From Crambe crambe (lineage: Eukaryota > Porifera > Demospongiae > Poecilosclerida > Crambeidae), in the NCBI GenBank assembly GCA_963924555.1, contig OZ004587.1:7208075-7272074 (forward strand): 64,000 nt of DNA, written 5' to 3'. Below the pieces are notes generated by a model. The model was not told the origin of the DNA. It was given only the letters and a program-made list of their open reading frames with translations, and searched no databases. The position numbers and the translations under genes were made by a program. Below, one piece after another: positions 1-64,000 of the stretch. Each line of letters opens with the position of its first letter. Position 1 is the stretch's first letter.

Positions 1-960
1 AAGCACAGTAAGCTTACTAGCTGAACACTATTATGCTATAATTCGCCATCGAAGGCTTATTGACTTACCACTGTCAGATAGCACTCTTGAAATTCTGGGC
101 CTACTAGTGGGACTCTCTGGTCCATCTGAAACTGTGAGCATATTATTCTAGTTAAGGTAAAGTGTGGTAGCTAATTCTGGGAGCTCAATATTTCTGAATC
201 TACTGTGACTTCTTGAGCTCAAAGTTGGAGGATATTATAATCTACTATAATATCCTCCAACTTTGAGCTCAGAAGTCACAGTAGATTCAGAACTGCTAGA
301 ATTATTGGAATTTCCCTACTTTACCTTATTCAGGTCAGGGGTCGATGCAGGAATCCTAAAGGGGGGGGGGGTGCTAACTCTATGCTTAGTGTTATGATTA
401 ATGATATAAAGTTAGTACAAATAGGTTAGCTAGCTAATTGCGTGATATGAACATCCTATGCACCCCCTCAGTCTGCATCCACTACACTGCTACTAGATGG
501 GCAAGTCCATGGTATCCTATGTAGGATGATTTTGTCACTATGATGGTCGACTATAACTAGCTACTGTATTATAAATCCTATAATTTTCAGCTCCCAGTTT
601 TGAAGCATAGCTACCTGCTCATAAAATTGCCCCCACTCCAGATTATTATTAAATTCATTTATCTTTTTTGATTATAATCATAGCTAGCTAGTTGGGGGAG
701 TGACAGTTCAGGCATGCTTTCTAACTGAATTCATTGGTAATTCATTACTTCCTATTGTTTGCTTACTGTTGTTTGTTTACATGTAATGTTTATTATACTC
801 ACAGTAAGTATCAGGTGACCTTGGAACTTCTCTTTCCCATGGTGGTGGCATATTTTGTATATTTGCTGCAAACAAAACAAAATAAACAAAATTACAGTGG
901 ATATACTTCATGGTAAGAGACTAGCTACCAATGCTTTCTTGGCTATATAGCTACAGTTAC
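1..960. other. Left edge, no gene recognised
   Basis: I found no convincing exon here apart from the inverted-repeat element at 153-328. The minus-strand CARD-CARD gene that enters at 961 must continue to the left, since its last visible exon ends in a phase-1 donor, but no downstream exon could be placed. A G run sits at 361-370. Confidence 0.5.
153..328. mobile_element. Hairpin MITE with TAAGGTAAAG ends
   Basis: A 176 bp palindromic element. The inner arms 193-239 and 246-291 are nearly perfect inverted copies with a loop of about six bases. The outer ends read TAAGGTAAAG and CTTTACCTTA. The element at 26483-26600 has the same tips, so this is a small repeat family. No coding capacity. The target-site duplication is unclear. 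Confidence 0.7.
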
Positions 961-1925
961 CAATATCATCCAGTTCCTTGATAGCATCCTTGTGACCCAA
1001 AGATTCAGTGGATGAGTCGTGAATACACATGTACAATAACATGAAGCCATATTCCCCTCCCTTTGAGGCCAATTTCAGGATCAAGGTTGACTTATCCTGT
1101 AGGTAGAAGGGACTCGTAAGTAGTTCCCTATCCTCATCACTGCTCGCTAGTTGGTACTTCAGGAGGTAGGGATACAGGATGGAGATGTCAGGCCATGGTC
1201 TTATCTTGTAATAACAAGAGTAGAAAATATCTCGGTTTATGAAGTTGCAGGAGTGTTTTTGCATGAAATCTCTGGAAATCGTTCCTCCGAAGCTTATAGA
1301 TTGCTCAGGAGAAGTCGACATTAGTGGGGTGGGTGGAGTGAGTTCCTCATGTGTATCCCGTACATTCGTTTTTGATGGAATAGCCATGTTTGGCAGTGGA
1401 ATACCTATAGTGTTATAGGTTGAAACCATGTAGCATGTAGCATCAGCGTGGACAGAGCAGCTTACGTATTCATATTGTGGGAGGAAAACTTACTAGAATC
1501 AGGTTGAGGTCCATATTTTTCTGGGCTTCCTATAGAAAAATTTATAATGAGAGAGTATCTCAGCCACACTACTCTCTATAATAGCAAGTTATTCTACCTG
1601 GAGGTATCTCTTGTTGTTTTGAATACTCTTCTTCAAGATGAGCAAGTATATCTTCATATTTCTTTTGGTTCTGTCTCATATAGCTTACAATTTTGTGATA
1701 GTTTAGACTACTTAACTTCACTCTATGTTTTATCTCCGTCACAAGAACACAAGCTTTGTCATCAGCGGACAAGTTTGATAAAGGGTCATTGATTCTTTCG
1801 TAAACACTTTGAGAGATCAGTCTTTCCATATCAAGATAGTGCAAGATTTCTCTATCTCCTTTTAGAGTGATTTTCAGCATTGGAGTGCAACTGCACAGAG
1901 TCTTTGACTCCCTTGACTCAGCCAT
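961..1925 (-). CDS. CARD-CARD immune-type gene, 5' part
   Basis: Three minus-strand exons are supported: 1925-1598, 1529-1494 and 1404-961, all joined in phase 1; the last donor leads out of the window. Exon 1 encodes a CARD-like helical fold (about 110 aa) closely related to the first exon of the NLR genes at 44832 and 61770, with the shared pattern ERINDPLSNLSADDKA. Exon 2 is a 12-codon linker. Exon 3 has a Pro/Thr-rich start and a second CARD-like domain (DFMQKH...YYKIRPW...GGEYGFMLLYMCIHD) related to those opening genes A, B and the 30.4 kb gene. CARDs recruit signalling partners by homotypic contact in inflammasome and apoptotic pathways. CARD assignment rests on pattern recognition; another death-fold subfamily is possible. 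The start is the ATG at 1925, where similarity begins. Confidence 0.7.
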
Positions 1926-2121
1926 TTCCCATCAAGTACTGCTATTTCCCCTGGAACTATAGCTAATCTTCTACCGTCCTCGGACGTGACCGTGAGGTGC
2001 ACCACACCCCCTTTTGGCATACCAGACACATTGCGCATGTTCAGCGGATTGGCTGTTTTAAAGGTTGTATTATGACAATTGTGAAATTAATACAGAATCT
2101 AAGCAATAGCTACAGAAGCTC

Positions 2122-3078
2122 TCATACTATCAATTGTCCGATGTAGTAATGCAGTCTATTCCTCATTGGTGCTAATCTAGGTTCATGTATTTCCACTACT
2201 CTTCCACGATCGTTTAGTGACACACATGGGTACATCCCTTTCCCATAGTGACAATCAGCGACGTCTTTTTCTCCAGACCATTTGATCCCTTTGAATTCAT
2301 CCCAGCTACCCAAACCCACGTTACTCACCAGGTGTCGATTGAGAGATTGATGGATCAGGATGATGTAATTATCGTTATTGATAGTCACGCAGGGAGAGAA
2401 CCCATTACAAACGTGGTCACTCTCCCTCCAATCAATCGAGCCACGGGGCACATTGAGTCTGCCAACCTTGCACTTGATGTGGTTACTCATATCATTTTGA
2501 TAGCTGAGGATCACCAAACCATTTTCGTTCATGTCGATTGAGAATGATTCGGCTTTTATTCCTTGAATTCGCTGTTTTCTAGTTATCCACGATACCTCAT
2601 TAGAGACACTGCTAATCTGTCCAACACGATAGTTCAAATTCTTCAAGAATAAGTTATCTTGAAACACTGTCACAACTACATTGTCATTATTGATAGCAAT
2701 CGTGGGATAATAACCATAGTTGTAACACTTGCTGTTGCCCCAAACGATTCGCTTCACTGCCAGATCAACTTTTCCAAGACGGTAGAAGCATTTATCCAAA
2801 TATTGACCCTTGTGGACCTCAATTACGCTGTTCTTGTCATTCAGGGCTACTTTAGGGTAGGTCCCACAGCCGAAATAAATCTTCTTTGGAGGTGACCGCC
2901 ATTGAATGGATTCTTCAAGCAACTCCCCTACCCTGTAGTACATCCAGTTACTTCCAGCCTGGTGGTTAACTTCCACCACTGTGTTTTGTATGTTCAGGCT
3001 AACAGATGGAAGAATTCCCTTGTCGTTCAGCTCGTCTCTTTTCAAACGCTTTCCAAAAGTGACAGAGGGCATGGCATC

Positions 3079-3127
<49 letters not shown>

Positions 3128-6100
3128 ACATTAATCAGGTACTCCTCCTTCATCATCCCAACCAGGAATCAAAAGATGGCTCTGAAATTAAAGAGGTGCA
3201 GTCATTATCCTTCCCTCCTTAAAGAATAGCTAATCATGTGTTGAAGTTCTAACCTGATTTCTCCAGTACAAAACAGCTAAGACGGTGGGAGACTTCTGAG
3301 AAATCCACTGGAACCCTGCTCTGGGTGGGCAGCAATTCTTCAGGGGTCAGGTCGGAGGAAGATGAAGCATTGCTGTCATGCGATATATCTTCAAGGAATT
3401 AGAAGATATGCTGTGTAACACTATAGCTAGCTGCAAGGTAGCCCTCTCTTTTTGCTGGTATATTTAGCTATGTAGCTACAATTTTGCTAGCTGTGGCTCT
3501 ATCATAAATCACCTTCTGAGGGAAGAACTGATGTGAAACAACATGGACTTTGACTCGTAGCAACAGAGCTGCCAATTCCTCTGTCTATAAGAAATAATAA
3601 TTGTAATTATACGTACGTAGATAGCTACACTAGCCAAATACCAAGAGACATGACTGATTCTGAAGGAGACTCTGAGCTTGGTGTGTCTGCTTGTATCCTG
3701 CTCCTCACAGAAAGTGGCCTCAAGTGCCCGGGGTTTGGTATGTTTGGAGCTGTAGCAGTATAATACAGCTTCACATAATTAACCAGCACATAGCTAGCTA
3801 TTTCTTACAGCTACTCTCAGAGCATATCAACATGTGTATTCCAAAGTGTAGCTATGTGCGAAAAGACTAAGACTAAGTCACTCTGCACTGTCATAGTGCA
3901 ACTCATAGTGCAACTTTAGCCGAGGGGCCGAGTTTCCAATTGTCATGGCTAGCCTTAGGTCTAGTTGCCCTAAAACTAGGGCTTTGTCCCTAGCCCAAGG
4001 GCAAGGGCAGGGGTTGGGATTCAGTATGCAAATAGACCAAGACTATAGGTCACTCTACACTGCCATAGTGCTACTTTAGCTGAGGGGAGGAGTTTCCAAT
4101 TGTTAGTTACAGCAAGCCCTAGGGCAAGGAATAGACTAAGACTAAGTCACTCTACACTACTTTAGCTGAGGGGTGGAGTTTCCAATTGTTACGGCTAACC
4201 CTAGGTTATAGAATTAGGGCTTTGTCTCTAGCCCTAAGGCAAGGGCAGGGACGGGGATTCAGTATGCAAAATAGAGTCACTCTACACTGTCATAGTGCAA
4301 CTTTAGCTGAGGAGTGGAGTTTCCAATTGTTGCGGCAAGCCCTAGGTTAAAACTAAAGCTTTGTCCCTAACCCTAGGGCAAGGAGGGACTGAGGTTCAGT
4401 ATGCAAATAGCTAGACTAAAGCCGTGTTTAGCTAGCTACAAGTGTGCCCAACCCAGGTTGAGATTATTAACAGTGAAGCATTCGATATAAAAGGACACTC
4501 TGAAAGAGGACAAACAAGCTCTCAACAAAGGACAATCTTTGTAGAATATAACCTCCAAAAGAGGACAACCTCTCTACGAAAGATAAAGGTTGGGTCTCAA
4601 GTGTGTCCACCTTGTAGGCTAACTAGCTGTCAAAGTGCATGGCCTCTTCTTACATACGTAATGCTCTGCGTGAATTGTCTGTACTGGCATAGCTACAAGC
4701 TATTACCTCCCTTACCAGAAGTTGGCACAGGTTCCTCTTTCGAAGCCGAGTAAATCTTTTCATTATGAATGAACAGAGACTGGATTGCATGATCTTCGAA
4801 AAAGATACAACTCTTGGGTTGACTGATGACCTTCTGGCGAAGCATGATGGCAAAATCCAGTGGCATTATCCAGGTAATCATGAAGCAGCCCAATCTATGC
4901 TTGTAATGGAACACAGCATATTCTGATAGAGGGGGTAGGAAATTCTTGCACATTCCTTGACGTATCTTATTGAGATCTTCAAGCGTGTAGCTTTCTGAAT
5001 CCTGCTCAACTTTCATCCTTACCTCAATATAATCCGGGAACTTCTGGCTTCGTCCTGGCCACCATTTTGTGAACTGGTACACAGAAGTATTCTGCCGGAA
5101 CCCTTCAAGTTTTGAAACGTAGCCCTTCATACTCTCCTTGAGGCTACCACTGCCAAATTTGTTAATGATGTATTCCAAGAGATTATAGTCAATGATATTC
5201 CACATGTTTCCATTCAGAAACTGAAATAAAGTAAGGAGGGTCTTTTTCTCTTCGATGTCAGCAATATGCTTCTGAATGGAGACATATATTTCTTTGTTCA
5301 GCGAGAGAGGAAGAAGAGCAATGTAATCACAGATTTCGCTGGCTCTTGTACCGCTCTCTCTTAGCTCGCTCAGAAGCAGTTCTGCGAGTCTTTCAAGTGC
5401 ATCCTCGAGCTCCGCTATGGCATTACCGACAGCATCATCAATTTCTGGTTCAGGTTCTGCATAATTAAAAGTTGCAAGTTACAATGATCGTTTGCGTAGC
5501 CTTAACTGAAACTAACTCCACATGATAGCCACACTTAAAATAACAGTGATCCCCAAAGCTTGGTTGTACGTAGCTACCAAAAGCTGTAAATTCCTCCTTA
5601 CTTGTTGGCGGACCTATACATGAAGCTAGGTCCTAGCTTCATGTCTAGGTCTGCAACATACTAGAACCACATTGAGTCCGTCCGTGACCTACCTATCAAA
5701 GAAGCAAAACCAGATGTAATAGATGATGTTGGATCAGAAGATGTACTGCTTTTAGGTTTCGGCTCTTCATCATCTGTATAGAAATAGTCACGTAGCTACG
5801 TATGATATCAGAAGTATAAAAATATAATCATTATTATTCTGCTGCCTACACAGTGACTGAGATGTCTTGCTACATGTATATAATTTCTAGCCACAACTGC
5901 ATGAAGTTATAATGTAACTTGCTAGTTACATACTTACCTCTGGTTACGAATTCACCATGAGGCTCATCCCCTGTAAATAACACACAAAATTCACAGTCAG
6001 TTATACAGTCCTTAATTCATTCCAAACCTGGTTAGTTTATAGCTAGTCTAGTGGTTATTACAGGGTTGTGGGGATATAGAGAGTTATTAGTAGCTAACCC

Positions 6101-7932
6101 TCCCATAATAGATTACTACGGTATAGTGGTGGACATGGCTTCACTATCTTGAGGAAAAATATACCATAGGTATTGTTTTAGGTTCAGCAATTCACAAGCC
6201 TAAATAGGAGCCAGCCAGTCTTCTAATATAAAGCAATTAGCTATATAATCATGATGAAGAAAAAACCACAAAAAAACAATAACAACAAAACAAAACAAAA
6301 CAAAACAACAGTTTAAAAAAACAACAACAAAAAAAACCGGTACTAATATATCGTTGTGCATTCCAATAACAAATGAATATTATTTGTGACCACAACAAAT
6401 CTCATTAGACTTTAATGGCTTCTGTATACATACCTTTTGGCATGCGCTTTGGTACTTCTCTCTCCCATGGTGGACTGACAAGCTTTTGAGTAGCTGCATG
6501 TACACAATAATATGTGGTTATGACACAGATTATAGGGAAACTTCTAAATAATGGACACACTTGCTAGCCTTTTTTATCTTTTATAAAGAGGTTGTCCTCT
6601 TTTGGAGGTTTAGTTATACGAAGACACTTTTGATTGTGTCCTTTGTTGAGAGGTTTGTCCTCTTTTGTGGAGTGTCCTTTAGCTAGCTATCATGCAGAGG
6701 CTGGGTTCCTAGTCTGGCGTAGCCAGCCCCAGGCACTTCCGGAACTCCAGCGCAAGGGTCTGGTAACACACAATACTTCGACTTGTTCCCGTTTAGCAGA
6801 AATCCTGCTAAAACGATGAATATCATTAACTGACGCGTTATGATGTTTAATGACGTGGGTAGCTATAACAACCATAATTATTACGGGATCGGGAGGCCAT
6901 TTTTTTCTTCACGCGAGATGTTGCTATGACAATTAAATAAGACAACGTCATTTTACGACACTAAAACGTCATATTACATAAATAAAAAATTTAGGCCGGG
7001 AACAAGTCAAAGTATTGTGTGTTACCAGACCCTTACGCTGGAGTTCCGGAAGTGCCTGGGGCTGGCTGTGCCAGACTACTGGGTTCCACTCCCCAACCCC
7101 AGCCCTGCTATGCAGCAATGCACACACACACACAACAGAACCTACTAAAGTGCAAAGCTTTAACCCAAATGGTTTGCTAATTAGACTATATTTTGAAACT
7201 ATGGAAATATTAGTTTCAGTTCAGTGGAGCATACCTATCATCCATTAGCTAGTTGTATGGGAATCATTGGGAAAACCTACTATAGCTACTATTAGCTATG
7301 AAGGATATAATATTTCATGTGTTGAAGATCGTGTTCTTCTCGTGTCTGAGACATTCCAAGCAACATAGATATCAGTGTTGCCAGGTTGCTCTCTTAAAAA
7401 ATCCACAGAAAAGGGTACTATAGACATCCATAGGCATCCATAGACAATTTTCTTATCCAAAAATCCACAGATTGTGGATAAAATCCATGAACCTGGCAAC
7501 ACTGCAGATATAGCTAGAGGTTTGATTGCAACTGCTAGTTATATTAGGTTTAGCCATGCAAGGACAGCGTTTTGAGATGAAATATTCAAATTCTTTACCT
7601 ATCTTGTCCAATTCTTTGATAGCATCAGCATGACCATTCGTCTCCTTGGATGTTTCGTAAATGCAAATGTAGAGAACCATAAATCCATTGGTCCCTCCTC
7701 TTTCTATCATCCTGATCAGTGAATTCATCCTCTCCTGAGGCTGGATCCATTGTCCAGTGATACACTCGATGTCATTGGAGTCGTTCACTATCTGATATTT
7801 CATCAGATATGGACAGAGAATGTGAAAATCGAGCCACGGTTTTATCTTGTAGTAGCAATGGTAGAAAACCTCTTTGTTGACATAGTTAATGTCGGGGTGA
7901 TCCTTCATGAAATCGCTTACAAGGTCACTCAT
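2122..7932 (-). CDS. CARD - helical domain - propeller repeats (gene A)
   Basis: Nine minus-strand exons: 7932-7599, 6493-6434, 5970-5938, 5773-5693, 5456-4716, 3749-3642, 3584-3513, 3388-3254, 3077-2122. They total 2520 nt (839 aa) with every intron in phase 1. Exon 1 is a CARD-like domain. Exons 2-4 and 6-8 are short Ser/Thr/Pro-rich linkers. Exon 5 (247 codons) is a coiled, all-helical domain also present in the NLR genes downstream. Exon 9 holds six repeats of about 48 aa with the core GxxPxVALNxxxxVVEVHQ...YRVG...I.W, read as a beta-propeller, perhaps lectin-like. No signal peptide or membrane segment is visible, so it is probably cytosolic. The overall plan resembles an NLR with the NACHT-LRR part replaced by a propeller sensor. 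It is the tandem sister of the gene at 9055-14631, with identical exon lengths apart from one missing codon in exon 9. Ligand and function are unknown. Confidence 0.82.
3082..3125. repeat. (GA)n / (CT)n microsatellite at a 3' splice site
   Basis: About 44 bp. On the gene A sense strand it reads CT and runs into CGCAG, the acceptor of exon 9 at 3077. It therefore serves as the polypyrimidine tract. The equivalent tract in gene B is far longer (115 bp). Confidence 0.9.
3855..4425. repeat. Intronic minisatellite, about four units
   Basis: Four diverged direct repeats of about 120-150 bp lie in gene A intron 5. Each carries the blocks AAGTCACTCTACACTG, GAGTTTCCAATTG, GCCCTAGG and TTCAGTATGCAAATAG. 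The same intron of gene B (11030-11375) has about two units, so copy number changed after the gene duplication. Confidence 0.75.
4475..4620. mobile_element. CAGTGGAACC-family MITE, diverged copy
   Basis: Carries the family core GAGGACAAAC, CAACAAAGGACAATCT, ATAACCTCCAAAAGAGGACA and GTGTGTCCACC found in the intact copy at 54037-54205. It lies in intron 5 of gene A. The terminal repeats are decayed. Confidence 0.55.
6535..6690. mobile_element. CAGTGGAACC-family MITE, diverged copy
   Basis: In the opposite orientation to the 4475 copy: TGGACACACTTG, AGAGGTTGTCCTC, TTTGTTGAGAGGTTTGTCC. It lies in intron 1 of gene A next to the 6710 element. A related remnant sits at 13510-13590 in the same intron of gene B, so this copy predates the duplication. 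Confidence 0.55.
6710..7078. mobile_element. 369 bp MITE, 83 bp TIRs, 9 bp TSD
   Basis: The two ends are inverted copies for about 83 bp, starting TAGTCTGGCG and ending GCCAGACTA. It is flanked by a perfect direct repeat CTGGGTTCC at 6701-6709 and 7079-7087. The matching intron of gene B (around 13598) has a single GGCTGGGTTCCACT and no insert, giving an empty site. A 9 bp duplication with long TIRs fits a Mutator-like non-autonomous element. The interior is AT-rich and non-coding. Confidence 0.88.
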
Positions 7933-7987
7933 TATTGTTCTTAGCGATACTTTGTTTTCTCTCAACAACAACCGAGCTATGTAGATA

Positions 7988-8002
7988 GCATGCGCATGCG
8001 CA
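7988..8002. promoter_or_regulatory. NRF1-like palindrome upstream of gene A
   Basis: GCATGCGCATGCGCA lies about 56 bp upstream of the gene A start. The consensus of the animal factor NRF1 is GCGCATGCGC. Similar palindromes precede several other genes here. The stretch 7981-8033 also resembles the sequence just upstream of the CDCA7-like start near 17862-17930. Confidence 0.45.
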
Positions 8003-8266
8003 GGTATAAGGCGGGAAACCTCGTGCATGGCCAATTAAATTTTCTGTTTCTCATCAGCTCCCTCATTGATTTTTGCCAAAATTGAAAAAAACATTTTTTG
8101 CTGTGCCAGTCTAATCATAGATAATATTATTATAGAGAGACTCATTGTGAAATTAGGCAACAAAAAATTTGCTCTTTTTAATGGCACACACACTAGCTAG
8201 TTAGCAGCTTTATGTAGACCAAGTTAGCTATTTCATTTAACGATAGCGGTAGCATATTTTCTTAAA

Positions 8267-8695
8267 CGCTGTGGCTATACGTCCGGCAGCCGGATACTAT
8301 TTTCAGAGCTATAGGTCCGGCAGTGCTGGCACTTAGAAAATTTTCAAAGATTGAAAATCTGAAAGAAGAAAAAGAACGGGATCGAACCCACGTTCCAAAG
8401 CGCACGCACGGCACTAACCAATACGCTACGGTGGCAACGCTGCAAAACTCAGTTCGATAGTGATATTTATACTTGTTACCCTCTGGTGGCCTTAGGGAGC
8501 CCTTTGGGCCTGCACTGCAAGCTGGGCGGAGTCACAACAGTGCGTGAATAGTACGTCCCATGCACCTAACGCTCGCTGCGCTCGCTCCCTTGCAGGAGCC
8601 TTTATATTACATAGGCCAGCTTCGCTGGCCTATTTAGACTGCCGGACCTATAGCCCTGCTAATAGTGTCCGGCTGCCGGACGTATAGCCACTTCG
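8267..8695. mobile_element. 429 bp TIR element carrying a tRNA-like segment
   Basis: Terminal inverted repeats of about 54 bp (GTGGCTATACGTCCGGCAGC at the left, its complement at the right) are flanked by 9 bp direct repeats TTTCTTAAA / TTTCTCAAA at 8258-8266 and 8696-8704. On the minus strand the interior contains a tRNA-like stretch near 8385-8455 with an A-box-like TGGTTAGTGCC and a B-box-like GGTTCGATCCC. A palindrome TAGGCCAGC / GCTGGCCTA lies near the right end. The same element occurs in the opposite orientation at 44334-44798. It is intergenic, between genes A and B. Confidence 0.85.
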
Positions 8696-8704
8696 TTTCT
8701 CAAA

Positions 8705-9054
8705 TCTTCAGTCGGTCGGTATGTTTCTGTCTCTCAACTCTTCTTTGAGAGATTTTGGAAATCATCAGTCAGTTCAGGTATGCTGTATGTGCTCAATTGC
8801 TCGTAGACTCCTGCATTAAATGGTTGATTTAAACAATGCTAGCTATATCAGTTACCATAGCATAGCAGTAGGGTATAAAATTGGACTGTATAGCCTCTTT
8901 CCCAGGCCTGGGTAGCTATGAGGCTCAGTAAGTAAGTGGACATATGATAATATCATCGCAGCTGAAGATCGTGTATTATGCGAGCCCCGCCCCCGAGTTG
9001 TATTGCGCATGTCCATAGCTATGGCTAGCTACACGAAAAATAATACATAAGTTA
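8705..9054. other. Intergenic spacer between genes A and B
   Basis: I see no gene in this 350 bp stretch. It contains a diverged TTTCCCAGGCCTGGG motif near 8900, related to the tips of the small element at 45721, and the 3' flank of gene B. Confidence 0.5.
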
Positions 9055-14631
<5,577 letters not shown>

Positions 14632-14704
14632 TACTATACTTTGTTTTCTCTCAACAACAAGGTTTGTTAAGAAGCGCCAACGGAAGCTTTTAAAGCATAG
14701 ATAC

Positions 14705-14732
14705 TATAAACTACGTGTACGGGATTGGAAAC
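14705..14732 (-). promoter_or_regulatory. Promoter-like block shared with the 17.9 kb gene
   Basis: Read toward gene B it contains GTTTCCAATCCCGTACACG followed by TAGTTTATAGTAT: a CCAAT box and a TATA-like run, 74 bp upstream of the gene B ATG. A 26-28 bp copy in the same orientation relative to transcription lies at 17820-17847, about 77 bp upstream of the CDCA7-like start. Confidence 0.5.
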
Positions 14733-15235
14733 GGCACATTAACCCGGTCCGAGGGCGTGGCCTTGCTTAACTCTAGCTCTTTATCCGGTATCCGCGAGCA
14801 ACGTAACGCGGGAGATTGCCGCTGCATCGAGCTAAGCTAGCTACTGATCTCTGTGATCCTCTGAGTTACTTATGGCCACTTGCATTCCACAAGTTAAAGG
14901 TTAGCTGACAACTTATTATTGTATAAAAAAAGGGAGAGAGAAAAATGAAAAATAGGTAGCTAGGTGATATTTAAGTTAGCTAGAGGCTACTTCATATCTG
15001 CAGATAGTTGTGTGGAAGCTATAAAAGCTGCTTGCCATAATATGAGCATGGATGCAGATTATGATACGTCCGTGGATAATTGTAAGATTTTAATTGACAT
15101 GGCTACTAAGTTATAGCTATGAGCTATACCAGCAACCCAATTCCATTATTACTGAGTTCAGTAAATGGCTTCTAGATTCTATCTCAAAAATCATTACAAA
15201 AGGTATAGAAAATTTTCAAGTATTAAGGAAAAATT

Positions 15236-15529
15236 ATGCACTCACTCCGGAGTTCATCTTCATTTATTGAGAAGTGGGTGAAATTCCTCACTGATTGTGG
15301 CATAACCATTGAGCCCCTATTTTATCAGCAACTTACTCTGAATTTATTCATCTCACTGATAGAAAAAGCATTACCTGTGACAGTTGATGATGTACACACC
15401 AATATAAAGGAGCTAATATACGAAGGACAGTGTGCAATTAGGTATATTGGAGGCTACATAGTCAGATCCATTCACAAAGACTGCACAGTCAAAGAAATTT
15501 TACTTGGACTTGACGACTTACAACAGTGA
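15236..15529 (+). pseudogene. C-terminal fragment of a multicopy, possibly transposon-derived gene
   Basis: The open frame encodes SSSFIEKWVKFLTDCG...LFYQQLTLNLF...CAIRYIGGYIVRSIHK. The ALRYVGGYVVRKL-type motif near the end is typical of large multicopy protein families in invertebrate genomes that often derive from DNA transposases. A possible upstream exon ends at about 15200 (ITEFSKWLLDSISKIITK). No complete gene can be assembled here, and the fragment lies upstream of another incomplete member at 16049. Family naming is inference. Confidence 0.4.
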
Positions 15530-15881
15530 CGATAACATGGAACCATCTGAATCGGAGGAATGGATGTGTGGTGTGCCATCGATAGGGGAGGTTTAATCCA
15601 CAGCTTTTATTATACCCTATGTGCCATAGAATATAGTACACAGTGCCATTTTAATATAACAGGAATGATTATCTCCCCTAATTCTGCCTCTTTTACATCT
15701 CTGCAGATTCGACCCAATCATCACTAGCACTGTGAGACTGTTGCTGTCTTTAGCATTGGAATACATACATTTCTTTGACTCATAGCTATAATTCAATTTT
15801 AATAATAGTCATTTTCAAAAAAGTGTAACAAATTAACTGTTTTCTCTAGCATCAAAAGCTTGTTACAGGTACATATGGTAA

Positions 15882-16846
15882 GGCCATGCAAACTAAATTC
15901 ACTGTTTATCGTCACCGCCCGCATCCAAAAAAATTTTATCTTAAAAAAATTCAGAGTTCAGAGTTCATGTTTTAATACAGCACGTGCACCGCAAACAGGC
16001 ACATGTGTGCAATTGCACAGAGAGTCAGGCTCAACGCTTGCTAGTTTTATGGCGGAGAAACAGTTAGTATCAGTTTCTGTGGTGAGCAGCAACCGTTGTC
16101 TTGTTCCTTGGTCAGTTATTTTGGTCGACCCAAGAGACAGTTTCGAAGATCTACTGAACGCAATGAGAGCTGGCAAGTATGGGACGATTCCTACAGAACC
16201 ATTGCTTGACCGTGCTGACAGTATTGAAACTGTTTTGGTCGGTAACATCAAACCATCTTTGTCCATTGTAGGCAAGGACATGAACGTCGTTCAGGTATGT
16301 CGTACCTTCGGTTTCTTCATAAAAATTTCAGTTGCACAACCAGAACCACCTAGACAAAATGCTTTTGATATTTTGATGGCCAATCAACGAAAATTAAGCA
16401 GGCCTGCACTTCCCGAGTATGTTGAAGAGCGAACCAAAAGAGATAAACTCTTTGATGATATTGTGAAGTTATTGGAAGGAATGGGAAAGAAATGGTGCAG
16501 TGGAGAAGTGCAGTCTGGAAAGTCTTTTCTAATGAATGTGATTTTGTATATAGATGGACATCATGAGAGCATTGAGATCCAAGCTTGTGGAGTACCAGAG
16601 CTTTTTATACTGTGTATACACTGTGGAGGCACTGAATTTTGAACATGGTGTTTATCTGATTGTACATGCATATAAGAGAGAATATTACTATAATTGCTTT
16701 ACTTTTTTGTGTTTATAGTTAGCCAGCCATAGCTAGCTAGTGTGTTATTTGATCATAATTATATTGAATATTGAATATTGACCTCCCTCCCTCATGCAAA
16801 TTTAGAAATCTTGTGACGATAAACAGTGAATTTAGTTTGCATGGCC
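15882..16846. mobile_element. Unit flanked by 34 bp inverted repeats
   Basis: A 34 bp sequence starting GGCCATGCAAACTAAATTC at 15882-15915 recurs inverted at 16813-16846 with no visible mismatch. The open frame 16049-16642 lies between. The ends have no recognised transposon signature and I could not define a target-site duplication. It may be a non-autonomous DNA element that captured coding sequence, or a local inversion product. Confidence 0.5.
16049..16642 (+). CDS. N-terminal part of an unclassified multicopy protein
   Basis: 197 aa open frame starting MAEKQLVSVSVVSSNRCLVP; it can extend upstream to 15860, but the internal ATG begins the conserved-looking part. The second half, NAFDILMANQRKLSRPALPE...LFDDIVKLLEGMGKKW...YIDGHHE, resembles a domain I associate with abundant uncharacterised invertebrate proteins. 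I cannot name a function. The frame ends soon after GHHE where such proteins would continue, so it is probably a truncated copy. It lies inside the inverted-repeat unit 15882-16846. A short alternative intron (about 37 nt after MNVVQ) is possible but not required. Confidence 0.4.
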   Translation: MAEKQLVSVSVVSSNRCLVPWSVILVDPRDSFEDLLNAMRAGKYGTIPTEPLLDRADSIETVLVGNIKPSLSIVGKDMNVVQVCRTFGFFIKISVAQPEPPRQNAFDILMANQRKLSRPALPEYVEERTKRDKLFDDIVKLLEGMGKKWCSGEVQSGKSFLMNVILYIDGHHESIEIQACGVPELFILCIHCGGTEF

Positions 16847-17222
16847 TAAGCATTGCTCTACCACTTTCAGTAGAGTGGCAGAATAGTAATGTAGGAAGTG
16901 TTACTACAGTTGAACTGGTTTTTTTCATCCAAATTGTTCACTCTGCTGAATGTAATAGTATTACATGACTTAAAATATGGTTAAGTACATGTAAGAAACT
17001 ATTCTCCAACTAATTTTCATTGTCATTACTGTTCACTGTGAGTTCTAGGCAAGTTAATGTTACTAACATGCAAAAAAGTAGCCATTTTCACGGTAACTAG
17101 AGTTTATGAACTATTTCTGCAACTCTTTCATGTAAAAGCTTTGCATAGTTACCTTGCCGCAGGAACTATTTCTCCTTTGGAGATGAATTTTTTTTTATTA
17201 TTATTTTTTTATTTAACGTTGC

Positions 17223-17746
17223 TCAGCAACTGAAATATAAAGATGTAGAGAGGAGAAGTAAATAATAAGAAAAGTGAGACAAAAGGTTAGGGTGACGTGT
17301 GATTAGTCCAATGCTGGGATGTGGCAGACCCGGGTGATAAGATCTGTTGGGGCCTCCGGTTCCCCGGTTGCATGACCAATGGTGGAACGGGCGCCCCTGA
17401 TGCTCATGATAGCTGCACGTAGCAGAGAGAATGAGAGACGACATCGGATCCAGCCCATGGTGTTGCTGTAGATATCATCTCTTTTTGTTGAGATAAGAGT
17501 GGCCAGTCTCTTGTATGTGTTTATAGCAGCACGTCCCATGCCACCAGTGCAAGACAGAACGAGGGGAGTGAAAGAGCCATGTTCAACTTCTCTGATTCGT
17601 TGATCATAGGACCTTTTCTTTGCATTTTCATGAGATCTGTAGCAAGTTGTTAGTTGGGAGTTTCGGTTTGAGGGAGCATATGGGTTGAAAACCCTTACAT
17701 CAAAGGAGATGAACTTGGGATGCGTACAACACGCGAAATTCGCCAA
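17223..17746 (-). mobile_element. Retroelement 3' coding fragment (fossil)
   Basis: A minus-strand frame contains SFTPLVLSCTGGMGRAA, a run I recognise from the C-terminal end of reverse-transcriptase polyproteins in invertebrate genomes, probably a LINE-type element. Only the 3' end is present and the copy is broken. An A/T-rich stretch at about 17188-17215 lies at its downstream side and could be its tail. Confidence 0.5.
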
Positions 17747-17819
17747 AACAGGAAACTAACTTGTCTAGGAAACCTCGGACAAGGATGAATTACATTGCCA
17801 TATACGGATGCGGGGGCGG

Positions 17820-17880
17820 GTTTCCAATCCCGTACACGTAGTTTATATATAGTATGCTTAGATAGCATACGCATGCGTAT
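17820..17880 (+). promoter_or_regulatory. Promoter-like block of the CDCA7-like gene
   Basis: GTTTCCAATCCCGTACACG plus a TATATATA-like run (17820-17851) is followed by the palindrome TACGCATGCGTA (17868-17879), about 45-100 bp upstream of the ATG at 17924. The first block is shared with gene B in transcription-relative orientation. Confidence 0.5.
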
Positions 17881-17923
17881 AATTATTATGTAGCTTAAAG
17901 GCGGGAAATTGGGAGGAAACCTC

Positions 17924-23561
<5,638 letters not shown>

Positions 23562-23642
23562 CACGTCATCATCAATAATTTCATTAAATTTGAGTATACG
23601 CGCGCGCGATCATCAGGGGGGGGGGGTGGCTTAGCATAAAAG

Positions 23643-26299
<2,657 letters not shown>

Positions 26300-26312
26300 T
26301 TAGCTCATGCAT

Positions 26313-26355
26313 CACGCATGCGCGACTACATGATGCATTGGAAGCGCATGCGCGT
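26313..26355. promoter_or_regulatory. Paired NRF1-like palindromes
   Basis: ACGCATGCGCGA (26313-26324) and AGCGCATGCGCGT (26343-26355) lie just after the acyltransferase-like stop codon and about 400 bp upstream of the first TRIM gene. Confidence 0.4.
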
Positions 26356-26482
26356 AGTGCAGCTACTCCTACTCATTTCATGCTTCATGTAAAGGGGGAG
26401 TATCTTGTTATCGAAGGGTTCCATCCAATTTCGAATTCGTGAGTGGACATAGCTACTGTAGAGACAGCCATTTTATCCCATG

Positions 26483-26600
26483 TAAGGTAAAGCGGAGCAA
26501 TAACGAGGGTGGGGCAATTCTGACATGTAAAAAATAGTGATACTCCAGTCGGAGAAACAAGGAACTAGCCCCACCCTCGAAATTGCCCCGCCTTACCTTA
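26483..26600. mobile_element. MITE with TAAGGTAAAGCGG ends
   Basis: 118 bp. The two 33 bp ends are inverted copies: TAAGGTAAAGCGGAGCAA at the left and the complement ending CCGCCTTACCTTA at the right. Same tip sequence as the hairpin at 153-328. It lies upstream of the first TRIM gene. Confidence 0.75.
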
Positions 26601-26745
26601 GTCTGTAGAGAGGTTGTCCTCTTCAGAGGTAGCTAGCTACCTATGGGCTATGGGAATGTGTCATGAACATTTAGAACCTTGAAGATTTAGCTACAGAGGT
26701 TAGCAGTTTCTATTATGTCCTTTATTGGAGATTAAATTCTAGGAG

Positions 26746-28293
26746 ATGGCTTTAAAGCGTACCAACACAATGGACAAAAGCGTGGAAGACCTTGAGAAGG
26801 AGATCACGTGTGCTATCTGTCATGATCACTACACCGAGCCCAAGGTCCTTCCTTGTCTCCATTACTACTGCAAGCAGTGTATCCACTGGCTGACTCTAAG
26901 GACTGGCCTTGACAAGCCATTCTCTTGCCCTGAGTGTCGTAAAGATTCTACTCTCCCCCGAGGCAGTGTGGATGAGCTTCCAACAGCTTTCTTTGTCAAT
27001 CGCATGAAATCAGTGCACTCCAAGCTGGAGCGAGCTCACGGCAAGGTGGAAGCCAAGTGTGAAATGTGTTCCGGGGATAGAGCCAAAGCTTTCTGTCGAC
27101 AGTGTACCCAGTTTATCTGTGACGAGTGTGTGAAGCAGCATCACAGAATGAAAGCATTCACTGGTCACAAGGTTGTTTCTCTTGACGAATTGAAAGAAGG
27201 AGCTAAAGAGATTACCATGAAAGAATCACCTCATCAGACATGCAAAAAGCACGATGAAGCTATGAAGATTTACTGCTTCGATTGCAAGTCTCTCATTTGT
27301 CGCGACTGCACCATTAAAGACCACTTCCATCACGATCATGAATTCATAAAGATATCTGCTCCTGAGATGAAGAAGAAGCTGATAGAGCAGTTAGATCCCC
27401 TAAATGAAGTTAAGGTGAGTCTATCGCATGCTGTAGAGGAGATAAAAATCACCAAAGGTGACATAGAAACTCAGGGGAGATCTGTGGCCGAATATATTGA
27501 TAGCTCTTTTGACGAACTTCAGAAGATCATCGAAAATCGTAGACAGGAACTATTGAATGAGACTGCATTGAAAGTGACGGAGAAGTTGGAGCGTCTCTCT
27601 GACCAGGAGAAGAGCTTGTCCACTACTTGTGAAGCCATTCGGAGTGTGATTGAATACACTGAACAATGGATGCAGCATTCGACCAACGAGGAAGTGATGT
27701 GCAAGCATGTCGAGATCGAGACTCGCATAAAGAAAGAGATCGAAGAATATTGCCAGTTAAAGATGAATTTAGATCCTGTAGAGGATGTGGATGTAGGAGT
27801 GGAAATGATGGATAGTGAATATTTGAAGCAGCTTTTTGAAACTAAAGCAATGCTGAGTCAACTTCCAATTGATCCTGCAAAGTGCACGGCACGTAGTGAA
27901 GGAGCTGAGACTGAGATGAACAAAATGTGTGGCTTTATCATAACACCGAGAATGACCAATGGAAGACACACTAAACAGGAGTGTGAAATCGATTGTAAAT
28001 TGAATTCATTAATCAGTGGAGCCAATGTTGAGTGTATTATCGACCGGAAGGCCAATGAATATCGTATTTCATATATACCCACTGTTAGTGGAAGTCATGA
28101 ATTGACTGTAGCTATCAATGAAGAGGAAATAGCTGGTAGCCCATTTACCCTAGTCGTCACCAATAACTTCAGCATTGCAGCTTCAAGGTCTTCTCCAGTG
28201 ATTACACGTCGCAGGTCAAAGAGTGAAGCTTCTCCAGAAATGAAAGGAAGCTCTATGAAAAGACATACATTTGCTGGATGTCCAGATCAATAG
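26746..28293 (+). CDS. TRIM45-like RING/B-box/filamin protein, copy 1
   Basis: Single-exon 515 aa protein. A C3HC4 RING finger lies at about residues 22-64 (CAICHDHYTEPK, CLHYYCKQC, CPEC); a B-box type 1 at about 103-146 (CEMC...CRQC...CDEC); a B-box type 2 at about 165-205 (CKKHDEAMKIYCFDC...CRDC); a coiled coil at about 205-330; and a filamin/Ig-like repeat at about 390-475 (YRISYIPTVSGSHELTV...GSPFTLVV). There is no NHL or SPRY domain, so the architecture is that of TRIM45. RING TRIMs are E3 ubiquitin ligases, often cytosolic and linked to immune signalling. TTCTAG immediately before GAGATG suggests an intron in the 5' leader, with the whole coding region in one exon. A tandem sister follows at 28577. 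Confidence 0.9.
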   Translation: MALKRTNTMDKSVEDLEKEITCAICHDHYTEPKVLPCLHYYCKQCIHWLTLRTGLDKPFSCPECRKDSTLPRGSVDELPTAFFVNRMKSVHSKLERAHGKVEAKCEMCSGDRAKAFCRQCTQFICDECVKQHHRMKAFTGHKVVSLDELKEGAKEITMKESPHQTCKKHDEAMKIYCFDCKSLICRDCTIKDHFHHDHEFIKISAPEMKKKLIEQLDPLNEVKVSLSHAVEEIKITKGDIETQGRSVAEYIDSSFDELQKIIENRRQELLNETALKVTEKLERLSDQEKSLSTTCEAIRSVIEYTEQWMQHSTNEEVMCKHVEIETRIKKEIEEYCQLKMNLDPVEDVDVGVEMMDSEYLKQLFETKAMLSQLPIDPAKCTARSEGAETEMNKMCGFIITPRMTNGRHTKQECEIDCKLNSLISGANVECIIDRKANEYRISYIPTVSGSHELTVAINEEEIAGSPFTLVVTNNFSIAASRSSPVITRRRSKSEASPEMKGSSMKRHTFAGCPDQ

Positions 28294-28421
28294 CTAAACT
28301 CTAACATAATATTATATGTTTTGAGTTAATTATAGTAGACCCTGGCATGTATAAATTACAGTAAATCCATTCTTTCGAGGTTTTTACATTTCGCGCGCGC
28401 GCATGCAATGCAGCCCCACCC

Positions 28422-28434
28422 TTGCGCATGCGTT
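28422..28434. promoter_or_regulatory. NRF1-like palindrome upstream of TRIM copy 2
   Basis: TTGCGCATGCGTT, with a CG-rich run CGCGCGCGCGCATGC at 28392-28406, about 150 bp upstream of the second TRIM start. Confidence 0.4.
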
Positions 28435-28576
28435 CTACGAGCAGCATCCAAATTAAGAAATGCCTCTCTAATGAGAAGTAGCTAGCTAGCTAGCTATTAT
28501 AAAGGCATATCAACCGAGGTAAGTCTAACATATAGACGGTATGCGTGGCCAGCTAAATTTTCTTGAATTCTAGGAG

Positions 28577-30157
28577 ATGGCTTTGAAGCGTATGAATACA
28601 GTGGGGAAAAGTGTGAAAGATCTCGAGAAGGAGATCACATGTGCTATCTGTCACGATCACTACACTGAACCCAAGGTCCTTCCTTGTCTCCATTACTACT
28701 GCAAGAAGTGTGTCCACAGGCTGACCCTGAAAACTGGTGCAGATGGACCGTTCTCTTGTCCTGAATGTCGTAGTGACATCTCCCTCCCTCAGGGCAAAGT
28801 AGAGAAGCTTCCAACAGCTTTCTTTGTCAATCGCATGAAATCAGTGTACTCCAAGCTGGAGCGAGCTCATGGCAAGGTTAGAGCCAAGTGTGAAATGTGT
28901 TCTGTGGGATATAGGGCGAAAGCTTTCTGTCGACAGTGTACTCACTTCATCTGTGACGAGTGTGTGAAGCAACATCACAGAATGAAGACATTCACTGGCC
29001 ACAAAATTGCTTCTCTTGACCAGTTAAAAGAAGGAGCTAAAGAGATTGTTCTGGAAGATGAATTACCTTTTCAGATATGTGAAAAACATGATGAGGCTAT
29101 GAAGGTTTACTGCTTTGATTGCAAATGTCTCATCTGTCGTGACTGCACCATCAAGGATCATTTGGGTCACAATTATGAATTCATAAAGAAATCTGCTCCT
29201 GAAATGAAGAAGAAGCTGATTGAGCAGTTGAACCCTCTCAAAGAAGTCAAGATGGATCTGTCCAATGCTGTTGAGGAGATACAGACAACTAAACACGAGA
29301 TAGAAGTCCTGGGCAATTCTGTGGCTAAGGATATCAACAACTCCTTTAATGAACTTCAAAAGATCATCGAAAACCGCCGACAAGAATTATTAATGGAGGC
29401 TGCATCAAAAATGGCACAGAAGTTGGAGCACCTAACTAACCAAGAAGAGAGTCTTTCTGCAGCTCGTTCTGTGGTCCAGAGTATAATTGAGTACACTGAA
29501 CAATGTGTTGATCATTCTACAGATGGTGAGATCATGTGTATGCACGACGACATAGAGACTCGTATTGAGAAGGAGATTGAAGAAAATTGCAAGGAAAAGA
29601 GGGACCTCAATCCAGTGGAGGATGTAGATGTCGGAGTGCAGGTGGATTGTGTTGAAGATCTGAAGAAACTCTGTAGGGCCAAGATACAACTGACTCGACT
29701 TCCAATCGCTCCTGCTCAGTTTACCATAATCGGTGAAGGAACAAAGAGTGCTGAGATAGGAAGAGTGGGTGAATTTACCATAGCCCCTAAGATGATTAAT
29801 GGAAAAAGAACTAGGCAGGAGTGCACCATTGAGTGTTATCTGAAATCTGAAGTGAAAGAATCCATTGTGAAATGTAATGTTAGTCGTCGAAGCAGGGGCA
29901 GTGTATATCATGTTTCATACACACCAACTGTTCATGGTCACCATGAACTTGGTATCAATGTGAATGGACAGAAGATAGCTTCCTTCCCAGTGTTTGTCTT
30001 CATCCATTCAAATTACAATGCCTCACAGCTCCAATCTTCTCCCGTGTTGACTTGTCGTCCTCAGTCCTTCAGTCACAATCAAAGCGGCCCTAGTAATGGG
30101 GAGCAGTGTTCTGCTAGAAAGCACAATAGTCTTGAACGTGGCTTCCAAAAGAAATGA
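28577..30157 (+). CDS. TRIM45-like RING/B-box/filamin protein, copy 2
   Basis: Single-exon 526 aa tandem duplicate of the gene at 26746, separated from it by 283 bp. Domain order is identical: RING (CAICHDHYTEPK...CPEC), B-box 1 (CEMCSVGYRAKAFCRQC), B-box 2 (CEKHDEAMKVYCFDC), coiled coil, then a filamin-like repeat (YHVSYTPTVHGHHEL). All zinc-binding Cys and His residues are kept. Divergence is greatest in the coiled coil and the last 60 residues, as expected if substrate or dimerisation contacts differ. The leader again has TTCTAG before GAGATG. Predicted E3 ubiquitin ligase. Confidence 0.9.
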   Translation: MALKRMNTVGKSVKDLEKEITCAICHDHYTEPKVLPCLHYYCKKCVHRLTLKTGADGPFSCPECRSDISLPQGKVEKLPTAFFVNRMKSVYSKLERAHGKVRAKCEMCSVGYRAKAFCRQCTHFICDECVKQHHRMKTFTGHKIASLDQLKEGAKEIVLEDELPFQICEKHDEAMKVYCFDCKCLICRDCTIKDHLGHNYEFIKKSAPEMKKKLIEQLNPLKEVKMDLSNAVEEIQTTKHEIEVLGNSVAKDINNSFNELQKIIENRRQELLMEAASKMAQKLEHLTNQEESLSAARSVVQSIIEYTEQCVDHSTDGEIMCMHDDIETRIEKEIEENCKEKRDLNPVEDVDVGVQVDCVEDLKKLCRAKIQLTRLPIAPAQFTIIGEGTKSAEIGRVGEFTIAPKMINGKRTRQECTIECYLKSEVKESIVKCNVSRRSRGSVYHVSYTPTVHGHHELGINVNGQKIASFPVFVFIHSNYNASQLQSSPVLTCRPQSFSHNQSGPSNGEQCSARKHNSLERGFQKK

Positions 30158-30309
30158 CAGCCAACTCATTAGAACTCTGTTTTGTTGCAGCTCAGTGTGT
30201 ATATTCCTGGCATTAATTCCCCTGGGGCCTTATACTATGTAGAGTGAAAAGTAGTATTCAAAGGTTCAAAGGTTCATTGCATATTAAAGCTAGCTGAGAA
30301 ATCAACTAT

Positions 30310-30322
30310 GTGCGCATGCGCT
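30310..30322. promoter_or_regulatory. NRF1-like palindrome upstream of the CARD-AlbA gene
   Basis: GTGCGCATGCGCT lies about 90 bp upstream of the ATG at 30411 and is followed by GCATGCGCGT at 30328. Confidence 0.45.
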
Positions 30323-30410
30323 GAGCTGCATGCGCGTCTATATGAGTTCGCGCGAGCGTATGGAGCTAGCTGTTAAAGGAAGGTAAAGGGTCGACGCTGC
30401 CAAAGTAGCT

Positions 30411-32026
30411 ATGGCGAATTCAAGCAGAGAGATCGAGAGTGCCCGGAAAATTGGTGAGTTTTATAGAGCATACTCCTAAAGGTCATACGCCATAAGCTAG
30501 ATCTTTGATTGGACTCTATTCCTTTCCCTGTTACTTTAATATCTAGAAGATTTAATTCAAGACTTCCTCCAACGCAACCCAGAAGCTAGATATGTCGACC
30601 GTAATATCTTCATGGCTTGCTACGCCACCATCAAGCCATGGTTGGATTTATCTATTCTTGTGAGCTTCTTAATGAAGTACGAGTTGGCAAGGACCAGTAG
30701 TGATATGGAGCAACTGACCAGTCCATTCCACCTGTCGGAAATGAGACATCAGCATCTATGGAGATTAGCAGAGAGTGGGGGTGAGCACGGTTTCATGTTG
30801 CTCTACATGTGCATCTGGGATTCCATTGACCAGTGTCCCTTAGGCCACGGAGATGCCATAATAGAACTGGATAGATGCGGTAAGTGGTGGAACGCAGTGG
30901 TACCTCTGATGAAGGACGACTCCAAAAGAGGACAAACCTCTTCTTAACAGAGGATAATCTTTGTATGTAATACACTCTATACAAAATAACCTCCAAAAGA
31001 GGACAACCTCTCTACAAAGGACATAAGGTTGGACTGGCCTCAAGGGTGTGCATTATTCAAAGGTGCCTCTGTACACCATCCATAAGATATTTATAATTAT
31101 GAAAACACTTTTGTCTGAGAATGTGTTCCATAAGCTCCTACTGTTACTCCCCTATGGAAGGCAAGGGTGACCATTATAACAGACTCCACTGCATGCATTT
31201 CTTGTTGATTGTTGTGGATATACAGATTTGTCTCTTCCATAAGTTCTGAGGATATAGTCTCAATGCTCCATAGCCTATGGCTATGCTTGGGGGGCATGAT
31301 TTGGGGGGGTCTTTTTTTTTTTTTTTAACAGTTGAGCAATTCTGTGTAATGTGTGTAGCACGTGAGAGGAATGTAGTGCCACCATGGAGTAGACCCAGGG
31401 CAGACTACAGACCACCACTGGGACTATGTAAGTGTACGTGTATCAATTATAAAAACCCTTGAATCCAATTCATTATAGACGGGGGACAGTTGACCTAATA
31501 GTGTGTCAGTGTGATATGTAGCACACTGATTTTTCAGACATCTGCTGCTATACTTCTGCAATAGTCAGTGTTAAACCAACAGGAAAGCAGCTGGCCAAAG
31601 TGCAGTTTTTCCCATTATTTTTTTGTCCTGTTATTATTGGCCTGATGTGGCTAGCAGAATGCAGTTAAAGACTTGACTTTATTCGTATATTTCTCTTCCT
31701 CTTAAAAGCTAATAGCAGTCGTCCGGAATTGAGTAGTCCACTCCAACCTTCTCAGGTGGAGGATGGTCTTGCTACGTCCCTTCTCAGTCCATCCACATCT
31801 TCATCTACAACTCTATCTTCTCTCCGTGAGGGATCAGGTTCTCATCACCAACTCACTCCACAGGAGCAGCTGGGAGGAGCTTGTTGCACGCCGACTATGG
31901 AAAGAGTAGAATGCAGAACAAGTTAGTGTGTGTGTGTATGTGTGTGTGTGTGTGTGTGTATGAGAGAGAGAGAGCTACAGATCTACATCAGAACCCCGTA
32001 GAATGCAGAACAAGTCAAATGTGTAT

Positions 32027-32088
<62 letters not shown>

Positions 32089-34026
32089 CATTATTTCATT
32101 GCTGTAGCTTCATCTCGAAGGGAAGAGATTGAGCGTAACCTAGGAACTCGTGAAGCCAGCAAGCACTATTCAAAGTCATCCACCACCACAACTTATACAA
32201 AAATAAAAAGAGGTGAGAACCACCCAGTGAGTACTAACTACCTCCATACTCCTATGTATGCTAATTCCCTTATTTAGGATACAGTGGGTATATATAAAGT
32301 AAAACCCAGTACAGAAAAAACAAACCGAACACTGAATTTAAAACCACAATTTGGTGCACAGTACTTCACACAAAATGCTCTGATGCTATAAAGAAATTGC
32401 TAAGACTTGTACAACCAGGAAGGTCAAAGTACACCGTATCTCCCAGTAGTAAGAGTGGGAATCTTTCTTCAATCTTTAGGTTGAAGAAAAACCCAACCCC
32501 AAAATTATTATTACAAATTGAACCTCTGAAAAGTGGAAATCTCTCTATTCAGGAAAATAAGTCCTGACAAAAATAGCTGGTCCCAAAATGTCCACTCTAA
32601 TTATGTACACATTCTGCACCTGTAGGTGAGGGAAATGCAGTCAACCCTAATCCGATCTCAGCGACTCCCCAGGAGGAATCAGACCCCTTGGTCCCTCACT
32701 CGGACGTCTCCCTGAATTCCTACCCCTCCAGACCTGTTTACCTCAACCCCAACTCAAGGGCGGGTCGTGGCAGCCCAGATGACGAGCGTGACGCTGGGAA
32801 ACGGAGACCGAAGAATGGTGACGATACAGAATCACTTACTGAGGAAGATTTTGTGAAGAAACACAGTGATGAAACTCAAAGGCTACATGGTGAGGGCCCT
32901 GAGGGGACTGAATTACATAATGCATGCACACATGATAAAAATAACTCTTTATTACATAATATATTTTGCAGTGCTAGAAATAACTCCTACTCAATTACAT
33001 GCATGATTTTTTGGTATAGAGCCTTGAGGTCTTTTTCGAGCAGGGAGGGGAGGGGACATTTTCCTTCCCCCTTAGAGCAATCTGATTGGTCAGTTGGAGG
33101 GGTACTATCCAAGAGAGATACACAGGTCTTGTGTTTCTAAATTTTGTAGCGAAATTCCCGGCCCCTAGTCTGGCGGCACCGACCCTTACCCCCCAAGTAA
33201 AAGGAGGTAAAGGGTCGGCACCGCCAGACTACCTCACCCCCACCCCTGATAGGGTACTGAATGTCAGACTGAATTTTACTTCCTGTCCTTTAAATCAGAA
33301 TATTGTTTGTCTGAAAAAGGAGGTAAAGGGTCGGCACCACCAGACTACCCAATAGGGTACTGGATGTCAGACCCAAATTTTACTTCCTGTCTTTTAGATC
33401 AGAATATTGCTAGTCTGAAGAAGGACATGAATATATCAGCTAACTTCTCCAACAATACCTGCATCTTTGAGACCTCCTCGTTGCAAGAGTGCCCTGATTT
33501 AAATGCTCTAAAATGTCTGATCAGCAAGTTTGCTGTTGCTGTGCTCAATGCCCGGGACACCAAGAAGCCCGGTGTGCTGATCGTTGGAGTGGACACCTCT
33601 GAGTCAGAAAAACAAGATTATCATGTGACTGGTCTTCCATATTTGGAAGAAAGCACGCTAATGGGAATCCGTGATTCAATCCATCAAGATATCCGTTATT
33701 GCGAAGATAACGGCAATGAAAGAAGAAATTTACAAACTAATTTCACAAAAGCCATGATAAAAGCAGACATCATCTCTCTCATACCTGTGAAGGAGGCCGC
33801 TGCTCTTCCTACTCCAGTTCTCCTGTTGACCGTCTTGCCGAACAACCTCCTCTGTCACGACTCTGTGTTTCAGCAGACCTTGACGGACATGTGTGGGCAG
33901 ATCATGAGCAGTAGAGTCTTCCGCATGATTTGTGATGACGTCACAGGACACACAGACATTTCTGAACTAAGTGACGAGAACAAAGTGAAGAAATTGAGAG
34001 CACGTTTCAAGAACTTTTCATGTTAA
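30411..34026 (+). CDS. CARD - linker - AlbA/Schlafen-like (SAMD9-type) protein
   Basis: Seven exons: 30411-30453, 30547-30879, 31332-31427, 31709-31921, 32108-32212, 32626-32889, 33398-34026; 1683 nt, 560 aa, all introns phase 1. Exon 2 is a CARD-like domain of the same type as in genes A and B (YVDRNIF...YATIKPWLDLSIL...GGEHGFMLLYMCIWD). Exons 3-6 are Ser/Pro-rich or charged linkers. Exon 7 encodes a C-terminal globular domain with ISKFAVAVLNARDTKKPGVL followed by IVGVD, resembling the AlbA_2 domain of SAMD9 and Schlafen proteins (core FAxAxLNxRxxGxxxxGV). In SAMD9 and SLFN proteins this region binds nucleic acid or cleaves tRNA, and those proteins restrict viruses; activity here is unknown. 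The linker part of exon 4 is low complexity. Domain assignment is moderate; exon structure is strong. Confidence 0.78.
30897..31073. mobile_element. CAGTGGAACC-family MITE
   Basis: Starts GCAGTGGTACCTCTGATGAAGG and ends AGGTGCCTCTGTA, with the family core AAGAGGACAAACCTC and ATAACCTCCAAAAGAGGACA. It lies in intron 2 of the CARD-AlbA gene. Confidence 0.65.
32034..32083. repeat. (GA)n microsatellite
   Basis: About 50 bp of GA on the sense strand in intron 4 of the CARD-AlbA gene. This is one of the few dinucleotide tracts here that is purine-rich in the direction of transcription. It is not adjacent to the acceptor, which has its own T-rich tract. Confidence 0.9.
33166..33231. mobile_element. 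66 bp hairpin with TAGTCTGGCGG ends
   Basis: The arms TAGTCTGGCGGCACCGACCC and GGGTCGGCACCGCCAGACTA are perfect inverted copies around a short A-rich loop. The tips match those of the 369 bp element at 6710, suggesting a very short relative. It lies in intron 6 of the CARD-AlbA gene. Confidence 0.7.
33202..33430. repeat. Tandem duplication over a 3' splice site
   Basis: Two copies of about 116 bp (33202-33317 and 33318-33430) share GGTAAAGGGTCGGCACC, TAGGGTACTG, TTTTACTTCCTGTC and TCAGAATATTG. Only the second copy has the CTTTTAG acceptor; the first reads CCTTTAA at that place, so it cannot serve as a normal splice site. Confidence 0.8.
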
Positions 34027-34139
34027 CAATTTTTTATAATTATAAAGGTACATGTAAGGTAGAATGATTTTAAAAATATTTTTTGGGTATGACTGATCCA
34101 TGTCAAACACAATATTGTTTTTTCTCTGGCTTGCTCAAT

Positions 34140-36438
34140 CTATTTAACTATTTTTGATGGAGTGGTCATTGCAGTGCTGTGGTCGAATATCATTTGATCA
34201 ATGAGTGAAATGTAACAGTTGCTTAAAACTCTGCATGGAGAAGCATCCACTTCGAATAACACAATTTCATTTGTATCGTTGGAGTTCAATAGCGAACCTG
34301 GCACATAGAGGGTCATTTGAGGACCTCTTGTAGGCCAATAGCGTCCAATGTTGAACCCGTTTACAAATGCCACACCTTTCCCCCACCCAGTGACATCCAG
34401 GTAAGTATCGAGGGAAGAAGTCACGTTAAAAACAAATCGAAAAAAAGCCAACTGAGTCGGCAACTTGCTAGCGAGGGAAGGAATAATAGGAATGAAAACA
34501 GCGAGATTAGTATTATTGAGCGGAAGAGATTCCGTCAGCCAATAAGGATTTATATCAGCAGGGTCAGTCGTTATCGGTCCAATCAAACCCTTTATATCGC
34601 TTCCTCCATTACTGCCACGCCCCATATTTTCCACGAAAACCATCACTTTTGTTACAGTTTTACTGCTGATGGTAAGATCAACAGACACCATATCATTAGC
34701 ATCAGTTGTATTCGGAAATCTCTCGACGGTTTTATAGTGAACATCATTGACAAATATCAAAGCCCTGTCACGAATACCCTCGAAAATCACGGAAAAGTTT
34801 TTGGACGAGTTTCCAGAATAAGGTTCCTGGACAAATGAAGCCGTGTAACTGATGAACCCAGAGACTTGACCCATTTCTTCCATTGTGACGATATCAGGTC
34901 CTAGAACTCCCCTGACGTAGAGTTGGGGGTTGTCTGACAGTGTTGCATAATGGACAGCTGGTATCTTCCCATACGAAGCTTTATCTTTGGTGGGAGGGAC
35001 GTGCGTCTCACAATTGCAGTACTTTTGAATCACAGTTGAAATTTTAGCAAATTTATCTCTAGACGGATCGCCAGCTTCAGTAAGAGGTGCGTCATAGTTA
35101 TAACTTGTAGTGATGGGATCGTAACCAGGGTGGTTGGCACCACTCCAAAATCCGAAGTTGGTACCACCTTCGAACATGTACATATTAACATTAGCATTCA
35201 TGGAAAGGATAACGTCGAGTCCCTTTGCTGCGTTGTCGTCGGACACTATGCTATGTGGAGACCCCCAATTGTCAAACCACCCAACGTAGTATTCCGAATT
35301 CACCAGCGGACCCTGAGGCTCCACCTCCCTCTGAGCCTTGAAATAAGTCTCAGCATTTGATCCACCGAAATCCACTGTTGCATAGAAAAGCTTGGGATTA
35401 GCTCCACATTTCAGCATGTTTTGAGATGGCCCATCAGTTGTAAACAAAATTGCATCATTCCCTAGATATTTACGGAATATGCTGTGGAGACCTTCAAGGT
35501 ACTGAGCATCACAAGCTGGAAAGCTTCCATATTCATTCTCAACTTGAATGGTGATGACACTCCCTCCGTTGATGTACAGCCACCTCTCCACCTTTGGAAG
35601 GAGAACTGACATCCATCGGTCAACGTATTTCATATAAACTGGATCGGACGTGCGAGTGGAAATATTCTGATGAGTGAGTAGCCAACTGGGTAGACCTCCC
35701 ATATCCCATTCAGCACATATATAAGGGCCGGCTCGGACAATCACATAAATACCCACTTCCTTTGCAGTCTGGAGGAAACCCTCCAAGTCCTTATCACCAC
35801 TGAAGTCATACATCTCGGGATATGTCTCGTGGAAGTTCCAAGGGACGTATGTTTGCACGGCATTCAGTCCAGCTGCCTTGAATTTCAAGAGTCGATCTCT
35901 CCAATACTCCTTGAGAGTTCTACTATAGTGCATGCTTCCGGAGATGTACCTGTGATGGATATCAAAACAATACAGGTAATCACTGGTTTGGCTTCGTGGG
36001 TAACATAAACCACACAAAAAGCATATATTACCAAGCAGTACAGCACACACTAAGCCATTAGCCTGGAAGATATAAGTGGGTTTGCGTAAAGTCTGCTTGT
36101 AAACACAAGCCAAGCCTCGTACCGGGTACGAGGCAGATTCATGCTTAGCTAGCCCTAGCCCTAGCCATAGGCATTTATAAATGCCCTCCCTGAGGAACTG
36201 CCTGAGGCCCAACCAACTAATAAAAGGCTGGCCTAACCCTAACTAGCTTGCTATGCAACTAGCTAGCTAGATACCTGAAGGGTTTGCCATCCATGAGAAA
36301 TGTATCTTGCTCATAGTCGATGGTGAAGGAAGGTCCCCCTGCACTCTCAGCTGCTGAACGTACACCATTAATGGATGGTAATAAAACTATAAGTAAGACC
36401 AGTACCGTATAACTCATGAGACATCCTGAAGAAGACAT
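34140..36438 (-). CDS. GH35 beta-galactosidase, copy 1
   Basis: Two minus-strand exons, 36438-36275 (signal sequence) and 35949-34140, joined in phase 2 (KPFR|YISGSMHYSR); 1974 nt, 657 aa. Exon 1 has a hydrophobic signal peptide (TVLVLLIVLLPSINGV) followed by FTIDYEQDTFLMDGKPFR, the usual N-terminus of animal GLB1. The GH35 core is intact: AVQTYVPWNFHE, QVENEYGS with the acid/base Glu, and NSEYYVGWFDNWGSPHS with the nucleophile Glu. The C-terminal jelly-roll ends in GWGKGVAFVNGFNIGRYWP, a family hallmark. It removes terminal beta-galactose from glycans, probably in the lysosome or after secretion. An ATG six codons earlier is possible, but the later one gives the better signal peptide. The sister gene follows at 36640 with 201 bp between them. 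Confidence 0.92.
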
Positions 36439-36498
36439 GATGGCTAAGCTGCTCACTATTAAAGTTTACAGCTGACAACGCAGTTTTTATAGTTATTC

Positions 36499-36510
36499 TA
36501 CGCATGCGTA
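36499..36510. promoter_or_regulatory. TACGCATGCGTA palindrome upstream of beta-galactosidase 1
   Basis: Perfect 12 bp palindrome 61 bp upstream of the start at 36438, within the 201 bp gap between the two galactosidase genes. It has the same core as the NRF1-like sites elsewhere in the window. Confidence 0.45.
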
Positions 36511-36639
36511 GTAAGGAAATAAGCAATAATGTAGTAAGAAAATTAATGCCCCATACATGTACAATGAAAAACAGAATGAAAAAAAGCCCATACAGGGAAA
36601 ATCCGTCCATACATTTTGACACTGATTCTGCTCCATACA

Positions 36640-38672
36640 TTAGACTAAGATGAGTTGATCAATGAGAGAGATATGACAGTTATTGAGGATCTTGCATGGA
36701 GCAGCATCTATTTCAAACAACACAATCTCATTGGTGCTTTTGGATGTCAGCAAAGAACCTGGTACGTACAGTGACTTCTGAGGACCCTTTGCAGGCCAAT
36801 ATCGTCCAATGTTGAACCCATTCACGAATGCCACACCCTTTCCCCACCCTGTGAGATCCAAGTAAGTATCGAAGGAGGAAGCATTCTCAGGAACACTGAC
36901 CAAGAATCGATAAAAGGCCATTTGTGTTGGTAATCTGTCGGGGTGGGCATGGTCTATTGACTGATACACAACTTTATCCGTGTTGTTGAGAGGAAGAGAT
37001 TTTGTTGACCAATCTCCGAAATTAATCACAGGGTCAGACGTTACTTTCTCTATTAACCCTTTCCGATCATCATTACCAGGTCCGTAGTTAATACGGCCCA
37101 TATTCTCCACAAATACCATCAAGTCTATCTTTGCTCCATTGGTGACTGGGATAGAAACAGAGATGGAGTCAGTTCCATAACTTGCTCTTTCGATCGTTTC
37201 ATAGTAAACATCATTGATGAGTATCAAGGCTCTGTCGTGGACACCTTCGAACATCAGACTGATATTTCCAGTACGAGTTGGAGTAAAAGAAGTTTGATAA
37301 GTAATGAATCCTGAAACCTGGCCCATTTCTTCCATGGACACAACATTTTCATCTGTTACTGTCTTGACGTAAAGCTGAGGGGAAGCAGATAAAGATGCGT
37401 ATTGGACGGCCATTATCTTCCCATATGAAGCTTTATCTCTAGTGGCAGGAATATGCGTCTCGCAGTTGCAGTAATTTTCAATCACCGATGAAATTTTAGC
37501 AAATTTCTCCACGTAGGGGTCTCCCGATTCGGTGAGCGGTGCATCGTAGTCGTAGCTCGTAGGAACAGAATTATAGCGGGGGTAGTTTGCACCGTTCCAA
37601 AATCCGAAATTGGTACCACCTTCAAACATGTACATATTCACAGAAGCATTTTGAGACAAGATTGCATCGAGTCCCTTTGCCACATCGTCGGGAGATACTC
37701 GGCTATGTGGAGAGCCCCAGTGGTCCAACCAGCCGGTGTAGTATTCTGAATTCACCAGCGGTCCCCGAGGTTCGACTTCCCTCTGGGCTTTGAAATCGCT
37801 TGCAGCGTTAGCTCCCCCGAAATCTACCGTGGCATAAAATAACTCCACATACGCTCCGCATTTCAAGTATCGATCGGATGCTCCATCTGTTGTGAACAGG
37901 ACAACGTCCTCTCCCAGATGGCTACGAAAGATGGTGTGAAGGCCTTTAAGGTACTCACGGTCGCAGGCTGGGTAGCTGCCGTACTCATTCTCCACTTGAA
38001 CTGAAATGATATTTCCTCCGTTAACGTACAACCACTTGGCCATCTTGGGAAGGAGAACTGACATCCAACGGTCAACGTATTTCATGTAAACTGGATCAGA
38101 GGAACGAAGAGATATATTCTGATGAGTGAGCAGCCAACTGGGTAGACCTCCCATTTCCCATTCACCACATATATAAGGGCCGGCTCGGAGGATCACATAA
38201 AGACCCACTTCCTTTGCAGTCTGGAGGAAACCCTCAAGATCCTTATTACCGCTGAAGTTATATATCTCGGGATATGTCTCGTGGAAGTTCCAAGGGACGT
38301 ACGTTTGTACGGCATTCAGTCCAGCTGCCTTGAATTTCAAGAGTCTATCTTTCCAATACTCTTCGAGAACTCGGCTGTAGTGCATGCTTCCGGAGATGTA
38401 CCTAGATGGATATCACGAGGGTTTAAAGGTTGAGCCATTCCTTGTCATGAATCCCAGACCTCCTAATTTGTTGGTTGTCAATATTAAATAGCAAGCTCAC
38501 TTGTATATCTATCAGATCTTAGATAGCTAGCATCAGACCTGAACGGGTTTCCATCCATGAGAAATGTATCGTGCTCATAGTCGATGGTGAAGGAAGGTCC
38601 CCCTACAGTTTCAGCTGCTGGAAGTAAGCTGGTAGAGGACAGTAACACCAACAGCAATGGCAATAGAGCCAT
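36640..38672 (-). CDS. GH35 beta-galactosidase, copy 2
   Basis: Two minus-strand exons, 38672-38539 and 38401-36640, phase 2 as in the sister gene; 1896 nt, 631 aa. A signal peptide (MALLPLLLVLLSSTSLLPAA) is followed by FTIDYEHDTFLMDGNPFR, then the GH35 barrel with QVENEYGS (acid/base) and NSEYYTGWLDHWGSPHS (nucleophile), and the C-terminal GWGKGVAFVNGFNIGRYWP block. Protein similarity to the neighbouring copy is high throughout, so this is a tandem duplication. It is head-to-head with the DDX24-like helicase gene, with only 111 bp between start codons. Expected role: lysosomal or secreted galactoside hydrolysis. Confidence 0.93.
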
Positions 38673-38783
38673 CTTTCAATCTTTTGGTAAAGATCATCAA
38701 CAGTCATTGGATCATGGAATGGTGGTGACCATTACCTAATCACGTGGTCGCGCTCGCTTAAAGCTCGAATAAAGAGAAGAGCA
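38673..38783. promoter_or_regulatory. 111 bp bidirectional promoter with E-box
   Basis: The entire gap between the divergent start codons of beta-galactosidase 2 (38672, minus) and the DDX24-like gene (38784, plus). It contains CACGTG at 38741-38746 (AATCACGTGGT). CACGTG-centred CLEAR elements drive lysosomal genes in vertebrates through TFEB; whether this holds here is inference. Confidence 0.6.
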
Positions 38784-40145
38784 ATGCCTCGTAGAAAGAG
38801 CCGCAGTCCTGTAAGTAAGCTGAGAGACAGTTTTAGCAACCTAACCAAGTCAACTCTTCTTGCTAAATCTTAGGATAAAGCGTTAAGCTTAATTCGCAGA
38901 AAAAGAAAAAAGGTAACTTACTTTATCACATTTCATAAATATGGAGAGCTTTAGCTAGACTAAACATACATGCAGATGAGGAGATTGAAGCGTGAGCGTG
39001 AAGAACCTGTAGCCTCGTTCCCAGGCCCTGGTAGGAGGCTGGAAGAACCAGTTACTAGTGAAGTCGGGATGGATGAGTGGGTGGAGCTTGGTATTCCTAC
39101 CCCTTTAATTAAAGGACTTTACGACCAGGGGTTCAAGGTGCCCACCCCCATTCAGAGAGAAGCCATCCCTGTGACAATTAAAACAGGAAAGGACATCATT
39201 GGAGCAGCAGAGACGGTGAAAAAACCTGGTTATTGTTTCTCGTCTCACTCAATACTAATTTTAGGGTTCAGGGAAAACTCTGGCCTTTGGGATTCCAATC
39301 CTCTGCCATATCCTGCTGAATCAGAGTGGAGAAGTGGAGGGTGAGGGTGGAGAAGTGAAGGGTGAGGGTGGAGAGGAGGTGGAGGGTGAAGGTGAAGAGG
39401 ATGAAGATGAGGTGGAGGGTGAGGGTGAAGATGAGGTAGAGGGTGAGGGTGATTACGAAGAAGGTATGCAGGAAGTGAAAGCCAAGCGACTGAAAATAGA
39501 TAAGGACTTGGATTCTTCAGAAAAGTTGGGACTGATTGCTATGATTGATAACATTCCAGATGAAGAATTCGAAAGAATGTTGTCAGAGAAGAAGAGACCT
39601 CTGCTGCGATCAGACCCAATTAAAAAGCTTAGACCACTTGGACCTACTGCTCTTATTTTAGTACCAGTTCGTGAATTGGCACTACAGATCTACTCTGCCC
39701 TTAAGACAGTCGCTAAATACACCACAATCAAGGTCAGTCAAACAATCGTGTAGAATTGATTCGAACTTTACACTTCATGAAAATCTCGCCCCTGCCAGTT
39801 AATATGGGGAGTATTTTGATAAGACAGGTGTCCTCATTTCAGTGAATCAAATACGTACCTAACCTAGCTATATTGCAAGGGGACACAGAGAAAAGTGTCC
39901 TGATTTCAGGGGTGAATTCTAAGACTTGCATTTTGGGACACTGAATTCTACCTTCCTTTCTTCCCTCTCTCAATTCTCCTCCCTCTTTCTCTTCTTCCCT
40001 CTCTTGGTCCAGATCTGTCCGATTGTAGGAGGAATGGCCAAGAGCAAGCAGGAAAGACTACTTTCCTATCGTCCCTCTATTGTCATAGGAACAGTGGGTC
40101 GTGTATGGAACCTAATGAGTGAGGTAACGACAGGGACTTACTACA

Positions 40146-40197
<52 letters not shown>

Positions 40198-40468
40198 ACT
40201 ATGTAGGGAGATCCCCATCTCTGTTGCTATGACAACCTAAGATACCTGGTGCTGGATGAGGCAGATAGGATGGTAGAGCTTGCCCACTACCAGGACCTGT
40301 GGAACATCATGGACAGACTGAACGGGGCAAAGGGTGCCCCCTCTAGGAGGAACTTGGTGTACTCTGCTACCCTCACTTTATCACGAAGGATTACAGAACA
40401 GAAAAAGAAGAAAAAGTCCATCTCCCGTCAAGAAGTGATGGGTGAGTTAGAAAATTCTGATTGTATAA

Positions 40469-40526
<58 letters not shown>

Positions 40527-42498
40527 ATAAGTTGATGAGAGAAATAGGTCTGAAGGAAAATGCAGCCATTATTGATCTGACAAAGACAAAGGTTGTCGTC
40601 GAATCTCTAACGGAGACCAAAATTATGTGCACTACTGAAGATAAAGTAAGAGAAGTTCATTAGAATATCTTATTATATCCCCCAAATTTCTCTCTCCCTT
40701 TTCTAGGACGTATACCTCTACTACTTCCTCCTGCGACATCCAGGTAGGACACTCATTTTTGTCAACACCATCCGCTGCCTTCAACGTTTACGCTCCATTC
40801 TGGAGCTACTCCAAATAAAGCCCCTCCCTCTCCATGCCAACATGCAGCAACGTCAGCGCCTCAAAAACCTAGACAGGTTAGCTAAATTTAGAGTTCTTAT
40901 GACCTGCCTGTCTATCCATTGTGCTCTAGGTTCAATTCGAGTCCCACTGGATTGCTGATAGCATCTGATGTGGCAGCTCGTGGTCTCGACTTCCCCAAAG
41001 TGGAGCACGTCATCCATTACCAGGTGCCCATGAACACTGAGGTATGAATAGTATACTGAAGTCCAATAGGATATCCTAGGATGTCCTGGAAAGTATCCAA
41101 ATAGGATATCCTGAAATAAAATAGTAAGTACAGTGGAACCTCTGATACCAGACACTTTAAAAAGCGGACAATATCCAGACGGAGGGCAACCCAGCTGCCC
41201 CCCGAATGATTTGTACACATAACTAATGGAAGGTAACCTCTGATGAAAGCGACCACCTCTCACCTCCAAACAGCAACCAGTTTACAGACTCCCAACTGAG
41301 CCACACCCCCTTCCCAATTAAATTTTTTTTATAAAGTGTACTGTACTGAAGTAGCTTAGGCCCTTTTTGATGAGCAGAGATGTTCCCTTTCAGAATATCT
41401 GCATGGTAAAGGAGAATCTCCAGTGTGGGAATGTTAACTTTATTCTCTAACACGACTTGGCAGCATAAAAATCAATCATTTTAGGTGAAAAATAGATTGA
41501 CCTCTAAGAGTGGGCAACCTCTGAACGAGGGACAAAAATGCACGGTCTCAAGTCGTCCTTTATTCAGAAGTTCCACAGTATACTGAAAATATACAGAATA
41601 GTATACTAAAATATTCAAATGCAATTACTAATGTTTTAGGTGTATGTGCATCGTAGTGGTCGCACAGCCAGGGGGTGTAATGAAGGCATCAGCATGATCC
41701 TAGTGGCTCCTGAAGACCTGAAAGCATATCAGAATATCCGCAGAACTTTGAATAAAGGTGATTTATAATAACCTCAAGTCAGCAGTGCTTATGATAAGAA
41801 ATTATTGATATTGACCGGACATGATGTCCCCACAAAGTATAGTTTGTCCCTGATAGTTAACTGGACATTACATCAGTGTGCATTTTGACCAGTACTCTTG
41901 TCATGACGAACAAAATTAATGACCAGAATATTGGCTGGAAAATGTCAGGTGTCAGGCTGTTATCATAAGCTCTGCGAGTGTGTTCATTGTTTTGGAGGTT
42001 TCATGTGTTGCTTCGTATTCTTAATATTGCACACCCATAGACCAAAACCTCAAGGACTTTCCAGTTGAGGTTGCCTATCTGAAGCCACTCCGGGCTAGAG
42101 TTAGTCTCGCATGTCGGATTCAGAAGATATCATTTCGCCAGGGAAAGACCTCACAGAAGAAGAGTTGGTTCAGTCGGACGGCAAAGGCACTGGATGTAGA
42201 GCTGGATGAAGATTTGTATCCTGTTTCTAGATCAATTCAACTTGCATACTGTTCAATGTGGACACACTGAAAAAATGTCTGATCTCTCTCTCTCTCTCCC
42301 TCCCTCCCTCTTTCTCTCACCGACTTCTTACAAAATACCTGCAAAAAGAGGTATTTCCTTGATGGTGCTCCACTTGTTAGATTAGAAGAATCTGACAGTA
42401 GGCGAGACAGGGAGGACAACTTACAGCTGAGCCGTCTCAAGTGTGAGCTGACCAGCTTGTTAGCGAGCAAAGTTCGTTCTGCCAAAATAGTCATATAA
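38784..42498 (+). CDS. DDX24: DDX24/Mak5-like DEAD-box RNA helicase
   Basis: Twelve exons: 38784-38810, 38874-38912, 38976-39215, 39265-39732, 40013-40123, 40207-40441, 40527-40645, 40707-40876, 40930-41041, 41640-41757, 42041-42215, 42351-42498; 1962 nt, 653 aa. Motifs in order: Q motif ([14 protein letters not shown]), motif I split by intron 3 (AAET|GSGKT), Ia (PVRELALQ), II (DEADRM), III (SAT), and VI (HRSGRTARG) after [28 protein letters not shown] and DEADRMVE match DDX24 better than other DEAD-box proteins. An acidic Glu/Gly insert of about 45 aa after motif I (39330-39465) is built from VEGEGGE-type repeats and fits the insert known in this subfamily. DDX24/Mak5 acts in 60S ribosome assembly in the nucleolus. 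Intron 5 ends with an ATT microsatellite and intron 6 with a CT microsatellite. Confidence 0.9.
40147..40196. repeat. (ATT)n microsatellite
   Basis: About 50 bp of TTA units in intron 5 of the DDX24-like gene, ending ten bases before the acceptor of exon 6. Confidence 0.9.
40471..40524. repeat. (CT)n microsatellite at a 3' splice site
   Basis: 54 bp of CT ending directly in the AG acceptor of exon 7 (40527) of the DDX24-like gene. Confidence 0.95.
41131..41578. mobile_element. 448 bp element with CAGTGGAAC ends and TA flanks
   Basis: Starts CAGTGGAACCTCTGATACC after TA and ends GAAGTTCCACAG before TA. TA target-site duplications with this tip fit a Tc1/mariner or pogo-like non-autonomous element. 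It is longer than the 169 bp copies but shares GTCTCAAGT and TATTCAGAAG motifs. It fills most of intron 9 of the DDX24-like gene. Confidence 0.65.
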
Positions 42499-43039
42499 AG
42501 AATATAAACTTGTTTCTCATGTGGAAATTAATTAATTTTACTATGTACATTGTTTCTATTAGCCATAGGACATAAGAATAAAGGAAGTGTATGCACAAAC
42601 TGCATTTTATATCATGATTTCAACTTAGTATATCACATGTATAACTTAGTATATTACATGTATAACTTAGTATATCACATGTATAACTTATATACTAACT
42701 TAGTATTAGAATTTATAATTATGAGCGCAAAAAAATTTCTTCTAAATAAAAAGGGATAAGTGCAGTGCATGGCTAGAACAGTTCAAGCAGACAATGAAGA
42801 AGAGTCAAAAAGGCATATGGAAGCAACTTTGTGGTAATAGCCTCAAATCTAGTAATGTACTGCAGCCTCGTATGAAAACAATCCCTACATTTACATGTCA
42901 TCCACTGCCTGTAGAGTAAGAAAGAAGAGTAAGTTTATACAGTCTGTATCTTTTTCTGTCTTTCTGATTGGGAAATATTTTGTGGGTTGAATTTTTGTAT
43001 TTTCTGATGTTCAAAAATTTCAAGCTAAACTGTCAGTTA
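42499..43039. other. Intergenic, no gene
   Basis: 3' flank of the DDX24-like gene. A short tandem array of ATAACTTAGTATATCACATG units (42620-42705) is the only structure noted. Confidence 0.5.
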
Positions 43040-43165
43040 TTTTACCCAGTTGCAAAAACAGACCGAGAGGAATGATGAGCTGTGTCCAGAGTACTGGCAA
43101 CGCTGCCTTTATATGTAAAGTGTAAGGGAAAGTGAGGGGAGAGGAAATTTCTTCCATGCAGGTGC
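43040..43165 (-). pseudogene. Fragment of WDR61 exon 5 and flanking intron
   Basis: The plus strand reads GATGAGCTGTGTCCAGAGTA and then AAGTGAGGGGAGAGGAAATT, matching 53755-53852 of the WDR61-like gene (exon 5 start and the intron before it). Only this exon end survives, with small deletions. It is a duplicated genomic fragment, not a processed copy, because intron sequence is included. Confidence 0.65.
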
Positions 43166-43900
43166 ATGCAGCTACTTCATAAATAAGATCCACACCCACA
43201 AGATGTTGTAAGTTAGCGCCTCACCTCGAACAAAAAGGATTAAATGATTTATATATTATTGCCACATGGACCCACAATCAGAAGGTTATTCCTACACCTA
43301 CTGTAGCTAAGAGATCAAGGAAAACTCACACCAACAACATGACCAAAGAAGCACAACTCCACTGCCAGGCCTGTAGCTAGCTAGGAAAGGGATGGCCTGT
43401 ATAATAGCAGGGGATCTGCATCTGTAGCATTCTCATAGCTACATGTGCACTGAGTGTACATCATATCAGCTAAAGAATCTAACATTACCTTTAATATGAT
43501 TGAGGGAAAAGAAGAGGTGGAAGAGGTAACTGTTTAAGTAAAGAAAGTGATCTGCATAACATTAGGAGATAATATTCGTTCTCATTAGCTTATGAAATAA
43601 TAAGCTAATTTTATGAGAACTAGACGTCTAATTCTATTGAATTTTTATCGTGTTAGCTGAGAAAAATATGTTATTTCAAATATTAATTTTATTCTACAAA
43701 CATTGTAAAACTCGAGCAGCTACAGTAATAGGATGAGTCAATGTAAGTCTATAAATTATGGGGATGTCCCTGGGACAAAGCCACACAAATCACTAGCTTC
43801 TGAAAGACTGGTGCTGCCTACCCTGACTACGAGATGATGACTTTATATTGTCTTTTCTGTTGCAGTTGATTTGAGAAATGTTTTATGGTCATACATAGCT
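43166..43900. other. Intergenic, no gene
   Basis: No supported coding sequence. TAATAAGCTAATTTTATGAG (43595-43615) forms a small imperfect palindrome with the preceding bases. Confidence 0.45.
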
Positions 43901-43904
43901 CAAC

Positions 43905-44215
43905 TACCGGTATGCAGATTTCGTGCAGAGAATCAGTACTATCATATTTAACCACATAATGAGATTCATTACAATAATGTCTGCACTTTGACCCCTGTAA
44001 ACATTGTATAATGTTGATCTCAGTCCTGAAATAGCTACTTATTTTATACTATCTTGAATTGTGTGTCTGCGATCGATCGCTCGATTTTCTTGTCAGTCTA
44101 ATATCTTTACGAAAGTAACTAGATAACATTTAGACTTAGAATCAGCTTCTACACTACAGTAGTGGGGACCCCGCCCATTCTTCACCTTTCTTCATTTCAG
44201 CTCTCCTCACTCTCA
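43905..44215. repeat. 5' flank duplicated upstream of both NLR-type genes
   Basis: Similar in order to 61345-61590: GCAGATTTCGT, a CTTTGACC block, then ATAATGTTGATCT against TAATGTTGATCT, then GGGGACCCCGCCCATTC against GGGGAACCCCGCCCACTC. Both copies lie a few hundred bp upstream of a CARD exon, at 44832 and 61770. This suggests a duplicated promoter or leader region. Confidence 0.55.
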
Positions 44216-44333
44216 GATTGAAAGCAATTTTTGCTTCACTCATTATTTTGCTTAATTGAATTTAGCCATGTAAGTCGACAGCACCACTATATAAAGTAAT
44301 GCTAGTTTAAATATGATGGCACATTTCTTTATT

Positions 44334-44798
44334 CGAAGTGGCTATTCGTCCGGCAGCCGGATATATACTATTTTCAGAGCTATTCGTCCGGCAGTCTAAA
44401 TAGGCCAGCGAAGCTGGCCTATGTATTATAAAAGCTCCTGCAAGGGAGCGAGCGCAGCGAGCGTTAGGTGCATGGGACGTACTATTCACGCACTGTTGTG
44501 ACTCCAAGGCTAGGCAACACTCGCCCAGCTTGCAGTGCAGGCCCAAAGGGCTCCCTAAGGCCACCAGAGAGTAACAAGTATAAATATCACTCTCGAACTG
44601 AGTTTTGCAGCGTTGCCACCGTAGTGTATTGGTTAGTGCCGTGTGCTTTGGAACGTCCGATCGTGGGTTCGATCCCGGAATTGCTGCTTCTTTTTCTTCT
44701 TTCAGATTTTCAATCTTTGAAAATTTTCTAAGTGCCAGCACTGCCGGAAGAATAGCTCTGAAAATAGTATCCGGCTGCCGGACGAATAGCCACAGCGT
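44334..44798. mobile_element. 465 bp TIR element with tRNA-like segment, next to NLR exon 1
   Basis: Second copy of the 8267-8695 element, in the opposite orientation. It is flanked by a perfect 9 bp repeat TTCTTTATT at 44325-44333 and 44799-44807. Tips are CGAAGTGGCTATTCGTCC and its near complement ending GAATAGCCACAGCG. The tRNA-like stretch 44605-44680 has TGGTTAGTGCC (A box) and GGTTCGATCCC (B box). Its right end lies only about 13 bp before CTACAG, the likely acceptor of the exon carrying the NLR start codon. Confidence 0.88.
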
Positions 44799-44831
44799 TC
44801 TTTATTTCTACAGTGACTGTTGGTGGTGGAA

Positions 44832-47800
44832 ATGGAAGAGTCCAAGGAGTATTCCACTATCGTCAAGTGCAGCAGGAAGCTGGAGATTGCTCTCAAATCT
44901 GACAGAAATATTGCACTGTTTCTCCTTCAGCAAGGATTCATCACACAGGAACGTTATGATGAAGTTATCAACCCAAAGTCAAATCTGACAGATGCTGAAA
45001 AGGCTAGTATGCTAGTGACTGCAATCAGAGATCGAGTTGAACTCAATCCTCGCAATTACCACAAAGTGGTCGATCATTTGCGTCAGAACACTATAAGATA
45101 TGGAGACATTGTTGAAATTCTCGATCAACAGTATCATCAGACCACAGCTGTAGGCAACTCTCTTCAACCAGGTTGGATATAGCACGTGTATACCATGGGG
45201 AAAACCCCAAAAACTTCCCCATAGCTTTCTGATTAAGCTTGAAGTTAATGAGGCATTTGTATGGTTATGATTTTATAAAATTACTATTTTCCCATAGTCA
45301 CTACCCTATCAGTGATGGCCACACTCACTCCTCTTGCACCCAATGACTCTCCCTCGACAATTCCCTCTGAGGGAATGACCTCCATGATGGCCACACCAAC
45401 CCTTCCTCCTGTACCCAATGCCGCTCCTTTGCAAATGAGATCTCCTGATGAGTCTTCCAAGGGAACCACCTCTATGCTGGTCACACCCTCCCCTCCTCCT
45501 TCCGTACCTAATGCCTCTCCTTCATCAAGATCTCCCTCCGAAGGAACAACCTCTAGAATTGCCACACCACCTCCCAGCAGTGGCTCCTTCTCAGCTTCCA
45601 CTACGCAATCCTTCACTGATGGAGCCACAGTATCCAATGACAACTCAGGTGAGCTCTATATGGAAAATATAACATTTACTTGTGAAAACTCTTTACCATA
45701 TATTAATGGTACAGTAGGATCTAGCCTCGTACCCGGGCCCACTTTTTTCTACTGCCCCGCGAAAAAAGTGGGCCTGGGTACGAGGCTAAGTAGGATTATA
45801 GTGTTGTATCCATGGATTATTTAAGTATGACTAACCCATGTATGACTATCATAATATTATTGTTACAACTCGTAGGTAAATCTGCTACAGCAATGAACGG
45901 GTCCTTTGCAATAGCCACACCCACCATCTCACTTCCTAGTGAACCCTCCCCTTCCATAATACGACCCTCATGGGATCCACCTGAAAGAGCCGAAAAGATG
46001 ATGTGTGAAAAATCTGGCTTTGAAAGTTCACCATGTAAGTCGTGCTACTGGGTCAAGTCATTAATGTTTTAATTCAGGCAGCAACCCTTAAGTTTACTGT
46101 GTATTTTACCAAATTACTCCACTAATATATATATGGGATCGGGATAACTCTTGATGCTCAACCTGGAACTGAAAGTTACCAAAGACTTCCAAGATCTTAC
46201 TCATTATGTGACGTTTTCTGACGTTTAGTGACGTGAAATGACGTCACGCGCCACTGGATGACGTCATTTAAAGGCGCTCGCAATCCACATGCTCTGGAAC
46301 AACACTGAAAGATGCTGCCGACAGAGCTGCTGTTGTTTGGGGTACCGATCCATACAACTGGGGTTGAAGTGTGAGCTGTTGGATGCTTTTCTATCTAGGA
46401 GAGATGTTCCTGCGGTTCTGCGCACGCATAATGCATCATCGTGACACATGAATTATTGGAAGCGTCATCCGGCACTTCCTGCCCCGAACAAGTCCATGTA
46501 TTACGTATCACCAGACTCTTGCGCCACCGGCGCTCGGGGCTGGCTATGCCAGATTACTTGGTGCATACAGTTCCTCTCTGTACACCACAACTTAAGAGTT
46601 TATGATTAATGGCCACCACCAAAAATGGAAGTGTCCAGAGTTACCACCTTAATTACCTTCTCACAACTATAATGATACTATGAAGCTTGAATTCAGTCCA
46701 GATTTGTTCTTTTTCCCTTGCAGATCTCGAAATTACGACCATCAAGCAAAAAATGCAGCAACTTGAATACAAGTTTGGTGATATTGTCATTAAAACGTAT
46801 GATAAATTGAAAGAGATGGACATCGATGTTGGTCGATTCAGAGCTCGCCTCATCACTTTACCATTCGAGTACAAGGAAGAACACAAAGACTTCTTCCAGC
46901 AAATCGAAGATGAACTTGAAAAGGAATCCACTGTCGATTGCATTTGGAACAAACTCAGCAAGTACTGGAACTTCTTGAACTATACCTTGTTGGAGAATTT
47001 GATACATCATCTTGGTGATCGTGTCCTCAAGCGAAAAATGGATGATTACCTGAGTTCACTGAAAGAATTTCAGTGCAGCACTCGTCTGTGTGACTTTGCC
47101 AAGTGCTGTCCTGCAATTGAGAACAGACCTAGCGAAGCAGATTTAAAGAGGTTCGTAATTGACCTAAGCCTAGAGTGGGAGACGTGCACTTTGGAAAAAC
47201 TAGAGGAGTTAAAGGGTCACATCATCCGCAAATTCCTCCTCCCCTCCTTTGCCCTCATCTTGGAGAAGGTTTCTCACGGAAGCTTGATAATTACATGGCT
47301 CTTGCCTGCAAAGATTGCCTCGAGTCTAATGGAAACTCTTGAGAACATCGACACAGGAGAGCTTTGCAAGGAACACAGAATCAACTCCATCACTGTCGAT
47401 GGCAAGGAGTGCAAGTATTCACCAAAGAAGAAATATACTATTTATTTGAAAGACTTGTATTCCAACAAAGAGGGGAAAAACCTCGCTCCTTTTAAACTTG
47501 CACTGATAGAAAAGGAGGAAATCAGCAGAAGAAATGCTGATGAATTCACCAAACAAACTTTGCGTGGAGACCTTGATGATGTAATCTATAAGAAGCATCA
47601 CATGACAGAAGATGAAATAGATCATCCTAAATGGCTATGGTATAAAAATCCCCGACTAATCCTAATTGAAGGAGCTCCAGGTGTGGGTAAGACCACATTC
47701 AGTGAACAGTTTTGCCACAAGTGGTCTCAGGGCCAACGTCTGAAAGACCACACCCTACTGGTCCTCCTACAGCTACGAAACAACAGAGTGAAGTCGGCCA

Positions 47801-49899
47801 AAAGTGTATCTGACCTCTTCCTCCATCCTCACCTCCAGCAGGCCATAGCACAGGAAGTGGAGAGCACTCAAGGAGAGGGTGTGGCCCTGTTACTAGAAGG
47901 CTGGGACGAACTGGAAGGAGAGATGAGAGAAAAGTCCTCCATATTCTTGGACCTGGTGTGTGGTCGTGCTCTACCTAAAGCCACTATAATTGTCACCAGT
48001 CGACCATGGGCCTCTAAGACCATCGTCAAGAACTCTCACATTAAAGTGGATCAGCATATTGAACTGTTGACAACTCCTAAGATCCAGTACGATCGAGTGA
48101 TGAGGGAAGACAGAGTGAAGGCTGAAGATAAAGAAAAATTCAAGGACTATATTTCATTCAACCCATGAGTAAAGGCAGCCATGCACACTCCTGTGACTGC
48201 CAATATAATAACAGAAGTGTTCCAGTGGAGCCGAGACACTGACTCACCCCTTCCAACCACAATGACCCAACTCTATACATCGTACACTTGTAAGTTGCTG
48301 ACACAGCACTTCTCCAGTGGTGAGGCACACAGCCAACAATCACCACAGAAGATTCGATCTCTGGAAGACCTTCCTCTTGACGTGCAGCAACAGCTGCAGG
48401 CCCTCAGTCGAGTGGCCTGGGAAGGAATCCTGAAGCAGCAGCTTACGTTTAGTGGTCATGCAGTGAAGGAGTCACTTGGACTGATGCAGAAAACAGGAGA
48501 ACTTTACAGCGAAGAGGACAGTCAGGTCTCCCGCCACTTCATCCACCTGACGCTGCAGGAATTCCTTGCATCCTATCACATCAGCCAACTCCCAACAGAC
48601 CAGCAACAAAAAATTATTGAACAATACATTCGATTTGGCCACCTCAAAGTGGTCATTAAATTTTTTTTTGGAATCGTTAGAAATGGTGCGTTTGCATCAT
48701 CGATGATAGCAAAGGATCTGAATCATAAAAGAGATACTAGTCCATTCCTATGGATGTATGAAATCAACGATCCAGAATTCATCCGTGAAATACTGGGACC
48801 TGATGAATCAATAACGATTTGTTCTGCATACGAATGGAGTCCTCTAGACTACGATAGTGTTGGATACGTTATATCCAACTCCCTTTGCAAATGGAAATTG
48901 AACTTTTACTATTCTTCCATGGGGGACGAGGAAATGGAAATGTGGTGTAAGGGAGCAATGAACTGTAAAGAAAACACTGGAAGTGAGCAAGAGGTGCATG
49001 CAAATTTCTCAGATAACACTCTTTCTGTGGAGGGTCTCAAGTGGTTTGTAAAATTGCCTCGTCACCTTCTCCAGCGAATCGTGTCACTGAACTTCTCACA
49101 AAACAAACTGGATAAGAAAGCATTAGATCTCCTTTCTCAAGTCGTCCCTGCACTGTCTAAGTTAGAGGTATTAAATCATTCTGGCAATCCCATTGGTGAG
49201 GGGGGAGCAGTGGAGCTCATGAGATCTCTCTCTCACTACAAGACTCCATTGAAGGAGTTGTATTTGGAGAATACATCTCTTGGAGAAGAAGACATACAAG
49301 CACTTTGTGAAGTCCTGGCTGACAATCATATAAAAAAATTAGCCATCAATGGCCCTAACATCTCCTTTGTGGGACGTCATATCGAAACACTCGAAACTCT
49401 TCTTGTTAGGCAACCTATGTCAGTGGATAGCTGCACATCCTTGGCATCACTACTCAAGCATCGCACGTGTCAGTTGAAGGAGTTGGATATTTATAACTGC
49501 AGTATTAATAGTGATGGAGCTGTTCAACTAGCAGCTGCACTAAGTGAGAACAAGTCAGTGGTTAATATCAGTATGCGGTTGAATAAAGACATTGGAGATG
49601 TCGGAGCAGGTGTTTTTGGGGACATGCTGAGGAAGAACACAGTACTACGAGAACTTGATTTGAATTATTGTGGAATTACATCTCAAGGTTGTGATCGGTT
49701 GGCAGGAGGAGTAAGAGCGAACTCAACATTACAAGTGTTGGACTTGAGAGATAATCGAATAGAAGAGAAAGGAGTCGACCTGATGTTAATTAGTTTGAAA
49801 TTCAACAAGATATTGAAGAAACTCGTCCTATCAGAAACATACAAGCGACCAGCAGACCCTAGAGTGGAATGGAGATGTAAGGAGAGTGTGAACATGTGA
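44832..49899 (+). CDS. CARD - helical - NACHT - LRR receptor (NLR), interrupted by one stop codon
   Basis: Four exons: 44832-45171 (CARD), 45298-45648 and 45876-46034 (Ser/Thr/Pro linkers), 46724-49899; all introns phase 1. The last exon encodes the helical domain shared with gene A exon 5 (KLSKYWNFLNYTLLENLIHHLGD). A NACHT domain follows, with Walker A GAPGVGKTT (47671-47697), Walker B LLLEGWDELEGE (47886-) and sensor VTSRPW. The C-terminal NACHT helices come next (HTPVTANIITEVFQW), then about seven LRRs (LPLKELYLENTSLGEEDIQAL type). NLRs are cytosolic sensors that oligomerise on activation. The frame is continuous except for one TGA at 48166-48168, inside the NACHT C-terminal region (FNP*VKAAM). 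The product would be 764 aa without the stop being read through, 1341 codons otherwise. A polymorphism, sequencing error or true pseudogene are all possible. CDS coordinates include the part after the stop. Confidence 0.87.
45721..45788. mobile_element. 68 bp hairpin MITE with 8 bp TSD
   Basis: Arms TAGCCTCGTACCCGGGCCC and the near complement ending TGGGTACGAGGCTA. It is flanked by AGTAGGAT at 45713-45720 and 45789-45796. The paralogous intron of the gene at 61770 (near 62650) reads CAGTAGGATTATAGTG with no insert, giving an empty site. An 8 bp duplication fits hAT-type transposition. Related tips occur at 61195, 39014, 36112 and 8893. Confidence 0.85.
46136..46565. mobile_element. Degenerate relative of the 6710 MITE
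   Basis: The right end GAACAAGTCCATGTATTACG...CACCAGACTCTTGCG...GGGGCTGGCTATGCCAGA matches the right end of the 369 bp element, and GGGATCGGGA and several TGACGT blocks match its interior. The left terminal repeat is not recognisable. It lies in intron 3 of the NLR gene. Confidence 0.6.
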
Positions 49900-51458
49900 T
49901 GTCCATGTATGTGTGTGTTATTGTTGTGTGTGATGTCATCATAGATCCTTAATGTGTGGATGGGAAATGGCCATTGGTGTAATAGTTCCAATCTGTATTA
50001 CGTCATGTGACAAATATCCAGTGAAATATGCAGGAATTGACTATAAACTTCCTTGAGGACAGGACATTATATTCATGATTTGTGCACTCTATTATTGTCG
50101 TGCAGTTATAGGTTGGCTTAAACATTAGTACTTTAGTACTTTTGAGCAACATTCAGTGTTTTGCAAGTTTCTTAGTTTTTTCTTCAGATGAGTTTCTCAG
50201 TAGTTTTGGAGACCTATAATATTATGTTGTCTGACAGGATATTTGCACTTGATGCATAAGCATAATATTGTATTCATGGCATTATTTTGCAAGAGGCTAT
50301 TGCTTATCATGAAGTTCTTATACTGCTAAAATTGGGCTACTGCACTCGTCTACTTACTTTCATCTTGATTATGCCCATGCATGCATGAAATGCAGATTGG
50401 AACTATTTGCGAATGTGCGTAAGTGTATAGGATCTATGATGTCATGGTTGGGAGTATTGTGTGAAGTATTCCGATTGAGTGAGGGAATTAATATCATATG
50501 TATGGTGTGCTCCATATAGAAGGGATTTATGTGACAGCTCAGTGCTCCTACATTGTTTTAATATCTAAAAACACTTCAGTTATTGTGATGAGTGAAGCTC
50601 ACTCCACACTAGGGGGTTGAATGAGAGGTCATATATTTATAATTATGTATGTTCTTCTGGTTTTGTCCTTTGCAATACGGTGATGTCTTCAGCTAACTGA
50701 GCATGCACACTCACCCCACAATGCTTTGCATTTCCCTAGTATATTAGAATGGTAGGACTGTGGAGATGAACAATGTACTCATAATACTTCTTTGATTAAT
50801 CCCCTCATGAATTGGTAATTTGCAGAGTTTCTTTATGGTGGGGGATGGTGGGGGCAAGGTGGGGCATTTAATTTGCCCCCCTAAATTGATCTTGTTCCTC
50901 CCCCCACCCCAAACTAACTTCAATATACGATTATACTTACTTCTCCTCCCCTGTATTATAGCTGAATTACCGTACAGCTTTTTTTTTTTTTGTTTTGTTT
51001 TTTGTTTTTTGGAGATAAAATATTTTGTCAGATGAAGAATTACCATAGTCTTTTATTTGGTATACGGTACAGTTATTTTAGCACATGCACTACAATATCT
51101 ATGGACTTCACAGCTGCTGGATCTCCATTTTCTCTTGGCTTGCATACTTGCCTTTATTTTGACCTTCATTTCTCCATGTATAACTCTCTTCGCGAATGTG
51201 GCGACTTTTCAATTGATGGAATCTAAGAAGAAAGTGGACCAGAAGTTATCAGCCGACTGGATAAAGTGCCATAGTTAATGCTGAATGATGTACAAATGAA
51301 AATAGCAACTCTATGTGTGGCTAAATGGTGGCTTTATTTAGTTTTCAATGCACTGATTACCGAAAATTACCGAAATTTTATTCCCACCAAAATTATTTCG
51401 CTGTACGGTAGTCAGCAGTCAGTACTTAGCCTCCCAACCCTCCTCCCTAAGAAATACC

Positions 51459-51462
<4 letters not shown>

Positions 51463-51493
<31 letters not shown>

Positions 51494-51505
51494 ATTGTTG
51501 TTGTT
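51463..51505. repeat. (GTT)n microsatellite
   Basis: About 43 bp of TTG units with one ATT interruption. Confidence 0.9.
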
Positions 51506-51728
51506 TTGGATGGCTCCATCACTGGCTAGGTAGCTTGCTAGTTGTAATAGTGGTGCTGGTGTGGAGTTCGAAACCCTAGCTGTTACTTATTTTAGTCACA
51601 GAGGTGTCTGTGCATGTAGTCTGGTGTTTGTGCGGTACTGTATGTTGTATGTTGTGAATGTCTTTCTTCTTATGCTATACAACAAAAGAATAGTATTGTA
51701 ATGAAACGACATTATCATGCTGGAATAG

Positions 51729-51763
<35 letters not shown>
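51729..51763. repeat. Poly-C run of 35
   Basis: Uninterrupted C run. The length may be unreliable for assembly reasons. Confidence 0.85.
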
Positions 51764-52359
51764 ATATTATTCTTTCTAAAATACAATGATTGATTGTCAA
51801 TACAGATAAAATGTGAAATCTACATACCTTAATCAGGTTGTGATATTTGGACTGTCAAGCATGAGATTGATCTATGAAAAATAACCTTCAATATCTTAGA
51901 ATTCTGTTGTGGGTAATGCTTGTCATATTACATTCACTGATCACTACTCTCCAAACAATGCACATCTACCCCTTTACTCACCACTTTCAGGGTTGCATTT
52001 TCTAAATTAGCTGACCCCTGGCCTCATGATATCCAGGCACTTACCAGAAGGGAATTCCCCACCTGATTACAGGGCTATTGCTTATATCACCTCACCATTT
52101 TGTAGTTGTATAGACCTCAACAAACCACCATGGCAACTAAATAACTAATTACCATTTACATATGACTCAATCTCCATTGACTTTCATTCTGTTTCGTTTT
52201 TATGCAGAGGACTTTTTATATCTTGGAGTCCTAGTTTGAGAGTTATCTGAAGTCAATTAAGAGACTGTCTCATAATAATTCATTCTGACTCACTCATCAT
52301 CACATCATGCATTGTACTTGTGAAACTTTTCACATGAAAACTCTTGACCTATTGTTGTT

Positions 52360-52454
52360 ATTGTTATTGTTTTTGTTTCCTTTTGTTGTTGTTTATGATA
52401 ATCAGGACACAGGACACATAACCACATAATGAGATTCATAACTTGATGGCTAGA
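52360..52454. repeat. 95 bp block repeated at 59877
   Basis: TTGTTATTGTTTTTG, GTTTATGATAATCAGGACAC, ACCACATAATGAGATTCATAA and CTTGATGGCTAGACC recur at 59877-59966 almost unchanged; part (ACCACATAATGAGATTCAT) is also at 43951-43972. It is a dispersed repeat of unknown class, present near each NLR-type unit. Confidence 0.7.
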
Positions 52455-53029
52455 CCTTAATGGTTAGTTGGTCTTGCCACAGACTGGAATTACTTATTCT
52501 AAATAATTAGGAGACCATTCAGTTCTCTTCTGATTTGAGCTATGGAATTCGCCTATAAGGGTTATCCTTTAAAGTGCGGGAGTGGAGATTGACAAACTTT
52601 CATAATGGTCAACCACGGTCTGTATCTGATGGAGATTTGACTACTGAATCTTCGTGTGTGGATTTATATATATATATATATTTCAGGAATGAACTGGAAT
52701 TGACTGGCTAGCAGGTTCTTACTGTTCCACCATGCTTAAGGTAGTCACTCATAGCCAACTCTATTACCACCACAGAGACTAAAGCAAATTTGACCACTTC
52801 GAAAAGCCACACCTCTAGTTCCATCGGAAGAGCATTCCTGAATTTATGCTTGCCTCACTTGAAACCTAGCTAGGTGTTGCAGTGTGTCAATTATATTAGT
52901 AATGAGGTCAGTTCCCTTGTAGACTGATGCTTCCATAATAGTACCTAACAGTGTAACATAATTGAACATAGTGGGTGTGGTTGAAGGTGTGGTTTGACCT
53001 CTGTACAGAATTGTATGAGAGTTAGTGTT
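52455..53029. other. 3' flank of the WDR61-like gene, no gene
   Basis: No coding sequence supported. A short TA microsatellite lies at 52667-52681. Confidence 0.45.
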
Positions 53030-54858
53030 TTATTGAGGACAGCCATAAAAGATGAGAGCCTTGTCATCAGAAACGGATGCTATTCTTTCACCAGATGGGT
53101 CATACTGCACACACCATACCTTCAAAAAAAAGAAAAGAAAAGACCAATAAACAATAATAACAACAACAACAACAACAACAACAATCATACCTGGTCAGAA
53201 TGTTCCTTGAATGTGTGAGTGCATTGTCTTGTGCTGGCGTCCCATACCTTCACTGTCTTGTCACTCGAGCTGCAGCATAGAGGAAACTACGGCTGATAAT
53301 GGACCCACCAAAATAAATATCCAATTAAGGGCACAATAGTCAGTGGAACCTCTGATAATGGACCCCCTGACACATTTAGAAATAACTCCCCCTAATAAAG
53401 GGCAATTTTCAATCCACCAATAGTATAGTTCTCATAAATTCTTGTCCCTTATACATTAGAACCTCTGATGATAAAGGACACTCTGGAAGAGGACAAACCT
53501 TCCATCTAAAGCACACCTTTTGTACGTATACACTTTACATACATAAAAAATGACCTCAATTTCTCATAAGACGAAAGGCTGGGTCCTATGGATGAACTGC
53601 TAGTCCCAATGTCCTTTACATAATTATAATAGGAAATTTTTGTGGGGGAAAATTTTGGTGGATAGTGTGGCTTCCTTACCAAGACAATTCAAGGGATAAA
53701 CTGTATCTTACCCAGTGACGAAATGCTGATTATCAGGTGAGAAACAGACGGTGAGGACCCATGAGCTGTGCCCAGACAGAGTACCAGCGAGATTAGCACG
53801 CTGCCTGTAAGAGATTGAATGTGGTGATGAAAAGTGAGGGGAGAGGAAATTTCTTTATGCATGCAGCAAACGCACGTACACGTCATATACTTTCATGTCC
53901 TTGTCATCTGAAGCAGTCACAAGGAGTTGGGAGTCAGGGGAGAAGCAGAGAGACCGTACAGGCATAGCATGGCCTACATATGCACGTATATGTCACATCT
54001 ATTTAAGCACACTGCACATTCTTTTCCCTAGAGATACAGTGGAATCTCCTAATAATGGACACACTTGGAACCCATCCTTTTGTCCTTTGTAGAGAGGTTA
54101 TGAACTCTTTTGGAGGTTATTTTGTATATACAAAGGTACTTTTAGATTGTCCTTTGTTGAGAGGTTTGTCCTCTTTCAGGGTGTCCTTTATCAGAGGTTC
54201 CACTGTACCTTTTTCCTCCTCATTGGTCTAGTATATACCTTCAAGAGTATGCAAGAGATGTCCAGTCTGAAGGTAAAACAAGTTTATGATTCCATCAATT
54301 GCTCCCGAGGCTATCAACTTTCCATCAGGACTCTTGAGGGAAAAATAAATAAATAAAATAAATAAACAAACAAACAAACAAACAAACAAACAAATAATAT
54401 TGCCATCAATAATCTGGCAAAATTTGCATCCATCAGGACACTATTAGTCAATCAGGACATTGTGATCAGGACACTCTAATTAATCAGGACAATAAGGATA
54501 CTTTAAGCAGGACATTCTAATCAGGACACTTTAATCAGGATATTCTAACCAGGACACTTTAATCAGGATGATCTAAACAGATTTTTTTTCTGTCCCCCCA
54601 AAAGTGCCCACAGTAAGCTGCCTTGAAAGTTTTTACTCACATATGCAATCGACATGATGAATTTTCCTCTAGTGTCTAGAGCACTCTCTTTCTTTCCTTC
54701 CTCCACACTGAACAGGTTGATCTTCCCATTATGACTGCCAGCCAACATGGAAGAGTCAGGAGAGAAGGTTAGTGACCACACATTAACTGCAGGAATAGAG
54801 AAATGACTCTGACTCACACACACACACACAGAGGGAGGGAGGGAGGGAGGGAGAGAGA

Positions 54859-54916
<58 letters not shown>

Positions 54917-55086
54917 AAATCAACAAGAACTCTTCTGAACACACAACCATACACACACGAATATATGTTCTGCCTGATGAGTCTATTCACAGCACATACC
55001 TGGTCCACCATCAATACTTCTCAACAGCTTTCCGCTTCTCAAATCCCATAGCTTGATATACCCATCCAAACCACTGCTAGCTCCAA
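53030..55086 (-). CDS. WDR61: WDR61/SKI8-like WD40 protein, 3' seven exons
   Basis: Seven minus-strand exons: 55086-55000, 54786-54641, 54332-54239, 53973-53880, 53804-53712, 53269-53191, 53119-53030 (stop TAA). They encode about 227 aa of WD40 repeats: [101 protein letters not shown] and [20 protein letters not shown]. Order and wording follow WDR61 closely. WDR61/SKI8 is a subunit of the SKI complex (RNA decay) and of PAF1C (transcription). The first 80 or so residues (blades with the human LDDLVKVWKW motif) are not found upstream, where MITEs and broken immune-gene cassettes begin. The gene is therefore 5'-truncated, or its first exons lie out of sight. Confidence 0.85.
53146..53183. repeat. 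(AAC)n microsatellite
   Basis: AATAATAACAACAAC-type run within intron 6 of the WDR61-like gene. Confidence 0.85.
53340..53610. mobile_element. CAGTGGAACC-family elements, nested or tandem
   Basis: CAGTGGAACCTCTGATAATGG starts one copy at 53341 and TAGAACCTCTGATGATAAAGG starts another at 53458, followed by GAGGACAAACC and AGGCTGGGTCC. They lie in intron 5 of the WDR61-like gene. Confidence 0.6.
54037..54205. mobile_element. Intact CAGTGGAACC-family MITE (169 bp)
   Basis: Starts CAGTGGAATCTCCTAAT after TA and ends AGAGGTTCCACTG before TA. The inverted-repeat body (AGAGGTTATG... and TTGAGAGGTTTGTCCTC) makes it palindromic. TA duplications fit a Tc1/mariner-pogo origin. It is the best-preserved copy of the commonest repeat in the window and lies in intron 3 of the WDR61-like gene. 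Confidence 0.85.
54850..54914. repeat. (GA)n / (CT)n microsatellite
   Basis: CT-rich on the sense strand of the WDR61-like gene, in intron 1, followed by GGGA and CA repeats and then the acceptor at 54787, about 60 bp further on. Confidence 0.9.
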
Positions 55087-55137
55087 CTAAAATTTAAGAT
55101 TTTTAATGTACAATGGGTATTCAGTATATAAGTGTAC

Positions 55138-55270
55138 ACAGTGGGGACGTCCACTCTGAAAGAGGACAAGCCTCTCAACAAAGGAAAATCTAAAAGTACC
55201 TTTGTACATACACCCTATACAAAATAACCTCCAACCTCTCTAAAGGCTGGGTCCCAAGTGTGTCCATTAT
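55138..55270. mobile_element. CAGTGGAACC-family MITE fragment
   Basis: CACAGTGGGGACGTCCACTC, GAGGACAAGCCTCTCAACAAA, ATAACCTCC and GGGTCCCAAGTGTGTCC match the family core. It lies directly upstream of the first visible WDR61-like exon. Confidence 0.6.
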
Positions 55271-55429
55271 TTATTTATTAGCTATTGATTAACCATGTTT
55301 AACTGGTATAAGAAATAGTTAATGGAGTCCATATGTAATTGTTTAGCCTTCACATTCAGAGTCACTCAGTTCATGGAAAATGTAACATGTACTACTACCT
55401 TTTTACCATCTTAACCAGTTGGTGGTTAT

Positions 55430-57600
55430 GGGATAATGATAAGGGTAATGTCCACCTGTGTATTGTGTGATCTTCAGCCGATACATTTTATCATATTAGG
55501 TAAATGTGCTACAGCAGAAATAGTGGACAGTAAAGATATCCGAAGTAAATTTTTATTTCTACTTTTCCATACAATGAGGTCCTTAATTTAGTCAGGTCAA
55601 TTTTATATTTTATTGTTACGAAGTGGACCAAAATGTGAAACTTCATAACATCATTTATGAATCCATACTAAAGAAAATTATAAGGGGTGCCATCAGTTTG
55701 AGTGGTTTGGAGAGTTTTTATGACATTTTGTTTAGATTTTTTTTTGTTTTGCGAAAATTTAAATTTTCGCTACCCATAGAGATAACATAGCAAAATAAAA
55801 AAGCACGAAATATAAATTGATTATGCATTACAATTTCCACTGCAATTGCACAAAGCAGTGCAAGAGAGCCCTGCATCTTTACACTTACTCAGCTAAATTT
55901 TCATACTACATCACAAATTCACAAAAAGCTTCAGCAATTTAGGCACTGACTTACTCTGGCAGTCTGATGGAAAGCTGCCTGCAAACTGTGGAGGCTTCCA
56001 TTCTAACATCTCTTTTCTTAATCTTTTTGCAACCTTAGCCATAGCTAACATTTCTGATTGTCTATCAGCAACAGCTTCCTTCAACAATTTCTGTAAGCCT
56101 TGAAATAATGTAGCCTTGCCATCTGACTGCTACTGACATCTAGCTATCACCAAAATGATCAAGCAGCTACTGCTTTAACTTTATTTGTTTCTCAACTTGA
56201 AGGGTTTTTAAATGATTTTCATATAAACCATGCAACTCAGGCAGCTTAAAAATGAATTTGCCAGCTTCAACACTATCCTCAATATGGGATACCAATTCAA
56301 CAAATACTTGAGCATCAACTATACTATTATCTTCACTGATAGTAGAGTCTTGCTTAGCTTCTTGTGCACTTCGATACCTATTTTTATGCTTTGAAAGACA
56401 GTTATAATGGTATTTGGCTTCTATAGCTATTAGTCATCCTAGCAAGCAAAGCTGTATCTTGTAACTCTGTAGCCATTCTTCTCAATTCAGTATCGAGATT
56501 CATTGTGGAACAATTATGAAGTTTATCACCTACCTCAGAGCAAAATACACCACACTAGGAGTTCTAACTCTTTTTTGGTTCGATTTTCTTTGCTCCTCCT
56601 CATTTTCAACTTCAACTGATCGTTTAGCTATTACTCTTACTTTCTCGAGCTTCAAAGGGGCAAACTTCAGGTGACATGCCTTGTGCCACTTAGCTCTATT
56701 TGTCATGAATGATTCAGCATCTTCATTCTCACTGAACTTCACTACATCTGGTAAATATTGAAGATCATGATAGTTTGGAGAAAGCTGCTGTAAATTTCAA
56801 GCCCATTACCTTGATAACTATCTGCTGGGCATTTAAGATCCTCTTCCCCTCCACAAATAACACAGCACTTCCAATCTGCACACCCAAAATGGTTGCAGGC
56901 CAAAAAAAGTAAATTTATTTTCGCGAAATTAAAATTCGCGTCATTTTTACTATTGTAGCTGTGCAATGAGCGAAATTAATATATTTCGCGCATAGCGCAA
57001 CTTCAAGGTAAAAAGTTTGAAGCTTCATACTTTTGCTTCCATAGTGAAAATTCAATGGCACCCCTTCTGAATAGCTTTAATATGGTATGATAAATCATAT
57101 TACAAAAAATTATGCTTTGGTCCAGTTGGTAACGATTTCATGAAAAATTCTGTGAAATTGACCTGACTAATTACTGAGAAAGTATCGATACAAAACTTAA
57201 AGGTACTTCTCTAACATCCGAGCTAAATGAATCTGATGATGATGTCCGCAAGATATTACTGAAGGCGTTTCATAACTGTTCATTTTTTAGTTTTAAAATT
57301 GTAAGAGATAGCTATCATCGATCACCTTGGCACTAACGATGACAAGGAGAGACTAGCCAAGTACGAAGAAAGTTTCAAAGATTATTGCAAGGATGGAGTA
57401 CCTACTGAGGTTCCATTGGAAGAAGTTTGTGTTATACAATCAGAAATATCAAGAATATTGGGGAAGCCCATACACCTGAAAGGTATGAATGAAGGAGGGA
57501 TTATATATATATATATATCTTCTTCACAAGCTGAACTGGGGGGTTGGGTATGTGAATACCGTAATCGTATAAATTTTCGGAGGTTTAAAATTTCGTGATT
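55430..57600 (+). pseudogene. Broken helical-domain cassette split by a transposon
   Basis: The 5' part (55430-55588) repeats the sequence before and at the start of the intact cassette at 58350-58575, for example AATGATAAGGGTAATGTCC and GTGGACAGTAAAGATATCCG. The 3' part (57170-57485) continues it with CTGATGATGATGTCCGCAAG, ACTAACGATGACAAGGAGAG and AGAAGTTTGTGTTATACAATC. A 1.58 kb DNA transposon (55589-57169) sits between them. The 3' part also has a frameshift near 57310 (GAGATAGCTATCATCG against GAGATATCATCG) and has lost the CKHRLCEVPTE region. It is therefore a dead copy. Confidence 0.75.
55589..57169 (-). mobile_element. 1.58 kb DNA transposon with TAGTCAGGTCAATTT ends
   Basis: The left end TAGTCAGGTCAATTTTATA and the right end (complement) TAGTCAGGTCAATTTCACAG are inverted repeats, with a second matched block (TTAC then TGGACCAAA). 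The flanks suggest an ATT duplication (CCTTAATT and ATTACTGAG). The minus strand has two open stretches, 56966-56742 (CCVICGGEEDLKCPAD) and 56742-56530 (KFSENEDAESFMTNRAKWHK, then ACHLKFAPL). Together they look like a Cys/His zinc-binding module followed by a basic tail. No transposase catalytic core is evident, so the element is probably non-autonomous or decayed. The superfamily is unassigned; PIF/Harbinger-like is possible from the 3 bp duplication. Confidence 0.7.
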
Positions 57601-58350
57601 TCCGGAGCTGTTCCTATAATAAAAAATTTCCGCAGGTCTAATTTTCATATCAAGCACATGGAAAATAATGCATGCGCATAATAGCTATATCATTATCTGC
57701 TGCTGGGGCCGAGTGACATGCATGATGGCTACCTTCTCGTGATTCGTGGCTACTACAGAGAAATCTAGATAGTCCCCCAAAAAGAAGAGCTGGGCTGGCG
57801 ATGTCAGACTAAAATCTAGACTGCTACGGAAGGCGAGATGCTTCGTTGTAGAAGAGAGACAGGCAACGGCCATGATCCCGGTAATGAAGCATGATACTTT
57901 CGTCTCACGGACTATCTGCTCCAGCTGCTATCGATATCGCATTGCATACGCATGCGCATCGTCGTCATATATGACGTCATAGTACTAAGACTTCGTTTAT
58001 TATTTTCGAGGATTCTGATCGACTACGAAAAAAAAAGGAAAATAAAACCCCATCGAAAATTTATACAAATACGGTATGTGATGTCTGTGCAGCATTAATG
58101 TAGTGGTGCATGCTGTGTTACTGATTGTTAATTCTTGGATAACATTCAGTGAGGATTATAACAATCTGCCATGGGCCAATTACCAGGTCAAAAGGTCATA
58201 TATCTGTTCAAGATTTGCTTTAGTTGACATCATTATAGGCATAATACATCCCATTGCACTTAGGAATGTATCTAATATGACCGATCAACTCCTGACATTT
58301 TGTCAAATTATAATCCTCACTGACATTACACTCCTGGAATATGTATTGTA
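57601..58350. other. Spacer with an NRF1-like site, no confirmed gene
   Basis: Contains CATACGCATGCGCATCG at 57946-57962 and a CRE-like TATGACGTCATA at 57968-57979, the kind of motifs found at promoters in this window. A 62-codon minus-strand frame at 57685-57873 starts beside them but shows no recognisable domain. Confidence 0.4.
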
Positions 58351-58420
58351 GGACAATGATAAGGGTAATGTCCACCTGTGTATTGTGTGATCTTTTTGCT
58401 TGCACATTTTATCATATTAG

Positions 58421-59143
58421 GTAAATATTCTGCAGTAGAAGAGAAATTTCCTTATCTGAAAAGTGTATATTTATCAGAAGAAGAAAGGAGTATGCTGATG
58501 GGAAGACTCGTAGTGGACAGTAAAGATATTCAAAGTAAATTCTCGTCTCTACTTTTCCACACAGAGAGGTCCTTAACTAGTGAGAAAGTGTCGATACGAT
58601 CCTTGAAGGTGCTTCTCTTACCTTATAAAATATCTTATCATGAATCTGATGATGACGTCAGCAAGATATTACTGAAGGCATTTCGCTGCTGTTCACTGTT
58701 CAGTTTTCAAATCGTAAAAGATATCATCGATCACCTTGGTACTAGCGATGACAAGGAGAGATTAGCCAAATACGAAGCAAGTTATTGCAAACACAGACTT
58801 TGTGAAGTACCTACTGAAGTGCTGAACCCTGGTGGATCAGGAGAGGAGAAACAATTTTTTGTCAAGACAGATAAAATTTTCGATGTTCAGTTGGAAGAAG
58901 TTTGTGTTATACAAACAGAAATATCAAGAATATTGGAGAAGCCCATACACCTGAAAGGTATGAAGGAGGAATGTGTCGAACTCATTTTCTATCTCCTTCA
59001 CGAGCTGGATGAAATCTTTCCTTTGAATGAGAAACAAATGAATCTGCTGAAAGGAATTGGAGTGTTGAGAGTGTATGATGAATGTAAGGAATACTTCTCC
59101 CTGTCCTCTAATGCTGGTACCACAGTATCCAATGACAACTCAG
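58421..59143 (+). CDS. Intact helical-domain exon cassette
   Basis: Open exon of 723 nt (241 codons) bounded by TATTAG and a GTGAGT donor, phase 1 on both sides. It encodes the helical domain in a variant form: LVVDSKDIQSKFSSLL, SDDDVSKILLKAFRCCSLFSF, GTSDDKERLAKYEA and KHRLCEVPTE, and ends with TVSNDNS, the same tail as linker exon 2 of both NLR genes. No start exon or CARD exon was found upstream, and the next downstream cassette (59235) is broken. It could be an alternative exon spliced into the 61770 gene or an orphan. The role of the domain is unknown; in the NLRs it sits between the linkers and NACHT. Confidence 0.65.
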
Positions 59144-59234
59144 GTGAGTTCTATATAATGTAATATGACTTTGTGAAAACCCTGTACGTCTTAACCAGTG
59201 ATGATGAAACCATGTGTTACACTTACTATCATAG

Positions 59235-59788
59235 ATAAATCTGAGAGATTTCCTTATCTGAGAAGTGAGCATTTATCAGAAAAAGAAAAGAGTATGCTGA
59301 TGGGAAGATTCGTAATGGAGAGTAAAGATATTTGAAGTAAATTTTCATCTCTACTTTTCCAAACTGCAAAGTCGTTCACTAGTGAAAACATGTCACCACA
59401 ATACTTAAAGATTATTCTCCAACCTTACAAAATATCTGAGCTAAATGAATCTGATGATGACGTCAGCAAGATATTACTGAAGGCGTTTCACTACTGTTCA
59501 CTGTTCAGTTTTAAAATTATAAGAGATATCATCAAACACCTTGGCACTAACGATGATAAGGAGAGACTAGCCGAATACGAAGCAAGTTTCAAAGATTATT
59601 GCAAGCACAGACTTTGTGAAGTACCTACTGAAGCACTGAACCCTGGTGGATCAGGAGAGGAGAAACGAACTGAACTCTACGTTATGACCGATAAAATTTT
59701 CAATGTTCCATTGGAAAAAGTTAAGATTGTACAATCTGAAATTTCAGGAATATTGGAGATGCCCATACACCTGATTCCAATGAAATAG
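59235..59788 (+). pseudogene. Second helical-domain cassette, broken
   Basis: Near copy of 58421-59143 beginning after ATCATAG in the same phase. An in-frame TGA at 59332-59334 stands where the intact copy has the Gln of DSKDIQSKF. The frame then stays open (NESDDDVSKILLKAF, KHRLCEVPTEALNPGGSGEE) but ends at IHLIPMK with a stop, losing about 55 C-terminal residues. Probably non-functional. Confidence 0.75.
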
Positions 59789-59876
59789 TGTGAAACTTTC
59801 TCTTCACCTATTGTTATTATTGTAACTCTCCACCTATTGTTGTTGTTGTTGTAACTCTCCACCTATTGTTGTTGTT

Positions 59877-59966
59877 GTTATTGTTTTTGTTTCCTTTTGT
59901 TGTTGTTTATGATAATCAGGACACATAACCACATAATGAGATTCATAACTTGATGGCTAGACCTTT
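59877..59966. repeat. Second copy of the 52360 block
   Basis: See 52360-52454; the order of blocks is the same. It follows directly on the broken cassette at 59235. Confidence 0.7.
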
Positions 59967-60228
59967 GACTTCAGACACTGGATATCAATACTATGGAAGT
60001 AGTGTGTGCTGATCACTATGCTGTATCATTTGTTGTATGGGTGCATAGACAATGCACTGGATATATAAATAAGGGGAGGACCCTGTTAATTCTCCTTTCC
60101 TAACATTCTTTGGAGTCCTCAATTCCTTTTAGATGGAGATGACAGGTTTATGAATGCAAGTGAGATAATAGATGATTAATCATTCTTTATGGATTGCTAT
60201 ACATACTATGTACAGTGAAACTGAATCT

Positions 60229-60231
<3 letters not shown>

Positions 60232-60268
<37 letters not shown>
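60232..60268. repeat. (ACA)n microsatellite
   Basis: About 37 bp of CAA units between the repeat block and the enolase pseudogene. Confidence 0.9.
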
Positions 60269-60339
60269 ACTATCTGTAGTACAAGTTCCTTCAGTTAGAT
60301 TTACTTCAGGGAGTTACACTTTCAATTTGATTCACTTTT

Positions 60340-61196
60340 AGCAAAAGTGCATTGTAACCAATAAATTGTCCCCTACAATCTGTTCTTTGTTGTCTAAGTC
60401 ATCCTGATCGAAACCATCCTCAATGGAGACTATGGGATAGAAATTGTGATAAAGCTCAACCAGTTGGGTACAAGCCATCCATTTTGATGGATCTGATCGT
60501 TTCCTGTCTTTGTAAAACTCAGAGGTTGCTGAATCCATTCCGATCTGAATGCGTCCCGTGTAGCCAGCTTTTTCAATTGCTACTTTCAAGAGTTCAAGAC
60601 CGCCTTGAGCAAAGCCGCCCCCCATCTCCGACATTGACAGCATCTTGCCCGTACTGCTTCTTCACCACTGCCTTGAGGTTTTGGTAGACTTCAGGTGGAG
60701 AGACAAGGGACTGTCAGTGTTACTGTGTCTGTCCTAAGCTATGTTTGCACTGTACATGGCATTACTGGACATGTGTGGGCATGGTAGGATAACTTCAGTG
60801 TTTCCCACTAGGTAAGCGATATGGCAGTACAAGGGGAACCCCCTTCTGGATTGCTCCTGTAGTTAAAGTTTAGTGCATATGAGTTAAGATCATCAAGGTT
60901 AAGATCATCGAGGTTAAGATCATCGAGATTGAGGTGATAAAGGTCTGGTTTAAGGTTAAGAATTACTACTTAGTGTAAAAATCTTTGTAGGGAAACTTCA
61001 TGGATTTGAGATGAATAGACTCTATAATATGGTACACACTTCAAAATGTATGAAACTTTCCCACTGTTCATACACATGTGTGTGTTAAGGTTGACTGCTA
61101 TGGCATACACATTAAACATGACTTCCACTCACCAGCCTTGCACACAACCCAGGAAGCATTAGCTCCAAGCTTGCTCTTATTCTCAGTCCCATCTAG
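60340..61196 (-). pseudogene. Enolase pseudogene with intron remnant
   Basis: Minus-strand pieces match enolase: 61196-61133 reads LDGTENKSKLGANASWVVCKAG and ends in a GTGAG donor; about 60700-60640 reads [20 protein letters not shown]; 60640-60345 reads [41 protein letters not shown] and IVGDNLLVT. Defects: the VSLA part of ILGVSLAVCKAG is gone, the exon for VEKGVPLYRHI to REAMRIG is missing, an extra base in the G run near 60630 shifts the frame at VNVGDGG/GFAQ, and the gene stops after GDNLLVT. Because a donor site and intron-like spacer remain, this is a duplicated genomic fragment and not a processed copy. Confidence 0.8.
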
Positions 61197-61344
61197 CCTC
61201 GTTCCCAGGCCCCTCCCATCCAGATTGATTGTGTGTCCACTTTGCTCCGCTTGGTCACTTGGATTAAATAGAAGAGTTAGACTCTACTTGTTTTTGCAGT
61301 GGAGAGATTGATTCGAGACAACTGTCTGATGGATGGAGATGACC

Positions 61345-61590
61345 TGCAGATTTCGTAGGCCATAAGCAAACATACTTTGACCTCACTGAACATTATGTAA
61401 TGTTGATCTATTGTTCTCGAGGAGCCCCACCCCTCTTCAAGATCTAATATTTTGAGTAGACTAGTGTGTGATTGTTCTCTTCATCTTCTTGCAGAGGTTA
61501 GTCGACTGAGAGCTACCTTGCTGGCTAATAATATTATTAATATCGAGTCTGCATTTGAGGGGAACCCCGCCCACTCCTGTTCATTGACAT
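61345..61590. repeat. 5' flank duplicated upstream of both NLR-type genes
   Basis: Partner of 43905-44215; see there. It contains GGGGAACCCCGCCCACTC about 210 bp upstream of the CARD start. Confidence 0.55.
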
Positions 61591-61769
61591 AGCTAATTAT
61601 TTCGAGAGACATCTGCTCCCGACATCTGCTCCCTGAGAGACTTCTGTGACCATCTAACTTAATTGATATTTCGTTCAACTGACTACAAAAGATCAGATTG
61701 ACTTGTAAGTTTGTATGTTCACACTATGTATGATAAATGAACCATCACATCTTATTTGTACAGTTAAAA

Positions 61770-64000
61770 ATGGCAGAGTCCAAGGAGTATTCCACAGTTG
61801 TCAAGTGCAGGAGGAAGTTGGAGATTGCTCTGGAGTCTGACAGAGATATAGCACAGTTTCTCCTCCAGCAAGGATTCATCACACAAGAACGTTACGATGA
61901 AGTCATCAACCCAAAATCGAATCTGACAGATGCTGATAAAGCTAGCATGTTAGTGACTGCTATAAGGAATCGAGTTGAACTCAACCCTTGCAATTACCAC
62001 AAAGTGGTCGATCATTTGCGTCAGAACATTATAAGATATGGAGACATTGTTGAAATTCTCGACCAACAGTATCATCAGACCACAGCTGTAGGCAACCTTC
62101 TTCAACCAGGTATGAGGACCAGAAGGGACGACTGGATCTATAGCATGTGTATACCATGGGAAAAACCCCAGAAACTTCCCTCTTTTAGCTTTCTGATTAA
62201 GCTTTAAGTTAATTGAGGTATTTTGTATGGTTATAGGACGTTATAAATTACTATTTTCCCATAGCCACTACCCAATCAGTGATGGCCACACACTCTCCTC
62301 CTCCTGTACCCAATGCCTCTCCCTTGACAATTCCCTCTGAGGGAATGACCTCCATGATGGCCACACTAACCCTTCATCCTGTACCCAATGCTGCTTTTTC
62401 GAAAATGAGGTCTCCTAATGAGTCTTCTGAGGGAGGCACCTCTATGCTGGTCACACCCTCCCTTCCTCCTGCCGTACCCAACGCCTCTCCTTCACCAAGA
62501 TCTCCCTACAAAGGATCAACCTATAGAATTGCCACACCACCTCCCAACAATCCTGATGGTGCCACAGTATCCAATGACAACTCAGGTGAGCTCTATATGG
62601 AATATATAACATTTACGTACTTGTGAGATCCCTTTACCATATCTTTATAGTACAGTAGGATTATAGTGTTGTATCCATGGGTGATTTATAATAGTCCATG
62701 TATGACTATCATATTGTTACAACTCATAGGTAAATCTGCTATGGGTAATGAGAGTGCATGCTAACTGTTACTTCCTTTAACAATCACGTCTGCAGGGTTC
62801 ATAGTAACATTCTATTATTGTCTGGACATGATTATCTAATAGCAGTTTTAAATGTACATCTATGATTGGTTGGACGAAGGACCAGACAAATAAAAAATTG
62901 ACCAGGAAATGTGCATCTGTGACTACACACATTAGATACCCAAACTGTATTTTCATTCTGATTTTGCTATCATGGGGAAAACCCCATAGCTATTGTGGGG
63001 AAAACCCCCCTTTAAATTTTTATAAGATCCTATGATTTTACTGTTTTCCTATCAGTGATGGCCACACCCTCTCCTCTTCCTCTCTATGAAGGATCAACCT
63101 CTAGAATTGCCACACCACCTCCCAGCAGTGGCTCTTTCTCAGCTTCCACAATGATTGAACAAGAAATCGAAATCTTAGAAAAAAAATTTAATGAAATAGC
63201 AGACATGACTTTCGATCAAATTAAAACGAAGAATCCAGATGTGGTTAGATTCATAGCAAGGCTTGTTTCTCTACCCATAAAGTATCGTGAACTGCACAAA
63301 GAATTTTTCACGCAGTTAATGGAGTTTGTAGAAAAAGATACAACCATTGAAAGGATATGGATGAAATTGAGTGAATACTGGGACTTCCTAAATTACACAC
63401 TCTTGGAGAATTTGGTTCACAAATTTTGTGATCACACCCTCAAAGCCAACATGGAGGAATATGTGAAAGGTCTTAAAAGATTTAGAACTAAAACTCTCTT
63501 GTGTGAATTTACCCAATACTGCAACAAAATCAATAAAGAGTTACCAGAACACGATTTACGAGAAGTAGTCGTTAAGTTGAAGAAACACTGGGATGAATGT
63601 ACCCTTGAAGACTTAGAAGAATTGAAGGAGAACATTACTCAACAATTCTTTCTCCCTTCATTTGTGATGAGATTAAAAAGCATCAAACCAGGATCCATTG
63701 TAGTCACATGGACAATCCCAATGTTTATTGCATCAGCTCTCAGGCAGAACATTCAAAACATGGACATAAGTGAATTCTGTAAGGAAAATGAAATCGAACG
63801 TATCCTTATCGATGGCAAAGAATTCTCTAAAGGAACCACATCTATGCTGACCACACCTATCACTGCACCTCACAGTGGCTCTTTTATTGTTCCCTCGAAG
63901 CGATCCTCTACTGATCCATCTGAAAGAATTCAACCTGGTGGCAAAGATGCCAGTGATAAGTTTACTCCCTTGTTGCTGAACTTTTTTGAACTGCACACCT
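61770..64000 (+). CDS. Second NLR-type gene: CARD - linkers - helical domain, cut by window end
   Basis: Exons 61770-62109 (CARD, ERYDEVINPKSNLTDADKAS), 62265-62585 (Thr/Pro-rich linker ending VSNDNS) and 63056 to beyond 64000, phase 1 throughout. The ATG lies in GTACAGTTAAAAATGGCAGA, aligned with the 44832 gene. The third exon is open to the window end and starts as a linker (YEGSTSRIATPPPSSGSFSA) that passes without an intron into the helical domain (EIEILEKKFNEIADMTFDQI, YWDFLNYTLLENLVHKFCDH, GSIVVTWTIPMFIASALRQ), then a second linker. NACHT and LRR would be expected beyond the edge. The counterpart of exon 3 in the sister gene (GGTAAATCTGCTATGGGTAA at 62731) runs into a stop after 11 codons and is probably skipped. 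So linker and helical parts were re-joined differently in the two sisters. Confidence 0.8.

Follow-up and report, generated by a model that had tools for sequence, protein, structure and literature searches.

The six genes and gene parts of one locus in the sponge Crambe crambe raise the question of whether its cytosolic immune receptors are put together from interchangeable exons. We analysed a 64,000-nucleotide stretch of contig OZ004587.1 (assembly GCA_963924555.1, positions 7,208,075 to 7,272,074), called here the window, in which positions are counted from its first letter. The gene models, the domains that they encode and their relatives in the rest of the genome were compared. The answer that we consider quite probable is that these genes belong to a large cytosolic death-fold/TRADD-N-like immune family, built over evolution from mostly phase-1 cassettes through DNA recombination within introns. 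This reading is based on a near-uniform join phase, on CARD1, CARD2 or Death exons and several C-termini placed around one domain, and on switches of similarity that fall between exons.

Gene layouts and intron phases

Three of the genes lie on the minus strand. Gene A has nine exons and eight introns, and its predicted joins give 839 amino acids without an internal stop. Exon 1 (7599..7932) has an ATG start and encodes a CARD-like domain of type 2; it is followed by three symmetrical 1-1 linker exons of 60, 33 and 81 nt (6434-6493, 5938-5970 and 5693-5773, together 5693..6493), the 741-nt, 1-1 exon of a TRADD-N-like central domain (4716..5456), linker exons of 108, 72 and 135 nt (3642-3749, 3513-3584 and 3254-3388, together 3254..3749) and a six-bladed propeller exon (2122..3077). 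Gene B, a close paralogue, repeats this layout in exons 1-4 (14298-14631, 13399-13458, 12843-12875, 12635-12715) and 5-8 (11656-12396, 10667-10774, 10536-10607, 10264-10398; overall span 10264..14631), and its propeller exon 9 (9055..10013) is bounded by an acceptor that scores best as phase 1 and by the end of the open frame. The 961 gene begins with a CARD-like exon of type 1 (1598..1925), whose family profile matches Pfam-CARD exons of the genome. Two 1-1 exons follow, a 36-nt linker (1494..1529) and a 444-nt exon that combines a linker with a CARD-like domain of type 2 (961..1404), and then linkers of 63 nt, with a PPWERE motif (803..865), and 57 nt (69..125). Judged by order, the gene appears to continue to the left of the window with a central domain (C10:7207213-7207857) and a propeller (C10:7205377-7206339).

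The other three genes are on the plus strand. The 30411 gene (30411..34026) consists of seven exons and six introns, encodes 551 amino acids and is devoid of the TRADD-N-like domain; exon 1 (30411-30453) is followed by a CARD-like exon of type 2 (30547-30879), exons 3-6 (31359-31427, 31709-31921, 32108-32212, 32626-32889) and an orphan C-terminal domain in exon 7 (33398-34026), which has one match in the genome. The 44832 gene, or NLR1, carries a CARD-like exon of type 1, alpha group (44832..45171), two 1-1 linker exons (45298-45648 and 45876-46034, together 45298..46034) and a long exon 4 (46724..49899) encoding the TRADD-N-like domain, NACHT (50.5 bits) and LRR (LRR_6, 49 bits), scanned in two pieces flanking an in-frame stop at 48166-48168. 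The 61770 gene has a CARD-like exon of type 1 alpha (61770-62109) and a linker (62265-62585; exons 1-2 span 61770..62585), followed by a linker fused to the TRADD-N-like domain (63056..63999) with the frame open to 63999. Between this gene and the next, no NACHT-like open frame of at least 70 aa was seen by eye, so that of the two NLR-type genes originally predicted only 44832 stands as such.

Every intron placed in the six genes is of phase 1, as originally predicted (31 of 31: eight each in A and B, four within the window in the 961 gene, six in 30411, three in 44832 and two in 61770). These joins were predicted from the DNA, rebuilt by script and read through; leaving out gene B, the close paralogue of A, the count is 23 of 23. 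The internal exons likewise all have lengths that are multiples of three, which bears out the description of the linkers as symmetrical 1-1 exons. As a control, a helicase-like gene elsewhere in the window, presumably DDX24, was rebuilt identically; it has seven phase-0, two phase-1 and two phase-2 introns, and its phase-1 share of 2/11 differs strongly from 31/31 (Fisher P = 1.2e-7). For ribosomal-protein genes of the sponge Amphimedon, intron phases of 52/27/21% are given (PMC3412847).

The C16 family departs from the phase-1 rule, as its central domain meets the following exon in phase 0; for several further exons, too, a phase other than 1 gives the best score. Among eight unrelated CARD exons of the same genome, a phase-1 donor is the best in all eight (one is too weak to count) and the acceptors are best as phase 1 in six. 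Since these unrelated exons also favour phase-1 donors, phase 1 may characterise death-fold exons of this genome more generally, rather than the TRADD-N-like family in particular.

CARD-like exons and the central domain

The prediction that these genes share CARD exon types holds in that two N-terminal types, CARD1 and CARD2, recur; it goes too far in naming them CARDs, as no member reaches the PF00619 cut-off. Matches below it were obtained for 4 of 11 CARD1 members (best E 0.0018; the 61770 copy scores 17.8 bits against 23.9) and 1 of 6 CARD2 members (E 0.033). Aligned by hhalign with seven CARDs of the genome that exceed the cut-off, the CARD1 and CARD2 profiles gave E values of 3.8e-5 and 3.3e-5 and probabilities of 71 and 72%, compared with 0.1% for a control domain. 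In a search against PDB, the top match of the CARD2 profile was CARD11 (E 0.058), and the CARD1 profile found no CARD. Judged from these profile comparisons, both types look CARD-like and we do not assign them as CARD. CARD1 is divided into groups alpha and beta (57-65% identity between groups, 86-97% within), and each group precedes both the TRADD-N-NACHT exon and a different NACHT exon in the C9 array, giving four combinations.

The central domain lies between the death-fold unit and the variable C-terminus in genes A, B, 44832 and the left-hand cluster. It had been described as a helical domain common to A, B and the NLR-type genes; it is indeed shared, but only half of it is helical, the other half being beta-alpha-beta-beta-alpha-beta in the best of five predicted models. 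In all 17 members G is followed by S or C at residues 185-186, which form the turn of the model. TRADD-N domains of the NCOA6 clade have an RRM/ACT-like fold of this order, which the central domain may share, and carry a tiny residue and then Ser, at times Cys, in the beta2-beta3 turn; the domain is most likely a TRADD-N relative. None of the 17 members matches PF13820 directly, and the three sub-threshold matches to PF13820 in the genome all fall outside the central-domain hits. The L085 protein scores 37.9 bits against the central-domain profile (the best of 1000 shuffles reaches 7.2) and has PF13820 as its best Pfam match (E 0.0025, 18.1 bits, below the cut-off of 22.5). Two weak relatives of the domain are located on the plus strand at 58429-59142 and 59336-59785 (58429..59785); they score 24.1 and 26.9 bits against L085 and 3.9 and 10.1 bits against the central-domain profile. 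A Foldseek search with the domain gave no match under 0.001, and its single relative in the protein database is a 100% identical entry.

Partners across the genome

The propeller is a six-bladed fold of the lectin/sialidase-like (PLL/sialidase-like) kind with 17 relatives in the protein database. No relative was confirmed in bacterial and archaeal genomes, and a single match among plasmid records is from Nonomuraea (34.5% over 34% of the query); these searches did not reveal where the propeller came from. The C-terminus of the 30411 gene had been called AlbA-like, a name that sequence searches do not support: the domain has no Pfam or PDB-sequence match and finds only itself in the protein database. 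Of the three different C-termini described originally, the six-bladed propeller and NACHT-LRR are joined to the central domain; the gene with the orphan domain has no central domain. Partner exons in C16 (L082, L083) and C11 (L084), which may be caspase-like and ZU5-like, have no Pfam or PDB match.

The central domain has 148 matches in the genome, and because these are distributed over 15 contigs the family is not confined to one locus, contrary to the locus-scale system that had been proposed. We used 145 of the matches in a survey of partners, into which the best 150 of 965 candidate Death exons were entered. Among the exons listed, the nearest upstream one was CARD1 in 22 cases, Death in 23 and CARD2 in 5; a listed exon of these three types thus lies within 5 kb upstream of 50 of the 145 matches (in 200 random draws, 1.0 on average and never more than 5), and for 94 of the 145 no listed N-terminal exon lies within 5 kb. 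Downstream, P-loop (NACHT-type) sequence was present in 26 of the 30 loci fetched; at other loci a propeller follows, and two further exon kinds also occur. One fixed partner with mixed intron phases had been set beforehand as the outcome that would count against the prediction; the survey found several partners, and the central-domain acceptor scored best as phase 1 at 29 of the 30 loci, a good many of which are closely related paralogues.

Mosaic genes

Abrupt, mosaic-like steps in similarity were found in four gene sets, the NLR1 set and three further. Between NLR1 and NLR3, identity rises from 74.1% (CARD exon) and 67.9% (intron 1) to 98.7% (intron 3) and 98.1% (central domain); between NLR1 and the 61770 gene it falls, over the same four parts, from 90.6 and 84.1% to 44.6 and 56.3%. 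NLR1 is therefore 61770-like to the left and NLR3-like to the right of a switch at about 45800-45850, in intron 2 (45649..45875, plus strand). A hairpin is present in the same intron at about 45721-45789. NLR1 looks damaged, and its mosaic may not work, because of the in-frame stop and a weak donor; the NACHT frames of L078 and L079 are open.

In the C9 array, L079 and L081 can be aligned over 2565 columns with 98.3% identity, starting inside the stretch from linker to NACHT frame, the part ahead of the frame being mostly 94-100% alike; before that point they are unalignable, with CARD exons 77% alike. L078 and L079 have their 5' cassette in common (98.2%). The third set involves the C8 copies L041 and L042, whose central-domain exons are 93.9 and 86.3% identical to that of NLR1, against 42 and 42.5% in the preceding intron; the step in L042 is possibly plain divergence. 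Finally, P3, located at C10:7197481-7199655, has a propeller like that of P4 (92.2%) and a CARD exon like that of P5 (85.6%).

Origin of the mosaics

Such mosaics would arise if recombination within introns exchanges mostly symmetrical phase-1 cassettes over evolutionary time. Unequal crossover or ectopic gene conversion with intronic breaks would preserve the frame, because the cassettes start and finish in phase 1, and arrays could therefore readily give new pairs of signal domain and sensor. In the resulting proteins the C-terminus, a lectin/sialidase-like propeller or LRR, would act as the sensor, the CARD-like or Death end would nucleate a signalling assembly, and the TRADD-N-like domain might keep the ends inactive and relay the signal, along the lines proposed for TRADD-N in PMC8195603. 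Receptors made by swapping of exon cassettes, as originally predicted, agree with the 1-1 exons, the many partners and the actual swaps; the notion of a system that builds them does not, as these are swaps on an evolutionary scale and no sign of a programmed or dedicated mechanism was seen.

The fusions could alternatively come from reverse-transcribed pieces of immune genes inserted beside TRADD-N genes. Retrotransposition is proposed as a partial source in PMC8195603, on the basis of the DEDD2 clade, for which an association with retrotransposons is published. Here, however, the exons remain split by introns, and intron sequence moves with them (intron 3 of NLR1 and NLR3; the L079-L081 stretch), which favours DNA recombination and makes this route decidedly improbable. 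Tandem duplication with uneven divergence, in which phase 1 descends from a single ancestral gene and no shuffling occurs, would account for the many copies that are plain tandem paralogues. It is highly improbable for the family as a whole, given abrupt steps from unalignable sequence to 86-100% identity in place of gradual divergence, a phase common to unlike exon types and the four combinations of CARD group and C-terminus. We give similarly little credence to false mosaics created by collapsed or mis-joined haplotypes: large near-identical arrays are difficult to assemble, but the four gene sets lie on contigs of 8.7-9.2 Mb and the mosaics differ by about 1-14% from each parent rather than being identical.

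A tentative alternative, weaker than the reading that we prefer but far from negligible, is exon-wise gene conversion without crossover, which keeps old layouts and homogenises or replaces single exons. Arrays are present here, and conversion acts differently on separate exons in zebrafish NLR-B30.2 genes; yet the mosaic partners differ in their linker exons and even in having a central domain, and the changes therefore exceed conversion of single exons. Exon-wise conversion overlaps the preferred explanation, for which it may serve as a molecular route. The mosaics fit crossover and gene conversion alike. It is unlikely, although worth stating, that cassette exchange is ongoing and variable among individuals, or that 1-1 cassettes of neighbouring genes are joined at the RNA level. 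If so, the receptor combinations of a single sponge would outnumber those written in its genome, which would parallel in an animal what has been suggested for brown algae.

Comparison with known systems

To explain how hundreds of different death-fold/TRADD-N architectures originated in marine invertebrates, retrotransposition has been put forward as one contributor. Returning to recombination within introns, the junctions are readable in C. crambe: introns accompany exons, the phase is common and switch points fall between exons. This opens the mechanism to direct tests by long-read sequencing and by sampling of populations. The matter bears on the diversification of intracellular sensors in animals without antibodies, and our analysis suggests that cassette patching may be one route to new sensor proteins in such an animal.

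A large part of this architecture has been described before. In Amphimedon, a huge expansion of TRADD-N proteins that begin with death-fold domains and differ in their C-termini is on record, with 357 of the NCOA6 clade (Kaur et al. 2021, PMC8195603). As in C. crambe, the order is one to three death-fold domains, TRADD-N and a C-terminus that varies (among others ankyrin, SH3-LRR and caspase), and TRADD-N with beta-propellers is reported there from oysters and amphioxus. The main text of that paper contains neither 'intron' nor 'exon'. What differs in C. crambe is the presence of mosaics at the DNA level, of cassettes in phase 1 and of a six-bladed propeller of the PLL/sialidase-like kind; the Pfam NCOA6 profile has no direct match to the central-domain members here. 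We did not find visible gene swaps of this kind in the literature covered, and an earlier account of exon phases or swaps may exist in Yuen et al. 2014 (Amphimedon NLRs) or Zambounis et al. 2012.

The NLRs of another sponge, Dysidea avara, are likewise of CARD and Death types, and no word starting with exon, shuffl or recombin occurs in the main text of that paper (PMC12909245). The sponge SRCR superfamily shares the tandem expansion of immune-type genes. Each of its scavenger-receptor domains is spread over three exons, and the text available for that family discusses exon shuffling in the part on sea urchin and does not use the word 'phase' (PMC10855680). The zebrafish NLR-B30.2 genes, as described in PMC4852459, also form a large NLR family with gene conversion that is unequal among exons. 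They have a single exon-intron structure in which the B30.2 recognition exon is swapped, whereas in C. crambe the N-terminal signal exon and entire layouts vary. Single-phase exon cassettes are also shuffled in the ROCO genes of brown algae, candidate immune receptors in which these exons are phase 2 LRR repeats inside one domain (PMC11378527); in C. crambe, by contrast, the exons are of phase 1 and encode whole, unlike domains.

Gene layout and the propeller row

The window (C10:7208075-7272074, in a genome of 143 Mb and 119 contigs) carries genes A and B and the first part of the 961 gene on the minus strand, and the 30411, 44832 and 61770 genes on the plus strand. Interspersed with them are a TRIM-type frame, identified by Pfam, and putative galactosidase-like and helicase-like genes. 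Two long single open frames stand side by side in tandem at 26743-30157; Pfam recognises RING, B-box and filamin (TRIM-type) in the first, and the second has the appearance of its paralogue.

Seven propeller genes stand in a tandem row, of which the window is the right edge. Their N-termini, left to right by strand order, are CARD2; Death (assigned by eye); CARD1; Death + CARD2; CARD1 + CARD2 (961); CARD2 (A); and CARD2 (B). A search of the third gene found no intact central domain. The propeller model has six blades (confidence 91.5), and its nearest folds include PLL, AAL and AofleA lectins, NHL domains and sialidases, from which glycan binding might be suggested.

Intron phases

Each gene was rebuilt from splice sites and read through, the last join of gene B being taken from acceptor scoring. 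All 31 predicted introns are in phase 1 (8 each in A and B, 4 in 961, 6 in 30411, 3 in 44832 and 2 in 61770) and internal exon lengths are multiples of three, as the original prediction had claimed for placeable introns and linkers. Gene A reads through 839 aa and 30411 through 551 aa, both with no internal stop. The helicase-like gene of the same window, handled identically as a control, has 7 phase-0, 2 phase-1 and 2 phase-2 introns.

Outside the window, 29 of 30 loci have a phase-1 site as the top-scoring acceptor of the central domain, though many of the loci come from one array and are thus not independent. The exception, L040 on contig C6, uses the same acceptor with a small deletion behind it. 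The best donor is in phase 1 after 19 of 20 exons (11 CARD1, 6 CARD2 and 3 Death), a set that includes one donor, at L043, too distant to trust; in the exception, the Death exon of L083, phase-0 and phase-1 sites score within 0.1. Against the rule, the join between the central domain and the following exon is in phase 0 in the family on C16. At C10:7193883 the best acceptor of the central domain is a weak phase-0 site, and the propeller at C10:7186804 favours phase 2 (4.3 versus 4.1 for phase 1). Phase 2 is also best at four distant propeller loci (L014, L028, L036 and L027), which may be differently structured.

Phase 1 may be more generally favoured by death-fold exons in this genome, beyond this family, because eight unrelated Pfam-CARD exons located elsewhere also favour it, with phase-1 donors best in 8/8 (L004 being too weak to count) and phase-1 acceptors in 6/8.

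The central domain and its partners

The central domain had been described as helical. This holds up to residue 132 of the best model (four sequences, mean pLDDT 76; the other four models reach 42-54), beyond which a strand-helix-strand-strand-helix-strand arrangement follows. The turn that links strands two and three has Gly then Ser or Cys in 17/17 aligned members, the motif described for TRADD-N in PMC8195603. The Pfam NCOA6 TRADD-N profile matches 0/17 members. L085 is among the three genomic places closest to that profile, which is its best Pfam match (sub-threshold). It scores 37.9 bits with the central-domain profile (best of 1000 shuffles, 7.2 bits) and is clearly related to the family. 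We name the domain TRADD-N-like, without counting it as a proven TRADD-N member. Two tandem units at 58429-59785 of the window are its distant kin; an in-frame stop directly precedes the frame of the second.

At least 148 copies occur on at least 15 contigs (one query; 150 of 248 candidates scored). Among the 145 copies used, the nearest exon listed within 5 kb upstream is CARD1 in 22, Death in 23, CARD2 in 5 and another CARD in 1; the remaining 94 have no N-terminal exon among the matches listed within that distance. Downstream, 26 of 30 loci examined carry a P-loop in frame with the central domain (LRRs were checked in the 44832 gene only), a propeller follows within 5 kb in 7 of 145 copies, and other copies are followed by one of two more exon kinds, neither with a Pfam match. 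CARD1 has 110 matches in the genome, and CARD2 is local (6/7 matches inside C10:7190640-7238949). Both types, originally called CARD exons, fall under the Pfam cut-off, and a PDB search with the CARD1 profile turned up no CARD; their profiles match genuine CARDs of the same genome (E 3.8e-5 and 3.3e-5; negative control, the central domain). We name them CARD-like.

The array at C16:1254401-1470697 holds Death + TRADD-N-like genes; in the two examined, L082 and L083, the central domain is followed by exons of a family that has no match in Pfam, by a phase-0 join in L082 as judged by eye. At L084 3586-5239, on C11 and adjoining a TRADD-N-like gene, a frame that is death-fold-like by eye and has no Pfam match precedes an AIG1-family GTPase frame (57.3 bits).

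Mosaic genes

NLR1, the 44832 gene, resembles different neighbours in its two halves. Compared with 61770, it is alike by 91% in the CARD exon, 84% in intron 1, 45% in intron 3 and 56% in the central domain; compared with its right neighbour NLR3, the values are 74, 68, 98.7 and 98%. In 100-base windows it is 80-97% like 61770 over 44850-45650 and 93-100% like NLR3 over about 45950-48900, linker exon 2 being about 90% like both. The switch falls near 45800-45850, within intron 2. As L040 is 97-99% like NLR1 to either side of the switch, the mosaic is common to both copies. Intron 2 also contains an almost perfect inverted repeat, about 70 bases long (45721-45789), that adjoins the switch point, and the core of this repeat is also present in L040. 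In NLR1 the NACHT-LRR exon is interrupted by an in-frame stop at 48166-48168 and the donor at 45172 (GTTGGA) is weak; the gene may be decaying.

In the C9 array, the 5' cassette of L079 is 98% identical to L078; from about base 2120 onwards its identity to L081 is 86, 93, then 94-100%. Upstream of that point L079 and L081 cannot be aligned, the CARD exons of the two being 77% alike. On C8, L041 carries NLR1 exon 4 (94% alike), whereas the intron preceding it is, except for its last 20-55 bases, 42% alike, the chance level. Its fellow L042 is similar (exon 4 at 86%), and there the intron difference is possibly plain divergence. Left of the window, P3 combines the propeller of P4 (92%) with the CARD exon of P5 (86%); its switch point is placed no more narrowly than between C10:7197481 and 7199655, a stretch with short P4-like pieces. 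CARD1 exons form two groups, each preceding two unlike C-termini.

Selection acting on the exons, or retrotransposition, could be proposed as the source of these swaps. Neither explains them well, because introns change together with exons. The mosaics point to swapped cassettes; the further claim of a system that builds receptors, a programmed builder, is more than the evidence supports.

The architecture class is already known from Amphimedon, according to section 10 of PMC8195603. Neither the phase-1 layout nor this propeller form nor, most notably, the mosaics that can be read at the DNA level turned up in the literature searched.
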